Shown piece by piece: positions 1 through 64,000 of a stretch of DNA of 64,000 bases. The notes beneath the pieces were generated by a model. It searched no databases and was not told the DNA's origin. It saw only the letters and a program-made list of their open reading frames with translations. Both the position numbers and the translations under genes were made by a program. The stretch is from Streptomyces sp. HUAS MG91 (GTDB taxonomy: Bacteria; Actinomycetota; Actinomycetes; Streptomycetales; Streptomycetaceae), in NCBI RefSeq assembly GCF_040529335.1, contig NZ_CP159534.1, positions 6,510,001 to 6,574,000 on the forward strand, read 5' to 3'. Each line of letters begins with the position of its first letter. Position 1 is the stretch's first letter.

Positions 1-185
1 ATCTGCACCTCGCGGGCGAGCGCCGACGAGGTGGTGGGGCCCAGCCGCTCCAGCCGGGACAGCGCGGTGCGCTGCGGCATGGTCAGCCCGCTCTCCACGG
101 GCGTCTGCCGCACGCGCCGCACCAGCGTGCTGAAGCTGGCGAGCAGGGCTGCGGCGACCGCCTCGGGGTCCGGCTCTTGGTTCAT
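1..185 (-). CDS. MarR-family transcriptional regulator, N-terminal part (cut by window edge)
   Basis: Only the first 61 or so codons are inside the window. The ATG at 185 opens MNQEPDPEAVAAALLASFS and runs into a helical segment followed by LTMPQRTALSRLERLG, the usual start of the winged-helix region in MarR proteins (the stretch where helix 1 gives way to the first DNA-binding helices). The rest of the HTH lies outside the window. The gene is divergent from aconitase, and an inverted repeat lies only 18 bases upstream of its start, which suggests autoregulation. MarR proteins usually sense phenolics, oxidants or drugs and often control an adjacent efflux gene; no such gene is visible here, so the ligand is unknown. 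Confidence 0.7.
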   Translation of the reverse strand, partial: MNQEPDPEAVAAALLASFSTLVRRVRQTPVESGLTMPQRTALSRLERLGPTTSSALAREVQ

Positions 186-202
186 ACACTAAGGCTAGTT
201 GA

Positions 203-215
203 TAAGGCTGCCTTA
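203..215. promoter_or_regulatory. Candidate MarR operator (perfect inverted repeat)
   Basis: TAAGGC-T-GCCTTA is a perfect 6-1-6 inverted repeat. A third half-site (TAAGGCT, 190-196) lies 13 bases away in direct orientation. The repeats sit just upstream of the MarR-type start codon at 185, where an autoregulatory operator is expected. The function is inferred from position and symmetry only. Confidence 0.45.
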
Positions 216-356
216 GTAAATCCGCAGAGGTCGGGACGTCCAGCACTGGTGGACCTCTGGAGCCCGTACGACGATGGAAGTGTCCTGGGTGGGTACGCGC
301 AGCGGTGAGCACCGCGCGGCACCGCTTGAAGGCACCGGCGGGTGATGTATTAGAGT

Positions 357-374
357 TATCTCGACATCGAGATA
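357..374. promoter_or_regulatory. 18-bp perfect palindrome upstream of aconitase
   Basis: TATCTCGA-CA-TCGAGATA is perfectly symmetric and lies about 140 bases before the aconitase start. Its AT content is unusual for this genome and it looks like a dimeric-repressor operator. I do not recognise the regulator; an AcnR-like TetR protein or a MarR/GntR protein would be candidates by analogy with aconitase control in other actinobacteria. Confidence 0.45.
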
Positions 375-429
375 TCTGCCGAGGCGCACGCAGCCCCGCG
401 CCGCTGTCGAGTCCGACGGTAAGGGTTAC

Positions 430-3229
<2,800 letters not shown>

Positions 3230-3248
3230 GCGGCAGGCAGCAGTAGGT

Positions 3249-3284
3249 GGGGCCGCGTCCCGGGGTTGCCCGGGGCGCGGCCCC
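3249..3284 (+). terminator. Rho-independent-type terminator after aconitase
   Basis: A 16-base arm beginning GGGGCCGCGTCCCGGG pairs with CCCGGGGCGCGGCCCC across a 4-base loop, with a single G-T wobble. It lies 20 bases after the stop and has no U-tract, as is usual in Streptomyces. It also separates aconitase from the convergent small membrane gene. Confidence 0.8.
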
Positions 3285-3301
3285 TCGCATGCTCGACGCG
3301 A

Positions 3302-3496
3302 TCACGGATGCCGCTTACTGCTCCTGATCGAGTACCGCAGGCACAGCACGATGCCCGGGAGCGCGGCCAGGGCGCTGAAGAGCCCCGTCCTCCATTGACC
3401 GAGCACGAGGGCGGTGACGATGAGGAGTGCCATGAGCAGCACGTACAGCAGGAAGAACAGCCTCAGTCCCTGACTCGGATTCCACTCGCCGGCCAT
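3302..3496 (-). CDS. Small two-helix membrane protein, candidate immunity protein for the RHS protein
   Basis: A 64-residue protein of unknown family. It has two hydrophobic segments (about residues 11-33, rich in Leu/Val/Met, and 37-55) and a basic tail ending SIRSSKRHP, so it should span the membrane twice. It starts 12 bases after the stop of the RHS gene on the same strand, so the two are very likely co-transcribed. In polymorphic-toxin loci the gene immediately after the toxin tip usually encodes its immunity protein. The RHS tip here is a glycine-rich hydrophobic peptide, and a small integral membrane protein is a sensible antidote to a membrane-active toxin. The role is inferred; the reading frame itself is plausible but short. 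Confidence 0.6.
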   Translation of the reverse strand: MAGEWNPSQGLRLFFLLYVLLMALLIVTALVLGQWRTGLFSALAALPGIVLCLRYSIRSSKRHP

Positions 3497-3508
3497 GTGT
3501 CTCCTTGC

Positions 3509-6500
3509 TCAGTTCCTCAGGGTGATGACGGTGATGGTGGTGCCGATGACGCCCACGGCTCCTCCGATGGCGGAACCGACGGCGGCGCCCGCTCCACAGC
3601 CGGGAAGCGTGGCGACGAAGAATCCGACGCCGCAGCCGATTCCCGAGCCCACGGCCGCGGTGGAGCCGCCGCCCGCGGCGATCGTCCCTATATCCTTGGC
3701 GAAGTCGTCGATCCCGTAAAGGCCCGTGGGGTCGATGCGGTTGACGGGGTCGCCCTCTGCGTAGAGGTAGGGGTTCTTCTCCTGCCCGGACGGGTCGTTC
3801 TGGGTGAAGCGGCCGGTGCGGGTGTCGTAGTAGCGGGCGCCCATGTGGTACAGGTCCGTCGGGTCCTGGTACGTACCCGCGAAGCGGTAGGGCTGGCTGA
3901 CGCCCGTGTTCTCGGTCGGGGTCGTGACGCCACGGGGGCTGTAGCGGTACGAGGCCACCTTCGTGCCCGATCCGTCGGCGAGAGCGACGGTGGAGCCGAG
4001 GGCGTCGGTGAGGTAGTAGTAGCTCTTCCCGCTGCGGGTCATGGAGTTCAAGGTGCCCTGCGGGCTGCGGATGAATCCCGTGTCCACACCGGCGGTCGTC
4101 GACGCCGACAGGCCTACCGGCCCGTTGTGGAAGACGGTCTCGCCGAGCTTGACGCGCTCGCTGCTGTCCGTGGACGCGTACTGACCGGCCCGCGCGGTGC
4201 CGTTCGTGGTGATCGAGGACAGTTGCGAGAAGTCGGTGTACGTCTCGGCGGTGCGGGCGGTCTCACTGGCACCGGCCGTCTCGTTCCCGGCCTTGTCGTA
4301 CGACCAGCCGGTCGCCGAGCCGTTCTTCGTGATCAGCTGACTCGCGTCGTTGTACGTGTAGGTCGTGCCGCGGGGGCAGCCCTTGGTGGTGCCCTGGGAG
4401 GTGAGGTTGCCGGCGGCGTCGTAGCAGTACTGCCAGGTCTCCACCGACGTCGAGCCCTTGGTCTCGGCGGCGTAGGAGAAGCGCCCGGCGTCGTTGTACT
4501 CGAAGCTGCGCTTCGTGCCCGCGACCGTGTCCGTCGTGGTGCGGATCTTGGTGCCGTCGGTGTTCGAGGCGCCGTAGCTGTAGGTGTAGGAGAGGTCGAT
4601 CAGAGTGCCCTTGGGGGAGGTGACCTTGATCTGCTTGGGCCGGTCGGAGTTGTCCGGCGTGACCGTGCGAACCGTCCCGCCCGGGTAGGTGGTGGTCTTC
4701 AGTACGTCGTTGTTCGTGTACGTGTACGTGGTGTCCTTGCCGTCCGGCGCGGTCAGCGTCGTCATCCGGTTGGCGTCGTCGTACTGGTAGGCGGTGGTGC
4801 CCTGGGGATCGCGGTAGGTCTCGACGTTGCCGTCGGCGGTGTAGGTCAACTCGGTCTGCGAGCCGTCCTGGAGGGTGCGGATGGTCTCGCGGGACAGCGG
4901 GTCGAACTGATAGGTCTGCGTTCCGGTGCCGTCGACCCGCTGGGTCAGATTGCCGTCGCCGTCGTAGGTGTACGTGACCGTGGCGGTGGGGCCGGTGACC
5001 TTGGTGGTGCGGTCGCGGTCGTCGTAGGTGTAGGTCAGCTTCACGCCGCGGCCGTCGGTGACGGTGTCCGGGCGGCCCTTGTCGTCGTACGTGTACGTCG
5101 TGGCGCCCTGCGGCGAGGGCGGGGTGACCTTGGTCAGATTGCCCTTGTCGTCGTAGGTGAAGCTGGTCTTCTTGTCCCGCTCGTCCTCGACCGAGCACGT
5201 CTGGCCCTCGAAGCCGCCGCAGGTCGGGGTCGCCTTGTTGTACACGTAGTCGCGGGTGCCGCCGCCGTCGCCGGACACGGCGACTGAGGTGGTGTTGCCG
5301 ACCGTGTCGTACTTGTAGGTCGACTTCACATTGTCGGGTGTCGTCATCGTCCCTGGCAGGTCCGATCCGGCGATGGTCTGGTATCCGCTCATCGACGCGG
5401 TGGCGCCGGTGGGCAGCTTGGCGCTGGTGGGGTTGTTGCGGCCGTCCCAGCCGTACGTGGTCTCGTTGCCGCCGCTGCCGTCGCTGCCGGTGCCCATGGC
5501 GTCGGTGGCGGTCTTCACGTTGTGGTTGTCGTCGTAGGTGTCCGAGCGGTGGTGGCCGAGCGGGTCGGTCACCTTGGAGACCTCGCCGTCGCTGTCGTGC
5601 TCGTACTTCGTCGCGTCTCCGAGCGGGTCGGTGACCGTCGTCGTCCCGGCTCCGTTCGCGTCCGTGTTGGAGTACGCGTACGTGTACGTGGGGCCGGTGG
5701 TGGCGTCGGCGCTGGTGGCGCGGAGCATGCTCGTGACCCGGTGAGCGACGTCGTAGGTGAACTTGGTGACGCGGTTCTCCGGGGTGATGATCTTCGTGAC
5801 GCGGTTGGAGCCGTCGTAGAAGAACTGGGTCTTCTTGCCCGTGGTGTCGGTGATGGCCCGCAGGTTGTCGTAGCCGTCGAGGTCGTAGCGGACGGTGCGC
5901 CCGGTGTTGTCGGTGGCGTCCCAGCGCAGTTTGTCGACCGTTTTCTTGATCTCGATCCAGCGGCCGGAACGGGTGTCGGTGACCTTGAATCCGCCGGAGG
6001 CGTTCTGGTCGACGGTGAAGACACCGTGATTCTTGTCGGTGACCTTCGTCAGCGTGCCGTTGCTGTTGTAGGTGTCCTTGGATCCGGACTTGCGGTCGGT
6101 CAGCGTCCAGGTGCCGTCGCTGTTCTTGGTGAGGTCCTTGGAGTACCCGGCCGGCGTCGTCCAGGCGGACCCGGACGAGGGCTTGGTGAAGGTGACGCTC
6201 GCGCCGGAGGTGTCGTAGACGGTGGCTTTGTCTCCTGAATCGACCAGCCAGCGCTCGTAGTTGAGCCACCAGCGCCGCGCCATGCGGCCGTACGAGGAGT
6301 CCATCGAGTTGTACGTCTGCGTGAGCTGGAGCTGGTTTCCCACGGCGGCCATGTCGAAGCTGGTCGAGGCCAGCATCAGATTGCCGGTCGAGTAGTTGAC
6401 CCGCGCCACCAGCGCGTCCGTGATCCGGAAATCGGAGATCCGGTGCCAGGGGATCGCGCCCTGGCCCTGAGGGATCGTCGTGGTCGTCGTCGCGGCGGCG

Positions 6501-6811
6501 ACCTGCCGGGCCGCCGCCGCGTCGGCCGGGGACTCGGCCTTCGCCTTGAATGCGGCCAGGAGCTTCGCGTCGGCGCCGCCGGGCGCCTGCGGTTCCCGGT
6601 TCTGCGGCGGCGTGGTCGTACCGACCTTGACGGGAGGGACCGCGTAGTGCGTGTCCCTGCCCCACGCCGACACCGGGCTGTCGGCCGCCGCCACCGAGGT
6701 GGTCGCCGGAAGCAGGGACAGGGTGACGGCACCGGTCGTGAGGACCCCGAACGCCGCCGATCTCAGCTTCTTCTGGGTACGCCGACGGCGCGCACTCCGG
6801 GTGCGTTGCAT
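3509..6811 (-). CDS. Secreted RHS/YD-repeat protein with glycine-rich C-terminal tip
   Basis: The 1100-residue protein begins MQRTRSARRRRTQKKLRSAA, an Arg-rich n-region, followed by a hydrophobic core and an Ala-rich cleavage site near residue 43, so it is exported. A DUF6531-like region (VNYSTGNLMLASTSFD) lies around residue 140. Many YD repeats (YDDKGNLTKV, YTYDGDGNLTQR and similar) follow through about residue 950. The RHS core (YRFAGTYQDP...GARYYDTRTGRFTQNDP...DPTGLYG) comes near 1000-1031. The last 69 or so residues, after DPTGL, are Gly/Ala-rich with GxxxG-like spacing and two cysteines. RHS shells encapsulate a C-terminal toxin; here the tip resembles a pore-forming, bacteriocin-like peptide rather than an enzyme. 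The start at 6811 is supported by GTGGGGGAAC upstream; upstream in-frame codons lack a signal peptide. The next gene may encode immunity. Confidence 0.9.
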   Translation of the reverse strand: MQRTRSARRRRTQKKLRSAAFGVLTTGAVTLSLLPATTSVAAADSPVSAWGRDTHYAVPPVKVGTTTPPQNREPQAPGGADAKLLAAFKAKAESPADAAAARQVAAATTTTTIPQGQGAIPWHRISDFRITDALVARVNYSTGNLMLASTSFDMAAVGNQLQLTQTYNSMDSSYGRMARRWWLNYERWLVDSGDKATVYDTSGASVTFTKPSSGSAWTTPAGYSKDLTKNSDGTWTLTDRKSGSKDTYNSNGTLTKVTDKNHGVFTVDQNASGGFKVTDTRSGRWIEIKKTVDKLRWDATDNTGRTVRYDLDGYDNLRAITDTTGKKTQFFYDGSNRVTKIITPENRVTKFTYDVAHRVTSMLRATSADATTGPTYTYAYSNTDANGAGTTTVTDPLGDATKYEHDSDGEVSKVTDPLGHHRSDTYDDNHNVKTATDAMGTGSDGSGGNETTYGWDGRNNPTSAKLPTGATASMSGYQTIAGSDLPGTMTTPDNVKSTYKYDTVGNTTSVAVSGDGGGTRDYVYNKATPTCGGFEGQTCSVEDERDKKTSFTYDDKGNLTKVTPPSPQGATTYTYDDKGRPDTVTDGRGVKLTYTYDDRDRTTKVTGPTATVTYTYDGDGNLTQRVDGTGTQTYQFDPLSRETIRTLQDGSQTELTYTADGNVETYRDPQGTTAYQYDDANRMTTLTAPDGKDTTYTYTNNDVLKTTTYPGGTVRTVTPDNSDRPKQIKVTSPKGTLIDLSYTYSYGASNTDGTKIRTTTDTVAGTKRSFEYNDAGRFSYAAETKGSTSVETWQYCYDAAGNLTSQGTTKGCPRGTTYTYNDASQLITKNGSATGWSYDKAGNETAGASETARTAETYTDFSQLSSITTNGTARAGQYASTDSSERVKLGETVFHNGPVGLSASTTAGVDTGFIRSPQGTLNSMTRSGKSYYYLTDALGSTVALADGSGTKVASYRYSPRGVTTPTENTGVSQPYRFAGTYQDPTDLYHMGARYYDTRTGRFTQNDPSGQEKNPYLYAEGDPVNRIDPTGLYGIDDFAKDIGTIAAGGGSTAAVGSGIGCGVGFFVATLPGCGAGAAVGSAIGGAVGVIGTTITVITLRN

Positions 6812-7369
6812 AAAGGTTCCCCCACAGGAAGACAAGCCTCGCAGACCCCAATGGTCACGAGGAGCACACAAGCTGACACGGAAACCACACAGGCTGGCCG
6901 CCATGCCCCCGAATACAGGACACACACGGACGAGAACAAGCCCCTCCGCATCAGGGGGCAATCGCCATTGATGTCCCCTTTTGATCGCGTTGAGCAACAG
7001 TTTCCATAGGGCAACCTGGAAAAGTGGCTGCAAAATGTGGCTGGAAATACTCAACTCATCGACTGGATGGGCGAAAAGAGCCGAGGTGGCGTTCAGATCG
7101 CGTCAGGTCCAGACCGGGGTTATAGGCGCTTTGTCCGTAATGGTGTCCTGCTGTGTCTTGAAGTGCCCTACTTAGGGTGATGGGGAAAGTTGACTCCCTG
7201 ATCGGGTACGCGCGTAGAACGTGCTGGCCGGATCGCGCCCCGACGCGCACACTGACTCCGCCCCACCACCTGTTCACCTGCCCCCACGCAGGTCCCAGCC
7301 GTGCGTGCCCCACCTCGCCAGGCCCTCGCCCCTGCCGCCCTTGTCGCGGCGCTGAACGCAGGAGTACCT
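6812..7369. other. Intergenic region upstream of the RHS gene
   Basis: I see no convincing gene in this stretch. It is somewhat less GC-rich than its surroundings between about 6850 and 7180. It should hold the promoter for the RHS gene (minus strand) and whatever drives the small plus-strand membrane reading frame at 7370. Short frames on both strands lack ribosome sites and GC-rich third positions. Confidence 0.4.
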
Positions 7370-7828
7370 GTGCACGCCGATATCACCACGCTCAGCAGCG
7401 GTCGCGCGACGCGCGTCAGTGGCCGGTTGCTCTGCGCGAGTCTGGGTGCGGCCATGACGGCCTCGGCGCTCGATCTGACCCTCTCCGCGCACCTGCCCGC
7501 TTGGTGGCCGGTGCTCTGGACGGTTCTCTGGTGCGCCGTCCCGGTCGCGGCGGCGGCCTGGGCCGTCGCCCGCTACCGGGAGAAGTGGTCAGACGCAGTC
7601 GCAGCCCGACGCATAGAGCAGCAGGAAGGCGGCCGTGCAGGTGGTCGCCATGAAGAGGGTCGTGGTGAGGGCGGCGAGGATGCGGGGGCCGCGTTTTCTC
7701 GCCGGCTTCCGGTATCGGCGCCACGCGCCGTGCGCGAGGAGCAGGCAGAACACGCCGGCTCCGGCGAGTGTGCCGCGCGGGCTGAACGACCAGCTCAGGT
7801 AGGCGATTCCCGCCAGGACTGCAAGTAG
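7370..7828 (+). CDS. Possible small membrane protein; coding signal stops near 7588 without a stop codon
   Basis: From the GTG at 7370, with GCAGGAG placed correctly upstream, the frame encodes a short polar N-terminus followed by two hydrophobic stretches (around LLCASLGAAMTASALDLTL and WWPVLWTVLWCAVPVAAAAW). Third positions are GC-rich up to about 7586 and then lose that pattern exactly where the convergent gene at 7589-7927 begins. The frame stays open to 7828, but its last 80 residues (Gly/Arg/Glu-rich) look like antisense of the neighbour. Either the true stop has been lost by a point change or frameshift near 7587, or the tail is real but unconstrained. I do not recognise a family. Confidence 0.35.
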   Translation: MHADITTLSSGRATRVSGRLLCASLGAAMTASALDLTLSAHLPAWWPVLWTVLWCAVPVAAAAWAVARYREKWSDAVAARRIEQQEGGRAGGRHEEGRGEGGEDAGAAFSRRLPVSAPRAVREEQAEHAGSGECAARAERPAQVGDSRQDCK

Positions 7829-7927
7829 CGCGCAGGCGAGCGCGGTGAGCACCAGCTCGGCCACGGCTTCCCCCAAGGTGTCGGCCAGGAACTCACCGAG
7901 GCCCTTCCAGAATCCTTCTACGCGCAT
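7589..7927 (-). CDS. Hypothetical three-helix membrane protein
   Basis: This 112-residue protein starts MRVEGFWKGLGEFLADTLGE, an amphipathic N-terminus. Three hydrophobic segments follow: about residues 23-48, 54-67, and 83-106. A basic linker (RRYRKPARKRGP) lies between the second and third, and the protein ends GCDCV. Third positions are GC-rich in this frame. I do not recognise a family or predict a function. It converges with the uncertain frame at 7370 and lies downstream of the DinB gene on the same strand with a 34-base gap, so it could be the second gene of that unit. Confidence 0.55.
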   Translation of the reverse strand: MRVEGFWKGLGEFLADTLGEAVAELVLTALACALLAVLAGIAYLSWSFSPRGTLAGAGVFCLLLAHGAWRRYRKPARKRGPRILAALTTTLFMATTCTAAFLLLYASGCDCV

Positions 7928-7961
7928 GAACGTCCCCCATTCCCCCTGCAGCTCTCCGCCG

Positions 7962-8528
7962 CTACTGGCCCACCCGGCCGTCGATCCGTTCGCGCAGCAG
8001 GTCCGCGTGGCCGCTGTGCCTCGCGTACTCGTCGATGCGGTGGATCAGCAGCTCGCGGATCGCGACGTTGTCCCTGCCGACGCGCTCGCCCAGGTCGGTG
8101 AACCTGGCCAGCGCCGCGTCCGTCTCCGCCTGCTCGCGCTCCAGGTCGGCGTACGCGGCGTCGACCACGGCCTGCTCGGGGACGGCTCCGTGGAAGTCGG
8201 CGTCCTTGGGGCCGTAGAGCTTCGGCAGCGGCTCGTCGAGGGTCAGCCAGGTGCGCCAGTCCCGCTCCACCTCTGCCAGGTGCCGGATCAGGCCGAGCAG
8301 GGACATCGTCGACGGCGGGACCGACCGGGTGGCCAGCTGCTCGGGGTCCAGGCCCTCGCACTTCATGAGCAGGGTGATCCGGTAGCTCGTCAGGAAGTCG
8401 TGCAGCGTGGCCCGTTCGCCCTCGGGCGCGTTGTCGTTGTCGCGCGGGTCGTCGGCCGGGTCGGTCCACATGTCGGGGTGGACGGTGGCCTGTGTCCAGC
8501 GTTCGGGCTGCCCGTTCGTCTCGATCAT
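7962..8528 (-). CDS. DinB/DUF664 family protein
   Basis: This 188-residue protein belongs to the DinB superfamily, four-helix bundles that bind a metal through three His residues. In actinobacteria they include mycothiol- or bacillithiol-dependent S-transferases and maleylpyruvate isomerase relatives. Visible motifs are LLGLIRHLAEVERDW (first metal His and the DinB signature) near residue 80 and HRIDEYARHSGHADLLRERI near the C-terminus, which carries the HxxxHxGHxD arrangement. The start MIETNGQPERW at 8528 was chosen over longer alternatives because the extra N-terminus is low-complexity and absent from the family. The gene is divergent from the reductase at 8636, so the 107 bases between them hold both promoters. 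A thiol-dependent detoxification role is family inference. Confidence 0.85.
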   Translation of the reverse strand: MIETNGQPERWTQATVHPDMWTDPADDPRDNDNAPEGERATLHDFLTSYRITLLMKCEGLDPEQLATRSVPPSTMSLLGLIRHLAEVERDWRTWLTLDEPLPKLYGPKDADFHGAVPEQAVVDAAYADLEREQAETDAALARFTDLGERVGRDNVAIRELLIHRIDEYARHSGHADLLRERIDGRVGQ

Positions 8529-8635
8529 GCGGGCAGCATCGCACGGACGTGCGGCGCGGGGAGGTGCGATGAGTTGTCGGGTCCGGCAGAGTCTGAACGG
8601 GGCAGCCATCACTCCCGACGACAGGAGCATCACTC

Positions 8636-9289
8636 ATGGCCGAGCAATTGCTGCGCGTGCAGAACTTCAATGTGTCCGGTGACGGCTTCGGCGCGGGGGA
8701 GGGGCAGAGCCTGGAGCGGCCCTTCGGGCATGCCGATCCGGGGGCCATGTTCGCCTGGTGCGGGGCCACCGCGAGCTGGCCGATGCGGACCGACCCGGGC
8801 GGCAGCCGCGGCCTCGACGACTACCTGACCCGGGACTACCCGCGCAACATCGGCGCCGAGATCATGGGCCGCGGCAAGTTCGGCCCGCAGAAGGGCCCTT
8901 GGGAGGACCACGAGTGGCAGGGATGGTGGGAGGACGAGCCGCCCTTCCGGACGCCCGTCTTTGTGATGACCCACCACGCCCGGCCCTCGATCACGCTCTC
9001 CGACACCACGTTCCACTTCGTCGACGCCGACCCGGCGACCGTCCTCGCCCAGGCGCGCGAGGCGGCCCAGGGCAAGGACGTCCGGCTCGGCGGCGGCGCC
9101 ACGGTCATCCGCGAGTTCCTCGACGCCGACCTCGTCGACACCCTGCACGTGGCGGTCTCACCGGGCGTGAAGCTCGGCTCGGGATCGCGGCTGTGGGAGT
9201 CGCCGGACGAGCTGCGCGACCGGTTCCACCTCGACGTGGTGCCGAGTCCGGGCGGCAGCGTCGTCCATCACCTGTTCTGGCGCAAGTGA
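8636..9289 (+). CDS. Dihydrofolate reductase / RibD C-terminal domain family protein
   Basis: This 217-residue single-domain protein has the RibD_C (DHFR-like) fold, which binds NADPH. Visible family features are an N-terminal beta strand (LLRVQNFNVSGDGFGAGEGQ), PVFVMTHHARPSITLSD in the centre, the glycine-rich nucleotide loop VRLGGGATVIREFLDADLVD near residue 150, and a closing strand that includes HLFWRK. ACAGGAG lies 8 bases before the ATG. These proteins are common in Streptomyces outside riboflavin operons and their substrates are mostly unknown, so folate or flavin metabolism should not be assumed. It is transcribed alone and converges with the IF-1 gene, with 13 bases between stops. 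Confidence 0.86.
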   Translation: MAEQLLRVQNFNVSGDGFGAGEGQSLERPFGHADPGAMFAWCGATASWPMRTDPGGSRGLDDYLTRDYPRNIGAEIMGRGKFGPQKGPWEDHEWQGWWEDEPPFRTPVFVMTHHARPSITLSDTTFHFVDADPATVLAQAREAAQGKDVRLGGGATVIREFLDADLVDTLHVAVSPGVKLGSGSRLWESPDELRDRFHLDVVPSPGGSVVHHLFWRK

Positions 9290-9302
9290 GCGCCGGGGCA
9301 CG

Positions 9303-9527
9303 TCAGTTGCGGTACCGGTAGAGGATCCGGCCGCGCGTCAGGTCGTAGGGGCTCAGCTCCACGAGCACCCGGTCGAACGGCAGGATCTTGATGTAGTTCT
9401 TCCGGATCTTGCCGCTGATGTGCGCGAGCACCTTGTGCCCGTTGGTCAGCTCCACTTGGAAGCTGGCGTTGCGCAGGCACTCGGTGACGGTGCCCTCGAT
9501 CTCGATTCCAGGGTTTGTCTTCGGCAT
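9303..9527 (-). CDS. infA: Translation initiation factor IF-1 paralogue
   Basis: This 74-residue S1/OB-fold protein is close to canonical IF-1 in sequence: [40 protein letters not shown] and [17 protein letters not shown] cover the RNA-binding surface that occupies the ribosomal A site during initiation. The main infA of Streptomyces lies in the ribosomal-protein cluster, so this should be a second copy. Its start overlaps the stop of the upstream acetyltransferase by one base (TGATG), which implies translational coupling. That pairing is odd and suggests that the factor is made under the same condition as the acetyltransferase. No terminator is obvious; the gene converges with the reductase at 8636. 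Confidence 0.95.
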
Positions 9528-10291
9528 CAGTGAAGTACTACCTCCAGGTTGGTTCCGACGCGTTCCGCGCCGATGTCGTCGAACAGTGCGGCGGCGGCCG
9601 TGTTGGCCGCGCCGATCTCGGCCGTGGCCGCCCGGACCCCCGACCGGTGCAGGTTGCCCAGTACGTCGGCCAGGAGCGCCCGCGCGATTCCGCGCCGCTG
9701 CCGGTCCTCCCGTACGGCGAGCAGGCCGATCCTGGGCTGCCGGGGCACCGGCGCCACCCGGATCAGGCCCACGTACCGGTCGCCCTCGGCGGCCACCGCG
9801 TACTTCGTCGGGTCGACCACGGTGGCGTCGTCCAGGCGCGGCAGCACCTCGGCCGGCATCTCCCGCCAGCCGAGCGTGGCCTCGACCTCGGCCCGGACCG
9901 TACGGTCCAGGTCGCGCAGGGGGTCCTTCTCCGCCGCGCCGAGAGGGAGGATCGTCACGCCCTCGGGCGGGCGTGCCGCGCCGAGGTTCGTCAGCTCCGG
10001 GTCGGTGGGCACGCGGTACACGTGCTCGCTGCGCGCGGGTCCGAATCCCGCCCGCTCCCAGCGGGACGCCAGCGCCAGGTCGGCCGCGTCGACCATCGTG
10101 TACAGCGGCCTCGGCAGCTCCGCCAGCATGGTGGCGGCGAGGCGATCGAACGCCGTGTCCTGCCAGGAGTCGATGCTCAGGAAGATCCGGCCGTCGTGCC
10201 TGCGCCAGGTCTCGCCCCGGCCGACCACCTGATCGTCCTCCAGCGCGTGCCAGTGCCCGTCGGCGACGCGCGCGATCTCTGTTGTGTCCAT
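9527..10291 (-). CDS. GNAT-family N-acetyltransferase
   Basis: This 254-residue protein has a GNAT domain in its C-terminal half. The acetyl-CoA pyrophosphate loop is visible in the segment beginning [20 protein letters not shown] (Q/RxxGxG/A pattern), preceded by the beta-4 strand YVGLIRVAP and followed by [20 protein letters not shown]. The N-terminal half resembles a degenerate second GNAT repeat ([20 protein letters not shown]). The substrate is unknown. The gene is coupled to a second IF-1 gene by a TGATG overlap and has a candidate 17-codon leader reading frame upstream. That combination hints at a translation-stress or ribosome-linked role, but this is inference. Confidence 0.9.
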
Positions 10292-10342
10292 AGGTCTCTG
10301 CCTCTCGGAATCGCCCAGTACAGGCGCTCCCGGCGACCTATG

Positions 10343-10396
10343 TCAGCTGCCGGCCCGTGAGGAAGAGGAGAGCACCCACGTGCGTACTGCTGTCAT
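10343..10396 (-). CDS. Candidate leader peptide upstream of the acetyltransferase/IF-1 pair
   Basis: A 17-codon frame (MTAVRTWVLSSSSRAGS) begins 105 bases before the acetyltransferase. It is preceded by an exceptionally good ribosome site, GAGGAGGTGGG, which is stronger than that of the gene it precedes. Its four-serine stretch is encoded by a pyrimidine-rich run (CTCCTCTTCCTC) that is complementary to this Shine-Dalgarno sequence, so translation could switch an RNA fold. This resembles regulatory upstream frames of antibiotic- or amino-acid-responsive operons. There is no direct proof of expression, and no clear terminator hairpin follows. Confidence 0.35.
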   Translation of the reverse strand: MTAVRTWVLSSSSRAGS

Positions 10397-10470
10397 GGGT
10401 CCCACCTCCTCGGGCTGCATCACGGTTCGGGCCAGACTGTAAGCGCCGCGATGCCGTCCCGTCCACGTAA

Positions 10471-10710
10471 TTAAGCGCGGGGCAGTTCGAGGAAGGCCGC
10501 CCAAGCGCTGGGCGCGACCGTGAAGTGGGGGCCTTCGGTGTTCTTGGAGTCGCGGATGTGGATGGCTGTGGGGTGGGCGGCCACCTCTACGCAGGCGCCG
10601 CCTTCGCTGCCGCTGTAGCTCGACTTCCGCCAGTCGTGAGCGACTTCGAGGCACTGGCCACCTTCGCTGCCGCTGTAGCTCGACTTGAACCAGTTCCGTG
10701 CGGTGTTCAT
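10471..10710 (-). CDS. DUF397 domain protein with duplicated N-terminal motif
   Basis: This 79-residue protein belongs to the DUF397 family, small actinobacterial proteins encoded next to XRE regulators of the DUF5753 type. The hallmark W(F/R)KSSYSGSEGG occurs twice, at residues 6-17 and 26-37, instead of once. It is followed by the usual CVEVA, IHIRDSKN and AFLEL elements. The duplication is also visible in DNA as near-identical copies of the Ser/Gly-coding stretch around 10598-10625 and 10655-10685. The start overlaps the stop of the upstream regulator by four bases, so the two are translationally coupled. In characterised systems DUF397 and XRE partners behave like a regulatory or toxin-antitoxin-like pair affecting differentiation; the exact role here is unknown. 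Confidence 0.92.
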   Translation of the reverse strand: MNTARNWFKSSYSGSEGGQCLEVAHDWRKSSYSGSEGGACVEVAAHPTAIHIRDSKNTEGPHFTVAPSAWAAFLELPRA

Positions 10711-11531
10711 CGGTCTCCTAGCAGCCGGTCCAGCAGGCCCTTGGACTGCTCGGGCGTGAGGGCCTGTGATCGCAGCATCGCATACTTGCGCGCCAGGATG
10801 GACACTTCGTCCGGGGTGGAAACCCACTGGCTGCCGCGCTGCGACTCGGTGTACGCGAGCTGCTGATGCTCGGGGGTTTCCAGGAGAATGAAAGCACCGT
10901 CGAGCCCAGCGTGTGCCGGGGCGTCCAGCGGTAGGAACTGCAAGGCCAATCCGGGTAGTTCCGCACACTCTCGCAGGTGTCGCAACTGCTCCGCGCGTGC
11001 CAGAGGTTCGAGATAGGCCAGCTTCAGTGCGGCCTCCCAGACGACGAAGCTCAGAGTCGGCGGACACTTGCGCTGCAAGATCTCTTGGCGCTCGACGCGG
11101 GCGGCCGTCTTCGTCGCGATCTCGTCCTCGTCATACGCAGGCACACGGTTGCGCAGCACCGTGCGGGCACAGTCCTCGGTCTGAAGAATGCCGGGCACGG
11201 CCAAGACGTCGTACCACGACAACGCGATGGCCTCCCGCTCATGCGCCATGTACTGCTCCGCGTACAGCGGGAACTGGTCGATCTCCGGCATCGCCATCAC
11301 CGCGGTCTCCAACGCACCCTTGGTGTCCAGGAGTTGATCCATCTGCCGGGCGGTGTCCACGAGCAGAGGCCGCCTGCCCTGCTCATACGCCGCAATGGTC
11401 GACTCTGCGATCACCAGCCTGGCGCCGAGCGTCGCCTGGGTGTACCCGGCCGCCTTGCGGAACAGGGCGAGCAGTTCACCGACCATCCTCAACGCCGACG
11501 GATTCTTCGGCGGACGCTTCCCAGGGCTCAT
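10707..11531 (-). CDS. XRE-family helix-turn-helix regulator with DUF5753 domain
   Basis: This 274-residue protein has an N-terminal XRE HTH at about residues 15-70: GELLALFRKAAGYTQATLGA then VIAESTIAAYEQGRRP. A C-terminal DUF5753 effector domain follows, visible in WYDVLAVPGILQTEDCARTV and FVVWEAALKLAY. I chose MSPGKRPPKN at 11531 as the start, since upstream residues are not conserved in the family. It is followed by a coupled DUF397 gene, and a divergent histidine-kinase-like ATPase lies 114 bases away. This three-gene arrangement recurs in Streptomyces genomes and often influences development or antibiotic production. The intergenic region probably holds the regulator's own operator, which I cannot identify. 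Confidence 0.93.
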   Translation of the reverse strand: MSPGKRPPKNPSALRMVGELLALFRKAAGYTQATLGARLVIAESTIAAYEQGRRPLLVDTARQMDQLLDTKGALETAVMAMPEIDQFPLYAEQYMAHEREAIALSWYDVLAVPGILQTEDCARTVLRNRVPAYDEDEIATKTAARVERQEILQRKCPPTLSFVVWEAALKLAYLEPLARAEQLRHLRECAELPGLALQFLPLDAPAHAGLDGAFILLETPEHQQLAYTESQRGSQWVSTPDEVSILARKYAMLRSQALTPEQSKGLLDRLLGDR

Positions 11532-11645
11532 GACGGTCAATCTCCCCGCCCCCGCTCTCCCTCGACCCCACTCCAACCCCGACAAAAAATCTGTCGGGGT
11601 CCACGGACTGTCCCGAGTGAATCACCCTCCGCGACATTGCCGCCC

Positions 11646-12146
11646 ATGAACCAGGAATTCCGCGAACGCTTCTACCGCCGGGAACGCCAATCGGTGCCCG
11701 CCGCCCGCGACTTCACCCAGGCCGCCCTCGCAGCCTGGCAAAAGACGAGCCGCGCGGACGACATCCTGCTCTGCGTCAGCGAGTTGACGACCAACGCCCT
11801 CCTCCACGGCGTCCCGCCCGGCCGGGGCTTCCTGCTCAGGATCACGCACGCCGACGACACGGTCCGCGTAGAAGTCCACGACAGCGGCCCCGGAACCCCC
11901 ACCGTCCCCCAGCGGAGCGCCACCGCCGAGAACGGCCGGGGCCTGCTTCTCGTCGAGGCGCTGGCCGACAAGTGGGGCGTGGGGGAGCGGGACCCCGGCA
12001 AGGAGGTGTGGTGCGAGTTCGGGCCGGGAACGGCGCAGGCCCCGCCGGAAGATCCCGACGGGGCCCGCACCGTTCACAAGGTCGACTACGACAGCAGCTC
12101 CACCTCCGCGACGGTCGCCGCGCCACCCGTGAACACGAGGCGGTAG
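11646..12146 (+). CDS. ATP-binding protein, anti-sigma-factor/histidine-kinase-like ATPase
   Basis: This 166-residue stand-alone GHKL (HATPase_c) domain resembles RsbW/SpoIIAB-type regulators. The N box is ELTTNALLHG near residue 43, the G1 box DSGPGTP near 80, and the G2 box ENGRGLLLVEALADKWG near 98. It lacks a dimerisation or phospho-acceptor domain. Such proteins are abundant in Streptomyces and may act as anti-sigma factors or partners of XRE/DUF397 sets like the one divergent from it. The start follows the HTH/ATPase intergenic region directly. The last 61 bases overlap the 3' end of the convergent mannosidase, so the acidic C-terminal tail may be poorly conserved. Confidence 0.9.
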   Translation: MNQEFRERFYRRERQSVPAARDFTQAALAAWQKTSRADDILLCVSELTTNALLHGVPPGRGFLLRITHADDTVRVEVHDSGPGTPTVPQRSATAENGRGLLLVEALADKWGVGERDPGKEVWCEFGPGTAQAPPEDPDGARTVHKVDYDSSSTSATVAAPPVNTRR

Positions 12147-15100
12147 TGCGCGTACGAACCCGGCTTCGGCACCGAGAACGCCCGGGTCTGCTTGTCCCAG
12201 GCGAAGGACTCACCGGACCGCTCGTCGAGCGTCTTCCAGGTCGTGCCGTCGGCCGACGCCTCCAGCTTCCAGCCCGTCGGGGCCTTCGCCTTGTCGGCGG
12301 ACGTCAGCGTGTACTGCACGGCCTTCGTGCCGTCCGCCGGGACCGGCAGGTCGGCCGACTCGACGCTCGCCGACGTGGCCGAGGTGTTGTCGAAGAGCGG
12401 ACCCGAGCCCGTGATCGCGTCCTTGCGGGGCACGGCCACCTTGTCGTCCTTGGTGATGGACGTCGGTCCGGCGTCCTTGCCCGTGCCCCACGACGACGGC
12501 TTGTCGCCCATGGCGAACTCGATGACACCGCCCTTGGAGACGACCGAGTTCGGCAGCGAGGTCTTCGACCAGGTCTTGCCGTTGACCTTCACGCCCTGCA
12601 CGTAGACGTTCTTGGCGCTGTTCCTCGGCGCCTTGACGACCAGGTCGCGGCCGTTCTCCAGGTGCAGGGTCATCTTGGTGAACTGCGGGGAGCCGATGGC
12701 GAATTCGCCGCTGCCCATGACGAGCGGGTAGAAGCCCATGGACGAGAAGAGGTACCAGGCCGACTGCTCGCCGTTGTCCTCGTCGCCGTGGTAGCCCTGC
12801 CCGATCTCCGAGCCGGTGTAGAGACGGGACAGCACCTCGCGCACGTTCTTCTGCGTCTTCCACGGCTGGCCGGCCGCGTCGTACATGTACGTGACGTGGT
12901 GCGCGACCTGGTTGGAGTGGCCGTACTGGCCCATCCGCACGTCACGCGCCTCGGTCATCTCGTGGATGACCCCGCCGTACGACCCGGCGACGTCCGCCGA
13001 ACCGGTCTCCGGCGTCGAGAAGTACGTGTCCAGCTTCTTCGCCAGACCGGCCTGGCCGCCGTACAGGTTCGCGAGACCCTTGGTGTCCTGCACCGCGGTG
13101 AAGGCGTAGCCCCAGCCGTTCGTCTCGGTGTAGTCGTAGCCCCAGATCGCCGGGTTGAAGTCCTCCGACTTCACCCGCCAGTCGCCCTTGGCGCTCTTGC
13201 CCTGGAAGAAGCCCGTACCGGCGGCCTTGTCGTCGAACATGTTGACGTAGTCGCGGGCCCGGTTGAGGAAGTACTCCGACTCCTCCTGGTACTGCTTCTT
13301 GCCGGTCTTCTTGTAGAGGGCCTGGCCCATCTGCGCGATGCCGTAGTCGTTGAGGTAACCCTCCAGGGCCCACGACATGCCCTCGTGCGTGTCCGTCGAC
13401 GTGTAGCCGAGGAACGGCGAGGTGTCCATGCCCTTGCGGCCCACGCCCGACTGCGGCGGCACCACGGTCGCGTTCTTCACGGCCGCCTTGTAGGCGTCCT
13501 CCGCGTCGAAGTCCACGCCCTTGACGTACGCGTCGGCGAACGCCACGTCCGAGGACGTACCGGTCATCAGGTCCGCGTAACCCGGCGAGGACCAGCGCGA
13601 GATCCAGCCGCCGTCCTTGTACTGCTGCACGAACCCGTCGACCATCTCGCCCGCCTTGTCCGGCGTGAGCAGCGAGTAGGCCGGCCAGGTCGTCCGGTAG
13701 GTGTCCCAGAAGCCGTTGTTGACGTACGGCTTGCCCTCGACGATCTTCGCGCCGGTGTGCGTCGGGGTGTCGGGACCCGGCATCGCGGAGAACGGCGACG
13801 CGTACTTGTACGTCGACTTGCCGTCCGAACGGACCTTCTCGAACGCCGAGTTGGGGTACAGGTACAGCCGGTAGAGCGAGGAGTACAGCGTCGTGAGCTG
13901 GTCCTGCGTAGCGCCCTCGACCTCCACCTTGTTCATGATCCGGTCCCACTGGGCGCGCGCCGCGTTCTTCACCGAGGTGAAGGACCGGTTCCCGGGGATC
14001 TCCTGCGCCAGGTTGTCCTTCGCCTGGTCTATGGAGATCAGCGAGGTCGCCAGGCGCAGCGTGACCGTCCGGTCCTTGCCCGCGTCGAAGGTGAAGTGCC
14101 CCTTCACCCCGGAGGCGTCGGCGTCCTTGACCGGCTTGTCGAAGGTGCCGTACACGAACAGGCGGGTCGCGCCCGTCGACAGACCCGACTTCACGTCCGA
14201 GTAGCCGGTGACGACGCCGTTGTCCTTGTCGAGCGTCAGGCCGCCCTGCTCGGAGACGTTGTCGAAGACGACGCTCGCGTCCGCGCCCGGGTAGCTGAAG
14301 CGCAGCGCGGCCGCGTGGTCGGTCGGAGCCATCTCCGCCCGCACACCGTTCTCGAACGTCACGCCGTAGTAGTACGGGCGGGCCGTCTCGTTGTCGTGGC
14401 GGAACGGCAGCGCCCGGCCGGACCGTGACGTGTCCAGCGCGTCACCGGACTTCGCCGACGGCATGATCTGGAACGTCTGGCGGTCACCCATCCACGGGCT
14501 CGGCTCGTGGCTCGCCGCCAGCGCCTCCATCGTGGGCAGGTTGTCCGCGTTGTTGTCGCGCGCGTAGTCGTACAGCCAGCTGTCCGAGCCCGCGTTCGTC
14601 ACCGGGGTCCAGAAGTTGAACCCGTTCGGGACGGCCGTCGCCGGGAACGTGTTGCCGCGCGAGAACCCGCCGCTGGAGTTCGTCCCGCGGGTCGTCGACG
14701 CGTAGTCGCTCAAGTGCGCCTTCGGGGCCGCCGGCCGTGCCTGCTTCACCGAGATGTCGTCGAGCCAGCCGCGGAACTTCGCCGGGCCCTTCGCCGAGTC
14801 GTACCCGACGAGGATCCGGTCGATCGTCTTCCCGGCCGCGACCGAGCCGATCGACGACTTCACGGCGTTCCACTGGTTCACGTACAGCCGCTTGGCGTCG
14901 CCCTGGCCGCGCGGGGTCAGCAGACCGCCGTTGGAGTCGACCGCCTTCAGGTCGCTCAGGTACGTGCCGTCGGTGAAGGCGAGGTCGACCGAGACGTTCG
15001 TGGCGTCGTAGTCGCGGTCGCCGTCCGCCATCTGCGGGAAGATCTTGTACGACAGCTCGGTGTTCCGCGCGACCTTCACGTCGACGTCGAAGACCTTGTT

Positions 15101-15934
15101 GTACGAGTACGCGCGGCCGTCCGTCTTGTGCGTGCCCGCGTAGCGCAGCGCGTACTTGCCCGTGAAGCCCGCGCCCGCCTTGGCCGTCGGCGAGCCGCTG
15201 GGACCCTTGTCGACGAGCGACAGCATGTCCTCGGGCACCGGCGCCTGCTCGTCACCCGTGGACAGCTGGAGATCGGCCAGCTGGGTCGCGTCGCCCGCGC
15301 CGTTGTTCTTGGTGAACTCGACGCGGAAATGCGCGTATTCGGCCGGCTTCTCCAGCTCGTACTTCTTCGTCTGGAACCGCTTGTCGAAGCTCTCGCCGGT
15401 GCGGGAATCGAGAGTGGTCCAGTCCTTTCCGTCCGCCGAACCCTTGAGGACCCAGTCCTTCGGGTCGCGCTCGTCGTGGTCGTTGGCCGACGTCAGCACG
15501 TAATTGGTGATCTTGAGCGGGGTGTCGAGGTCGTACTCGACCCAGGCGGTCGGCGTGAACGCCAGCCACTTCGTGCTCGACTCGCCGTCGGTGAGATTCG
15601 CCGCGACCTCACCGCCGCCGCTGTTCTCGCCGCTCGCCCGGACCTCGGTCACATGGCCGTTCACATTGCCCGGAACTCCGCCGGTGTAGGCGCCGTCGAC
15701 CCCGGACGCCCGTTTGCTGCCGTCCGGGCCGGTGTCGACCGTGTTCAGCCAGTCGGGGACGGGTTGCCCCGCTTCGAAGGAGGAGCTGAACTCCGTGTCG
15801 GTGTGCGGCTTGTGGGGCGATGCCGCGACGGCGGCACCCTGCCCGGCCGCCGTGAGTACCAGTGCGGCCGCGCCCAGTGCGGCCGTGGACGCGAATCTGT
15901 GTCGGGTTCTTTTGTTCTGCGTGGGGCCCTGCAT
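12086..15934 (-). CDS. Secreted GH92 alpha-mannosidase with discoidin-like domains
   Basis: This 1282-residue exported protein has a Sec signal peptide (RTRHRFASTAALGAAALVLT, cleaved near AVAAS). An F5/8-type (CBM32-like) domain lies at about residues 85-225 (TKWLAFTPTAWVEYDLDTPL). A beta-sandwich and the GH92 (alpha/alpha)6 catalytic region follow from about 415 to 1130: GFWDTYRTTWPAYSLL, DTHEGMSWALEGYLND and YHGDEDNGEQSAWYLFSSMG contain the family's conserved acids. A second, shorter discoidin-like segment closes the protein. GH92 enzymes are calcium-dependent, inverting exo-alpha-mannosidases that trim yeast or N-glycan mannans. The gene stands alone, with a LacI-type palindrome 27 bases before its start. 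The exact linkage specificity cannot be read from sequence. Confidence 0.95.
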   Translation of the reverse strand: MQGPTQNKRTRHRFASTAALGAAALVLTAAGQGAAVAASPHKPHTDTEFSSSFEAGQPVPDWLNTVDTGPDGSKRASGVDGAYTGGVPGNVNGHVTEVRASGENSGGGEVAANLTDGESSTKWLAFTPTAWVEYDLDTPLKITNYVLTSANDHDERDPKDWVLKGSADGKDWTTLDSRTGESFDKRFQTKKYELEKPAEYAHFRVEFTKNNGAGDATQLADLQLSTGDEQAPVPEDMLSLVDKGPSGSPTAKAGAGFTGKYALRYAGTHKTDGRAYSYNKVFDVDVKVARNTELSYKIFPQMADGDRDYDATNVSVDLAFTDGTYLSDLKAVDSNGGLLTPRGQGDAKRLYVNQWNAVKSSIGSVAAGKTIDRILVGYDSAKGPAKFRGWLDDISVKQARPAAPKAHLSDYASTTRGTNSSGGFSRGNTFPATAVPNGFNFWTPVTNAGSDSWLYDYARDNNADNLPTMEALAASHEPSPWMGDRQTFQIMPSAKSGDALDTSRSGRALPFRHDNETARPYYYGVTFENGVRAEMAPTDHAAALRFSYPGADASVVFDNVSEQGGLTLDKDNGVVTGYSDVKSGLSTGATRLFVYGTFDKPVKDADASGVKGHFTFDAGKDRTVTLRLATSLISIDQAKDNLAQEIPGNRSFTSVKNAARAQWDRIMNKVEVEGATQDQLTTLYSSLYRLYLYPNSAFEKVRSDGKSTYKYASPFSAMPGPDTPTHTGAKIVEGKPYVNNGFWDTYRTTWPAYSLLTPDKAGEMVDGFVQQYKDGGWISRWSSPGYADLMTGTSSDVAFADAYVKGVDFDAEDAYKAAVKNATVVPPQSGVGRKGMDTSPFLGYTSTDTHEGMSWALEGYLNDYGIAQMGQALYKKTGKKQYQEESEYFLNRARDYVNMFDDKAAGTGFFQGKSAKGDWRVKSEDFNPAIWGYDYTETNGWGYAFTAVQDTKGLANLYGGQAGLAKKLDTYFSTPETGSADVAGSYGGVIHEMTEARDVRMGQYGHSNQVAHHVTYMYDAAGQPWKTQKNVREVLSRLYTGSEIGQGYHGDEDNGEQSAWYLFSSMGFYPLVMGSGEFAIGSPQFTKMTLHLENGRDLVVKAPRNSAKNVYVQGVKVNGKTWSKTSLPNSVVSKGGVIEFAMGDKPSSWGTGKDAGPTSITKDDKVAVPRKDAITGSGPLFDNTSATSASVESADLPVPADGTKAVQYTLTSADKAKAPTGWKLEASADGTTWKTLDERSGESFAWDKQTRAFSVPKPGSYAHYRLVFTGGAATVAEVELLS

Positions 15935-15960
15935 GAGACGTGCACCCTCCGGCGACCGTA

Positions 15961-15972
15961 GACAACGTTGTC
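15961..15972. promoter_or_regulatory. Candidate LacI-family operator before the mannosidase
   Basis: GACAACGTTGTC is a perfect 12-bp palindrome with a central CG, the form typical of LacI/GalR-family operators. It sits 27 bases upstream of the mannosidase start, where binding would block transcription. No LacI gene is in the window, so the regulator would be encoded elsewhere. Confidence 0.55.
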
Positions 15973-16204
15973 AGTTCGCTGCGCAAGGTCCAGTAGGGCG
16001 TCAAGTGACGCTTGGTGTCAAGGGTGTTGAAAGCCAGTGCACGGGTTCGACGCGCGGGGTGAATTTACGGTTCCGCGTACACCCTTTGTAGGCAAGGAAG
16101 TTGGGACGCTCGACAAAGCCCGCCGTGCGGCTTATTTCCGGGAGGTCTCAACTCGGAAAAGACCGGCGTCCAAACCTGCATTCGATCTTGCCCAGCTCAC
16201 AGGG

Positions 16205-16220
16205 AGTGGACTATACCTGT
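16205..16220. promoter_or_regulatory. Candidate DasR-responsive element (dre) upstream of ngcE
   Basis: AGTGGACTATACCTGT matches the dre consensus (A-C/G-TGGTCTAGACCA-C/G-T) at about 12 of 16 positions and keeps the TGG..CTA.ACC core. DasR is the GntR-family repressor of N-acetylglucosamine and chitin genes in Streptomyces, so a site before a chito-oligosaccharide importer fits. It is about 235 bases from the start codon, so a long leader or a more distal operator is implied. Confidence 0.5.
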
Positions 16221-16453
16221 CGGCGTCCGGCCAGGCCCGCGTTCAGGCCGTGGCGGGACCGGGGGGACAGGGGGAAACGGCGGGGCGCGCGCAGCGTCCC
16301 GGTATCCGTGCATCGCCCCTCCAACCGGCTTGTTCCGCACCACCCAGCTCCATCTGCGTTCCCCCTCAGCAGGGGTACAACACAGCACATCACCGCGGTG
16401 CCGGGGAGGATCCGGTTCACCGCCTGAGTCCTGGAGAAGGCGAGGACTTGAGC

Positions 16454-17902
16454 ATGGGATCCACTTCCGACCAGCACGGTAACGGTGGCGTCGGCCGTCG
16501 CACCCTGATCAAGCGCTCCGCGGCCCTCGGCATCGTCTCGGTGCCGGCCGTGAGCCTGCTGTCCGCGTGCGCGAGCGGTGACAGCGGCAGTGACGACAAG
16601 GTCAAGAAGGGTACGAAGTCCAAGAACAACCCGCTGGCGGTCAATGAGAGCGCGGCGCTGTCCGTGGTCATCTTCGACGGCGGTTTCGGCACCAAGTACG
16701 CCACCGACGCCAACGCCCAGTACAAGAAGGCGTTCCCCAAGGCGAAGGTCAACTTCCACGCCACCCAGAAGATCCAGTCCGAGCTTCAGCCGAAGTTCAA
16801 CGGCGGCACCCCGCCGGACCTGATCGACAACTCGGGCGCCGAGCAGATGGACATGGGTGTCCTCGTCGGCAAGAAGCAGCTCGCCGACCTGACCCCGCTC
16901 CTGGACGCGCCGTCCGTCGACGACCCGAGCAAGAAGGTTCGCGACACCCTGCGGCCGGGCATCGTCGAGATGGGCCAGTTCGACGGCGACCCGGTGTGGA
17001 TCATGTACTACGCGTACACGGTCTACGGCGTCTGGTACTCGCAGACGGCCCTGGACAAGCTGGACTCGCAGTACCCCGAGGACTGGGACGCGATGCTGGC
17101 CCTGTGCGCCAAGGCGAAGAAGAAGGGCATCGCCGGCTGGACGTACGCGGGCAAGTACCCGTACTACCTCCCCTTCTCGCTGTACCCGTTCATCGCCAAG
17201 ATCGGTGGCCGCGAGGTCCTCGACAAGATCGACAACCTGGAGCCGAACGCCTGGAAGGACCCGGCCGTCAAGGCCGCCTTCGAGGCCTACTACGAGCTGT
17301 ACAAGAAGGGCTACATCCTCAAGGGCACGCCCGGTATCGACCACATCCAGTCGCAGACCGAGTGGGCCAAGGGCAAGGCGCTGTTCATCCCGAACGGCTC
17401 CTGGGTGGAGAACGAGTCGGCGAAGGTCATCCCGAAGGACTTCAACCTGGCCGTCGGCGCGCCTTCCAGCCTCGACTCCAGCGACAAGATGCCGTTCGGC
17501 ACCATCTGGGCGTCCGGCGGCGAGCCGTTCATCGTCCCGGCCAAGGCGGCCAACGTCGAGGGCGGCATGGAGCAGCTGCGCATCATGCTCAGCGAGGCCT
17601 CGTCGAAGAACTTCACCAGCCAGGTGAAGTCGCTGTCGGCCTTCAACGGCGGCACCGACGGCATCGAGCTGACCCCGGGCCTCAAGTCCGGTGTCGCGGC
17701 CCTGGAGAAGGCCGGCGACAACGTCGTCAACCCGCGCCTCCAGGACTGGTACGTGAAGCTCCAGAAGGAGCAGATCGGCGTCGCCGGGCTCGGCGAGATG
17801 ATGGCGGGCCGCCTCACCCCGGCCGAGGCCATCAAGAAGATCCAGGGCTACGCGGACGCGGCGGCCAAGGACCAGTCGGTCAAGCACTACAAGCACCAGT
17901 AA
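16454..17902 (+). CDS. ngcE: ABC transporter substrate-binding lipoprotein, N-acetylglucosamine/chitobiose type (NgcE-like)
   Basis: A 482-residue extracellular binding protein of the CUT1 class. The N-terminus has a twin-arginine motif (GRRTLIKRSAALGIVS) and a lipobox ending LLSAC, so it should be exported by Tat or Sec and lipidated. The body shows the usual family-1 solute-binding features: NGGTPPDLIDNSGAEQ, WIMYYAYTVYGVWYSQTALD, and EWAKGKALFIPNGSW. I chose the ATG at 16454 because GAGGA lies seven bases upstream and the lipoprotein signal follows directly. It is the first gene of a three-gene importer with no ATPase, as is usual for Streptomyces CUT1 systems that share MsiK. Synteny with the SCO6005 region and the dre-like site support the NgcE call; the exact sugar (GlcNAc, chitobiose) is inferred. 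Confidence 0.85.
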   Translation: MGSTSDQHGNGGVGRRTLIKRSAALGIVSVPAVSLLSACASGDSGSDDKVKKGTKSKNNPLAVNESAALSVVIFDGGFGTKYATDANAQYKKAFPKAKVNFHATQKIQSELQPKFNGGTPPDLIDNSGAEQMDMGVLVGKKQLADLTPLLDAPSVDDPSKKVRDTLRPGIVEMGQFDGDPVWIMYYAYTVYGVWYSQTALDKLDSQYPEDWDAMLALCAKAKKKGIAGWTYAGKYPYYLPFSLYPFIAKIGGREVLDKIDNLEPNAWKDPAVKAAFEAYYELYKKGYILKGTPGIDHIQSQTEWAKGKALFIPNGSWVENESAKVIPKDFNLAVGAPSSLDSSDKMPFGTIWASGGEPFIVPAKAANVEGGMEQLRIMLSEASSKNFTSQVKSLSAFNGGTDGIELTPGLKSGVAALEKAGDNVVNPRLQDWYVKLQKEQIGVAGLGEMMAGRLTPAEAIKKIQGYADAAAKDQSVKHYKHQ

Positions 17903-17977
17903 GCGACAGGCGGAAGAACAGCACGTGCGCACAAGTCCACTGGTGCGGCACCCGCACAGCGATCGGGGTCGGTAACC

Positions 17978-18901
17978 ATGCAACACGGCAAGTACCGCTT
18001 CATTGTGGGGTTCTTGGTGGCCCCCCTGGCGTTGTACGCCATCTTCGTCATCTGGCCGTTCATCCAGTCGATCTACTACTCGTTCACCGACTGGACCGGC
18101 CTGAGCCCCGACTTCAAGATGGTGGGCTTCGACAACTACACACGCCTGCTGCACGACGACATCTTCTGGAAGTCGCTGCAGCACAGTGTGATCTTCGTGG
18201 TGCTGTTGCCCCTGGTGACACTGAGCCTCGCGCTGTTCTTCGCCTTCATGCTGAACGTCGGGGGGCGGCGCCGTAAGGGCGCCGCCGTCGCCGGCGTCCG
18301 CGGCTCCGGCTTCTACAAGATCGCGTACTTCTTCCCGCAGGTCCTCTCGGTCACGATCGTGGCCCTGCTGTTCCGCTTCATCTACAACCCCAGCGGCGGC
18401 CTGCTGAACTCGGCGCTCGACGCCATCGGCCTCGGCAGCTTCCAGCCCCAGTGGCTGGGCGACCCGACCTGGGCGCTCTGGGCGGTCATGGCCGTCCTGG
18501 TCTGGAGCACCGTCGGCTTCTTCGTCGTCCTCTTCTCCGCGGGCATGGCGTCCATCCCCAAGGACTTCTACGAGGCGGCGCTGCTCGACGGCGCCAGCCG
18601 CATCACGACCTTCTTCAAGATCACCCTGCCGCTGCTGTGGGACACCATCCAGTCCGGCTGGGTGTACATGGGCATCCTCGCGCTCGGCGCGGAGGCGTTC
18701 TCGGCGGTGAACATCATGACCGTCGGTCCCGGCGGCCCCGACTACTCGACCACCGTGCTGCCGCTGTACGTGTACCAGTCGGCGTTCCGTGACGCGAACG
18801 CCGCTTACGCGACCACCATCGGCGTCGCGCTCCTCATCGTCACGCTGCTGTTCGCGGCGATCGTGATGCGTCTTGGCCGGCGCGATCGGCTGGAGTACTG
18901 A
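17978..18901 (+). CDS. ngcF: ABC sugar transporter permease (NgcF-like)
   Basis: This 307-residue MalF-type inner-membrane permease has six predicted helices. It opens with YRFIVGFLVAPLALYAIFVI and carries the cytoplasmic EAA loop EAALLDGASRITTFFKITLP at about residues 200-220, which docks the ATPase. A long Arg/Lys-rich cytoplasmic insertion (GGRRRKGAAVAGVRGSG) sits after the second helix. It is the middle gene of the importer, 75 bases after ngcE, and overlaps the next permease by one base (TGATG), so the two permeases are made in equal amounts. The ATPase must come from elsewhere in the genome, probably the shared MsiK. Confidence 0.88.
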   Translation: MQHGKYRFIVGFLVAPLALYAIFVIWPFIQSIYYSFTDWTGLSPDFKMVGFDNYTRLLHDDIFWKSLQHSVIFVVLLPLVTLSLALFFAFMLNVGGRRRKGAAVAGVRGSGFYKIAYFFPQVLSVTIVALLFRFIYNPSGGLLNSALDAIGLGSFQPQWLGDPTWALWAVMAVLVWSTVGFFVVLFSAGMASIPKDFYEAALLDGASRITTFFKITLPLLWDTIQSGWVYMGILALGAEAFSAVNIMTVGPGGPDYSTTVLPLYVYQSAFRDANAAYATTIGVALLIVTLLFAAIVMRLGRRDRLEY

Positions 18902-19833
18902 TGAAGACCACTGACACCCCGCCCCCCGCCGACCCGAAGACGGACGCCGCCGGGCGGATCCCCGGTCAGCGGGTGGGCGAGCAGGACGCTCCCGACTCGG
19001 GGAAGAGCATCTCGGGCAGCACCCTCAACGTCTTCTCGCACGGCGTCCTGATCATCTGGGCGATCATGGTGGTGCTGCCGCTCCTCTGGGCGGTCATGAC
19101 GTCCTTCAAGGACGACAACTCCATCCTGAGCACCCCGTGGGCGCTCCCCGACAAGCTGCACTTCGAGAACTGGTCGCGCGCCTGGTCGTCGGCGCACATG
19201 AGCGAGTACTTCCTCAACACGATCATCGTCGTGGGCTTCTCGCTGGTCGGCACGCTCGTGCTCGGCTCGATGGCGGCCTATGTGCTGGCGCGCTTCGAGT
19301 TCCCCGGCAACCGGTTCATCTACTTCCTGTTCGTCGGCGGCATGAGCTTCCCGATCATGCTGGCCCTGGTGCCGTTGTTCTACGTCATGAACAACATGCA
19401 GCTGCTGAACACGATCCCCGGCCTGATCCTGGCCTACATCGCGTACTCGCTGCCGTTCACGGTGTTCTTCCTGACGTCGTTCTTCCGGACCCTGCCGTCC
19501 TCGATCGCCGAGGCCGCCTTCGTCGACGGCGCCTCCCACACCCGTACGTTCTTCCAGATCATGCTGCCCATGGCCAAGCCCGGCCTGATCAGCGTGGGCA
19601 TCTTCAACTTCCTCGGGCAGTGGAACCAGTACATGCTTCCGACGGTGCTCTTCAACGGAGACAAGAAGGTCCTCGCCCAGGGCCTGGTCGAGCTGGCCAC
19701 CAGCCAGGGCTACAAGGGTGACTACTCCGGGCTCTTCGCGGGTCTGGTGATGGCGATGCTGCCCATCCTGGCCGCGTACATCATCTTCCAGCGGCAGGTG
19801 GTGCAGGGGCTCACCGCGGGGGCGCTCAAGTAA
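18901..19833 (+). CDS. ngcG: ABC sugar transporter permease (NgcG-like)
   Basis: This 310-residue MalG-type permease pairs with the preceding one. It has a polar Pro/Asp-rich N-terminal tail of about 38 residues, six hydrophobic helices, and the EAA loop EAAFVDGASHTRTFFQIMLP around residue 200. The short C-terminal tail VVQGLTAGALK is typical of the MalG side. Its ATG overlaps the ngcF stop. A very strong hairpin 24 bases after the stop ends the operon, so the upstream dre-like site could control all three genes. Confidence 0.88.
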   Translation: MKTTDTPPPADPKTDAAGRIPGQRVGEQDAPDSGKSISGSTLNVFSHGVLIIWAIMVVLPLLWAVMTSFKDDNSILSTPWALPDKLHFENWSRAWSSAHMSEYFLNTIIVVGFSLVGTLVLGSMAAYVLARFEFPGNRFIYFLFVGGMSFPIMLALVPLFYVMNNMQLLNTIPGLILAYIAYSLPFTVFFLTSFFRTLPSSIAEAAFVDGASHTRTFFQIMLPMAKPGLISVGIFNFLGQWNQYMLPTVLFNGDKKVLAQGLVELATSQGYKGDYSGLFAGLVMAMLPILAAYIIFQRQVVQGLTAGALK

Positions 19834-19856
19834 CGCTCTCCACCTCTTGCGCGACC

Positions 19857-19898
19857 GGGCTCCGGCCCCGGAGAGACGCCTCTCCGGGGCCGGAGCCC
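19857..19898 (+). terminator. Strong terminator after ngcEFG
   Basis: A perfect 19-bp stem (GGGCTCCGGCCCCGGAGAG and its complement) is closed by the 4-base loop ACGC. It lies 24 bases after the ngcG stop and has no U-tract. It insulates the importer operon from the ROK regulator gene. Confidence 0.88.
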
Positions 19899-19956
19899 TG
19901 CGTGTGGAGGGGATACCGGCGGTAGCCCCCGGCGGACACGGCCTGGAACCGATTTC

Positions 19957-19972
19957 CGTCAAGGGCTTGACG
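19957..19972. promoter_or_regulatory. 16-bp inverted repeat upstream of the ROK regulator
   Basis: CGTCAAG-GG-CTTGACG has perfect 7-bp arms and lies 91 bases before the ROK start. The same half-site, CTTGACG, occurs in an inverted repeat before xylF, so the two may be operators for the ROK protein itself. The CTTGACG element also resembles a -35 hexamer, which is the main alternative explanation. Confidence 0.45.
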
Positions 19973-20007
19973 CCACTGGCCGGTTCAGCAGAGCTTGGAG
20001 TTCATAA

Positions 20008-20017
20008 CTTGTACAAG
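20008..20017. promoter_or_regulatory. Short palindrome in the ROK gene leader
   Basis: CTTGTACAAG is a perfect 10-bp palindrome inside a nearly symmetric AACTTGTACAAGGTT. It lies 46 bases before the ROK start and could be part of an autoregulatory operator. Evidence is symmetry and position only. Confidence 0.35.
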
Positions 20018-20062
20018 GTTCGGTCACCCAGGGTGACGCGAGCCACGGATAAGGGTGGGTCA

Positions 20063-21274
20063 ATGGAGACTCCGGGGTCGCAGTCGTCGCTGCACCGGGC
20101 CAATCTGGAGCGGGTCGTGCGCGCCGTACGACTCGCCGGTTCGCTCACGCAGGCGGAGATCGCGAGGACGACGGGCCTGTCCGCGGCGACCGTCTCCAAC
20201 ATCGTCCGGGAGCTCAAGGACGGGGGAACGGTCGAGGTGACCCCCACCTCGGCCGGGGGCCGCAGGGCCCGCAGCGTCTCGCTCAGCGGGGACGCGGGCA
20301 TCGTGATCGGTGTCGACTTCGGCCACACGCACCTGCGGGTCGCGATCGGCAATCTGGCGCACCAGGTGCTCGCCGAGGAGTCCGAGCCGCTGGACGTGGA
20401 CGCGTCCGCCGCGCAGGGCTTCGACCGTGCGGAGGAGCTGGTCGAGCGGCTGATCGCGGCGACCGGCGTGGACCGCACCAAGGTGGCCGGCGTCGGTCTC
20501 GGCGTGCCCGGCCCCATCGACGTGGAGAGCGGCACGCTCGGCTCCACCTCGATCCTGCCGGGCTGGACCGGAACCCGGCCCGCCGAGGAGCTGAGCAGGC
20601 GGCTCGGCGTCCCCGTGCACGTCGACAACGACGCCAACCTCGGCGCGCTCGGCGAGCTGGTCTGGGGGAGCGGTCGCGGGGTCAAGGACCTCGCCTACAT
20701 CAAGGTCGCCAGCGGTGTCGGCTCCGGCCTGGTCATCGAGGGGAAGATCTACCGCGGCCCCGGGGGCACCGCGGGCGAGATCGGGCACATCACGCTCGAC
20801 GAGTCGGGCCCGGTCTGCCGCTGCGGCAACCGCGGCTGCCTGGAGACCTTCACCGCGGCGCGCTACGTCCTGCCGCTGCTCCAGTCCAGCCACGGCACCG
20901 ATCTGACCATGGAGGGCGTCGTGCGGCTCGCGCGCGACGGCGATCCCGGGTGCCGCCGCGTCATCGCGGACGTGGGCCGGCACATCGGCTCCGGAGTGGC
21001 CAATCTCTGCAATCTGCTCAACCCCAGCAGGGTCGTCCTCGGGGGCGATCTGGCGGAGGCCGGAGAGCTGGTCCTGGGGCCCATCAGGGAGTCCGTGAGC
21101 CGCTACGCGATCCCCAGCGCCGCCCGCCAACTCTCCGTCCTTCCTGGGGCGTTGGGCGGCCGTGCGGAGGTGCTCGGGGCGCTCGCCCTGGCGCTCAGCG
21201 AAATGGGCGATTCGACCCTTTTGGAAGGGATTGGCGGGGGCTCTGTTCCCGCTGCTACACCTGCCTTCACTTAG
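20063..21274 (+). CDS. rok7B7: ROK-family transcriptional repressor (Rok7B7-like)
   Basis: This 403-residue protein combines an N-terminal winged HTH (SLTQAEIARTTGLSAATVSN at about residues 28-47) with a ROK sugar-kinase fold. The ATP/sugar core is visible: IGVDFGHTHLRVAIG, VGLGVPGPIDVESG, VDNDANLGALGE, and the zinc loop HITLDESGPVCRCGNRGCLE. Full conservation of the kinase motifs means that kinase activity cannot be excluded. ATG at 20063 was chosen because the HTH follows at the normal distance. It is encoded between ngcEFG and xylFGH, the same order as rok7B7 (SCO6008) in S. coelicolor, where the protein represses the xylose importer and affects carbon control, development and antibiotic production. 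The name rests on synteny and domain content. Confidence 0.9.
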   Translation: METPGSQSSLHRANLERVVRAVRLAGSLTQAEIARTTGLSAATVSNIVRELKDGGTVEVTPTSAGGRRARSVSLSGDAGIVIGVDFGHTHLRVAIGNLAHQVLAEESEPLDVDASAAQGFDRAEELVERLIAATGVDRTKVAGVGLGVPGPIDVESGTLGSTSILPGWTGTRPAEELSRRLGVPVHVDNDANLGALGELVWGSGRGVKDLAYIKVASGVGSGLVIEGKIYRGPGGTAGEIGHITLDESGPVCRCGNRGCLETFTAARYVLPLLQSSHGTDLTMEGVVRLARDGDPGCRRVIADVGRHIGSGVANLCNLLNPSRVVLGGDLAEAGELVLGPIRESVSRYAIPSAARQLSVLPGALGGRAEVLGALALALSEMGDSTLLEGIGGGSVPAATPAFT

Positions 21275-21299
21275 AGAACGCATGACACCGTTGCCATCT

Positions 21300-21322
21300 C
21301 GTTAAGTATTTACTCCTTGACG
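21300..21322. promoter_or_regulatory. Inverted repeat upstream of xylF sharing the ROK half-site
   Basis: CGTTAAG, a 9-base spacer and CTTGACG form an inverted repeat with one mismatch. It lies in an AT-rich stretch 74 bases before xylF. The right arm is identical to the arms of the repeat at 19957-19972 before the ROK gene, although the spacing differs. It is a candidate Rok7B7 operator; TTGACG may alternatively be a -35 element. Confidence 0.42.
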
Positions 21323-21395
21323 CTTGTGTTGCGGCCGAGTTGACTCCCAGCTACCTCGGCCGCAACGACGCGGCCTCGTCAGGGAGGTTTCTGAA

Positions 21396-22523
21396 GTGAA
21401 CACGCGTATGCGTCGTGCGGCCTTTGCTTTCTGCGCCACCGCCATGGCTGTCTCTCTCGCCGCCTGTGGCTCCGCCAAGGAGTCCAAGGGTGACAGCGGC
21501 AAGTCCAGCGGCGACTCCAAGAAGGGCGACGCCATCACCGTCGGCCTGCTGCTCCCGGAGAACCAGACGGCTCGTTACGAGAAGTTCGACAAGCCGATCA
21601 TCGAGAAGCAGATATCCCAGCTCACCAAGGGCAAGGGCAAGGTCGAGTACCTCAACGCGAAGCAGGACGTCAACCTGCAGTCGCAGCAGATCGACACGAT
21701 GATCACCAAGAAGGTCGACGTCCTGATCCTGGACGCGGTCGACTACAAGGCCGTCGCCTCGGGCGTGAAGAAGGCCAAGGACGCCGGTATCCCCGTCGTC
21801 GCCTACGACCGCCTGGCCGAGGGCCCGATCGCCGCCTACACCTCGTTCGACAACACCGAGGTCGGCAAGACCCAGGGCAAGGCCCTGCTGGACGCCATGG
21901 GCTCGGACGCCAAGCCCAGCACCAAGATCGTCATGATGAACGGCGCGGTCACCGACCCGAACGCCAAGCAGTTCAAGGACGGCGCGCTCTCGGTGCTCAA
22001 GGGCAAGGTGGACATCGCCAAGTCCTACGACACCAAGGAGTGGAAGCCGGAGAACGCCAACTCCAACATGGAAGGCGCCATCTCCGCGCTCGGCAAGGAC
22101 AAGATCAAGGGCGTCTACTCCGCCAACGACGGCATGGCCGGCGGCATCATCACCGCGCTCAAGGGCGCGGGCCTGAGCAAGCTTCCCCCGGTCACGGGCC
22201 AGGACGCCGAGCTCGCCGGTGTGCAGCGCATCATCACCGGTGACCAGAACATGTCGGTCTTCAAGTCGTACCCGCAGGAGGCCGAGACCGTCGCCAAGAT
22301 GGCCGTCGCGGTCGCCAAGACGGGCAAGATCGACTCGGCCGGTCTGACCACCAGCACGGTCGACAGCGGCACCGACAAGGGCATCGCCTCGGTCATCGTG
22401 CCGGTCGTCTCCCTGACCCAGAAGAACATCAAGGAGACCGTCATCGACCAGGGTTACTACACCCTGGACGAGATCTGCACGCCGAAGTACAAGTCGGCCT
22501 GCGACAAGCTCGGCCTCAAGTAA
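21396..22523 (+). CDS. xylF: Sugar ABC transporter substrate-binding lipoprotein (XylF-like)
   Basis: This 375-residue periplasmic-binding-protein-I type lipoprotein (CUT2 class) binds a monosaccharide, probably D-xylose. The signal MRRAAFAFCATAMAVSLAAC ends in a lipobox, followed by a Ser/Lys-rich linker. The mature domain shows ITVGLLLPENQTARYEKFDK, the hinge-lobe DVLILDAVDYKAVASGVKKA, and PVTGQDAELAGVQRIITGDQ, all typical of XylF. GTG at 21396 has AGGGAGG eight bases upstream. It begins the importer downstream of the ROK repressor, an arrangement known for xylFGH in S. coelicolor. Some members of the group also take up other pentoses, so the substrate is an inference. Confidence 0.88.
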   Translation: MNTRMRRAAFAFCATAMAVSLAACGSAKESKGDSGKSSGDSKKGDAITVGLLLPENQTARYEKFDKPIIEKQISQLTKGKGKVEYLNAKQDVNLQSQQIDTMITKKVDVLILDAVDYKAVASGVKKAKDAGIPVVAYDRLAEGPIAAYTSFDNTEVGKTQGKALLDAMGSDAKPSTKIVMMNGAVTDPNAKQFKDGALSVLKGKVDIAKSYDTKEWKPENANSNMEGAISALGKDKIKGVYSANDGMAGGIITALKGAGLSKLPPVTGQDAELAGVQRIITGDQNMSVFKSYPQEAETVAKMAVAVAKTGKIDSAGLTTSTVDSGTDKGIASVIVPVVSLTQKNIKETVIDQGYYTLDEICTPKYKSACDKLGLK

Positions 22524-22761
22524 GCCGATCGGGGCCACCGGGTCCGGCGCGTCCACCGACCCGCCGACCCGGCAACTCCCCGGTTCTGCACGGGACGTGC
22601 GCCCTCTTCCCAGTGGCGCTCCCGCAGAAGACACGTCCGGCGCCCCGCCGCCGACAGCCCCGCAGCTCAACGGCGCGGCGCCGGACGGAACAACCCCCCT
22701 CATTCTTCTTGGTTCAACCTCCCGCCGGGTCAGGCCTTTGGCGGCGAAGGAGATGGTTCAC

Positions 22762-23544
22762 GTGTCCGCTACGCCTGTGCTGGCGTTGCGCGGGGTCTCG
22801 AAGCGATTCGGTGCCGTTCAGGCGCTCACCGACGTCGAGCTCGAGGTCCACGCCGGAGAGGTGGTCGCCCTCGTCGGCGACAACGGCGCCGGAAAGTCCA
22901 CCCTTGTCAAGACGATCGCCGGCGTGCACCCCATCGATGACGGCGTCATCGAGTGGGACGGCAAGGCCGTCGCGGTCAACAAGCCGCACGACGCCCAGAA
23001 CCTGGGCATCGCGACCGTCTACCAGGACCTCGCGCTGTGCGACAACATCGATGTCGTCGGCAATCTGTTCCTGGGCCGTGAGATCAAGCGCCGTGGCGTC
23101 CTCGACGAGGTCGAGATGGAGCGCCGCTCCATGGAGCTGCTCAAGACCCTGTCGATCCGCATCCCCAGCGTGCGGATCCCGATCGCCTCGCTCTCCGGCG
23201 GTCAGCGCCAGGTCGTGGCCATCGCCCGCTCCATGCTCGGTGAGCCCAAGCTCGTCATCCTCGACGAGCCGACGGCGGCCCTCGGTGTCGAGCAGACCGC
23301 CCAGGTCCTCGACCTCGTGGAGCGTCTTCGCGAGCGCGGGCACGCGGTCGTCCTCATCAGCCACAACATGGCCGATGTGAAGGCCGTCGCCGACAAGGTC
23401 GCCGTGCTCCGGCTCGGCCGCAACAACGGCGTGTTCGAGGTCAAGACGACCTCGCAGGAAGAGATCATCTCCGCCATCACCGGCGCCACGGACAACGCCG
23501 TGACCCGTCGTGCGGCGCGCAGCAACGCGGAGGCTCAGAAGTGA
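22762..23544 (+). CDS. xylG: Sugar ABC transporter ATP-binding protein (XylG-like, single NBD)
   Basis: This 260-residue ATPase has one complete nucleotide-binding domain: Walker A GDNGAGKST near residue 40, Q-loop VYQDLAL, signature LSGGQRQ near 144, Walker B LVILDEPTAALG, and the switch His in LISHN. Enterobacterial XylG, like most CUT2 ATPases, is a tandem of two such domains of about 500 residues, so this is a half-size form that must work as a homodimer. I prefer GTG at 22762, which leaves GAAGGAGA at 8 bases, over ATG at 22753, which sits inside the ribosome site. It lies 238 bases after xylF, a long gap for an operon, and overlaps xylH by four bases. Confidence 0.87.
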   Translation: MSATPVLALRGVSKRFGAVQALTDVELEVHAGEVVALVGDNGAGKSTLVKTIAGVHPIDDGVIEWDGKAVAVNKPHDAQNLGIATVYQDLALCDNIDVVGNLFLGREIKRRGVLDEVEMERRSMELLKTLSIRIPSVRIPIASLSGGQRQVVAIARSMLGEPKLVILDEPTAALGVEQTAQVLDLVERLRERGHAVVLISHNMADVKAVADKVAVLRLGRNNGVFEVKTTSQEEIISAITGATDNAVTRRAARSNAEAQK

Positions 23545-24854
23545 GCATCGACAAGGGCTCCAACGTGAGCACGGACAAGACCGACGCGTCCCCGGCCACG
23601 GTGGAGGCCGCCCCCGCGGCCGCCGGCGCGTCCGTCACCGCCGTCGACCCCCGCCTTCTGGTGCGCGAGCAGGGCTTCGCGGGATACATCAGCGAGTTCA
23701 AGCGCAAGATCAAGGGCGGCGACCTGGGTGCGATACCCGTCGTCATCGGCCTGATCGTCATCTGCGCGGTCTTCCAGAGCCTCGACTCGGCCTTCCTGGG
23801 GGCCGAGAACCTGAGCAACCTCGGCGTCCAGATGGTCGCCACCGGCATGATGTCCATCGGCATCATCTTCGTGCTGCTGCTCGGTGAGATCGACCTGTCG
23901 GTCGGCTCCGTCTCCGGCGTCTCCTCGGCGGTTCTCGCCGTCATGAGCGTCACGCACGGAGTGAACGAGTGGCTCGCCATCCTGGTGTCGCTCGCGGGCG
24001 GTGCCGTGATCGGAGCCGTGCACGGCTGGTTCTTCGCCCGGCTGGGCGCACCGGCCTTCGCGGTGACGCTGGCGGGTCTGCTGTTCTGGAACGGCTTCAT
24101 GCTCCAGGTCCTCGGCGACAACGGCACGATCAACATCGACGGCGACGGCGTGGTGGGCCACCTCACGGGCTACTACTTCTCGGACGTGGCCGCCGCGTAC
24201 GGGCTCGCGGTCATCGTCGTCGCGGCCTACTTCCTGTCGGCGTTCTTCGGCGCGCGCCGCCGTGCCGCCGCCGGGATCCCGTCCCGTCCGCTGAGCGACA
24301 TCCTGCTGCGGACCGTGCTTCTCGCGATCGCGGCGTTCGGCGCCGCGGCGGTCTTCAACCAGTACAAGGGTCTGCCGCTCGCGGTCCTGCTGTTCGCCGT
24401 CGCGCTCGTCGTCACCGACTTCGTGCTGCGCCGCACCTCGTACGGCCGCAAGGTCTTCGCGCTCGGCGGCAGCGTCGAGGCGTCCCGCCGTGCCGGTATC
24501 AACGTGATCGCCGTCCGCATCTCCGTCTTCGCCATCTCCGGCCTCTTCGCCTCGATCGGCGGCCTCTTCTGGGCCTCCAAGATCGCGGCGGCGAACCAGA
24601 GCGCGGGCGCCGGCGACCTGCTGATGAACGTCATCGCCGCGGCCGTGATCGGTGGCACCAGCCTCTTCGGTGGCCGGGGCCGCACCTGGAACGCGCTGAT
24701 CGGTGTGCTGGTGATCACCTCGATCCAGTCCGGCCTGGCGCTGGAGGGCATCGCGACCGCGATCCAGCAGATGATCACGGGCGCCGTGCTTCTCATCACG
24801 GTCGTCATCGACTCCGTCACCCGCAAGACCCAGAAGTCGGCCGGCCGCGCCTGA
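23541..24854 (+). CDS. xylH: Sugar ABC transporter permease (XylH-like)
   Basis: This 437-residue integral membrane permease of the CUT2/BPD_transp_2 family has about ten hydrophobic helices after a 60-residue polar N-terminus. Family features include the early membrane segment IGIIFVLLLGEIDLSVGSVS, the cytoplasmic coupling loop RRTSYGRKVFALGGSVEASR followed by GIN, and AAAVIGGTSLFGGRGRTWNA near the C-terminus. Its GTG start overlaps the xylG stop (GTGA), so the ATPase and permease are translationally coupled. An 18-bp hairpin after the stop ends the operon. Together with XylF and XylG it should import xylose or a related pentose. Confidence 0.9.
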   Translation: MSIDKGSNVSTDKTDASPATVEAAPAAAGASVTAVDPRLLVREQGFAGYISEFKRKIKGGDLGAIPVVIGLIVICAVFQSLDSAFLGAENLSNLGVQMVATGMMSIGIIFVLLLGEIDLSVGSVSGVSSAVLAVMSVTHGVNEWLAILVSLAGGAVIGAVHGWFFARLGAPAFAVTLAGLLFWNGFMLQVLGDNGTINIDGDGVVGHLTGYYFSDVAAAYGLAVIVVAAYFLSAFFGARRRAAAGIPSRPLSDILLRTVLLAIAAFGAAAVFNQYKGLPLAVLLFAVALVVTDFVLRRTSYGRKVFALGGSVEASRRAGINVIAVRISVFAISGLFASIGGLFWASKIAAANQSAGAGDLLMNVIAAAVIGGTSLFGGRGRTWNALIGVLVITSIQSGLALEGIATAIQQMITGAVLLITVVIDSVTRKTQKSAGRA

Positions 24855-24880
24855 CCCCTTCTGAGCTGGGATTCCCGGAC

Positions 24881-24920
24881 TGACTGTGCCCGGTGTCAAC
24901 GGTGACGCCGGGCACAGTCA
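24881..24920 (+). terminator. Terminator after xylFGH
   Basis: An 18-bp stem (TGACTGTGCCCGGTGTCA paired with TGACGCCGGGCACAGTCA, one wobble) is closed by the loop ACGG, 26 bases after the xylH stop. It separates the importer from dxs. Confidence 0.85.
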
Positions 24921-25035
24921 TGCCCCGAACGCACGGCCCGGACGCCGCTCGCAACGGCGGAACATTAGACTCGACAGACCCGGCAAGCTCGAACAGCTCA
25001 ACCAGCTACTACAGCTCTACTGCAAGGAGGCACGG

Positions 25036-26958
25036 GTGCCGCTGCTGACCCGCATCACGGGACCGCGCGATCTGGACCGGCTCAGCCTGGAGCAGCTGGA
25101 CCAGCTGGCAGGAGAGATCCGGACCTTCCTCGTCGACGCGGTTTCCAAGACCGGCGGCCACCTCGGGCCGAACCTCGGCGTGGTCGAGCTCACCATCGCC
25201 CTGCACCGGGTCTTCGAGTCGCCGCAGGACAAGATCCTCTTCGACACCGGTCACCAGTCCTACGTGCACAAGCTGCTCACCGGCCGCCAGGACTTCTCCC
25301 GGCTGAAGATGAAGGGCGGCCTGTCCGGCTACCCCTCGCAGGCCGAGTCCGAGCACGACGTCATCGAGAACAGCCACGCCTCCACGGTCCTCGGCTGGGC
25401 CGACGGCATCGCCAAGGCGAACGAGCTGCGCCGCACCGACGACCACGTCGTCGCGGTCATCGGCGACGGCGCGCTCACCGGCGGCATGGCCTGGGAGGCG
25501 CTGAACAACATCGCGGCCGCCAAGGACCGCCCGCTGGTGATCGTCGTCAACGACAACGAGCGCTCCTACGCGCCCACCATCGGCGGCCTCGCCAACCACC
25601 TGGCGACCCTGCGCACCACGGACGGCTACGAGCGCTTCCTGGCCCGCGGCAAGGACCTCCTGGAGCGCACCCCGGTCGTCGGCAAGCCCCTCTACGAGAC
25701 GCTGCACGGCGCCAAGAAGGGCCTGAAGGACTTCATCGCCCCGCAGGGCATGTTCGAGGACCTCGGCCTGAAGTACGTCGGCCCCATCGACGGCCACGAC
25801 ATCGAGGCCCTGGAGTCGGCCCTCATCCGCGCCAAGCGGTTCGGCGGCCCGGTCATCGTGCACTGCCTCACCGAGAAGGGCCGCGGCTACCGCCCGGCCC
25901 TGGAGGACGAGGCCGACCGCTTCCACGGCATCGGCCCGATCCACCCCGACACCGGCCTGCCGATCAAGGCCGCGGGCGCCGACTGGACCTCGGTCTTCGG
26001 CGACGAGATGCTCAAGCTGGGCCAGGAGCGCGAGGACATCGTCGCGATCACCGCGGCCATGCTCCAGCCGGTCGGCCTGGAGAAGTTCGCCAAGGCCTTC
26101 CCCGACCGCGTCTACGACGTCGGCATCGCGGAGCAGCACGGCGCGGTCAGCGCGGCGGGCCTCGCCACCGGCGGCCTGCACCCGGTCTTCGCCGTCTACG
26201 CGACGTTCCTCAACCGCGCCTTCGACCAGGTCCTCATGGACGTCGCCCTGCACAAGTGCGGCGTGACGTTCGTGCTCGACCGGGCCGGCGTCACCGGCAC
26301 CGACGGCGCCTCGCACAACGGCATGTGGGACATGTCGCTGCTCCAGGTCGTCCCCGGCATCCGGATCGCCGCGCCGCGCGACGCCGACCAGGTCCGCGCC
26401 CAGCTGCGCGAGGCCGTCCAGGTCGAGGACGCGCCCACGGTCGTGCGCTACTCCAAGGGCGCGGTCGGCCCGGCCGTCGAGGCGGTCGGCACGGTCGGCG
26501 GCATGGACGTGCTCCGCGAGCCGGGTTCCGACCGGCCCGACGTGCTCCTGGTCTCGGTCGGCGCCCTCGCGCCCATGTGCCTGGAGATCGCCGACCTGCT
26601 CGACAAGCAGGGCATCACCACGACCGTCGTCGACCCGCGCTGGGTCAAGCCGGTCGACGAGGCGATGGCCCCGCTCGCCGAGCGCCACCGCGTCGTCGTC
26701 ACCGTCGAGGACAACTCCCGCGTCGGCGGTGTCGGCTCCTCGATCGCGCAGGCCCTGCGCGACGCGGGCGTCGACGTGCCGCTGCGCGACTTCGGCATCC
26801 CGCCGCGCTTCCTCGACCACGCCTCCCGCAAGGAGGTCATGGCGGAGATCGGCCTCACGGCCCCGGACATCGCCCGCCAGGTCACCGGCCTGGTGTCGAA
26901 GCTGGACGGCCGCCGGGAGCACTCCGTCGCCGAGGAGATGGAGCCGGCGCGCGACTGA
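25036..26958 (+). CDS. dxs: 1-deoxy-D-xylulose-5-phosphate synthase
   Basis: A 640-residue thiamine-diphosphate enzyme that condenses pyruvate and glyceraldehyde-3-phosphate, the first step of the MEP isoprenoid pathway. Visible motifs are [15 protein letters not shown] (catalytic His region near residue 75), the ThDP-binding [16 protein letters not shown] near 150, the transketolase pyrimidine-domain segment [20 protein letters not shown] near 365, and [21 protein letters not shown] at 25036 has AAGGAGG five bases upstream. The open frame extends further upstream, but through a Gln/Leu-rich stretch not found in the family. Hairpins flank the gene on both sides, so it is monocistronic. Streptomyces often carry two dxs copies; this is the copy syntenic with SCO6013. 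Confidence 0.96.
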
Positions 26959-26974
26959 TCGTCGTACCGACCCG

Positions 26975-27016
26975 ATGGGCCGGTCGAGCCACCTTCGGGT
27001 GGTTCGACCGGCCCAT
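26975..27016 (+). terminator. Terminator after dxs with UUCG tetraloop
   Basis: A 19-bp stem (ATGGGCCGGTCGAGCCACC and its complement with one wobble) is capped by TTCG, giving an exceptionally stable UUCG tetraloop hairpin, 17 bases after the stop. Confidence 0.88.
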
Positions 27017-27107
27017 TCGCGTGAATACCCGTGACTGACCGGGTATCCGGTGCCTACTCGTCCCGATCATGTCGAGACGGAGGAGCGAGCCGCATGGAGG
27101 TATGCCG

Positions 27108-28661
27108 GTGACCACGCAACCAGACACAGGCCCAGGACAGGGCACGCGCCGCACGACCGGCCTGTTGCGCACCAAGTCCATCGAGCAGTCCATCAAGGAC
27201 ACCGAAGAGCCCGAGCACCGGCTCAAGAAGTCCCTCTCCGCGCTCGACCTCACCGTCTTCGGCGTCGGGGTCGTCATCGGCTCCGGCATCTTCGTCATCA
27301 CCGGCACCGCCGCCACCGACTACGCGGGCCCGGCGGTGACCATCTCCTTCGCCGTCGCCGCCGTCGTCTGCGCCCTGGCCGCGCTCTGCTACGCCGAGTT
27401 CGCCTCGACCGTCCCGGTCGCCGGATCCGCGTACACCTTCGCCTTCGCCTCGCTCGGCGAGTTCCCGGCCTGGATCATCGGCTGGGACCTGATCCTGGAG
27501 CTGGCGCTGGGCTGCGCCACCGTCGCCGTCGGCTGGTCCGGCTACGTCCAGTCGCTCCTCGACAGCTGGGGCATCCCGCTCCCCGAGGCGCTGCGCGGCC
27601 CCGGCGAGGGCCACGGCTTCACCTTCAACCTCGCCGCGTTCCTGCTCGTCCTCGCCGTCATGACGGTCGTCGTCCTCGGCATGAAGCTGTCCGCCTGGGT
27701 CACCTCGGCGGTCGTCGCCGTCAAGGTCACCGTCGTCCTGATCGTGATCGCGGTCGGCGCCTTCTTCATCACCGGCTCCAACTACGACCCGTACATCCCG
27801 CCGAGCAAGCCCACCGAGGGCGGCTCGGGCCTGTCGCAGACGCTCCTCGAAGGAATCGCCGGGTTCACCCCGTCGAACTTCGGCATCATGGGCATCTTCA
27901 CCGCGGCGGCCGTCGTCTTCTTCGCCTTCATCGGCTTCGACGTCGTCGCCACGGCCGCCGAGGAGACCCGCAACCCGAAGAAGGACGTGCCGCTCGGCAT
28001 CCTCGGCTCGCTCGCCATCTGCACCGTCCTGTACTGCGCCGTCGCCTTCGTCGTCACCGGCATGCAGAACTACAAGAAGCTCGACCCGGAGGCGCCGCTC
28101 GCCGAGGCGTTCAAGGCGGTCGGCCACCCGTTCTGGGCGGGCGTCATCTCCTTCGGCGCGGTCGTCGGCCTCACGGTCGTCTGCATGATCCTGCTGCTCG
28201 GCCAGAGCCGGGTCTTCTTCGCGATGAGCCGGGACGGTCTGCTGCCGCCGGTCTTCAGCGCCGTCCACCCCAAGTTCCGTACGCCGTACCGCTCGACGAT
28301 CATCCTCGGGCTGCTCACCGCGCTCGTCGCCGGTTTCGTCTCCCTGACCGAGCTGTCGAAGCTGGTCAACATCGGCACCCTGTTCGCCTTCGTGATCGTC
28401 GCCGTCGGCGTGCTCATCCTGCGCCGCACCCGGCCCGATCTGCCGCGCGCCTTCCGGGCCCCGTGGGTGCCCGTGCTGCCGATCGCGTCGGTGGCGTGCT
28501 CGGTGTGGCTGATGCTGAACCTGTCGGTGGAGACCTGGCTGCGGTTCGCGGTCTGGATGGTCGTCGGCGTGATCATCTACTTCGCCTACGGGCGACGCCA
28601 CAGCCGCGCCGCGGAGGGCGCGGAGACCGCGGGAGCCTCAGGGGGCGGCAACTCCCGGTAA
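27108..28661 (+). CDS. Amino-acid permease, APC superfamily (cationic amino-acid transporter type)
   Basis: This 517-residue transporter has about 12 membrane helices. The first helix contains LTVFGVGVVIGSGIFVITG, the APC substrate-binding GSGIF motif (about residues 50-68). The segment FIGFDVVATAAEETRNPKKD is the conserved loop of the CAT/YfnA branch, with the acidic EE and the RNPxKD motif. The tail is Ala/Gly-rich and polar. I chose the GTG at 27108, seven bases after GGAGG; ATG at 27102 is too close to that site. The substrate (cationic or branched-chain amino acid, polyamine) cannot be fixed from sequence. The gene is flanked by hairpins and looks monocistronic. Confidence 0.9.
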   Translation: MTTQPDTGPGQGTRRTTGLLRTKSIEQSIKDTEEPEHRLKKSLSALDLTVFGVGVVIGSGIFVITGTAATDYAGPAVTISFAVAAVVCALAALCYAEFASTVPVAGSAYTFAFASLGEFPAWIIGWDLILELALGCATVAVGWSGYVQSLLDSWGIPLPEALRGPGEGHGFTFNLAAFLLVLAVMTVVVLGMKLSAWVTSAVVAVKVTVVLIVIAVGAFFITGSNYDPYIPPSKPTEGGSGLSQTLLEGIAGFTPSNFGIMGIFTAAAVVFFAFIGFDVVATAAEETRNPKKDVPLGILGSLAICTVLYCAVAFVVTGMQNYKKLDPEAPLAEAFKAVGHPFWAGVISFGAVVGLTVVCMILLLGQSRVFFAMSRDGLLPPVFSAVHPKFRTPYRSTIILGLLTALVAGFVSLTELSKLVNIGTLFAFVIVAVGVLILRRTRPDLPRAFRAPWVPVLPIASVACSVWLMLNLSVETWLRFAVWMVVGVIIYFAYGRRHSRAAEGAETAGASGGGNSR

Positions 28662-28677
28662 CCGGCAATCCCTTGAC

Positions 28678-28719
28678 CCGGCCCCGTATGTCCCGCTTCG
28701 GCAGGGACTGCGGGGCCGG
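28678..28719 (+). terminator. Terminator after the permease
   Basis: CCGGCCCCGTATGTCCC pairs with GGGACTGCGGGGCCGG around a small interior mismatch and a loop containing CTTCGG. It ends just before the start of the next gene, which therefore must have its own, very short or absent, leader. Confidence 0.75.
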
Positions 28720-28733
28720 ATAGTTTGGCGTGC

Positions 28734-30242
28734 ATGCTCACCCAGGCGCCGCATTCGCTACCGTACGTGTCCGACGCCCGCCGAGCCGCCCCGCACCCCG
28801 GCCCCGCCACGAGCCGCCCCGGCTACTGGAGACGCCTGCTCCCGCTGCTCGCCCTGCTCGCCTGCGCCACCCGCGTGCCCTCCTTCGCGCAGCCCCTGTG
28901 GAACCCCGACGAGGGCTATCTCGCCGTCCAGGCACGGATGCTGGCGCACGGCGGCACGCTCTACGAGACGGTCGTCGACCGCAAACCACCGCTCCTGCCC
29001 TGGCTGTACGAGGCGGTGTTCGCCGTCTTCGGATCGCAGTCGCTCACCCCGGTCAAGTGGTGCGCCGTGGCGGCGCAGTTGCTGACGGCGGTGCTGCTCG
29101 CGTCGACCGCGCGGCGCCGCTGGGGCGACGGCGCCGGGCGCACGGCGGGCGTGCTGTACCTCCTGGTCTCCGTCGGGCTCAACCCGGAGGACGCGCAGGC
29201 CGCGACCTTCGAGGTGTTCATGCTGCCGTGGACCGCGGCGGCCGTGTGGTGCGCCGACCGGCGCCGCTGGGGCTGGTGCGGCGCGGCGGTCGCGGGCGCC
29301 TTCCTCACCAAACAGACCGGCGCGGCCGTCCTGGTCCCGGTGGCCTGGACGCTGTGGCGGTGCGGGGCGCCGCGGGCGGACGTGGTGCGGTGCGCGGTGG
29401 GCGTGACGGTGCCGATCCTCGGGGCGGCCTGCGCGACCGACCCGGCCGGTTTCCTGTTCTGGACGGTGACCGGTTCGGGCGCGTACGCCTCCTTCACCGG
29501 CTCCGAACTCCACGTACTCGTACGGGGGTTGGTGAACGCGGCGATCCTCGGCGCGGCCTGCGCCGGAATCCTGCCGCCGGTCGTCCGCGTGCTGCGCATC
29601 GCCCGCACGGGCCACGGCGAGCTGTGGCTCTGGCTCGCCTCGTCGGCCGTGGCCGTCCTGGCCGGCTTCCACTTCTTCGGCCACTACTACCTCCAACTCA
29701 CGCCGCCGCTGGCGCTGTTGGGCACGGCGGCGCTCCAGATCCTGCCGCGCGACCGGCTCGTGCACGCCCTCCTCGTCTCCGTCTGCTGCTGCGGCGTCTT
29801 CGTCGGCTGGGGCCTGCTCGCCGTACGCCCCGACCTCGCCCACGCCCAGCGGGTCGCCGACGCGGTGCGGGCCCGCACCGCACCGCACGACCCGGTCCTG
29901 GTGTGGGGCATGCACCCGGAGACGTACTGGCTGGCCGACCGCACCCCGGCCACCCGCTTCCTGACGGCCGGCCTGCTCACCAACTACAGCGGCGGCCGGG
30001 ACGGCCCACAGGTGGGCGAGCGCTGGGCGGTACCGGGCACCTGGCACACCTTCCACACCGAATTCACGACCCGGCCCCCGGCGCTGGTGGTGGACGACTC
30101 GCGGGGGGATCCGTACGGGGTGGGGCGGGTGGCGTCGCTGCGGCGGATGCTGGGTTCGTACGAAGTGATCGCGCGGGTGGACGGAGCGGTGGTGTACGCC
30201 CCGACCGGCAGCCCTCAGGCGTCAGCCGCCGGTCGCGGGTGA
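28734..30242 (+). CDS. Polytopic membrane glycosyltransferase, GT39/ArnT-like
   Basis: This 502-residue protein has roughly 9-11 hydrophobic helices. Its first extracytoplasmic loop carries PLWNPDEGYLAVQARML, the acidic DE motif of polyprenyl-phosphate-sugar-dependent GT-C enzymes (PMT/ArnT family), followed by VVDRKPPLLPWLYE. The C-terminal 110 residues form a soluble domain with HDPVLVWGMHPETYWLADRT. It should transfer a sugar from a lipid carrier to an acceptor on the outer face of the membrane. Only about 14 bases separate the preceding terminator from the ATG and include TAGTTT, so the message may be leaderless. The last 21 bases overlap the convergent LCP gene. Being next to an LCP ligase and a sialic-acid-type cluster, it may decorate a wall polymer (inference). 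Confidence 0.82.
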   Translation: MLTQAPHSLPYVSDARRAAPHPGPATSRPGYWRRLLPLLALLACATRVPSFAQPLWNPDEGYLAVQARMLAHGGTLYETVVDRKPPLLPWLYEAVFAVFGSQSLTPVKWCAVAAQLLTAVLLASTARRRWGDGAGRTAGVLYLLVSVGLNPEDAQAATFEVFMLPWTAAAVWCADRRRWGWCGAAVAGAFLTKQTGAAVLVPVAWTLWRCGAPRADVVRCAVGVTVPILGAACATDPAGFLFWTVTGSGAYASFTGSELHVLVRGLVNAAILGAACAGILPPVVRVLRIARTGHGELWLWLASSAVAVLAGFHFFGHYYLQLTPPLALLGTAALQILPRDRLVHALLVSVCCCGVFVGWGLLAVRPDLAHAQRVADAVRARTAPHDPVLVWGMHPETYWLADRTPATRFLTAGLLTNYSGGRDGPQVGERWAVPGTWHTFHTEFTTRPPALVVDDSRGDPYGVGRVASLRRMLGSYEVIARVDGAVVYAPTGSPQASAAGRG

Positions 30243-31304
30243 CTTCTTCGCCGACTCGGGGATCGGGGAGTCGGTGCGGATCGCCTTCCACAGGGTGCTC
30301 GCCTGCGGTTCGGCGGCGACCACTCGGTTGGGATCGATCTTGTCGTAGGCGACCGGCAGCATGATCGTCTCCATCGTCTCCGGGTCGACGCCCTGGAGGC
30401 TGCGGCCGAACTCGGCGAGCGCCTTGAGGTTGGCCAGCTTGGAGTCGGTGGTCAGCGACGAGGTGAGGCTGTCCGCGATCTTGTACGTCTTGGTGGGGCT
30501 GCCCAGCAGGTCCTGCTTCTTGATCTCGCTCAGCAGGGCGATCATGAACTGCTGCTGGAGGCCGATGCGGCCGAGGTCGCTGCCGTCACCGATGCCGTGC
30601 CGAGTGCGGACGAAGGCGAGGGACTCGGTGCCGTCCAGCTTGTGGGTGCCCTTGGTCAGTTCGAGCCCGCTGGACTTGTCGTGGATCGCCTGGTCGACGG
30701 TGACGTTCACGCCGCCGATGGCGTCGACGAGGCCCTTGAAGCCCGCGAAGTCGATCTCCATGAAGTGGTCGAGGCGTACCCCGGACATCTTCTCGACGGT
30801 CTTGACCACGCAGGCCGGACCTGCCAGGGAGTACACGGAGTTGAACATCACGCGCTTCGCCGACGGCACGGTCGTGCCGTCGGTCTTGGTGCACTCGGGG
30901 CGGGTGACCAGGGTGTCGCGCGGGATGCTGACGGCGGTGGCCTGCTTGCGGCCCTCGGGTATGTGCATCACCAGGGCGGTGTCCGAGCGGGCGCCCGAGA
31001 CGTTGCCGGTCTTCAGCTTCGCGTTGGCGCCGGCCCGCGAGTCGGAGCCGAGGACCAGCACGTTCGTTCCGCTGGTCGGCAGCTTCTCGGGGCGGTCGGT
31101 GCCGATCGCCTTGTCGAGGTCGACGCCGTCGATGTTGCCGTTGAGGTTGCTGTAGAGCCAGTAGCCCGTGCCACCCGCGATGAGCACCAGGGCCAGCAGC
31201 CCGAAGACGACCCAGCGCAGCATGCGACGGCGCGGCCGGCGCGCACGTTCCTTTCGCCGGTGCCCGGAACGACGGGAAGGGGAAGCGTCGGTGTCGGAGC
31301 TCAT
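30222..31304 (-). CDS. LytR-CpsA-Psr (LCP) family cell-wall ligase
   Basis: This 360-residue protein has a basic cytoplasmic N-terminus (RRSGHRRKERARRPRRRMLR), one membrane anchor (WVVFGLLALVLIAGGTGYWL), then the extracellular LCP domain. Conserved elements are TNVLVLGSDSRAG, ARSDTALVMHIPEG, SIPRDTLV and FVRTRHGIGDGSDLGRIGLQ, which supply the Asp/Arg residues that bind the polyprenyl pyrophosphate. LCP enzymes transfer anionic glycopolymers from a lipid carrier to peptidoglycan, or in mycobacteria arabinogalactan. It is divergent from the nonulosonate cluster that starts at 31761, so it is a good candidate for the step that anchors that polymer. A promoter-like -10 lies about 130 bases upstream. 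Confidence 0.93.
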   Translation of the reverse strand: MSSDTDASPSRRSGHRRKERARRPRRRMLRWVVFGLLALVLIAGGTGYWLYSNLNGNIDGVDLDKAIGTDRPEKLPTSGTNVLVLGSDSRAGANAKLKTGNVSGARSDTALVMHIPEGRKQATAVSIPRDTLVTRPECTKTDGTTVPSAKRVMFNSVYSLAGPACVVKTVEKMSGVRLDHFMEIDFAGFKGLVDAIGGVNVTVDQAIHDKSSGLELTKGTHKLDGTESLAFVRTRHGIGDGSDLGRIGLQQQFMIALLSEIKKQDLLGSPTKTYKIADSLTSSLTTDSKLANLKALAEFGRSLQGVDPETMETIMLPVAYDKIDPNRVVAAEPQASTLWKAIRTDSPIPESAKKSPATGG

Positions 31305-31760
31305 CTCGCTCAATCCTCTGTACCTGAGTGCCCGGCGGTGGTCGAGGACCGGGCAGGGATGAACAGTGTGCTGATGCCGTGAGCGGTGGGGCGCTTCCAT
31401 GGCGCGGTCGTGATCGACCGGACTGGTGCCTGAAAACTATAGACGCGTCGTCAAGAGACGTTCACAAGAGGCAACAGAACGCCCAGGAGTATTCACGACG
31501 TGTGATGTGACCTCGGCAACTGCATCCCAAAGTGCGTCAAATCGGATATTTGGTCGACCACTGTCTGGACAAAGTAATGAATCAGGTGTGAATATTCGGT
31601 GCAGCCGTTCTACATGCAAGTTGTTGTGCCGGTTACGCCTGGGGGGGCGGTGTTGGACAACAAGGACAGTGTCGTCACGTATGGCTTCGCTGCTCACGTT
31701 GTAGGTCTGCCGACCAGGAGTGTTCCGGTCGGCTCGGAGACACTGATTTGAGGCACACAG
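31305..31760. other. Divergent regulatory region of the wall-glycopolymer cluster
   Basis: There is no gene in these 456 bases. The middle part (about 31430-31640) is markedly AT-richer than the flanking genes, which is unusual for this genome. It must contain the promoters of the LCP gene and the GT2 gene, but beyond the -10 noted separately I cannot assign elements. The AT-rich composition could mark strong promoters, silencing by Lsr2-type proteins, or past acquisition of the cluster. Confidence 0.45.
31436..31441 (-). promoter_or_regulatory. Candidate -10 element for the LCP gene
   Basis: On the minus strand TATAGT lies 17 bases after TGAACG, giving a vegetative-type promoter that would start transcription about 125 bases before the LCP start codon. 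The -35 match is weak, so the assignment is tentative. Confidence 0.35.
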
Positions 31761-32831
31761 ATGAAGCTCTCCGTTGTCGTGCCGATGTACAACGTACGGG
31801 ACTACTGCGTGACCACCCTCAAGTCCCTTGCGTTCAACGCTCGTCAGGACTTCGAGTTCATCGTGATGGACGACAGCTCCACCGACGGCACCTTCGAACT
31901 CCTGCAGCGTGAGATCCGCAAGGTCCCCGGCGGTTCGCTCTACCGGACGCCGAAGAACTCCGGGATCTCCGCCACTCGTAACGCGGGCCTGCGGATGGCC
32001 AGGGGCCAGTACGTGGCCTTCCTGGACGGTGACGACTGGTTCGCACCCGGCTACCTGAGCCGTCTGGTGGCGGCGATCGACCACTTCGGCGTCGACTTCG
32101 TGCGCACCGACCACATACGGGTGGTCGGCAAGAAGCGGGAGGTCGTGCGCTCTCCTCAGGCGGTGCGCAACACCCCGCTGCGGCCGATCGAGTCGATCAT
32201 GCCGGCGGACGCCTCGACCATGATCGACTATCCGTTGGTGTGGGCCGGTATCTTCAACCGCGAGGTGCTCGCCCGCCGCAACCTGCTGTTCTTCGACGAG
32301 AAGCTGCGCACCGCCGAGGACCGTATGTGGACCTGGCGGCTGCACCTCAACACGGACTCCTACGTCGCCGTCGACCTGGCGGGGCTGTTCTACCGGCGTG
32401 ATGTCAGCACGTCGCTCACCCGCATCCCGGACGAGCGCCAGCTCGACTTCATCCCCTGCTTCGACCAGGTGGTCCAGGAAGTGGCGGGCCATCAGTACGG
32501 CCGCCAGATCATGCCCAAGGTGATCCGCACCTACTGCGCCATGATGGCGATCCATCTGGACCGGGCCGACACGTACGAGGACGACGTCCGGGCGCTGCTC
32601 AAGAGCCGGACGGCCCGGGCGCTCGACCGTCTGCCGCAGCCCCTGCTGGAACAGACCCTGGACGAGATGGGCGAGCGCCGGGCGAAGCTGATCAACGCCG
32701 TGCGCGACCTGGGCGGTGAGGACGCCGACGTGCAGTACCTGCACGACGCCGACCGACCGCCGTCCCGGCGTGCCCGGAACGCCGAGCCGGCCCGACGGCC
32801 CGCGTCCCAGGCCTACGGTGTCACCGCCTGA
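31761..32831 (+). CDS. GT2-family glycosyltransferase
   Basis: This 356-residue GT-A enzyme opens directly with the nucleotide-sugar-binding strand MKLSVVVPMYNVRDYCVTTL. It contains the acidic motif MDDSSTDGTFELL, SGISATRNAGLRMARGQYVA and the DXD signature FLDGDDWF near residue 95. TAEDRMWTWRLH near 190 supplies the probable catalytic base. The last 40 residues are Arg/Pro-rich and disordered-looking. It is the first gene of the nonulosonate-type cluster and overlaps the next gene by one base (TGATG). It probably adds a hexose or HexNAc to the repeat unit or its linker; donor and acceptor are unknown. Confidence 0.92.
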   Translation: MKLSVVVPMYNVRDYCVTTLKSLAFNARQDFEFIVMDDSSTDGTFELLQREIRKVPGGSLYRTPKNSGISATRNAGLRMARGQYVAFLDGDDWFAPGYLSRLVAAIDHFGVDFVRTDHIRVVGKKREVVRSPQAVRNTPLRPIESIMPADASTMIDYPLVWAGIFNREVLARRNLLFFDEKLRTAEDRMWTWRLHLNTDSYVAVDLAGLFYRRDVSTSLTRIPDERQLDFIPCFDQVVQEVAGHQYGRQIMPKVIRTYCAMMAIHLDRADTYEDDVRALLKSRTARALDRLPQPLLEQTLDEMGERRAKLINAVRDLGGEDADVQYLHDADRPPSRRARNAEPARRPASQAYGVTA

Positions 32832-34600
32832 TGTCGACTCAGATATTCGTCGCCTCCACGCTCTACGGCGCCCTCACGCTCTCGGCTGCCATCGACGCCG
32901 GCCAGTTCGGCCCCGCCGCCGGCACCAGGCGGGTGCTCGTGGTGTGCACCAACACGGAGATACCCGAGGTCACGACGCCGCTCGACGCGATGCAGGGATT
33001 CGAGTCGCTGCGCCCCCGCTTCGACCTCGTGGTCTCCTGGAACGACGTGATCTTCCCGTACCACCCCAGCCTCTGGGACCCGCGCACCGAGGACGTGCCC
33101 ATGTGGCGTGAGCTCCTCGGTATCCGCTGGCAGTTGCCCTCGGGACCGATCGAGCTGGTCGTCGAGTCGATCCAGGTCAAACCCGCGCTCACCTTCTGCA
33201 AGATCTTCCGCAACGCGCGCATCACCGTCTACGCCGATGGCCTCATGACCTACGGTCCGACGCGCAATGCGCTCGCACGCGACGTCCACACGCGGATCCG
33301 CCGGACCCTCTACCTCGACCTGATCCCCGGTCTGCGCCCGCTGCTCCTCAGCGAATACGGCGTACCGGGTGAGCCGGTCGACCCCGGGGCCGTGCAGCGT
33401 GTCTTCGCCCAGTTCGGCCAGTCGTGCGGTCCGGCCCTCGCGTCGCTCATTCCCGCCGGCTTCCCGGAGGGACGCAGTGGCGCCGCCATGCTGCTCGGCC
33501 AGTACCTGTCGAGCATCGGCCTGCTGACGGAGGAAGAGGAGGAGCAGCTGCATCTGCGGATGTTCGAGGCCGCCGCCAACCTCGGCTTCACCTCGGTCCT
33601 GTTCAAGCCCCACCCCAGCGCGCCGCAGAGCTTCAGCGACTCCCTGGTCGTCAGGGCCCGCGAACTGAACATCCAGATCGTGGTCCTGGAGACGCCACTG
33701 CTCGCCGAGGCGGTCTTCGGATACCTGCGGCCGGGTGTGGTGATCGGTTGCTTCTCCACGGCTCTGTTCACCGCCCGCGCCGTCTATGGGATTCCCGCCG
33801 CCGCGGTCGGTGCCGCCGAGGTCCTGCGCAAGATGCGGCCCTACCCGAACAGCAACCGCATCCCCGTGACCATCTGCGAGGTCGCGCTGCCCGACGTCGA
33901 GGGCAGTGGCTTCGAGGCCCAGGACCTGCTCGGCGATCCGCGCTGGGTCCAGCAGGAACTGGCCGAGTACATCGCCGCGGTGGGGTACTGCATGCAGCCC
34001 GAGCGCAACCCGCACCTGCGGGACCGCGCCGTCGCCTACGTCGGCCGGGTCCTGCCCCACATGGACGTACGGCCGGTGCTGCACATGCACTTCAAGCCCG
34101 ATCTGCTCTACAAGCTGTCGCTGCCCGGAGCGCCTTCCGACGCCGAATGGCAGGAGATGGAGGCGGAGCGGGCCCGCGAGGGCAAGAAGCGCCGGGGCGG
34201 GCCGATGGTCAAGCCGTCCCAGGAGTCGCTCACGATCGACTCGTTCGTCGAATTCCTCGAAGCGGGTGAGTTCGAGGTGGCGCGCCGTATCGGCGAACAG
34301 ATCCTCAAGGAACGCAAGCCCATGGACGTGCTGGTCGGCATGGCCCGCATCCACATCTGGGAAGACGACTTCGAGAAGGCGAAGGGAATGCTCTCGCGTG
34401 CCGCGATGACCGGCGACGAACGGGCGATGACGTGGATCAAGATCGCTGAGGTCGCCGCCCTGATGGGGCGCGAGGGCAAGCAACTGCGCATTTTCGCGGC
34501 GCAGGAGGCTCTGCGTATCAACCCCGAGTCCGCGGCGGCGGCCCGGCTCGTCACCGCGCGGGGGGCACGCAGGATGGCGAAGTCGATGGCCCCGGGCTGA
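32831..34600 (+). CDS. Polysialyltransferase-family protein (POLYSIA-like) with C-terminal extension
   Basis: This 589-residue protein has an N-terminal segment (TQIFVASTLYGALTLSAAID) and central motifs that resemble bacterial alpha-2,8-polysialyltransferases: FTSVLFKPHPSAPQSF (the HP motif needed for CMP-sialate use) around residue 260 and GVVIGCFSTALFTARAVYGI (the Ser-Thr motif) near 305. After about residue 440 there is a Lys/Arg/Glu-rich hinge and a helical, TPR-like C-terminal region (EFEVARRIGEQILKERKPMD, then repeated helix pairs) not found in the short enzymes. It is coupled to the upstream GT2 gene. With CMP-nonulosonate synthesis encoded downstream, it is the best candidate for the polymerase of a Kdn or sialic-type chain. 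Confidence 0.82.
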   Translation: MSTQIFVASTLYGALTLSAAIDAGQFGPAAGTRRVLVVCTNTEIPEVTTPLDAMQGFESLRPRFDLVVSWNDVIFPYHPSLWDPRTEDVPMWRELLGIRWQLPSGPIELVVESIQVKPALTFCKIFRNARITVYADGLMTYGPTRNALARDVHTRIRRTLYLDLIPGLRPLLLSEYGVPGEPVDPGAVQRVFAQFGQSCGPALASLIPAGFPEGRSGAAMLLGQYLSSIGLLTEEEEEQLHLRMFEAAANLGFTSVLFKPHPSAPQSFSDSLVVRARELNIQIVVLETPLLAEAVFGYLRPGVVIGCFSTALFTARAVYGIPAAAVGAAEVLRKMRPYPNSNRIPVTICEVALPDVEGSGFEAQDLLGDPRWVQQELAEYIAAVGYCMQPERNPHLRDRAVAYVGRVLPHMDVRPVLHMHFKPDLLYKLSLPGAPSDAEWQEMEAERAREGKKRRGGPMVKPSQESLTIDSFVEFLEAGEFEVARRIGEQILKERKPMDVLVGMARIHIWEDDFEKAKGMLSRAAMTGDERAMTWIKIAEVAALMGREGKQLRIFAAQEALRINPESAAAARLVTARGARRMAKSMAPG

Positions 34601-34710
34601 CCCGCGTGGCTGTGCCTGGCGCTACCGATGCCCGGTCGCAGAACCGTTCGTGCAGGGTCGCCCGTCAAACCGGCGGGACGACACCGAGCTGAGAAGGAAT
34701 GACACAGGCG

Positions 34711-35994
34711 ATGCGTATCCACGTACTCGCCGACTCCGACACCCGATGGAAGTGGGGTGGGGAGTTGGCACAACGGCTCCACCCCCGTCCCTGGGTGCAC
34801 GCACACATGCTCAACGGCAGGGCCACGCCCACCGCGCGGCAGATGGCCGAAGTGGGCATCGAGCCCGCCGCGGTGACCCAGTCGTCCGTGAGCGAGTTCG
34901 TGAACAGCCCTGAACTCGCCCAGGCCGACGTGCTGATCGTGGGCTCCGTCGGCGGCACCACACAGGCGGTGCTCCACGGTCTGGCCCGCGCCTTCGAAGG
35001 CGCCCAGCACCGCCCGGTCCTGGTGACCGGTTACGTGGGCGTCGTCTACGAGAATCTGACGGACGGTCTGCTGTTGCGCGCGGGCGCTGACGTGGTGCTG
35101 GCCAACAGCCCCTTCGACGCCCGCAGGTTCCGGGAGATCTACCGGGGCCTGGACATCGACGACAGCTGCGTGGTCCAGACGGCGCTGCCCTTCTTCGCCG
35201 ACCAGCAGTACGACCCGCTGCGCACCGGAGCGACCCATCCGTTCACGGTCACCTTTGCCGTGCAGCCTTCCGTGCCCGAGGACCGCGACGGACGGATCTA
35301 CGTCCTGCGTCGGGCCATTCAGCACGCCCGGCTGCGGCCCGGCCGCGAAGTGCTGATCAAGCTGCGCTCCAAGCCGGGCGAACAGACCACTCACATCGAG
35401 CCCTACCACTACCAGACGCTCGCCGAGCAGCTGGGTGAGCCGCTGCCCCCCAACCTGCAGTTCGTCTACGGCAACATGGCCGAGGTGCTCGACCGCACCG
35501 ACCTGCTGGTGACGGTCAGTTCCACGGCGGCGCTCGAATCGATGCACCGCGGCATTCCCACGGTGATCCTCAGCGACCTCGGAGTCCGCGAGCCGCACGG
35601 CAACCACTACTTCACCGGGTCGGGCTGCGTCGCCTCCTGGAACGAGATCGACGAAGGCGCACAGCCCTTCGCCCATCCCGGCTGGCTGGAGGAGCAGGGC
35701 ATCCTGGCCCGGGATCCGTACGCTCAACTGCGCGAGCGCGTCGAGCAGTTGACGCGGCGGCAGCTGCCGCCGATCCGGCCGTACTACACCATGCAGAACG
35801 CCGCGGGCTATCTGCCCCGGCTCCTGGCCAGGCGAGGCCTGGCCCCCGACGGTATTCCGCTGCCCCACTCAGCGGGTGCCGACGGCCGACGCCCCGGCCT
35901 GATGGCCCGAACGTCACGGAAGGCGCTTCGCCGCGCCTACCGGTTCGGGGTGCAGAACGTGGCGCCGAAGATTCAGCGGTGGGGCGGGCTCTGA
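34711..35994 (+). CDS. DUF6716-type putative glycosyltransferase
   Basis: This 427-residue protein begins MRIHVLADSDTRWKWGGELA, the signature start of a family found beside sialic-acid-type genes in actinobacteria. It has a two-lobed GT-B-like layout: PVLVTGYVGVVYENLTDGLL in the first lobe, and VLIKLRSKPGEQTTHIEPYH with LLVTVSSTAALESMHRGIPT in the second. The latter two echo the HP and SST motifs of the polysialyltransferase-like neighbour. The ATG at 34699 is also possible, but GAGAAGG is then one base away; from 34711 it is far, so the start is uncertain by four residues. It probably transfers the activated nonulosonate or a linking sugar, but no member has a biochemical role that I can state. 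Confidence 0.8.
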   Translation: MRIHVLADSDTRWKWGGELAQRLHPRPWVHAHMLNGRATPTARQMAEVGIEPAAVTQSSVSEFVNSPELAQADVLIVGSVGGTTQAVLHGLARAFEGAQHRPVLVTGYVGVVYENLTDGLLLRAGADVVLANSPFDARRFREIYRGLDIDDSCVVQTALPFFADQQYDPLRTGATHPFTVTFAVQPSVPEDRDGRIYVLRRAIQHARLRPGREVLIKLRSKPGEQTTHIEPYHYQTLAEQLGEPLPPNLQFVYGNMAEVLDRTDLLVTVSSTAALESMHRGIPTVILSDLGVREPHGNHYFTGSGCVASWNEIDEGAQPFAHPGWLEEQGILARDPYAQLRERVEQLTRRQLPPIRPYYTMQNAAGYLPRLLARRGLAPDGIPLPHSAGADGRRPGLMARTSRKALRRAYRFGVQNVAPKIQRWGGL

Positions 35995-36109
35995 GACCGG
36001 GCCCGACCCTCTCCTCCCTCGCCTTCCCCCCTCACCTCAGCCTGTCCGGGCACAGCAGCACGCTGCGCGTCCCCGGATGCTCCCGTCTTTTCCCACCACG
36101 AGGTATGTC

Positions 36110-37309
36110 ATGTCAGCAGATGCAGCCCCCGTCGTCGTCGCCGTCATACCGGCGCGCGGCGGCTCCAAGGGCATCCCGGGCAAGAACGTCGCACCGGTCG
36201 GCGGGGTGTCCCTCATCGGCCGCGCCGTCAGGGCCTGCCGTGCCGCGGAGCGGGTGACGCGGGTCGTGGTGAGCACGGACGCCGAGGACATCGCGGCCGA
36301 AGCGCGACGGTACGGCGCCGAGATCGTGGACCGTCCGGCCGAACTCGCCTCGGACACGGCATCCAGCGAGGCCGCGCTGCTGCACGCTCTCGACACCGTC
36401 GAGGAGCGGCACGGCGACCTCACCGACGTGCTGCTGTTCGTCCAGGCGACCAGCCCGTTCCTGACGACCCGTGACATCGAGGGTGTCGTCTCCGCCGTGC
36501 TGGACGAGGGCGCCGACTCGGCCTTCACCGCCTCGCCCTTCCACGGGTTCGTCTGGCAGGGGGTGCGCGAGGCGGACAGGAGTGCGGTGCAGGCCGCCCA
36601 GGGCGTCAATCACGACAGCGCCGAGCGGCTGCGCCGGCAGGACCGCCCCGAGGAGTTCCTCGAGACGGGCGCGGCCTACGCGATGCGCGCCCAGGGCTTT
36701 CGCGACAAGAACCACCGCTTCTTCGGCAATGTCGCCCTCGTCCCCGTGGGGCCGGACCGCACTCTTGAGATCGACGAGCCGGCCGACCTGGAGCGGGCCC
36801 GCGTCCTCGCTCCGCTCATGGACGAGCCGGTTTTCCCGACCCGCGCCGACATCGACGCGGTCGTCCTCGACTTCGACGGCACCCAGACCGATGACCGCGT
36901 CTGGATCGACGCGGACGGCCACGAGACGGTCGCCGTCAACCGGGGTGACGGCATGGGGATCTCCCGCCTGCGCAAGGCCGGAGTGCCCGTCCTCATCCTC
37001 TCCAGCGAGACCAATCCCGTGGTCGCCGCCAGGGCACGCAAGCTCGACATCCCCGTGATCCACGGCGTCGAGAGCAAGGACGTCGAACTGCGCAAGTGGT
37101 GCGAGGCCGAGGGGATAGCCCCCGAACGGATCCTCTACGCCGGCAACGACGTCAACGACCTGCCCTGCTTCGAACTCGTCGGCTGGCCTGTGGCCGTGGC
37201 CGATGCCCACGACATCGTCCGTGAACGAGCACGCGCCGTGACCACGTCACGCGGGGGCCACGGCGTTGTCCGCGAAATAGCAGCACACCTTCTTGGAAAG
37301 GCACTTTGA
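36110..37309 (+). CDS. CMP-nonulosonate synthetase fused to a KdsC-like HAD phosphatase
   Basis: A 399-residue fusion. Residues about 8-235 form a cytidylyltransferase of the NeuA/KdsB family: VVAVIPARGGSKGIPGKNVA is the CTP-binding start, then VLLFVQATSPFLTTRDIEG and a TLEIDEPADLERA end. Residues about 245-395 are a C0-type HAD phosphatase: DAVVLDFDGTQTDDRVWID (nucleophile and acid Asp), VLILSSETNPVVAARARKLD, and YAGNDVNDLPCFELVGWPVA. One chain could thus dephosphorylate a 9-phosphorylated nonulosonate and then activate it with CTP. That chemistry matches the Kdn route, in which Kdn-9-phosphate is the synthase product. The stop overlaps the next gene by four bases. Confidence 0.9.
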   Translation: MSADAAPVVVAVIPARGGSKGIPGKNVAPVGGVSLIGRAVRACRAAERVTRVVVSTDAEDIAAEARRYGAEIVDRPAELASDTASSEAALLHALDTVEERHGDLTDVLLFVQATSPFLTTRDIEGVVSAVLDEGADSAFTASPFHGFVWQGVREADRSAVQAAQGVNHDSAERLRRQDRPEEFLETGAAYAMRAQGFRDKNHRFFGNVALVPVGPDRTLEIDEPADLERARVLAPLMDEPVFPTRADIDAVVLDFDGTQTDDRVWIDADGHETVAVNRGDGMGISRLRKAGVPVLILSSETNPVVAARARKLDIPVIHGVESKDVELRKWCEAEGIAPERILYAGNDVNDLPCFELVGWPVAVADAHDIVRERARAVTTSRGGHGVVREIAAHLLGKAL

Positions 37310-38229
37310 ACATCATGCAGAACCGCCCTGCCCGTAACATCGGCTCCCGCGTGGTCGGCCACGGCGCCCCGGCGTACGTGATCGGCGAGATCGGTATCAA
37401 CCACAACGGTGAGCTGGAGAACGCCCTCGCTCTCATCGACGCCGCCGTCGAGGCCGGCTGCGACGCCGTCAAGTTCCAGAAGCGCACCCCGGAGATCTGC
37501 ACTCCGCGCGACCAGTGGGACATCGAGCGCGACACCCCCTGGGGCCGGATGACGTACATCGACTACCGGCACCGCGTCGAGTTCGGCGAGGACGAGTACC
37601 GCGCCATCGACGAGTACTGCCGCCAGAAGGGCATCGACTGGTTCGCGTCGCCGTGGGACACCGAGGCTGTCGCCTTCCTGGAGAAGTTCGACGTCCCCAC
37701 CCACAAGGTCGCCTCCGCGTCCCTGACCGACGACGAGCTGCTCCGCGCGCTCCGCGCCACCGGCAAGACGATCATCCTCTCCACCGGCATGTCCACGCCG
37801 ACCCAGATCCGGCACGCGGTCGAGGTCCTCGGCAGCGAGAACATCGTGCTGCTGCACGCCACGTCGACGTACCCGGCGAAGGCGGAGGAGCTCAACCTCC
37901 GCGTCATCAACACGCTGCAGGCGGCGTACCCGAACGTCCCGATCGGCTACTCCGGCCACGAGATCGGCCTCCAGACCACTGTCGCCGCGGTCGCCATCGG
38001 TGCCTGCATGGTCGAGCGCCACATCACTCTCGATCGTGCCATGTGGGGCTCCGACCAGGCCGCCTCGGTGGAGCCGCAGGGCCTCACCCGTCTCGTCCGT
38101 GACATCCGGACCATTGAGGCCTCCCTCGGTGACGGCGTCAAGAAGGTCTACGAGTCCGAGCTCGGCCCGATGAAGAAGCTGCGCCGCGTCGCCGGCGTCG
38201 TCGCGGAATCGGTGGCTCCGATCGCATGA
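37306..38229 (+). CDS. neuB: NeuB-family nonulosonate synthase lacking the C-terminal SAF domain
   Basis: This 307-residue TIM-barrel synthase condenses phosphoenolpyruvate with a hexose or its phosphate. Visible elements are YVIGEIGINHNGELENALAL (PEP and metal site), DAVKFQKRTPEICTP, FASPWDTEAVAFLEKF, IILSTGMSTPTQIRHA, IGYSGHEIGLQTTVAAVAIG and ERHITLDRAMWGSDQAASVE. Canonical NeuB is about 345 residues and ends in an antifreeze-like SAF domain that caps the partner's active site; this protein stops at VAESVAPIA without it. I take TTG at 37306, which overlaps the previous stop (TTGA) and has GGAAAGG 4 bases upstream; ATG at 37315 is the alternative. The substrate is probably mannose-6-phosphate (Kdn) or ManNAc, unresolved. 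Confidence 0.92.
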   Translation: MNIMQNRPARNIGSRVVGHGAPAYVIGEIGINHNGELENALALIDAAVEAGCDAVKFQKRTPEICTPRDQWDIERDTPWGRMTYIDYRHRVEFGEDEYRAIDEYCRQKGIDWFASPWDTEAVAFLEKFDVPTHKVASASLTDDELLRALRATGKTIILSTGMSTPTQIRHAVEVLGSENIVLLHATSTYPAKAEELNLRVINTLQAAYPNVPIGYSGHEIGLQTTVAAVAIGACMVERHITLDRAMWGSDQAASVEPQGLTRLVRDIRTIEASLGDGVKKVYESELGPMKKLRRVAGVVAESVAPIA

Positions 38230-39251
38230 CGAGAACCCTCGCCCTGGTGGAAAGCCCCGCCCAACTGCTGAACGTGGCGGAATGGGCGCATGTGGGTCAC
38301 CAGGGCGAGGGCTCTCGCGTTCAGGTGGCGGTCCTGCTGCCCATGGATCCCTGGTCCCGGGTGCAGCTGACCCGGGTCACCGACCTGGCGTCCGCGTCCG
38401 GTCTGGAGATCCTCCCTTTCGAGGTGCGCTCCGGCGTGGTCAGCCGAATGCGCCAGTTCAACGCCGTGCGCCAACTGGTGGCGCAGGCGGACCGGCTGGT
38501 GGTGGGCGATCTCTTCTCCGGCATGGTGCAGACGCTCGTACCGTCCGCGACCGCACACGAGCTGGTCATCGTGGACGACGGCACCGCCACCACCGAGTTC
38601 GTCCGTGTCGTCACCGAAGGCCTGCGCCTGACGCGCTGGCACCAGCAGTCCAACGGCGCGCGGCGGGACAGCAAGGCGATGGACTGGCTGTCCGATCCCT
38701 CCCGGGAGCGGACGCTGTTCACCTGCATGGAGGTCGCCGCTCCGCCGGGGATCCGGGTCGTGCCCAACACGTACGCCTGGACCCGCTCCCGCTTCGCCCG
38801 GCCGACCGCCCGAGGTGGCGCGGACCTGCTGGGCACCTCTCTGGTCGAGACCGGCATCGTGGAGGAGAAGCACTACGTGCAGGCGGTCGGCCGCATCGTG
38901 CACGCCCGCGGGGTGGAGAGGTATCTGGCCCACCGGCGGGAGGACCGGGACAAGCTGCGGCGGATCGCCGGTGCCACCGGCGTGGAGGTGGTGCGGCCCG
39001 ACCTTCCGCTGGAACTGCTGGCGGCACAGGGCCCGATCGGGCGCACGGTGCTGACGTTTCCGTCCACCGTTGCCCACACGCTGCCCATCGTGCTGCGTGG
39101 CCACGATGTCCGTCTGGAACTGTGCGAGATCGACGAAGAGTGGTTCACGCCGACGATCAGCCCGCACGCCGTCGGGTTCCTGCGGGCCATGGCGGACTCG
39201 GCGAAACAACGGCACGGGCTGGCCAGCATGCGGGCCGTCATCGGGTACTGA
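38226..39251 (+). CDS. Unrecognised protein coupled to the nonulosonate synthase, possible transferase
   Basis: This 341-residue soluble protein is not one I can assign to a family. It begins TRTLALVESPAQLLNVAEWA, similar in style to the first strand and helix of bacterial sialyltransferases (GT52/GT80 groups open with a comparable xxxSPxQL segment). Other features are ELVIVDDGTATTEFVRVVTE near residue 120 and GRTVLTFPSTVAHTLPIVLR near 275, again recalling the Ser-Thr/HP region of CMP-sialate-using enzymes. Its ATG overlaps the NeuB stop by four bases, so it is the last member of the coupled set. A CMP-nonulosonate-dependent transferase is the most natural guess, but this is inference from context and short motif likeness. 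Confidence 0.8.
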   Translation: MTRTLALVESPAQLLNVAEWAHVGHQGEGSRVQVAVLLPMDPWSRVQLTRVTDLASASGLEILPFEVRSGVVSRMRQFNAVRQLVAQADRLVVGDLFSGMVQTLVPSATAHELVIVDDGTATTEFVRVVTEGLRLTRWHQQSNGARRDSKAMDWLSDPSRERTLFTCMEVAAPPGIRVVPNTYAWTRSRFARPTARGGADLLGTSLVETGIVEEKHYVQAVGRIVHARGVERYLAHRREDRDKLRRIAGATGVEVVRPDLPLELLAAQGPIGRTVLTFPSTVAHTLPIVLRGHDVRLELCEIDEEWFTPTISPHAVGFLRAMADSAKQRHGLASMRAVIGY

Positions 39252-39272
39252 CCCGAAGTCGACCCGCGAGGA

Positions 39273-40394
39273 TCAGATCCGCTGCCACTGGCCGAGTTGG
39301 AGCCCGTCGGGCGACACCTGCCGGGTGACCTGAGGCATCCCCTCGGGGTCGATGACAGCCAGCACGATCCTGCCGTACGCGTCCAGGGCGACCGTCGGAT
39401 CACCGAGGCAGGGACGGCTCACCTCGGCCCACTGGACGCCCCACTCCTCGGCGTTGGTGATGAACGCGCCGAAGACGGGGTTGTCGTTCAACCCCCGGTG
39501 CACGAGGACCGTGCAGTCCTGTCCGTCGACGAGAGTGCGCAGCGCACTCACCGCGCCGCCCCCCGGAACGCCCCCGATCGGCACGATGCTGCCGTCCGGG
39601 CGGACCGCGAGCAGGCCGGGGGAGTAGGCGTCACCGACATAGAACGTGAGCTGGTCGTCCGAAGTCTCCAGGGCCGTACCCGTCCCCGGCACCATCGTGA
39701 TGTGGACGTCGGTGAGCCGCTCGAACGAACCGCCCTGGGACTTCTGCTGCCAGTGATGCACCGGCTTGTCGGAGGGGGCCAGGACACCGATGCGTCCCCG
39801 GGACGTGACGCCCACCGTCACCCCGTCGTGCAGGGCGCTGCCCCGCAGGTCCTGCCACGCCTTCCACTTGCCGTCCTTGTCCTCGTGGCGCAGGTGCAGA
39901 CCGCGGCCCGCGTTACGGGCGAAGACGTGCAGGATGCCTGCGTTGTCCACGGCGCCGACCGGACGGCCGAGGCGGGGATGGCGGTCGTCGGTCTCCTTGT
40001 GCGGGTTGGCCAGCGCGCGCCAGTCGTTGAGGGGACGGCTCGACTGGTACTGCATGGTGTACATGAGGTCGACGGAACGGCGTCCGTCGCCGTGCTTGCG
40101 CACCCGGTACGCGAGGAAGTGCAGATAGCCGTCGGCCCCCTGCGCGATGGAGAGGTGGCTCAGCCCCGGAGGGACGGGAAAGAGCTCGGGGCCCACCCAC
40201 TCCGGCCCGCCGGGGCGCGTCTCCGTCCAGCGCAACAGGCCGTCGGCGTTCAGAGCGAAGAGGGTGAGACGGCCGTCGGAACCACGGGTGAGCCACTTGC
40301 CGCCCACCGGGCCGTCGGCCCGGTGCGAAGAGAGGGGCGCATCGTAGTGCCGCACGTCCACTGTGCTCTGCGGACCTCTCCCTCTGCGCCGCAT
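39273..40394 (-). CDS. Beta-propeller-like (lectin-type) protein, paralogue of the protein at 46965
   Basis: This 373-residue protein has no clear signal peptide. It is made of repeated units with W/G-D-G-R-L patterns such as GGKWLTRGSDGRLTLFALNA, LSIAQGADGYLHFLAYRVRK, VGAVDNAGILHVFARNAGRG and VGVTSRGRIGVLAPSDKPVH, as in PLL/FucL-like seven-bladed propellers that bind glycans. The protein at 46965 shares the unit order and phrases such as RPGGP and LHLRHEDKDGKWKAWQDLRG versus its ISMRAQAEKGGWEPWRDLKG, so the two are duplicates. It converges with the nonulosonate operon with 21 bases between stops. The lack of an obvious export signal is odd for a lectin; a sensor or intracellular role is possible. 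Confidence 0.75.
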   Translation of the reverse strand: MRRRGRGPQSTVDVRHYDAPLSSHRADGPVGGKWLTRGSDGRLTLFALNADGLLRWTETRPGGPEWVGPELFPVPPGLSHLSIAQGADGYLHFLAYRVRKHGDGRRSVDLMYTMQYQSSRPLNDWRALANPHKETDDRHPRLGRPVGAVDNAGILHVFARNAGRGLHLRHEDKDGKWKAWQDLRGSALHDGVTVGVTSRGRIGVLAPSDKPVHHWQQKSQGGSFERLTDVHITMVPGTGTALETSDDQLTFYVGDAYSPGLLAVRPDGSIVPIGGVPGGGAVSALRTLVDGQDCTVLVHRGLNDNPVFGAFITNAEEWGVQWAEVSRPCLGDPTVALDAYGRIVLAVIDPEGMPQVTRQVSPDGLQLGQWQRI

Positions 40395-40645
40395 CTGCTG
40401 CCGCCCACCCTTCCCTGTCCCGGAACGGCCTCCTCATACGGTGACCAAGATTGTCGAATTATATGGCGGGAGTGTGCCGGTCTCTGGCATGGAGTCGCCT
40501 ACATGTGACCAAAATCGGGAGACGGTATGCGTGTGCGGTGTGGTCTTCGTGATCCATTTGAAACGACGCGGAGGGCAACGCCCGTCGGTCGTCGCTGGTC
40601 AAACCCTCGCCAGCGCACCTTCCGTGACCCAGGACGGCCAATATC

Positions 40646-41611
40646 ATGCACCTACGCGGCATTTGCGGCACGGTTCTCGCCGCACTCCTGCTCCTCCTCG
40701 GACTCGGGGCGCCTGCCCGGGCCGCGACGACGACCACCGCCGTCGCCGCCCACACGCTGTGGCAGTGGAATGTCGCGGGCAACACCCTGCACCATGCCTC
40801 GACCACGGACGGCCTGATCGGGCAGGCGGTCGCCTCCATCGCCAGCCGTGACGCCGACCTCGTAGCCCTGAACGAGCTGTGCAAGGGCCAGTACACGGCC
40901 CTCGTCGACGCCCTGCGTGCGGCCGGCTGGCCCCAGGACAGCGCCAACTTCGCCCGGTTCGAGCCCTCCCTGCCCGCGGGTACCGCGGCCTGCCGGGGCC
41001 AGGAGTACGGCTCGGCCGTCTTCAGCAGGGCGCCGTTGGGCTCGGCCGACCGCGTCACACTGCCCGACGACGGCAACGCCGAGCAGCGCAAGCTTCTGTG
41101 TGCCCCCTTGCGTGACACCCCGCACCTGCGGTTCTGCACCACGCACATCACCACCAGCAACGAAGTCTCCGCCAACGGCCTCGCGAACAACGTGAATCAG
41201 CTGAACGCGGTGCTCGACACCATCGAGGGCTTTCATGCGGCGGGTGACACCGTGCTGATCGCGGGAGACTTCAACGCCCAGCCCCACTACTCCCGCCTCG
41301 ACCCCTACTACTCCCGGACCTTGTCGACGCCCAGCAACGCGTCGAACACGGGCAGCTATCGCGAGCTGGACGACAACGACGCCGACCACTGCCTCGGATA
41401 CGGCGAATGGACCGCCGCAGGCACCCCGGGAGCCACCCCGCCCTGTGGCCAGGAGTACGCCAAGATCGACCTGATGTTCGTCCGGGAGGACCGGATCGTC
41501 GGCGCCTACTCCGCCGACTCGCTCGGCATCTCCACCGCGTGCACGGGCGTCGCCGCGTGCTCCGACCACCGCATCGTGGTGGGATCCGCCACCGTCCAGT
41601 ACGAGCTGTGA
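40646..41611 (+). CDS. Secreted endonuclease/exonuclease/phosphatase (EEP) family protein
   Basis: A 321-residue exported protein with a Sec signal (GICGTVLAALLLLLGLGAPA, cleaved near ARAA). The EEP fold is visible: LWQWNVAGNTLHHA (first strand, Asn metal site), LVALNELCKGQYTALVDALR (catalytic Glu), FCTTHITTSNE, VLIAGDFNAQPHYSRLDPYY (Asp/Asn pair), KIDLMFVRED and ACSDHRIVVG (general-base Asp-His). The family cleaves phosphodiesters in nucleic acids, inositol phosphates, sphingomyelin or wall polymers. Paired cysteines suggest disulfides. The next gene, a phosphodiester glycosidase, starts ten bases after the stop, so the pair may process an extracellular phosphodiester-linked glycan. A second EEP protein is encoded nearby on the other strand. 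Confidence 0.87.
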   Translation: MHLRGICGTVLAALLLLLGLGAPARAATTTTAVAAHTLWQWNVAGNTLHHASTTDGLIGQAVASIASRDADLVALNELCKGQYTALVDALRAAGWPQDSANFARFEPSLPAGTAACRGQEYGSAVFSRAPLGSADRVTLPDDGNAEQRKLLCAPLRDTPHLRFCTTHITTSNEVSANGLANNVNQLNAVLDTIEGFHAAGDTVLIAGDFNAQPHYSRLDPYYSRTLSTPSNASNTGSYRELDDNDADHCLGYGEWTAAGTPGATPPCGQEYAKIDLMFVREDRIVGAYSADSLGISTACTGVAACSDHRIVVGSATVQYEL

Positions 41612-41621
41612 GGACCTCCCC

Positions 41622-43286
41622 TTGACTGCACGTTCTGGTGGTCGGCGCCGTGTCGCCCGCATGGTGGCCGTCGGCTCGCTGCTCGCAGCGGCCGTGCTGC
41701 TGCCGCGGACTCCGACCGGTGCCGCTGACGGGGGCCGGATGCCCCTCGGTCCCGACGACCTGGTGACGCAGTACGGAGAGACGCGCACCCTGGCACCCGG
41801 GGTGACGTACCAAACGATGACTCAGGGCACCTCGGACGGCCACTGGACCGTCTGGGCCCAGAGGAACAAGACCGAGACGTTCGGCAGCAAGGCCGCGGCC
41901 GAGGCCTTCGCGGCACAGCTCGCCGACGAGGGGTTCAGCGGGGTCGTCGATGCCTTCACGGCTCCGGCCGCGGCGGACGGGGCAGGCGGCCTGTTCGGCT
42001 ACGGGGTGCGGGTGGGGGTGTTCCCCACGGACCGCAAGGCGTCGGCCGACCGGCTGGCGGGTTGGCTGCGGACGGCGGACACGGCGGAGGCGGACTTCGA
42101 CGCCCGCGTGATCTACTCCGCCATGGACGGCGATGCCGGCACCGGCCCCTGGAAGGTGCACGTGGTGCGGGTCGCTCCGAGCGCCGCGGTGACCTTCAAG
42201 GCGGTTCACGGCACCGATGTCTCGTCCGCCGAGACGGTACGGAGCATGGCCACGGCAAGCGGAGCGCTCGCAGCGGTCAACGGCACTGAGTTCGACATCC
42301 ACACACTCTCCGGATTCTCGAATTACGAGGGCGTGCCGCAGGGGCTCTACGTCCAGGACAACGTCCTGCTGAGCGCCGCCAACAACGGCCGCACCGCCCT
42401 GCTTCTGGAGGGCGCGGGCGCCCGCGCCCGGATCGCCGAGGTCACGTCCAGCGTGCAGGTGACGGCACCCAACGGTGATGTGCGCGTCCTCGACGGGGTC
42501 AACCGCGTGCCGGGCGGCGTGCTCGGCTGCGGGGGAGTGGGCGGCGACCAACTCTCCATGAACGGTGTACTGACGCAGACGGATCGCCCCTGGCGCAATC
42601 AGCTCTGCACCGACGACAGCGAGATCGTCGTCTTCCGCCCGGAATGGGGCGCCAAGACTCCTGGGCCTCGCAAAGAGGTGACGATCAGCGTCGACGTCGT
42701 GATGAACGGCAATTGGGTCGTCCAGCAGATCCGCTCCCCTGCCGGTGGCGCCATTCCGGCCGGAGGCCGGGTCCTCCAGGGCATCGGCGAGGGGGCCGAC
42801 TGGCTCACCCGACACGCCACGGTGGGCGCGACGTTCAAGCCGGGTGCCTCCATCAAGGACATGTCGGGCGCTTCCGTCACCAGCCCCACCCTCTCGGCGG
42901 TGGCCGGCGGTGGACCGGCCCTGGTACGGGGAGGCGAAGTCTTCCTCAACACCAAGGCCAACGGCATGACCAACTTTGCGTACGGCCCCAACAGCACGCT
43001 GGTGCAGCGCCATCCGCGCAGCATGGCCGGTGCCACCGCCTCCGGCGAACTGCTTCTCGTCACCGTGGACGGCCGCGACCCCGCTGTCAGCGTGGGTGTC
43101 AGCTGGCCGGAGGCCGCCGAGGTCATGAAGTGGCTGGGGGCGACCGATGCCGTCGGGCTGGGCAGTGGCGGTGACGCGACGATGGTGGTCGCCGGAGAAC
43201 TGGCCAACTCCCCGATGGACGACTGGGGTGCCCAGCCGTCCGAACGGAAGGTGAGTACGGCGGTGGTGGTTGTGCCGAAGGCCTGA
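41622..43286 (+). CDS. Secreted phosphodiester glycosidase (NAGPA-domain) with SPOR-like segment
   Basis: This 554-residue exported protein starts at TTG 41622, with GTGAGGA upstream overlapping the stop of the EEP gene. A signal peptide spans the first 35 residues (ARMVAVGSLLAAAVLLPRTP). Residues about 60-125 resemble a SPOR peptidoglycan-binding repeat (WTVWAQRNKTETFGSKAAAE). The NAGPA domain follows: AVNGTEFDIHTLSGFSNYEG, GVPQGLYVQDNVLL, LLLVTVDGRDPAVSVGVSW and MKWLGATDAVGLGSGGDATM. The last normally reads DGGGS(S/T)TM; here the acidic residue is lost, so the active site may be altered. Family members hydrolyse GlcNAc-1-phosphodiesters, as the mammalian uncovering enzyme does, or wall teichoic-acid linkages in bacteria. 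It is co-transcribed with the EEP gene. Confidence 0.85.
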   Translation: MTARSGGRRRVARMVAVGSLLAAAVLLPRTPTGAADGGRMPLGPDDLVTQYGETRTLAPGVTYQTMTQGTSDGHWTVWAQRNKTETFGSKAAAEAFAAQLADEGFSGVVDAFTAPAAADGAGGLFGYGVRVGVFPTDRKASADRLAGWLRTADTAEADFDARVIYSAMDGDAGTGPWKVHVVRVAPSAAVTFKAVHGTDVSSAETVRSMATASGALAAVNGTEFDIHTLSGFSNYEGVPQGLYVQDNVLLSAANNGRTALLLEGAGARARIAEVTSSVQVTAPNGDVRVLDGVNRVPGGVLGCGGVGGDQLSMNGVLTQTDRPWRNQLCTDDSEIVVFRPEWGAKTPGPRKEVTISVDVVMNGNWVVQQIRSPAGGAIPAGGRVLQGIGEGADWLTRHATVGATFKPGASIKDMSGASVTSPTLSAVAGGGPALVRGGEVFLNTKANGMTNFAYGPNSTLVQRHPRSMAGATASGELLLVTVDGRDPAVSVGVSWPEAAEVMKWLGATDAVGLGSGGDATMVVAGELANSPMDDWGAQPSERKVSTAVVVVPKA

Positions 43287-43554
43287 CTTGCCATCACGTG
43301 AAGTGATGGAACACGACATGAGACACTGCGCCCTCCTGCTGACCACCGTGTGCGCGACACCTGGAACATGTGGGCCCTATGCACAGGCCACGCTGTTTCG
43401 AGGGATGTGCGCGGACGATCTCGCCCTCCCGGTGGGTGAGTTGGACGCCGGCAGGGGCGTAGGGACGGCCGACGCCCAGCCTTACGAGGTCATCCAGCCC
43501 CGGAGCGAGAGCGTGAGCGTCGCCTGGGCTCCGGGCGCGCGGCCGCCCCGACGG

Positions 43555-45342
43555 TCACCAGCTCCCGGGCAGCAAGATCCGTGGAGCGAATCCGTCGGTG
43601 GCCGCGATAGTGCCGTCCGCTGCCCAGAACCACAGTTCGTCGGTCGTCCTGGCGCGACCCACGAGGTCGTCACGGCCGTCGCCGTTCAAATCGGCCGCTG
43701 CGAGATCGGTGAAGTTGCCCCATCCCGAGCCGACGATTTTCACGGTGCTGAACAGGTCGGGGGCGCCGCCTCCCAGCCCGGCCCAGTACTGCAGTCGGTC
43801 CGTAGCGGTGTTCCGTCCGACCAGATCGGTGGTGCCGTTACCGTCGAAGTCACCCGCGGCCAGGTCGGTGAGGCCGCTCCAGTCGCCCGTCACGTCCACG
43901 GGGGCGGTGAACCCTGACGTGCCCGGCGCCGTCCTGCCCGTGCCCGCCCAGAAGCGGAGTGAGCCTGTCGCTGCTTCCCGGGCGATCAGGTCGTCGTGAC
44001 CGTCCCCGTCGAAGTCGCCTGCGACGGTGTCTCGATAGCGGGACCAGTCGGCGGTGACCGGGGTGTGCGCGGCCAGGCCGTCCCCGGTGCCGGGCGCGCC
44101 GGCCGTTCCTTCACCGGCCCAGAACTCCAGTGTTCTCAGGCCGACGGCGCGACCGATCACGTCAGTCCGGCCGTCCGCGTCGAAGTCGCCAGTGGCGAAG
44201 TCGGTGTAGTTGTCCCAGGCGTTGCCCAGCACGGCGGGCGTGCCCAGGCCCGAGGCCGCCGCGGAGGTGGTGCCGGACCCGGCCCAGAAGTTGAGGGTGC
44301 CGCCCTGAGCTGTCCGCGCGAGCAGATCGTCGTGTGTGTCGGCGTTGAGATCCCCCGCGAAGATGTCGACGTACTGGGACGGAACAAGGGTGAACGACGC
44401 CTTCAGGAGGGCGTGATCGGACTCGGCGAACGCGGTGGCTGCCAAGGACGGTGCGGTGAAGTGGCGGCGATCGGCGAAGACGTAGTCGATCTTCCGTGCC
44501 GATGCGGTGGGGGCTCCGTTGCGGCAGCGCACTGTGCCGGTCGCGGGACAGGTGACCCCACCGGTGCTGGTCTCGGCGAACCAGGCGGGGTTCGTCTCGT
44601 CCGCCTCCAGGAAGCGGCCGATGGGCTGCGCCGTCGCGTCCTTCGAGCTGTGCGTGTGGTCGTAGAGGTGGGCGAGCCCGCCCTCGTTGGGCTGCAGGTT
44701 CAGATCGGCGCCGAGTACCACCGGCGTGTTGACGGGGAAGAGTGACGGGTCGGCCGTCCAGTCGGCTATCTCCTGGAGCTGTTCGGGCGCTGCGGCGTAG
44801 GTGTGTGCCGTGCACGCCTTCAGGGGGCGGCCGTCGTAGCTGGTGTTGGCGCACAGCAGCCCTCGCTTGACCTCCACAGTCCGCCCGTCATTGGTGTACG
44901 TCTCGTCTCCGGTGTGGACGAAGGCGTGGTATTCCTGGACGTCGTCCGGGACGTCCTGGCGGCTGAGCACCGCCGAGCCGAAGCGCTTGTCCGATCCGCA
45001 GTTGACGACATTGTCCTGTGACGAGGCGTAGGTGCCGTCCATGGTCCACCCCGCCCGCGTCAGCTGCAGCTTTAGCGCCGCGTATTGGGACAGGCAGATC
45101 TCGTCGACGGTGATGATGTCGGGCTGATAGGACGAAGCCTCCGTCACGAGGCGGGCGACGGACGTGCCCTCGCCGGTTCCGCCGAGGTTGTTGGGGCAGG
45201 CGTAGGCAGCGCCGCACAGGTTGTAGTGGATGACCTTGAGCTGAGGTCCTGTGGTTCTGGCCTCGGCCGTGCCGCTCCCGGCCAGGAACGAGGCGCACAG
45301 GAGCAGCGCGGCTACCGCCACACGAATGAATGTTCTCTTCAC
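43555..45342 (-). CDS. Secreted EEP-family phosphodiesterase with five FG-GAP/VCBS repeats
   Basis: This 595-residue exported protein starts at GTG 45342 (signal RTFIRVAVAALLLCASFLAG). An EEP domain fills about residues 35-300: LKVIHYNLCGAAYACPNNLG, IITVDEICLSQYAALKLQLT, VVLGADLNLQPNEGGLAHLY and IDYVFADRRHF, with AESDHALLKASF closing it. It is followed by five beta-propeller FG-GAP-type repeats, each marked by an EF-hand-like calcium loop: DLNADTHDD, DFDADGRTD, DFDGDGHDD, DFDGNGTTD, DLNGDGRDD. The repeats probably form a calcium-stabilised propeller that binds a glycan or surface. The catalytic half is paralogous to the EEP protein at 40646. The Shine-Dalgarno sequence is weak, so the start is less certain than the domain call. 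Confidence 0.87.
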   Translation of the reverse strand: MKRTFIRVAVAALLLCASFLAGSGTAEARTTGPQLKVIHYNLCGAAYACPNNLGGTGEGTSVARLVTEASSYQPDIITVDEICLSQYAALKLQLTRAGWTMDGTYASSQDNVVNCGSDKRFGSAVLSRQDVPDDVQEYHAFVHTGDETYTNDGRTVEVKRGLLCANTSYDGRPLKACTAHTYAAAPEQLQEIADWTADPSLFPVNTPVVLGADLNLQPNEGGLAHLYDHTHSSKDATAQPIGRFLEADETNPAWFAETSTGGVTCPATGTVRCRNGAPTASARKIDYVFADRRHFTAPSLAATAFAESDHALLKASFTLVPSQYVDIFAGDLNADTHDDLLARTAQGGTLNFWAGSGTTSAAASGLGTPAVLGNAWDNYTDFATGDFDADGRTDVIGRAVGLRTLEFWAGEGTAGAPGTGDGLAAHTPVTADWSRYRDTVAGDFDGDGHDDLIAREAATGSLRFWAGTGRTAPGTSGFTAPVDVTGDWSGLTDLAAGDFDGNGTTDLVGRNTATDRLQYWAGLGGGAPDLFSTVKIVGSGWGNFTDLAAADLNGDGRDDLVGRARTTDELWFWAADGTIAATDGFAPRILLPGSW

Positions 45343-45454
45343 CAGCGGAGTATGCGCGGGCGGAGGGGATGGGCGCGAGGCTCCGGCGGTGCCGGAGGCG
45401 ACGGACGTGGACGGCTGCCGTGGGTGAGGCTGTCGTGCGTCGGCGCCGCGGTGG

Positions 45455-45808
45455 CTACCGTTCCGGCCACACGGTCCGCGGCCCGGCGCACCTGGCGCCC
45501 AACTCCTCCACCCGGCGCCTGAGTTCACGATCAGCGGTGACCACCGCCACAGGCCGCTCGGCATGCTCGACGAAGCCCACGATGTGGTCGTCACCGCTGC
45601 CGGAGGCCGACTCGACCCGCACGCCGGGCACCGACTCCACGCCCCGCGCCGCGCCCTCGACGACCAGGACCACCGTGGCCCCGGTGCGCTCGGCGTGCCC
45701 GGCGAGGTGGTCCCGCAGGCGCTCGGCGGCCCCGCGCCGGTCGCGCCACCAGCCGTCCGGCACCGAGCCGACGACATTCGCCCCGTCGACCAGCAAGATT
45801 TCGTCCAT
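45455..45808 (-). CDS. NYN/YacP-like PIN-fold putative RNA-binding nuclease
   Basis: This 117-residue protein begins MDEILLVDGANVVGSVPDGW, the PIN/NYN signature with the first metal-binding Asp, and continues RDRRGAAERLRDHLAGHAER. A later strand, VTADRELRRRVEELGARC, holds the second acidic cluster. YacP/Rae1-type proteins are ribosome-associated or structured-RNA nucleases; small actinobacterial versions are uncharacterised. The start at 45808 fits the domain edge; longer frames add residues with no conservation. It is divergent from galU and lies 112 bases before the start of the EEP/FG-GAP gene on the same strand. Confidence 0.82.
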   Translation of the reverse strand: MDEILLVDGANVVGSVPDGWWRDRRGAAERLRDHLAGHAERTGATVVLVVEGAARGVESVPGVRVESASGSGDDHIVGFVEHAERPVAVVTADRELRRRVEELGARCAGPRTVWPER

Positions 45809-46002
45809 GGGGACAGGATCGCAAAAGGTTGTACGCGCGGCAGTTGCGCTTTGGCATAGATCGAGGGCCGGTTGCGAATCACTTCCCCCGGACACCCGTG
45901 ATGTCCGGTAGGTCATAAAACGGTGATCGTCTGTGTGGCTACTGTGAAGACGTCCGACGATCATGAGAGGGCGCCGCGTCACCGCCGCGCCAGGAGACAA
46001 CC

Positions 46003-46923
46003 GTGCCAGTCAAGAACACCCGCGCCCGCAAGGCCGTCATCCCCGCCGCAGGGCTCGGTACCCGCTTCCTCCCCGCCACCAAGGCGACCCCCAAGGAGAT
46101 GCTGCCGGTCGTGGACCGGCCGGCCATCCAGTACGTGGTCGAGGAGGCCGTGCGCAGTGGGCTCGACGACGTGCTCATGGTCACCGGACGCAACAAGCGG
46201 GCGCTGGAGGACCACTTCGACCGCGCCTACGAGCTGGAGCACCTGCTGGAGCTGAAGGGCGACGCCGCCAAGCTCGCGCACGTGCGGGCGTCGAGCGAAC
46301 TGGCCGACGTGCACTACGTCCGCCAGGGCGACCCGCTCGGCCTCGGCCACGCCGTGCTCGCCGCGGAACCGCACGTCGGCGACGCCCCGTTCGCCGTCCT
46401 GCTCGGCGATGACCTCATCGACGAGCGCGACCCGCTGCTCGCCCGGATGCTGGAGATCCAGGAACAGCGCGGAGGCAGCGTGGTCGCCCTCATGGAGGTG
46501 GAGGACGACCGGACCCACCTGTACGGGTGCGCGGCGGTGGCCCCGGTCGAAGGCGGGGCCGACGACGAGCTGGCCGTCACCGACCTCGTCGAGAAGCCCG
46601 AGCCGGGCACCGCGCCCAGCAACCTCGCGGTGATCGGCCGCTACGTCCTCGCCCCGCAGATCTTCGGCATCCTGCGCGAGACCCCGCCGGGCCGCGGCGG
46701 CGAGATCCAGCTGACGGACGCCCTGCGGCAGCTGGCCCTCGACCCGGAGCTGGGCGGCCCGGTCCACGCCGTGGTCTTCCGGGGCAGGCGCTACGACACC
46801 GGGGACCGCGGCGACTACCTGCGCGCCGTCGTCCGGCTGGCCTGCGAGCGCGAGGATCTCGGCCCGGAGTTCCGGACCTGGCTCGGAGAGTTCGTCCGGG
46901 AGCAGGGGATTCTGCCCGTCTGA
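46003..46923 (+). CDS. galU: UTP-glucose-1-phosphate uridylyltransferase
   Basis: This 306-residue nucleotidyltransferase makes UDP-glucose from UTP and glucose-1-phosphate. It carries RKAVIPAAGLGTRFLPATKA (UTP-binding GxGTRxLP) and TPKEMLPVVDRPAIQYVVEE. QGDPLGLGHAVLAAEPHVGD, the metal-binding VLLGDDLID, DLVEKPEPGTAPSNLAVIGR and GRRYDTGDRGDYLRAVV follow. GTG at 46003 has CAGGAGAC upstream. UDP-glucose feeds wall glycopolymers, exopolysaccharide and trehalose synthesis. Its position next to the nonulosonate/remodelling cluster suggests a supply role, though the gene is also widely syntenic and may serve general metabolism. Confidence 0.93.
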   Translation: MPVKNTRARKAVIPAAGLGTRFLPATKATPKEMLPVVDRPAIQYVVEEAVRSGLDDVLMVTGRNKRALEDHFDRAYELEHLLELKGDAAKLAHVRASSELADVHYVRQGDPLGLGHAVLAAEPHVGDAPFAVLLGDDLIDERDPLLARMLEIQEQRGGSVVALMEVEDDRTHLYGCAAVAPVEGGADDELAVTDLVEKPEPGTAPSNLAVIGRYVLAPQIFGILRETPPGRGGEIQLTDALRQLALDPELGGPVHAVVFRGRRYDTGDRGDYLRAVVRLACEREDLGPEFRTWLGEFVREQGILPV

Positions 46924-46964
46924 GCGGACAGGGCCTCCCGGACGCGGCCGCATAAGCTGACCAT

Positions 46965-47996
46965 GTGAATGGCACCTGGCTGATCCGTGGCCGCGACGGC
47001 GGACTCTGTGCTTACGCATACGCCCCCGGCGGCGACGCCGTCGTCTCCCGCGCGGAGTCCCGCCCCGGTGGCCCCTGGTCGCCCCCGCGCACGGTCGGCG
47101 GCGACCAGCCCGTCCACCCCGCGCTCGCCGTCGCCCGCAGCGGAAACGGTTATGCACATCTGGTCTCCTGGTGCCCCACCGTCCCCGGCGAGTCGGGCCT
47201 GGTGCACACGACCCACTTCCAGTCGCGTCTCGCGGCCCTCGACTGGTCCTCGATCGGCCACCCGAACAAGAAGGGCGACCGCACCGGCCCGCCCGCCGTG
47301 GCCGTCGACGCGCAGGGCCGCGCCCATGTCTCCGTCCGCAACAAGGGCGGCGGGATCAGCATGCGCGCGCAGGCCGAGAAGGGCGGCTGGGAGCCGTGGC
47401 GCGACCTCAAGGGCAGCGGAGTGCGCGGCCTGCCGGCCGCCGTCGCCGGTGAGTCGGGGCTGATCACGCTGTACGCCGCGACCGCCGACGGCATCCTGCG
47501 CTGGCGGCAGCCCGAGCCGGGCGTCGTGCCCGTCCTCGACGACAAGGCGCAGCCCGCCGCCGTCCGCCCGGACACCTTGTGCGCCCTGGCGACCTCGGCC
47601 GAGCACACCACGCTCTTCTACGTCACCGAGGACGGCGGCCTGGACGCCTGGCGCGGCGACGAGAAGCCCGTACGCCTGCTGGACGCGGCGGGTGACGGCG
47701 CCCCCGTCGCGGTCCGGTGCCGCCTCGACGACGTGGACTGCACCCTGCTGGCCCAGCGGGCGCGGAGCGGGCGGGTCGCGTTCGCCGCGTATCCGACCGA
47801 GGTCGAGGGGGCGGGGGCGTGGTGGGCTGAGTCGGGGGAGCCGCTGCCGTCCGACGCGCGGCTCGCCCTGACCGAGGACGCCGCCGGGCGAGTGGTCGCC
47901 GCCGTCTGCGTTCCCGGTACCGAGGACCGCGTGCTCCTCACCCGCCGCAAGGACGAGCCCGGTCTGGCGCTGGAGGCCTGGCACCGAGCGTTCTGA
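46965..47996 (+). CDS. Beta-propeller-like (lectin-type) protein, paralogue of the protein at 39273
   Basis: This 343-residue protein has no signal peptide and consists of W/G/D-rich repeat units: GTWLIRGRDGGLCAYAYAPG, VAVDAQGRAHVSVRNKGGGI, GESGLITLYAATADGILRWR and TLFYVTEDGGLDAWRGDEKP. Unit order and many phrases match the protein at 39273, for example RPGGPW, HPNKKGDRTGPP (versus NPHKETDDRHPR) and the WxxWxDLxGS segment. A seven-bladed propeller binding sugars is the likely fold. The GTG start lies eight bases after CATAAGCT, so the transcript may be leaderless. The gene is 41 bases after galU and converges with fadB across a hairpin. Confidence 0.78.
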   Translation: MNGTWLIRGRDGGLCAYAYAPGGDAVVSRAESRPGGPWSPPRTVGGDQPVHPALAVARSGNGYAHLVSWCPTVPGESGLVHTTHFQSRLAALDWSSIGHPNKKGDRTGPPAVAVDAQGRAHVSVRNKGGGISMRAQAEKGGWEPWRDLKGSGVRGLPAAVAGESGLITLYAATADGILRWRQPEPGVVPVLDDKAQPAAVRPDTLCALATSAEHTTLFYVTEDGGLDAWRGDEKPVRLLDAAGDGAPVAVRCRLDDVDCTLLAQRARSGRVAFAAYPTEVEGAGAWWAESGEPLPSDARLALTEDAAGRVVAAVCVPGTEDRVLLTRRKDEPGLALEAWHRAF

Positions 47997-48051
47997 CGAC
48001 TCGGCCGCGTCTGCGACCAGCCACGACGAGAGTCGCGGACGAGAACGGCGA

Positions 48052-48085
48052 TGGCCGCCCCCGCACCGGAGTGCGGGAACGGCCA
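48052..48085. terminator. Bidirectional terminator between the propeller gene and fadB
   Basis: TGGCCG pairs with CGGCCA and CCCGCA with TGCGGG, with a two-base internal mismatch and a six-base loop. It lies between two convergent genes and could end both transcripts. Confidence 0.65.
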
Positions 48086-48105
48086 CCGTCGGACAGCGAG
48101 CCGGA

Positions 48106-50235
48106 CTACGCGGGGACGGACGCGACCCCGGCCTCCAGGAACGGCTTGCCGTTGACCCGCTGAGAGACACCCTCACGGTCCAGGTACGGCGTGATCCCGC
48201 CCAGGTGGAAGGGCCACCCGGCACCGGTGATCAGGCACAGGTCGATGTCCTGCGCCTCGGCGACGACACCCTCGTCGAGCATGAGCCCGATTTCCTGGGC
48301 GACGGCGTCGAGCACCCGGTCGCGGACCTGCTCCTCGGTGAGGACGACATCGCCCTGCTTGAGGAGCGCGGCGACCTCGGGGTCCAGCTCCGGCTTGCCG
48401 GAGTCGTACACGTAGAAGCCGCGCTTGCCCGCCTTGACCACGGCGGCGAGGTTCGGCGACACCGTGAAGCGCTCCGGGAAGGCGCGGTTCAGGGTCTCCG
48501 AGACGTGCAGACCGATGGCCGGGCCGACCAGCTCCAGGAGGACCAGCGGCGACATCGGCAGGCCGAGCGGCTCGACGGCCTTCTCGGCGACCTCGACCGG
48601 CGTGCCCTCGTCGATGACGTTCTGGATCTCGCCCATGAAGCGGGTCAGGATGCGGTTCACGACGAACGCCGGGGCGTCCTTCACGAGCACCGCGGTCTTC
48701 TTCAGCTTCTTGGCGACACCGAACGCCGTGGCCAGCGCCGCGTCGTCGGTCTTCTCGCCGCGCACGATCTCCAGGAGCGGGAGGATCGCGACCGGGTTGA
48801 AGAAGTGGAAGCCCACGACCCGCTCGGGGTGCTTGAGCTTCGAGGCCATCTCGGTGATCGACAGCGACGAGGTGTTCGTCGCGAGGATCGCGTGCGCCGG
48901 GACGACGGCCTCGACCTCGGCGAACACCTGCTGCTTGACGCCGATCTCCTCGAAGACGGCCTCGATGACGAAGTCGGCGTCGGAGAAGCCCTCCGCCTTG
49001 TCGAGGACACCGGAGACCAGGGCCTTGAGGCGGTTGGCCTTGTCCTGGTTGACGCGGCCCTTGCCGAGCAGCTTGTCGATCTCGGCGTGGACGTAGCCCA
49101 CACCCTTGTCGACGCGCTCCTGGTCGATGTCGGTCAGCACGACCGGCACCTCGAGGCGGCGCAGGAACAGCAGGGCGAGCTGCGAGGCCATCAGACCGGC
49201 GCCGACGACGCCGACCTTGGTGACGGGACGCGCGAGCGACTTGTCCGGGGCACCGGCGGGACGCTTGGCGCGCTTCTGCACCAGGTTGAACGAGTAGATG
49301 CCGGCGCGCAGTTCGCCGCCCATGATGAGGTCGGCGAGCGCCTTGTCCTCGGCGTCGAACCCGGCCTGGAGGTCCCCGCTCTTGGCGGCGGCGATGATCT
49401 CCAGCGCGCGGTACGCGGCCGGGGCCGCGCCGTGCACCTTGGAGTCGGCGATGAACCTGCCGCGCGCGACGGCCTGGTCCCAGGCCTCACCGCGGTCGAC
49501 GTCCGGACGCTCGACCTTGACGTCGCCCTTCAGGACGTTCGCCGTCCAGATCAGCGACTGCTCCAGGAAGTCGGCGCCCTCGAAGATCGCGTCGGCGATC
49601 CCCAGCTCGTGCACCTTCTTGCCGTTGAGCTGCTTGTTCTGGTTCAGGCTGTTCTCGATGATCACCGAGACGGCCTTGTCGGCGCCGATCAGGTTCGGCA
49701 GCAGCGCGCAGCCGCCCCAGCCGGGCACCAGGCCGAGGAAGACCTCGGGCAGCGAGAACGCGGGGAGCGCCTTGGAGACGGTGCGGTACGAGCAGTGCAG
49801 ACCGACCTCGACGCCACCGCCCATGGCGGCACCGTTGTAGTACGCGAACGTCGGCACGGCGAGGCCGGAGAGGCGCTTGAAGACCTCGTGGCCGCCCTTG
49901 CCGATGGCGAGCGCGTCGTCGTGGTTCTTCAGCAGCTCGACGCCCTTGAGGTCGGCGCCGACGGCGAAGATGAACGGCTTGCCGGTGATGCCGACACCGA
50001 CGATGTCACCGTCGGCCGCCTCCTTCTCGACCTGGTCGATGGCGACGTTCAGGTTCGCCAGCGAGCCGGGGCCGAAGGTGGTCGGCTTGGTGTGGTCGAA
50101 GCCGTTGTCCAGCGTGATCAGCGCGAACCGACCGGCGCCGTACGGCAGTTCCAGGTGGCGTACGTGCGCGGAGGTCACGACCTCACCGGGGAACAGCTCG
50201 GCCGCACCCTTCAAAAGCTCAGCGGTGGTGCTCAC
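48106..50235 (-). CDS. fadB: Multifunctional fatty-acid oxidation protein (enoyl-CoA hydratase / 3-hydroxyacyl-CoA dehydrogenase)
   Basis: This 709-residue alpha subunit of the beta-oxidation complex. An N-terminal crotonase domain (about residues 1-320) has the acyl-CoA oxyanion region FIFAVGADLKGVE and YYNGAAMGGGVEVGLHCSYR. A Rossmann NAD domain begins VTKVGVVGAGLMASQLALLF near 345 and continues to the 3HCDH signature AFVVNRILTRF. A second 3HCDH-C copy ends the protein (GITPYLDREGVSQRVN). GTG at 50235 overlaps the fadA stop by four bases (GTGA), so the two subunits are translationally coupled. It hydrates enoyl-CoA and oxidises 3-hydroxyacyl-CoA. Confidence 0.96.
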   Translation of the reverse strand: MSTTAELLKGAAELFPGEVVTSAHVRHLELPYGAGRFALITLDNGFDHTKPTTFGPGSLANLNVAIDQVEKEAADGDIVGVGITGKPFIFAVGADLKGVELLKNHDDALAIGKGGHEVFKRLSGLAVPTFAYYNGAAMGGGVEVGLHCSYRTVSKALPAFSLPEVFLGLVPGWGGCALLPNLIGADKAVSVIIENSLNQNKQLNGKKVHELGIADAIFEGADFLEQSLIWTANVLKGDVKVERPDVDRGEAWDQAVARGRFIADSKVHGAAPAAYRALEIIAAAKSGDLQAGFDAEDKALADLIMGGELRAGIYSFNLVQKRAKRPAGAPDKSLARPVTKVGVVGAGLMASQLALLFLRRLEVPVVLTDIDQERVDKGVGYVHAEIDKLLGKGRVNQDKANRLKALVSGVLDKAEGFSDADFVIEAVFEEIGVKQQVFAEVEAVVPAHAILATNTSSLSITEMASKLKHPERVVGFHFFNPVAILPLLEIVRGEKTDDAALATAFGVAKKLKKTAVLVKDAPAFVVNRILTRFMGEIQNVIDEGTPVEVAEKAVEPLGLPMSPLVLLELVGPAIGLHVSETLNRAFPERFTVSPNLAAVVKAGKRGFYVYDSGKPELDPEVAALLKQGDVVLTEEQVRDRVLDAVAQEIGLMLDEGVVAEAQDIDLCLITGAGWPFHLGGITPYLDREGVSQRVNGKPFLEAGVASVPA

Positions 50236-51449
50236 TTGTCCCCCTCGAAGTGCGGGTTTTCCCAGATGACCGTCGCGCCCATGCCGAAGCCGACGCACAT
50301 GGTGGTGATGCCGTAGCGGACGTTCGGCTGCTCCTCGAACTGCCGGGCCAGCTGGGTCATCAGGCGCACGCCGGACGAGGCCAGCGGGTGGCCGAACGCG
50401 ATGGCGCCGCCGTACTGGTTGACGCGCGGGTCGTCGTCGGCGATGCCGTAGTGGTCGAGCAGGGCGAGCACCTGGACGGCGAACGCCTCGTTGATCTCGA
50501 ACAGGCCGATGTCGTCGATGGTCAGGCCCGCCTTGGCGAGGGCCTTCTCCGTCGCCGGGATCGGGCCGTAGCCCATGACCTCCGGCTCCACGCCGACGAA
50601 GGCGTAGCTGACGAGGCGCATCTTGACCGGGAGGTTGTTCTCGCGGGCGAAGTCCTCGGAGGCGAGCAGCGACGCGGTGGCGCCGTCGTTCAGGCCCGCG
50701 GCGTTACCGGCGGTGACGCGGCCGTGCGTACGGAACGGCGTCTTGAGGCCGGCCAGGTTCTCCAGGGTCGTGCCCGGGCGCATCGGCTCGTCGGCGGTGA
50801 CCAGACCCCAGCCGGTCTCGCCCACCTCGGCGTTGGTGTTGCGCACCGAGATCGGCACCAGATCCTGCTGGATCTTGCCGTTCGCGTACGCCTTCGCCGC
50901 CTTCTCCTGCGAGCGCACGGCGTACTCGTCGGCGCGCTGCTTGGTGATCTGCGGGTAGCGGTCGTGCAGGTTCTCCGCGGTCATGCCCATGAACAGAGCC
51001 GACTCGTCGACGAGCTTCTCGCTGACGAAACGCGGGTTCGGGTCGACGCCCTCGCCCATGGGGTGGCGGCCCATGTGCTCGACGCCACCGGCGATGACGG
51101 CGTCGTACGCGCCGAACGCGATGGAGCCGGCCGTGCTGGTGACCGCCGTGAGCGCACCGGCGCACATACGGTCGATGGAGTAGCCCGGGACCGACTGCGG
51201 CAGCCCCGCCAGGATGCCCGCCGTGCGGCCCAGGGTCAGGCCCTGGTCGCCGATCTGCGTGGTCGCGGCGATGGCGACCTCGTCGATCTTGGCCGGGTCC
51301 AGGTTCGGGTTGCGGCGCAGCAGCTCCCGGATGGACTTCACGACGAGGTCGTCGGCGCGGGTCTCGTGGTAGATGCCCTTCGGGCCCGCCTTGCCGAACG
51401 GGGTGCGGACGCCGTCGACGAAGACGACGTCCCTGACGGTACGAGGCAC
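50232..51449 (-). CDS. fadA: Acetyl-CoA acyltransferase (3-ketoacyl-CoA thiolase)
   Basis: A 405-residue thiolase, the last enzyme of the beta-oxidation cycle. The nucleophile is Cys96 in SIDRMCAGALTAVTS. The other catalytic residues lie in GGAIAFGHPLASSGVRLM (His) and TTMCVGFGMGATVIW (second Cys). EINEAFAVQVLALLDHYG is the conserved NEAF motif. The GTG start at 51449 has GGAGGAGAG upstream. It is the first gene of the fadA-fadB unit and is followed without a gap by fadB. The 180 bases before it contain part of a dispersed repeat. Confidence 0.97.
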   Translation of the reverse strand: MPRTVRDVVFVDGVRTPFGKAGPKGIYHETRADDLVVKSIRELLRRNPNLDPAKIDEVAIAATTQIGDQGLTLGRTAGILAGLPQSVPGYSIDRMCAGALTAVTSTAGSIAFGAYDAVIAGGVEHMGRHPMGEGVDPNPRFVSEKLVDESALFMGMTAENLHDRYPQITKQRADEYAVRSQEKAAKAYANGKIQQDLVPISVRNTNAEVGETGWGLVTADEPMRPGTTLENLAGLKTPFRTHGRVTAGNAAGLNDGATASLLASEDFARENNLPVKMRLVSYAFVGVEPEVMGYGPIPATEKALAKAGLTIDDIGLFEINEAFAVQVLALLDHYGIADDDPRVNQYGGAIAFGHPLASSGVRLMTQLARQFEEQPNVRYGITTMCVGFGMGATVIWENPHFEGDK

Positions 51450-51593
51450 GATGGCTCTCCTCCAAGATGCGGGACGGCACTGCCGCGGCGCGCGACTGAG
51501 CGCGCGCTCACCCCTTCATGCTACTTGCGGGTAACCATGCTGCCCAGCCCCCTCGCCCGGAGCGGCGAACGTCACATCTCCGGGCTCGTCCTT

Positions 51594-51618
51594 CGGGTGC
51601 GGGGAACTGCGCGAGAAG
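51594..51618. repeat. Dispersed Streptomyces repeat (GCGGGGAACTGCGCGA type)
   Basis: The core GGTGCGGGGAACTGCGCGAG lies between rnd and fadA. A related copy, GGGCGCGGGGAACCGCGCGAG, is inside hemG at 59237. I know this motif as common in Streptomyces intergenic DNA. A fragment, TGCGACCAGCCACGACGAG, which usually follows it, is at about 48012-48030. Confidence 0.6.
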
Positions 51619-51631
51619 CGGCCGCCGGCCG

Positions 51632-52936
51632 TCAGCCGGTCGACAGGGCTGTCACCAGTACCGGTGTCACCTGTTCCACCTGCCAGCGCCGAGCGCCATG
51701 CCCGGTCAGTGCCGCCGCGACGGAGTCGGCGTCCACCGAGGACGGCGGCTCCCAGCACACCCGCCGCACGGTGTCCGGCGTGATCAGGTTCTCCTGCGGC
51801 ATGTTCAGCGTCTCGGCGAGCGCCGTCACCCCGGCCCGCGCCGCGGACAGCCGAGCCGCGGCGGCCGGGTCCTTGTCGGCCCAGGCGCGCGGCGGCGGCG
51901 GCCCGGCGACCGGCTGCCCGGGCTGCGGCAGCTCCGACTCGGGCAGCTCCCGGGCCCGGTCGACGGCGGCCTGCCACTGCTCCAGCTGACGCCGGCCCAT
52001 CCGGTGCCCGAACCCGGGCAGCGCCGACATGGCCTGCACGTTCAGCGGCAGCGCGAGCGCGGCCTCGACGATCGCCCCGTCACCGAGCACCTTGCCCGGC
52101 GAGACGTCGCGCCGCTGTGCGACCTTGTCCCGCGCGGTCCACAGCTCCCGTACGACGGCCATCTGACGGCGGCGCCGCACCTTGTGCATGCCGGAGGTGC
52201 GCCGCCACGGGTCCTTGCGGGGCGGCGCGGGCGGCGCCGAGGCGATCGCGTCGAACTCCTCGTGGGCCCACTCGAGCTTGCCCTGCCGGTCGAGCTCCTT
52301 CTCCAGGGCGTCCCGCAGGTCGACGAGGAGCTCCACGTCGAGCGCGGCGTAGCGCAGCCAGGGCTCGGGCAGCGGCCGCGTCGACCAGTCGACCGCGGAG
52401 TGTCCTTTCTCCAGTACGTAGCCGAGCACGTTCTCGACCATGGCGCCCAGGCCCACGCGCGGGAACCCGGCGAGCCGGCCGGCCAGCTCGGTGTCGAAGA
52501 GCCGCGAGGGGCGCATGCCTATTTCGCGCAGGCACGGCAGGTCCTGGGTGGCGGCGTGCAGGTCCCACTCGGCGTCGGCCAGCGCGTCGCCGAGGGCGGA
52601 GAGGTCGGGACAGCCCACGGGGTCGATGAGCGCGGTGCCCGCACCCTCGCGGCGCAGCTGCACCAGATACGCGCGCTGCCCGTAGCGGTAACCGGACGCG
52701 CGCTCGGCGTCGACGGCCACCGGACCGGTGCCCGCGGCGAAGGCCGCGACGACATCGGCCAGCGCGGACGCGTCGGCGATCACCGGAGGAATGCCCTCGC
52801 GGGGTTCGAGCAGGGGGACCGGTGCCCCGTCAGCAGTGACGTCGGTGTCCGGAGCCGAGGGCGTCTGCGGCTGCGGCCGCGGGGCTCCGGTGGTGCGCAG
52901 TGAGCTGTCTGCTGCGGTTTCTTGGGCGTCGGTCAC
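51632..52936 (-). CDS. rnd: Ribonuclease D-like 3'-5' exonuclease with HRDC domain
   Basis: This 434-residue protein has a disordered Pro/Ala-rich N-terminus and then a DEDDy exonuclease domain at about residues 50-215. The metal ligands sit in VAVDAERASG (Exo I), LHAATQDLPCLREIG (Exo II) and LRYAALDVELLVDLRD (Exo III with Tyr). An HRDC helical domain follows at about 250-310 (RRRQMAVVRELWTARDKVAQ). The C-terminal 120 residues extend beyond E. coli RNase D. It probably trims tRNA or other stable RNA 3' ends. The GTG start at 52936 opens MTDAQETAADSSLR. It is downstream of whiI on the same strand but separated from it by a 36-bp palindrome. Confidence 0.93.
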   Translation of the reverse strand: MTDAQETAADSSLRTTGAPRPQPQTPSAPDTDVTADGAPVPLLEPREGIPPVIADASALADVVAAFAAGTGPVAVDAERASGYRYGQRAYLVQLRREGAGTALIDPVGCPDLSALGDALADAEWDLHAATQDLPCLREIGMRPSRLFDTELAGRLAGFPRVGLGAMVENVLGYVLEKGHSAVDWSTRPLPEPWLRYAALDVELLVDLRDALEKELDRQGKLEWAHEEFDAIASAPPAPPRKDPWRRTSGMHKVRRRRQMAVVRELWTARDKVAQRRDVSPGKVLGDGAIVEAALALPLNVQAMSALPGFGHRMGRRQLEQWQAAVDRARELPESELPQPGQPVAGPPPPRAWADKDPAAAARLSAARAGVTALAETLNMPQENLITPDTVRRVCWEPPSSVDADSVAAALTGHGARRWQVEQVTPVLVTALSTG

Positions 52937-52961
52937 CTGTCAAGGGTATCTGTGAACGGAC

Positions 52962-52997
52962 GGCGCCCGTCGACGGAACGTTCCGTCGACGGGCGCC
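52962..52997 (-). terminator. 36-bp perfect palindrome between whiI and rnd
   Basis: GGCGCCCGTCGACGGAAC is followed immediately by its exact reverse complement, with no spacer. As RNA it folds into a very strong hairpin (the innermost bases form the loop) on either strand, 48 bases after the whiI stop and 26 bases before the rnd start. It is most likely the whiI terminator, though so perfect a symmetry could also bind a dimeric protein. Confidence 0.7.
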
Positions 52998-53044
52998 CAA
53001 GGTGCGTAAACCGGAAAGATCCGGCCAGCCGGTGAAGGAGAGGG

Positions 53045-53707
53045 TCAGTGGATGATTCCGGTCCGGAGGGCGACCGCCACCATCCCGGCGCGGTCACCCG
53101 TGCCGAGCTTGCGGGCGATCCGGGCGAGGTGGCTCTTGACGGTCAGGGCGGACAGGCCCATCGAGACTCCGATGGCCTTGTTCGACTGACCCTCGGCGAC
53201 GAGCCGGAGCACCTCGACCTCACGGCCGGAGAGCTCGCGGTAGCCGCCCGGGTGGCTCGGGGCACCCGGGGGGCGGCGGTGCATCCGGGCGGCCGCCGAG
53301 CCGATCGGAGCGGCACCGGGACGGGTCGGCAGGCCGACGTTGGTACGCGTGCCGGTGACGACATAGCCCTTCACGCCGCCCGCCAGGGCATTGCGTACGG
53401 CGCCGATGTCGTCGGCGGCGGAGAGGGCGAGGCCGTTGGGCCAGCCCGCGGCTCGGGTTTCGGAGAGAAGCGTCAGTCCGGATCCGTCGGGGAGGTGGAC
53501 GTCGGCGACGCAGATGTCACGGGGGTTGCCGATGCGGGGACGAGCCTCGGCGACGGACGAGGCCTCGATCACATCGCGTACTCCGAGCGCCCACAGATGG
53601 CGGGTGACGGTGGAGCGTACGCGCGGATCGGCCACGACGACCATCGCGGTCGGCTTGTTCGGGCGGTAGGCGACCAGGCTTGAGGGCTGCTCGAGAAGAA
53701 CGGACAC
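53045..53707 (-). CDS. whiI: Atypical orphan response regulator WhiI
   Basis: This 220-residue NarL-type regulator of sporulation. The receiver domain (about 20-125) keeps the phosphorylatable position Asp69 in ICVADVHLPDGSG. It lacks the usual Asp/Glu pair, having VVVADP (Ala26-Asp27), so it should not be phosphorylated normally. The C-terminal LuxR HTH (GREVEVLRLVAEGQSNKAIG, then GLSALTVKSHLARIARKLG) spans about 155-215. GTG at 53707 has CCAGGAGG upstream. Position between rnd and hemE matches whiI (SCO6029) in S. coelicolor, whose product forms a heterodimer with BldM to activate late sporulation genes. No kinase gene is nearby. The name rests on synteny, length and Asp69. Confidence 0.88.
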   Translation of the reverse strand: MSVLLEQPSSLVAYRPNKPTAMVVVADPRVRSTVTRHLWALGVRDVIEASSVAEARPRIGNPRDICVADVHLPDGSGLTLLSETRAAGWPNGLALSAADDIGAVRNALAGGVKGYVVTGTRTNVGLPTRPGAAPIGSAAARMHRRPPGAPSHPGGYRELSGREVEVLRLVAEGQSNKAIGVSMGLSALTVKSHLARIARKLGTGDRAGMVAVALRTGIIH

Positions 53708-53957
53708 CAGGCCTCCTGGGGTGCGGGACGGAGCCGGCTGGGGGAAGAAGCCGGGACGAACCGTGCTTTCAAGGTCACTGAGGTCTTCGGCAGCAAACCC
53801 GCCCGCCTTTAGAGAAAGATCACGATTTGGTGAGTAACAATTCACCTAATTCGGACAAGTGATCGATGATCCGAAGATCGAACCGAATCGATTCCCTCGA
53901 ACAGCGGACATGCGAGAGGGGCGGTACGGCCTATGCGGCCGAAAACCGCCCCTCGAA

Positions 53958-54614
53958 TCAGTGTGTCTGGGGACCCCGGCGCTGCGGCAGCGTGACGACC
54001 GCGCCGCCCTCTCCGCCCTGCGGACCGGCCGGCGCCGGCGGCAGCCCGGCGAGCTGGCACAGCAGCTCGCACCACGCGGCCAGGTGCGCCGCCGTGTCCG
54101 GCACCCCGCCCCGGCCCTCGCGCGGCGTCCACGAGGCGCGGATCTCGATCTGCGAGGCGGCGGGCCGGTCGCCGATCCCCCCGAAGTAGTGCGAGCTGGC
54201 CCGGGTGACCGTGCCCGACGGCTCCCCGTAGGAGAGCCCCCTCGCCCGGAGCGCGCCGGTCAGCCACGACCAGCACACGTCCGGCAGCAGCGGATCGGCC
54301 GCCATCTCCGGTTCCAGCTCCGCGCGGACCAGCGTGACCAGGCGGAACGTGCCGTGCCACGCCTCGTGCCCCGCCGGATCGTGCAGCAGCACCAGCCGGC
54401 CGTCGGCCAGCGCCTCCGCATCGTCGGAATCGGGGCCCGGCTCGACGACCGCCGCCTCCAGCGCGTACGCGAAGGGGGCCAGGCGCTGGGGCGGGCGCGT
54501 GGGGTCGATCTCGATCTCCGGGCGCAGCCGTGCGACGCGCAGGGCGTCGACCGCCGTGCGGAAGGCGGGAGGGGCAGCGGGCGCCGTGTCGTCCTTCTTC
54601 TGTGCAGCGTTCAT
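53958..54614 (-). CDS. DUF3000 domain protein
   Basis: This 218-residue actinobacterial protein of unknown function. Family features include PAFRTAVDALRVARLRPEIE near the N-terminus, PQRLAPFAYALEAAV, LVLLHDPAGHEAWHGTFRLV, and the C-terminal SQIEIRASWTP with AHLAAWCELLCQLAGLPP. It has no signal peptide or membrane helix, so it is cytoplasmic. It lies divergent from hemE, 187 bases apart, an arrangement I remember as conserved in Streptomyces, and might therefore share regulation with haem synthesis. The start at 54614 (MNAAQKKDDTAP) is the only good in-frame ATG near the domain edge. Confidence 0.88.
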   Translation of the reverse strand: MNAAQKKDDTAPAAPPAFRTAVDALRVARLRPEIEIDPTRPPQRLAPFAYALEAAVVEPGPDSDDAEALADGRLVLLHDPAGHEAWHGTFRLVTLVRAELEPEMAADPLLPDVCWSWLTGALRARGLSYGEPSGTVTRASSHYFGGIGDRPAASQIEIRASWTPREGRGGVPDTAAHLAAWCELLCQLAGLPPAPAGPQGGEGGAVVTLPQRRGPQTH

Positions 54615-54801
54615 GTCCCGAGCGTTCTGCCCGTCCCTCACTGATTCACTCATCCCGTCGGCATCGTCTGCGCCGTCTGCGGTGTCCGCAGGCCGCGGCC
54701 ATGCCGGGAAGGGTAAGGGGAACGGAGGCCCGGCGCGGGTAAGAACACCCGGCGCCGACGCCGTTCCCGGGGTGACGCGCGAGCGTGCGAAACTCTCCCG
54801 T

Positions 54802-55881
54802 GTGAGTGCCAACACCGAGGCCACGGGCCAGCAGCCGTCAGCGACCACCGACGCCGTCAAGGATTCAGCCTTCCTGAAGGCATGCAGGCGCGAGCCCGTG
54901 CCGCACACCCCGGTGTGGTTCATGCGCCAGGCGGGCCGGTCGCTGCCCGAGTACCACAAGGTCCGTGAGGGCATCCCGATGCTGGAGTCGTGCACGCGGC
55001 CCGAGCTGGTCGCCGAGATCACGATGCAGCCGGTGCGCCGGCACAAGGTCGACGCGGCCATCTACTTCAGCGACATCGTCGTCCCGCTCAAGGCCATCGG
55101 CATCGACCTCGACATCAAGCCCGGTGTCGGCCCGGTCATCGCCAACCCGATCCGCAGCCGCGCCGACCTGGACCGGCTGCGCGACCTGACCCCGGACGAC
55201 GTCTCCTACGTCACCGAGGCCATCGGCCTGCTCACCGCCGAGCTCGGCGGCACGCCGCTCATCGGCTTCGCGGGCGCGCCGTTCACCCTCGCCAGCTATC
55301 TCGTGGAGGGCGGCCCGTCCCGCAACCACGAGATCACCAAGGCCCTCATGTACGGCGAGCCCGAGCTGTGGGCCGACCTGCTCGACCGGCTCGCCGAGAT
55401 CACCTCCGCGTTCCTGAAGGTGCAGATCGAGGCCGGCGCCAGCGCCGTCCAGCTCTTCGACTCGTGGGTCGGCGCGCTGTCGCCCGCCGACTACCGCCGC
55501 TCCGTCATGCCCGCCTCCGCGAAGGTGTTCGACTCGGTGGCGCACTACGGCGTGCCGCGCATCCACTTCGGTGTCGGCACCGGTGAGCTGCTCGGCCTGA
55601 TGGGCGAGGCCGGCGCGGACGTCGTCGGCGTCGACTGGCGCGTCCCGCTCGACGAGGCCGCCCGCCGGGTCGGCCCCGGCAAGGCGCTCCAGGGCAACAT
55701 CGACCCGGCGATCCTCTTCTCCACCCCCGAGGCGGTCGAGGAGAAGGCGCGCGAGGTCCTGGACGCCGCATCGGGCCTGGAGGGCCACGTGTTCAACCTG
55801 GGCCACGGCGTCCTGCCGACCACGGACCCGGAGGCGCTGACCCGCCTCGTCGACTACGTCCACACGCAGACCGCCCGATAG
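54802..55881 (+). CDS. hemE: Uroporphyrinogen decarboxylase
   Basis: A 359-residue TIM-barrel enzyme that converts uroporphyrinogen III to coproporphyrinogen III in haem synthesis. Signatures are TPVWFMRQAGRSLPEYHKVR (substrate-binding Arg loop) near residue 35, AAIYFSDIVVPLKAIGIDLD with the catalytic Asp, and PLIGFAGAPFTLASYLVEGG near 150. FDSWVGALSPADYRRSVMPA and FNLGHGVLPTTDPEALTRLV complete them. GTG at 54802 was chosen because the conserved region starts soon after. No strong ribosome site is present, so the message may have a short leader. The later genes hemG and hemQ are about 2.6 kb downstream, with two minus-strand genes between them. Confidence 0.96.
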   Translation: MSANTEATGQQPSATTDAVKDSAFLKACRREPVPHTPVWFMRQAGRSLPEYHKVREGIPMLESCTRPELVAEITMQPVRRHKVDAAIYFSDIVVPLKAIGIDLDIKPGVGPVIANPIRSRADLDRLRDLTPDDVSYVTEAIGLLTAELGGTPLIGFAGAPFTLASYLVEGGPSRNHEITKALMYGEPELWADLLDRLAEITSAFLKVQIEAGASAVQLFDSWVGALSPADYRRSVMPASAKVFDSVAHYGVPRIHFGVGTGELLGLMGEAGADVVGVDWRVPLDEAARRVGPGKALQGNIDPAILFSTPEAVEEKAREVLDAASGLEGHVFNLGHGVLPTTDPEALTRLVDYVHTQTAR

Positions 55882-55921
55882 AGCGGGCGCGGCAGACACG
55901 AGGCGGACGCGGCGGCACGCC

Positions 55922-57307
55922 CTAACCTGTGGCGCGCACCGCCGCGACCGCCTTGCGCGCCGCCACCAGGACCGGGTCCCACACCGGGGAGAACGGCGGC
56001 GCGTAGCCCAGGTCGAGCGCCGTCATCCGCTCCACCGTCATGCCGGCGGTCAGCGCGACCGCCGCCACGTCGACCCGCTTCGCGGCGCCCTCCCGGCCCA
56101 CGATCTGCACGCCGAGCAGCCGCCCGGTGCGCCGCTCGGCCAGCATCTTGACCGTCATCGGCGCGGCCCCGGGGTAGTAGCCCGCCCGGTTCGTCGACTC
56201 GACGGTGGCCGTCACGTACCGGAGCCCGGCCCGGTCGGCGTCCTTCTCGCGCAGCCCGGTCCTGGCGATCTCCAGCTCGCACACCTTGCTGACGGCCGTG
56301 CCGACGACACCCGGGAACGTGGCGTACCCGCCGCCCACGTTCGACCCGATGACCTGCCCGTGCTTGTTCGCGTGCGTCCCGAGCGCGATGTGCCGCTCGC
56401 GCCCGGACACCAGGTCGAACACCTCGACGCAGTCGCCGCCCGCCCAGACGACCCCACCCGCCTCGGGCCCGCGCACCCGCATCGCCACGTCCGTGAGCAG
56501 CCCGCCGTGGTCACCGAGCGGCAGCCCGGCCGCCCGCGCCAGCGTCGTCTCGGGGCGCACGCCGATGCCCAGGACCACGACGTCGGCGGGGAACTCGGCG
56601 TCCCGCGTGACCACGGCCCGCACTCGCCCGTCGTCCCCGGTGCGGATCTCCGTCACCTCGGCGTCGCCGACCATGGTGATGCCCATGCCGGTCATCGCCT
56701 CGTGCACCAGCCGGCCCATGTCCGGGTCGAGCGTGGACATCGGCTCGGCGCCCCGGTTGACCACGGTCACCTCGTAGCCCCGGTTGACCAGCGCCTCGGC
56801 CATCTCCACCCCGATGTACCCGGCGCCGACGACCACGGCCCGGCGCCCCGGTGCCGCCCGGAGGGTGTCGAGCAGCGCCTGCCCGTCGTCGAGCGTCTGC
56901 ACGCCGTGCACCCCGGCCGCGTCGATGCCGGGCAGCTCCGGGCGGACCGGCCGGGCGCCCGTCGCGATCACGAGCTTGTCGTACGGCGTCCAGGACTCGG
57001 CCCCGCTCTCCAGGTCCCGCGAGCGCACCCGCCGCTCCCGGACGTCCAGCTCCACCACCTCGGTCCGCATCCGCAGATCGATGCCGCGGGCCCGGTGCTC
57101 CTCGGGCGACCGGGCGATCAACTCGTCGCGCTCGTCGACCTGTCCGCCCACCCAGTACGGGATCCCGCACGCCGAGTACGACGTGAAGTGCCCCCGCTCG
57201 AACGCCACGATCTCCAGCTCGTCCGGGCTCCGCAGACGGCGTGCCTGCGACGCGGCGGACATGCCCGCCGCGTCGCCGCCGATCACCACAAGTCGTTCAG
57301 CATTCAT
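55922..57307 (-). CDS. FAD-dependent pyridine nucleotide-disulfide oxidoreductase, CoA-disulfide-reductase type
   Basis: This 461-residue flavoprotein has an FAD-binding GGDAAGMSAASQARRL at the N-terminus. The single active-site cysteine is Cys47 in SYSACGIPYWVGG, as in CoA-disulfide reductases and NADH oxidases. The NAD(P) site is RAVVVGAGYIGVEMAEALVN near 160, with GGVVWAGGDCVEVFDL as the second FAD motif. A dimerisation domain closes the protein (GYAPPFSPVWDPVLVAARKA). The SxxxC arrangement, instead of a redox CxxxxC pair, indicates a Cys-SSCoA or sulfenate intermediate. It may reduce CoA disulfide, polysulfide or oxygen; Streptomyces uses mycothiol as main thiol, so the physiological substrate is uncertain. 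Confidence 0.9.
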   Translation of the reverse strand: MNAERLVVIGGDAAGMSAASQARRLRSPDELEIVAFERGHFTSYSACGIPYWVGGQVDERDELIARSPEEHRARGIDLRMRTEVVELDVRERRVRSRDLESGAESWTPYDKLVIATGARPVRPELPGIDAAGVHGVQTLDDGQALLDTLRAAPGRRAVVVGAGYIGVEMAEALVNRGYEVTVVNRGAEPMSTLDPDMGRLVHEAMTGMGITMVGDAEVTEIRTGDDGRVRAVVTRDAEFPADVVVLGIGVRPETTLARAAGLPLGDHGGLLTDVAMRVRGPEAGGVVWAGGDCVEVFDLVSGRERHIALGTHANKHGQVIGSNVGGGYATFPGVVGTAVSKVCELEIARTGLREKDADRAGLRYVTATVESTNRAGYYPGAAPMTVKMLAERRTGRLLGVQIVGREGAAKRVDVAAVALTAGMTVERMTALDLGYAPPFSPVWDPVLVAARKAVAAVRATG

Positions 57308-57334
57308 GGGCCCACGCTACGTGGACCGTACGCG

Positions 57335-58312
57335 TCAGTCCTGCTCGCCCGGCCCGGACCGGGGGTGCGAGGGCAGCGGGCCGGGGACCGTGTGCGCCGG
57401 CTGCGGCGCGGGCCGCCTCGGCAGCCGGGGCCGGACCAGCCGCAGCCACACCAGCACCAGCAGCGCCACCAGCGCCGCGAACGGCAGCACGGCCGCGAGC
57501 ACGATCACGACCCACCTGAGGAACGCCACGAAGGCGCCCCAGCCGCCCGACAGGGCGTCGAGGAACCCGGGGTCGTCGTCCTTCACGACGGCCTTCGCGG
57601 GGGGTGCCTCGGACAGCTTCAGCGTGATCGTCGCCATCGTCGTCCGGTCCTTCAGGGACGCCTGCCGCGCGAGCAGCGCCTCCAGCTCGGACTCGCGGCT
57701 GCTCAGCTCGCCCTCCAGCGCCACGACGTCGCTCAACTTCGTCGCCTTGTCCATGAGTTCGCGGACCCGCGCCACGCTGGCCCGCTGCGACGCGACCCGG
57801 CTGTCCACGTCCACCACCTGGTCGGTGACATCCTGGGCACTCTGGTCCCGGGACAACAGGCGCCCGGTACCGGTGAGTTGGCCGACCACCTTCTCGTACG
57901 ACTCCTGCGGAACCCGCAGAGTGACCCGGGTGCGCTCGTGCCCGTGGCCGTCACGGTCGGTCGTCTCGTCGCCGACGTAGCCGCCGGCGCTCTCGGTGGC
58001 GGCGCGCGCCGCGTCGAGCGCGTCCGGCACGTCCTTGACGCGGACCGAGAGGGAGGCGGTGCGGATGATGTGGATGCCGGTGAGCTTCGGCGTCTTCGTC
58101 GCCTTCGCGGCGCCCTCGCCGCCGGGCTCGGCCGCGCCGCCGCCCGCGCCCTTCGAGTCCGCGGAGTCGGCCCGCACGTCGGACTTGGCGTTGTCCCCGC
58201 CGGAGGACGAGCCCGCGCCCGAGCAGCCGGTCAGCGCCAGGGCCGCGGCGAGCAGCAGCGGAGCGAGAAGACGCGGCGCCCGCCGCAGGGTGGTCGTGCC
58301 GGATGCCTGCAT
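57335..58312 (-). CDS. DUF4349 lipoprotein with coiled coil and C-terminal membrane helix
   Basis: This 325-residue protein has a lipoprotein signal (RRAPRLLAPLLLAAALALTG followed by the lipobox Cys) and a Ser/Gly-rich linker. The DUF4349 domain starts HIIRTASLSVRVKDVPDALD. A predicted coiled coil lies in RVRELMDKATKLSDVVALEG and the following Glu-rich heptads. One strong membrane segment (VVIVLAAVLPFAALVALLVL) sits near residue 280, with a Pro-rich tail. It is anchored at both ends, so the DUF4349 domain sits on the outer face. Family members are envelope proteins of unknown role. GGGGTACGTTC precedes the ATG at 58312. It is divergent from hemG, with 142 bases between the starts. Confidence 0.88.
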   Translation of the reverse strand: MQASGTTTLRRAPRLLAPLLLAAALALTGCSGAGSSSGGDNAKSDVRADSADSKGAGGGAAEPGGEGAAKATKTPKLTGIHIIRTASLSVRVKDVPDALDAARAATESAGGYVGDETTDRDGHGHERTRVTLRVPQESYEKVVGQLTGTGRLLSRDQSAQDVTDQVVDVDSRVASQRASVARVRELMDKATKLSDVVALEGELSSRESELEALLARQASLKDRTTMATITLKLSEAPPAKAVVKDDDPGFLDALSGGWGAFVAFLRWVVIVLAAVLPFAALVALLVLVWLRLVRPRLPRRPAPQPAHTVPGPLPSHPRSGPGEQD

Positions 58313-58454
58313 GAACGTACCCCCAGAGAAATGCCGAACGTCTGACGCCTCCTTCGACGCGCGAGTGAGCCATTCGGTGATTGCCGGGTGGCGGCGAACC
58401 GGTAACGGTCGGGACTCGGCCTGGACGGCCGTCCGTTCTGAGAGAGTGGGAGAC

Positions 58455-59981
58455 ATGCGCGAAGCGGACACACGTACGGAAACAGAGACCGTCAGGGACG
58501 TCCTGGTGGTCGGGGGCGGCATCACCGGCCTGGCGGCCGCCCACCGATTGCTCGACCGGGACCCCGGTGTCCGGGTCACCGTCCTGGAGAGCTCCGACCG
58601 GCTCGGCGGCAAACTGCGCGCGGGAGAGATCGCCGGGGCGCGCGTCGACCTCGGCGCCGAGTCGATGCTGGCCCGCCGCCCCGAGGCCGTGGGCCTCGCC
58701 GAGGAGACCGGACTCGGGGACCGCCTCCAGCCGCCGTCGACCGCGACCGCCTCGATCTGGACCCGCGACGCCCTGCGCCCCATGCCCAAGGGCCACGTCA
58801 TGGGCGTCCCCGGCACCGCCGACGCGCTCGCCGGTGTCCTCTCCGACGAAGGGCTCGCCCGCATCGCGCAGGACGCGGACCTCCCGCCCACCCCGATCGG
58901 CGACGACATCGCCGTCGGCGAATACGTCGCGGCGCGGCTCGGCCGCGAGGTCGTCGACCGCCTCGTCGAACCCCTCCTCGGCGGCGTGTACGCGGGCGAC
59001 GCCTACCGCATCTCGCTGCGCAGCGCCGTCCCGCAGCTCTTCGAGGAGGCCCGCCGCCACCCGTCCCTGACGGCGGCCGTCCGCGCGATCCAGGCCCGCG
59101 CCCCCCAGCCCACGGACCCGCCCGCCCCGGTCTTCATGGGCATCGAGGGCGGCATCGGCACCCTCCCGGAGGCGGTCGCCGGATCGGTGCGCGAAAAGGG
59201 CGGCGAGATCATTTTCGGCGAACGCGCGGTGCAGCTGGGGGCGCGGGGAACCGCGCGAGCGACCACGGACGACGCGCACTCGACGGACCGGCGCGTACCC
59301 CTGTGGCGGCTGGTCACGGAGTCGGGCCGCACCTTCCACGCCCCCCAGGTGATCATCGCCCTCCCGGCCCCCGCGGCGGCCGGCGTCCTGCGCACCGCGT
59401 CCCCGAACGCCGCCCAGGAACTCCGGGCGATCGAGTACGCCAGCATGGCCCTGATCACCCTGGCCTACCGCACGAGCGAGGCCGGTCTCCCGCCGGGCAG
59501 CGGTTTCCTCGTCCCGCCCGTCGACGGCCGCACCATCAAGGCCGCCACCTTCGCCTCCCACAAGTGGGGCTGGATCGCGAAGGAGAACCCCGATCTGCGC
59601 ATCGTGCGGACCTCCGTCGGCCGGTACGGCGATGACAAGGACCTGGGCCGCGACGACGCCGACCTCGTCGGCATCGCCCGCCACGACCTGCGCGAGGCCG
59701 TCGGCCTGACCGCCACCCCCGTCGACGCCCACGTCACCCGCTGGCAGGACGGCCTGCCCCAGTACCCGGTCGGCCACGCGGACCGCGTCGCCCGCGTCCG
59801 CGAGCACATCGGACGGCTGCCCGGTGTCGCCGTGTGCGGCGCCGCGTACGACGGCGTCGGCATCCCGGCGTGCATCGCGAGCGCGTACGCGGCCGTGGAC
59901 GAGGTGCGCGGGGACCCGGCCGCCCGCGAGGAGCTGAAGGCCAACCCGGTGCAGAGCCTGCACGGCGGCGCGGGAGAATGA
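58455..59981 (+). CDS. hemG: Coproporphyrinogen III / protoporphyrinogen oxidase (HemG/HemY, CgoX type)
   Basis: A 508-residue FAD enzyme. The dinucleotide motif [20 protein letters not shown] is near residue 16, then [34 protein letters not shown] is the family's substrate-side segment, [20 protein letters not shown] follows, and [20 protein letters not shown] is the C-terminal FAD motif. In Gram-positive and actinobacterial haem synthesis this protein oxidises coproporphyrinogen III to coproporphyrin III. HemQ, encoded five bases downstream, later acts on coproheme. Around residues 261-283 the sequence [20 protein letters not shown] is encoded by a dispersed repeat-like stretch, and probably forms a surface loop. 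The ATG at 58455 follows a GTGGGAGA ribosome site. Confidence 0.94.
59237..59270. repeat. Dispersed Streptomyces repeat inside hemG
   Basis: GGGGGCGCGGGGAACCGCGC followed by GAGCGACCACGG matches the intergenic repeat type seen at 51594, but here it is translated within hemG. Its frame is kept, adding roughly 20 Gly/Ala/Thr/Asp/Arg-rich residues. Confidence 0.55.
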
Positions 59982-59986
59982 GGGAC

Positions 59987-60724
59987 ATGAGCGACGAGAA
60001 CACCACCCCCGACGCGGCGGCAGCCCGCATCCCGAACAAGGGCAAGTTGGCGAAGGACCTGAACGAGGTCATCCGCTACACGCTCTGGTCGGTCTTCAAG
60101 CTGAAGGACGTCCTCCCCGAGGACCGGGCCGGGTACGCCGACGAGGTCCAGGAGCTGTTCGACCAGCTCGCGGCGAAGGACATCACGGTCCGCGGCACCT
60201 ACGACGTGTCCGGCCTGCGCGCCGACGCCGACCTCATGATCTGGTGGCACGCGGAGACGGCGGACGAGCTGCAGGAGGCGTACAACCTCTTCCGCCGCAC
60301 GAAGCTGGGCCGCGCCCTGGAGCCGGTCTGGTCGAACATGGCGCTGCACCGCCCCGCCGAGTTCAACCGCTCGCACATCCCGGCGTTCCTCGCCGATGAG
60401 ACGCCCCGCAACTACGTGAGCGTCTACCCCTTCGTGCGCTCCTACGACTGGTACCTGCTGCCCGACGACGAGCGCCGCAAGATGCTCGCCGACCACGGCA
60501 AGATGGCGCGCGGCTACCCGGACGTGCGGGCCAACACCGTCGCCTCGTTCTCGCTCGGCGACTACGAGTGGATTCTCGCGTTCGAGGCCGACGAGCTGTA
60601 CCGGATCGTCGACCTCATGCGTCACCTGCGGGCCTCCGAGGCGCGTCGGCACGTCCGCGAAGAGGTGCCGTTCTACACCGGGCGCCGCAAGAGTGTGGCC
60701 GATCTGGTGGCCGGGCTCGCGTAA
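59987..60724 (+). CDS. hemQ: Coproheme decarboxylase HemQ (chlorite-dismutase fold)
   Basis: A 245-residue member of the Cld superfamily that converts coproheme to haem b using H2O2, the terminal step of the coproporphyrin pathway. Visible elements are [20 protein letters not shown] at the N-terminus, [40 protein letters not shown] (the tyrosine radical site region), the proximal-His stretch [20 protein letters not shown], and [17 protein letters not shown]. The distal Arg of true chlorite dismutases is not expected in this position. The ATG is 5 bases after the hemG stop and has GAGGG upstream, so hemG-hemQ is an operon. A dispersed repeat with hairpin potential follows the stop. Confidence 0.95.
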
Positions 60725-60732
60725 GCACCCTT

Positions 60733-60779
60733 CAAGCCCCTCCGGCGATTGAGGAGCGGGGTCCGGGGCAGAGCCCCGT
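60733..60779. repeat. Dispersed Streptomyces intergenic repeat with hairpins
   Basis: CAAGCCCCTCCGGCGATTGA and GGAGCGGGGTCCGGGGCAGA are the two halves of a repeat I know as very common between Streptomyces genes. It can fold into two hairpins (CCCCTC with GAGG/GCGGGG, and CGGGGC with GCCCCG). Located after hemQ, it may act as its terminator and also serve the convergent peptidase gene. Confidence 0.75.
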
Positions 60780-60806
60780 GACCTCAGCCCCGGCGTCGGA
60801 GGGACT

Positions 60807-62396
60807 TCATTTCAGCGGCGTGGGCTCCGCGTGGGCCGCACAGGACGCCCCGCGCCGCTCCGGCACCCGCCCCTCCAGCACATACGCGTCGAAGTACCCG
60901 TTGACGCAGGCGTTGGCGCCGCCGCCGATGCCGTGCGTCCCGGCGTTCCGCTCGGTCACCAGCACCGATCCGGCGATCCGCCGGTTCAGCTCCCGCGCGC
61001 CCGTGTACGGCGTCGCCGCGTCCCGCTCGGCGGCCAGGATCAGCGTCGGCGGCAGCTCACCGGGTGCCGTCCGCACGTCGACCGGCCGCTGCCGGGGCGT
61101 CGACCAGTACGCGCACGGCAGGTTCATCCACGCGTTGTCCCATGTCTCGAACGGCGCCTTCTTCGCCAGCGCCGTGTTGTCGCGGTCCCAGACGCGGAAG
61201 TCCGTGGGCCAGGGCGCGTCGTTGCACTCGACGGCCGTGTACACGGCGGTGCCGTTCTCGTTCTCCTGCTCGGCGCGCGCCCCCGACGGCGGTGTGGCCT
61301 GGCCGATCAGCGGCTTCGGGTCGCCCTTCAGATACGCGGACAGCGCCGCGGCCCGCATCGGCCAGTAGTCGTCGTAGTACCCGGCCTGGAGGAACGCCGA
61401 CTGCAACTGGCCCGGACCGACCTTCCCGCCGGCCGGCTCGTGCGCCAGCTCCGCGCGCACCTTCTCGTACGAGCGCAGCACCTCCTCGGGCGTCGTGCCC
61501 AGGTGGTACGTCCCGTCGTGCTTGGCGACCCAGGTCCGGAAGTCGAGCCAGCGGCCCTCGAACGCCGCCGACTGCTCCAGGTTGTCGCGGTACCAGATCC
61601 GCTCCGGGGCGGGGTCGACCGCCGAGTCGAAGACCATGCGGCGCACATGCGAGGGGAACAGGCGTGCGTACACGGCGCCGATGTACGTGCCGTAGGAGGC
61701 GCCCATGTACGTGAGTTTCGGCTCGCCCAGCGCGGCCCGCAGCACCTCCAGGTCACGGGCGTTGGCGAGCGTCGTGTAGTGCTCGATCCCCGGGTTCTTC
61801 GCACAGCCCGCCGCATACGACCTGGCCTGCGCGACGCGCTCCTTCTTGTACGAGGCCGAAGGGTGCGTCGGTGCCTGGGTCGGCGCCTTCGCGAAGCGCT
61901 TCGGGTCCTGGCAGGAGATCGGCGCCGAGCGGCCCACCCCGCGCGGCGCGTACCCGATCAGGTCGTAGGCGGCGCCGATGCGCTTCCACTCCGGCATCGC
62001 GCCGGCCAGCGGGAAGTACATGCCGTTGCCGCCGGGGCCGCCCGGGTTGAACACGAACGCGCCCTGCCGCTCGCTCTTCTTGCCGCGCGCGGCCACCCGG
62101 CTGACCGTCAGCTCGATCCGCTTGCCGGACGGATGCGCGTAGTCGAGGGGGACGGAGACGGTCCCGCAGCGCACCGGGTCGTCCAGCTCCTCCACGGCCG
62201 GGCAGGGTCCCCAGGTGATGCCCGCGACGGCGGCCCGCGCGGCGGCGACCGCGACACCGGCCTGCTCCGGCGCGGCGGCGGGACCGGGGAGGGGGACGGG
62301 GGAGGCGGGGGACACGGGGGAGGCGGCCGGCGCGGACAGGACCAGCGTCCCCGCGGCGGCGCAGAGGACGGACGTGGCTCGCAACGCGTGTCTCAT
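60807..62396 (-). CDS. Secreted alpha/beta-hydrolase, tripeptidyl aminopeptidase (TAP) family
   Basis: This 529-residue exported protease-type hydrolase has a signal peptide in the first 30 residues (RHALRATSVLCAAAGTLVLS) and a Pro/Ala-rich propeptide region. The catalytic core begins GAFVFNPGGPGGNGM (oxyanion region). The nucleophile Ser lies in LTYMGASYGTYIGAVYARLF, the Asp in LILAAERDAATPYTGARELN, and the His in GTHGIGGGANACVNGYF, the standard order for the family. It probably releases tri- or dipeptides from extracellular protein. The ATG at 62396 places the signal peptide directly at the start. It converges with hemQ across the dispersed repeat. Confidence 0.92.
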   Translation of the reverse strand: MRHALRATSVLCAAAGTLVLSAPAASPVSPASPVPLPGPAAAPEQAGVAVAAARAAVAGITWGPCPAVEELDDPVRCGTVSVPLDYAHPSGKRIELTVSRVAARGKKSERQGAFVFNPGGPGGNGMYFPLAGAMPEWKRIGAAYDLIGYAPRGVGRSAPISCQDPKRFAKAPTQAPTHPSASYKKERVAQARSYAAGCAKNPGIEHYTTLANARDLEVLRAALGEPKLTYMGASYGTYIGAVYARLFPSHVRRMVFDSAVDPAPERIWYRDNLEQSAAFEGRWLDFRTWVAKHDGTYHLGTTPEEVLRSYEKVRAELAHEPAGGKVGPGQLQSAFLQAGYYDDYWPMRAAALSAYLKGDPKPLIGQATPPSGARAEQENENGTAVYTAVECNDAPWPTDFRVWDRDNTALAKKAPFETWDNAWMNLPCAYWSTPRQRPVDVRTAPGELPPTLILAAERDAATPYTGARELNRRIAGSVLVTERNAGTHGIGGGANACVNGYFDAYVLEGRVPERRGASCAAHAEPTPLK

Positions 62397-62488
62397 ACGC
62401 GGATACTTCGTGCGGTGCCTGGCGATGTAAAGCACCGGTTCGCCGGTGTCGGATCAATGACCCCGATGCGTCGGCCGGGTGCCCGCGC

Positions 62489-63253
62489 TCACTCGGAGAG
62501 CGCGGCCCGCACCTGCGGATCGTCCACCGCGCGCAGCCCGCGCAGGGCGACCGCGAACAGACTCCCCGCGGCCGCCGGACGCGCGGCGAGCAGCCGCTGC
62601 CCGACCGGCGAGGCCCAGCGCGTGTACGGGTGGATCTCGATCCGGGCGATGGCCAGACAGCTCAGGGTGAGCAGCAGCGGCAGCGCGAACCAGAGCGCCA
62701 CCGGGGTGTCCTGGGTCTCGGCGCCCTGGCCCGGGGTGAGCGTCGCGACCGCGCCGAGCACGACCACCGCGACGGTCGCCGCCCGCACCTGCCGCACCGC
62801 CGCCGTGACGGCCGAGCGGGCGGCCTCCGGGACCGCGAGCCCCGCCGTGACGAGCCCGTCGGCCAGGGCGCGCACCGCGTCGCCCGCCGCGGTGGCGGCC
62901 CGCAGCGGCGCCGTCCGGGACTGCCCGGCGGGCCCGATCGCGCCGAGCACGGAGCGCTCCATGGTGTCCCGGCCCACCGGGTCGACGACCGTCGCCCAGC
63001 CGGTGTGCGCGAGCAGCAGCCGGTGGCCGCGGGCCATCGACACCAGCGTCACGTCCACGACCCGCACCGGCCCGCCGGACAGGAACGCCGTCTCGTACAG
63101 GGACAGTTCGTGGTCCGACAGGACGTGCGCGCCGGTCCGCACGGTGTCCTCGGCGCGCTCGCCCTCGGCGGCGCGCACCGCCGCGAGGCACAGCCGTCCG
63201 CAGGAGACGGCGGCGGCCGCGCAGGCCAGGAGGAGGAACAGGACCCAGAACAT
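62489..63253 (-). CDS. TIGR04222-type membrane protein
   Basis: This 254-residue protein starts with a membrane segment (FWVLFLLLACAAAAVSCGRL). The soluble part shows LSDHELSLYETAFLSGGPVR and VVDVTLVSMARGHRLLLAHT, the SLYE...LxGGPxR signature of TIGR04222 proteins. It then has two further hydrophobic segments near residues 160-178 and 185-203 and a C-terminal soluble tail. Members often end in a Gly/Cys-rich domain; this one does not. Function is unknown. The gene is 92 bases before the peptidase start on the same strand and 59 bases after the DUF4142 gene, so they could be one unit. Confidence 0.8.
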   Translation of the reverse strand: MFWVLFLLLACAAAAVSCGRLCLAAVRAAEGERAEDTVRTGAHVLSDHELSLYETAFLSGGPVRVVDVTLVSMARGHRLLLAHTGWATVVDPVGRDTMERSVLGAIGPAGQSRTAPLRAATAAGDAVRALADGLVTAGLAVPEAARSAVTAAVRQVRAATVAVVVLGAVATLTPGQGAETQDTPVALWFALPLLLTLSCLAIARIEIHPYTRWASPVGQRLLAARPAAAGSLFAVALRGLRAVDDPQVRAALSE

Positions 63254-63312
63254 GAGGTGTTTCTATGACAGGTGTTCGAGTTTCCGCTACGGCATATTCA
63301 CTATGCGGACAC

Positions 63313-64000
63313 TCAGCGCCAGGCCGCGGGGCTGGACGCCGCGGGCGGCAGCGAGAACGTCGGCGACGGGGTGACCGGCGTCGCCGAGCCCGGGGACGCC
63401 GTCGGTCCCGGCGGGGCGGGGGAGCGGGTGCCGGGCGGCGGGCTCGCGGTGGCCGCGCCGCGCGCCAGCGCGTCGAAGTCGACCAGACCGGTCGCCTCCA
63501 GGACCTTCATGTGGTCGAGGACCGTGGTGTTGGCGTCGTCCGCGAGGCCCCGTACGAGCGTGTTGCGGGTCGAGGCGCGCACCTGGGCGACGAGCGCGAA
63601 GACCTGGCCGTGGGCGCGGCGCAGGATGTTGGCGAACTCGCGCTCGTAGTCCAGGCCCTTCGCCGCGGTCAGCGTCCGCAGCCAGCCCTGCTGCTGCGGG
63701 TTGGGCTGGTTGGGCAGTTCGAGACGGAGCCGCGCCGCGACCTCCCGCACCCGCGCGTCCAGGAACGTGTGGCCCTCGACCAGGTGCTCGCCCGCCGTCT
63801 CGATCGCCTTGGTCGGGGCCCGCTCCTCGGCCTGCTGCCCGGCGGGCATCTCCCACAGCCCGGCGAGCCGCACCTTGGTGATGAAGAGCCGGTCGGTCGC
63901 CGACAGCGGGCCGAACCGGGTCGGCACCGACTGCGCGTCGAGCGTGTCCAGGCCGGTGGCCGACCGGTCCGCGTAGGACCAGATGGGAAAGGCGAGCGCG
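63313..64000 (-). CDS. DUF4142 domain protein (start beyond the window edge)
   Basis: The frame is open to the right-hand edge, so the N-terminus is missing; at least 228 residues are inside. The visible part contains the DUF4142 helical-bundle pattern: ATDRLFITKVRLAGLWEMPA, HLVEGHTFLDARVREVAARL, DYEREFANILRRAHGQVFAL and RNTLVRGLADDANTTVLDHM. A low-complexity Pro/Ser/Ala tail of about 45 residues ends the protein. DUF4142 proteins are usually exported or envelope-associated, ferritin-like bundles with no known activity. Residues upstream (IWSYADRSATGLDTLDAQ) suggest that the mature domain, not the signal, is at the edge. Confidence 0.82.
   Translation of the reverse strand, partial: ALAFPIWSYADRSATGLDTLDAQSVPTRFGPLSATDRLFITKVRLAGLWEMPAGQQAEERAPTKAIETAGEHLVEGHTFLDARVREVAARLRLELPNQPNPQQQGWLRTLTAAKGLDYEREFANILRRAHGQVFALVAQVRASTRNTLVRGLADDANTTVLDHMKVLEATGLVDFDALARGAATASPPPGTRSPAPPGPTASPGSATPVTPSPTFSLPPAASSPAAWR

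Follow-up and report, generated by a model that had tools for sequence, protein, structure and literature searches.

A candidate exchangeable wall-glycopolymer locus with a second Kdn-type gene set in Streptomyces

Introduction

The wall polymers of Streptomyces are little understood. In capsule and serotype loci, such as pneumococcal cps, alternative polymer cassettes are found between conserved flanks. Within the genus, the closest described system is the S. coelicolor teichulosonic-acid (Gal-Kdn) cluster, SCO4873–SCO4882. Another is the S. griseus Utr teichuronic-acid (TUA) locus, a target of umbrella toxins that lies near WTA genes and ribosomal L21/L27 according to the text available from PMC13274773 (2025). 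The same text describes some umbrella-toxin targets without known TUA genes and suggests further surface carbohydrates as receptors.

Here we describe a locus with Kdn-type synthesis genes in Streptomyces sp. HUAS MG91. The window is the whole 64,000-nt stretch analyzed (NZ_CP159534.1, 6,510,001–6,574,000), and all coordinates are positions within it.

Results

Gene Content of the Locus

The locus sits in a chromosomal slot bounded by dxs/permease (DXS/permease) on one side and fadB-fadA (HCDH/thiolase) on the other. Its features are as follows:

28725..30242, + strand: PMT_2-type GT-C membrane glycosyltransferase (Pfam PF13231, E 2e-12)
30222..31400, − strand: LytR-CpsA-Psr (LCP) ligase, transcribed divergently from the operon (PF03816, E 1e-47)
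31761..32831, + strand: GT2 glycosyltransferase, operon gene 1 (PF00535, E 1e-29; in 8/8 Kdn slots)
32831..34600, + strand: polysialyltransferase-like protein (polyST) with a TPR-like C-terminal stretch (PF07388, E 3e-29; TPR_19, E 3e-4)
34699..35994, + strand: DUF6716, putative glycosyltransferase (PF20471, E 9e-109)
36077..37309, + strand: CMP-nonulosonate synthetase (cytidylyltransferase) fused to a KdsC/Kdn-9-P-phosphatase-like domain (PF02348)
37306..38229, + strand: NeuB-type nonulosonate synthase (PF03102, E 4e-84)
38226..39251, + strand: no-Pfam protein, predicted GT-B fold, candidate CMP-Kdn transferase
39273..40394, − strand: PLL-type beta-propeller lectin-like protein (PLL/PHL profile matches)
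40646..41611, + strand: EEP-family hydrolase (nuclease/phosphatase), predicted secreted, accessory (EEP1; PF03372)
41622..43286, + strand: NAGPA phosphodiester glycosidase, predicted secreted, accessory (PF09992, E 2e-25)
43555..45342, − strand: EEP + FG-GAP protein, predicted secreted, start corrected (PF03372, PF13517)
about 45455–45814, − strand: small separate NYN-type gene
46003..46923, + strand: second galU-like uridylyltransferase, accessory (PF00483)
46965..47996, + strand: second, paralogous propeller gene, beyond the end of the piece first described

Pfam profile matches and coordinates bear out the families and gene overlaps listed in a preliminary description: the overlap is 1 base between GT2 and polyST, and 4 bases both between the CMP-synthetase and NeuB and between NeuB and the no-Pfam protein. 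The family of the EEP + FG-GAP protein also held, but its long reading frame from 45882 probably does not; a signal-peptide-like stretch sets in near 45342, the probable start, and the NYN-type gene is separate from this gene.

A Kdn-Type Core

Eight genes (LCP, GT2, polyST, DUF6716, CMP-synthetase, NeuB, the no-Pfam protein and the propeller) occur together in all eight slot loci of this kind, counting as present the DUF6716 of locus G136, which is in three pieces. This supports the earlier claim of a Kdn-type wall-glycopolymer set with an LCP ligase. The six synthesis families of the teichulosonic-acid cluster, from GT2 to the no-Pfam protein, are all found here; the likeness was judged via canonical-type loci rather than the S. 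coelicolor genes themselves. Judged by homology to the S. coelicolor cluster, the sugar would be Kdn.

Bacterial sialyltransferases carry D/E-D/E-G, HP and S-S/T motifs. Across 29 aligned polyST copies from slot and canonical loci, HP (261–262) and S-T (309–310) are invariant; a PDB sequence search with polyST gave no match. The fused CMP-synthetase/phosphatase matches PseF, NF007019, TIGR01670 and NF058599, each under its curated cut-off. For NeuB, PF03102 was the sole Pfam family at E ≤ 0.01, with no SAF domain reported, and the alignment to NeuB-type PDB chains reaches only as far as residue 276–295.

The no-Pfam protein is modeled with a GT-B fold, and its nearest structures are of bacterial polysialyltransferase (5wcn and 5wc6), with which it shares 10–11% identity. 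It has invariant DDG and ST motifs and differs in having HR where HP is expected. Its best Pfam matches (E 0.0015) were to unrelated families, Glyco_transf_52 reaching E 0.38 in 2 of 45 members, and its PDB sequence search gave zero matches. A search of genome contigs with this protein confirmed one relative, in S. sp. KL109B. No exporter was recognized among the cassette genes scanned by Pfam.

A Diverged Copy beside the Canonical Cluster

A canonical-type NeuB locus lies at C1:5.246 Mb in the same genome, 1.3 Mb from the window locus, and in trees of the no-Pfam protein and DUF6716 the slot copies separate from the canonical ones with 100/100 support, the former tree carrying a long-branch warning. 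We therefore rejected the window locus as the genus-wide ortholog of SCO4873–4882. Linking it to the known Streptomyces Kdn polymer, as was done at first, was apt, but the locus is a second and rare one: of 392 Streptomyces genomes, 7 have the slot-type Kdn cassette, and each of these also has a canonical copy. The NeuB tree does not cleanly separate slot from canonical copies, and NeuB of slot type A is 82–92% identical to the copies in canonical-type loci.

One alternative, which we regard as unlikely, is redundancy: the slot copy would simply duplicate the canonical cluster and make an identical polymer. The gene set is the same, and NeuB is 87% identical to the genome's own canonical copy. 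The phosphatase domain has moreover been lost in parallel: in four of four genomes of one slot type both copies have it, and in three of three of the other type neither does. We count this parallel in favor of a precursor route that slot and canonical copies would share. The three phosphatase-less genomes are probably one lineage. A change of NeuB specificity in these genomes was considered, and no clear switch was found; ends (1–5, 298–301) aside, the sole alignment column fully separating genomes with and without the phosphatase is 272 (A, Q or E against T).

The transferases argue against redundancy. Between the genome's own slot and canonical copies, identity is 62% for the CMP-synthetase but just 54% for DUF6716 and GT2, 51% for the no-Pfam protein and 46% for polyST, while canonical copies among themselves average 66–77% (range 66–97% for DUF6716, GT2 and the no-Pfam protein); polyST divergence by itself is within the canonical range, as canonical polyST copies are 46–95% identical. 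The gene order differs, and the two acyltransferase genes and the pyruvyl-transferase-like gene near the genome's own canonical locus were not seen in the slot. Finally, GTTCAY pairs with 22-base spacing were found in 10 of the 16 canonical promoters examined and in none of eight slot loci, a contrast that is no more than suggestive, given the relatedness of the species, the choice of the repeat after viewing the canonical promoters and the reading of one intergenic stretch per slot locus, or six for the window. These repeats bear on phosphate (PhoP) control, for which a scan for PHO boxes with a DRu consensus was uninformative: 4 sites in the window scored at least 18/22, and shuffled sequence averaged 6.5.

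Alternative Cassettes in a Conserved Slot

The same flanks surround the eight Kdn loci, the KL109B stretch ending within the permease and fadB. We surveyed 76 of 121 drawn genomes, with cassette kinds defined from the first loci viewed and three large slots left unclassified. In 26 of the 76, the slot held one of six recognized glycopolymer cassettes (Kdn, two TagF types, Stealth, IspD-SDR and HAS-like), and none held two. The close relative G059 illustrates the replacement: its outer flanks are 92–100% identical to the window in 200-base steps (26200–28599 and 48133–50332), strong identity ends at 31264, and a TagF2 cassette follows.

We mapped cassette kind onto gene trees of the 26 slots and compared the number of changes with 200 label shuffles, relatives of the second propeller being excluded. 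On the flank (permease) tree, 14 changes were needed in comparison with 15.4 among shuffles, 53 of 200 being as low; cassette type is independent of backbone ancestry. Since other Streptomyces species have unrelated wall-polymer genes at this place, the slot looks like a site of coat swapping, and a serotype-like exchange locus is the best reading of the conserved flanks and alternative cassettes. We take dxs to be SCO6013 in S. coelicolor. In the portions of the sources available, FadAB is SCO6027–SCO6026 and a review table gives an LCP protein as SCO6020. From these three assignments the slot would correspond to SCO6013–6026. A literature search at the level of titles and abstract openings found no description of a dxs/permease–fadB-fadA slot.

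Association of the LCP Ligase and the Propeller

The LCP ligase was present in 8/8 Kdn slots and in 25 of 26 cassette slots, the exception being the HAS-like slot L048, compared with 6 of the remaining 47 slots measured. Cassette and LCP each require at least 13 gains or losses on the flank tree. The cassette type follows the LCP tree no more than the flank tree (14 changes vs. 15.4 among shuffles; 46/200 as low). As LCP ligases serve many polymers, anchoring of the Kdn polymer by the slot LCP is our inference, and the product could instead be a nonulosonate glycan, on the cell surface or linked to protein, that this ligase does not anchor. The lack of a recognized exporter in the cassette and the LCP following the chromosome rather than the cassette fit such a product, but the near-constant presence of the ligase in cassette slots does not, and we give this alternative slightly less credence than redundancy.

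The first propeller behaves differently. Found in 8/8 Kdn slots, it matches by profile seven Photorhabdus PLL/PHL sequences in the PDB (E 9e-18 to 9e-13); it shares a sequence relationship with those lectins and differs from them in sitting in a polymer synthesis locus and having no evident signal peptide. On its tree of 26 slots, 9 changes were needed in comparison with 15.6 among shuffles (0/200 as low). For Kdn slots alone the numbers were 2 and 6.3 (0/500 as low), while each other cassette kind alone gave a weak signal, with 30 to 80 of 500 shuffles as low. The propeller thus tracks cassette type, most clearly for Kdn, on which the link mainly rests. In a putative lectin role, it probably recognizes or escorts the matching polymer. 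The second propeller, used as a query, gave 34–39% matches to propeller genes of other loci; it was present in 29 of 73 measured slots and showed no association with the cassettes (Fisher 0.62).

Accessory and Secreted Genes

The remaining genes are distributed unlike the core. The PMT_2 GT-C gene is accessory to the slot and has no tie to the cassette: 2/8 Kdn slots have it, as do 10 of the 47 that hold none of the six cassettes. NAGPA was present in two of the eight Kdn slots (the window and KL109B) and in 6/7 TagF2 slots; the other kinds surveyed lacked it. EEP + FG-GAP has the same two Kdn occurrences, and the Stealth slot L068 holds a piece with 52% identity to it. Those of KL109B and L068 are its true relatives; a few other matches were weak FG-GAP or mixed ones, and the over-long frame had matched mostly the NYN gene (19 of 29 pieces outside the window end before residue 196). 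EEP1 is whole in one Kdn slot and a fragment in KL109B, and galU was found in one Kdn and one Stealth slot; Streptomyces sp. HUAS MG91 has a further galU copy of 77% identity at another place.

With each in at most 2/8 Kdn slots, the secreted enzymes were rejected as members of the Kdn unit. The preliminary description had proposed a single polymer for all parts, to be doubted if the secreted genes did not co-occur with the biosynthetic set in related genomes; such rarity is largely what we found, and the claim survives for the core synthesis set and the LCP ligase but not for the "remodeling" genes. That the secreted phosphodiesterases and glycosidase remodel the Kdn polymer within one functional locus is thus very improbable: the genes are physically close and NAGPA and EEP + FG-GAP are kept in KL109B, but both are missing from six of eight Kdn slots, NAGPA goes with TagF2 slots, and, teichulosonic acid being phosphate-free in the available text of PMC11481543, the chain offers the phosphodiester glycosidase no obvious substrate.

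Discussion

We consider it probable that the window carries one allele of a wall-glycopolymer locus that is exchangeable in the manner of serotype loci. This allele would make a second Kdn-type polymer beside the canonical one and, judged from its sequence, would be related to the genus-wide teichulosonic-acid cluster but have diverged from it long ago. For the sugar, its linkages and the order of action, we propose a scheme in which NeuB would convert mannose-6-phosphate and PEP to Kdn-9-phosphate, and the fused enzyme would dephosphorylate this and activate Kdn to CMP-Kdn. The chain would be built by GT2, DUF6716, polyST and the no-Pfam protein with its predicted GT-B fold, carried outward by an exporter that escaped recognition in the scan and attached to peptidoglycan by the LCP ligase, and the PLL-type propeller would be swapped jointly with the synthesis genes.

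More tentatively, and with the balance of our judgment against it, the slot could be a genus-wide coat-switching locus, where a cassette and its matched PLL-type lectin are swapped as a unit via recombination in the shared LCP/fadB flanks, the LCP is left behind as a general anchor, and the swaps alter receptors for phages and umbrella toxins. The question of umbrella-toxin receptors gains concrete candidate genes from a second, exchangeable polymer locus whose cassettes are predictable and which comes with a lectin partner.

Compared with the canonical teichulosonic-acid cluster, the slot locus occupies a different chromosomal place, with a different gene order and diverged transferases; it has an extra C-terminal polyST region and a linked LCP ligase and lectin, and the canonical promoter repeats were not found in it. 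As far as the available text on the Utr TUA locus goes, both that locus and the slot are single sites at which Streptomyces carry varying sets of wall-polymer genes; the slot has dxs/permease and fadB-fadA as its immediate flanks and differs in alternating whole cassettes of unlike chemistry. With cps-like loci of pneumococci the slot shares the layout of flanks and cassettes, to which it adds predicted LCP-linked wall polymers and a lectin partner.

Gene content of the locus

Every gene family named in the preliminary description was found in the window, at the positions it named or close to them, and its reading of a Kdn-type wall polymer with anchoring appears right. The synthesis genes share a single orientation, with overlaps of 1 base between GT2 and the polysialyltransferase-like gene (polyST) and of 4 bases each between CMP-synthetase and NeuB and between NeuB and the no-Pfam protein (38226–39251); the LCP gene is divergent from them. 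The start of the EEP+FG-GAP gene should be shifted to about 45342. Its over-long reading frame had masked a small gene (the first below) whose frame has matches in 60 of 80 other slot loci searched.

about 45455–45814, minus strand, small gene of NYN/YacP-like type, its Pfam match (E 2e-4) falling below the cut-off
3509–7054, minus strand, large RHS-repeat protein with DUF6531, a type known from polymorphic toxins

A second locus in a probably exchangeable slot

What had been overlooked is that the window locus is an exchangeable second locus. The same genome carries the canonical-type, genus-wide Kdn teichulosonic-acid locus at C1:5.246 Mb. There polyST and GT2 are oriented divergently to the genes for DUF6716, CMP-synthetase, NeuB and the no-Pfam protein, an arrangement shared by 15 of the 18 canonical-type loci fetched by then (L017 and L018 had their best polyST match elsewhere, and L006 had only the last three genes). 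In L036 and L004 (own canonical locus) the GT2–polyST pair occurs twice, with a pair of acyltransferase genes and one TPR/pyruvyl-transferase-like gene close by. Of the 121 Streptomyces genomes drawn, 111 have NeuB, and only 3, this genome among them, have two close copies (at least 80% identity). The window polyST was matched at full length in 7 of 392 genomes, at 76–100% identity in 4 (own genome included) and 50–51% in 3, and all seven have a second NeuB elsewhere; Streptomyces sp. KL109B is a named relative carrying the window-type cassette.

The slot is bracketed by permease and HCDH genes in all eight Kdn loci, with DXS and thiolase visible further out in seven, the KL109B stretch being too short. 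In the G136 slot (L026, L027), three matched pieces make up DUF6716, which may be a broken gene or an assembly fault. We surveyed the slot in 14 genomes and then in 60 more, for which contiguity was the main selection criterion. With G000, G014 and G038 added and the duplicate stretch L043 removed, this covers 76 of the 121 genomes; cassette kinds were given Pfam definitions from seven of the first loci and then searched by tblastn. The slots held Kdn (3), TagF2 (7), TagF1 (4, one with PGA_cap), Stealth (6), IspD-SDR (4) or HAS-like (2) cassettes, PGA_cap only (6), a gap below 5 kb (38), large unrecognised content (3) or undetermined content (3), and none of the 76 combined two of the six glycopolymer kinds. 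The capsule-type PGA_cap gene was seen in L039, L053, L058, L066, L069, L079 and L081, two of these seven having LCP. Slots L097, L101 and L104, of 8–11 kb, matched none of the recognised cassettes and possibly hold further polymer kinds.

Exchange and the linked propeller gene

Against its close relative G059 (L038), compared in 200-base steps, the window is 93–100% identical over 26200–28599 and 92–98% over 48133–50332, and 73–97% in the steps nearest the cassette (28600–30199, 46933–48132). The LCP match, at 89%, ends at 31264, past which the Kdn synthesis genes are unmatched in the G059 slot and the propeller (39273–40394; 63%), part of the phosphodiester glycosidase NAGPA (61%) and the NYN stretch (78%) are matched; that slot holds a GT2-TagF protein with NAGPA.

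Of 73 slots of measurable width, 26 had one of the six cassettes and 47 did not, PGA_cap-only slots being counted with the latter. LCP was present in 25 of the 26 vs. 6 of the 47 (Fisher 7e-13, relatedness ignored), and the propeller in 21 vs. 12 (7e-6). The permease tree of 72 loci shows 15 changes in cassette presence and 14 in LCP, at least 13 of each on supported branches, so the LCP–cassette link does not come from a single lineage.

Cassette kind was then treated as a label on 26 cassette slots, four of the seven Kdn slots having been fetched for their cassette and multi-propeller slots being represented by the copy closest to the window's. It requires 14 changes on both the permease and LCP trees vs. 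15.4 when shuffled (53 and 46 of 200 shuffles as low), and 9 vs. 15.6 on the propeller tree (0 of 200). The Kdn kind alone changes twice on the propeller tree and six times on each of the others, and each non-Kdn kind by itself shows only weak clustering on the former (30 to 80 of 500 shuffles as low). When all 49 propeller copies are used, including those of cassette-free slots, 15 changes are needed vs. 29.5 (0 of 200). The propeller thus tends to travel together with the cassette, and LCP stays with the chromosome.

The proposal that the secreted genes are a remodelling part of the Kdn unit did not hold: NAGPA and EEP+FG-GAP each occur in only 2 of 8 Kdn slots. NAGPA is also in 6 of 7 TagF2 slots and in no other kind in the slot survey, and a piece of EEP+FG-GAP in one Stealth slot. 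The hydrolase EEP1 (40646–41611) is whole in one of the eight, and galU is in one and in a Stealth slot, another galU-like copy (77% identical) lying in the own genome. These genes look like slot residents and not parts of the Kdn unit.

Divergence, precursor route and regulation

The genome's slot and canonical copies are 87% identical in NeuB, 62% in CMP-synthetase, 54% in DUF6716 and GT2, 51% in the no-Pfam protein and 46% in polyST, while canonical copies average from 66% (polyST, range 46–95) up to 92% (NeuB) among themselves. Slot and canonical copies split with support 100/100 in the DUF6716 tree (24 rows) and the no-Pfam protein tree (26 rows, flagged for long branches), and the NeuB tree gives no clean separation. 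Conservation of the sugar-making step and not of the transferases suggests that the two loci would place the same sugar in different polymers. G000, G014, G211 and G136 have a KdsC-like phosphatase domain in both copies. Both copies lack it in G038, G362 and G173, probably one lineage, where the best TIGR01670 match anywhere reaches only E 0.003; no copy in the 9 genomes searched reached the curated TIGR01670 cut-off. This joint presence and absence points to a precursor route in common.

Of the 16 canonical promoters examined, 10, the own one included, have GTTCAY pairs spaced 22 bases apart, and none of the eight slot loci does. For the S. coelicolor cluster, passages of published work report PhoP control (PMC13011467, PMC2824715), and the missing pairs hint that the slot copy may escape phosphate control. 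Compared by its description in published work, the SCO4873–4882 gene set agrees with the canonical-type set; the new part here is the exchange and the lectin linkage.
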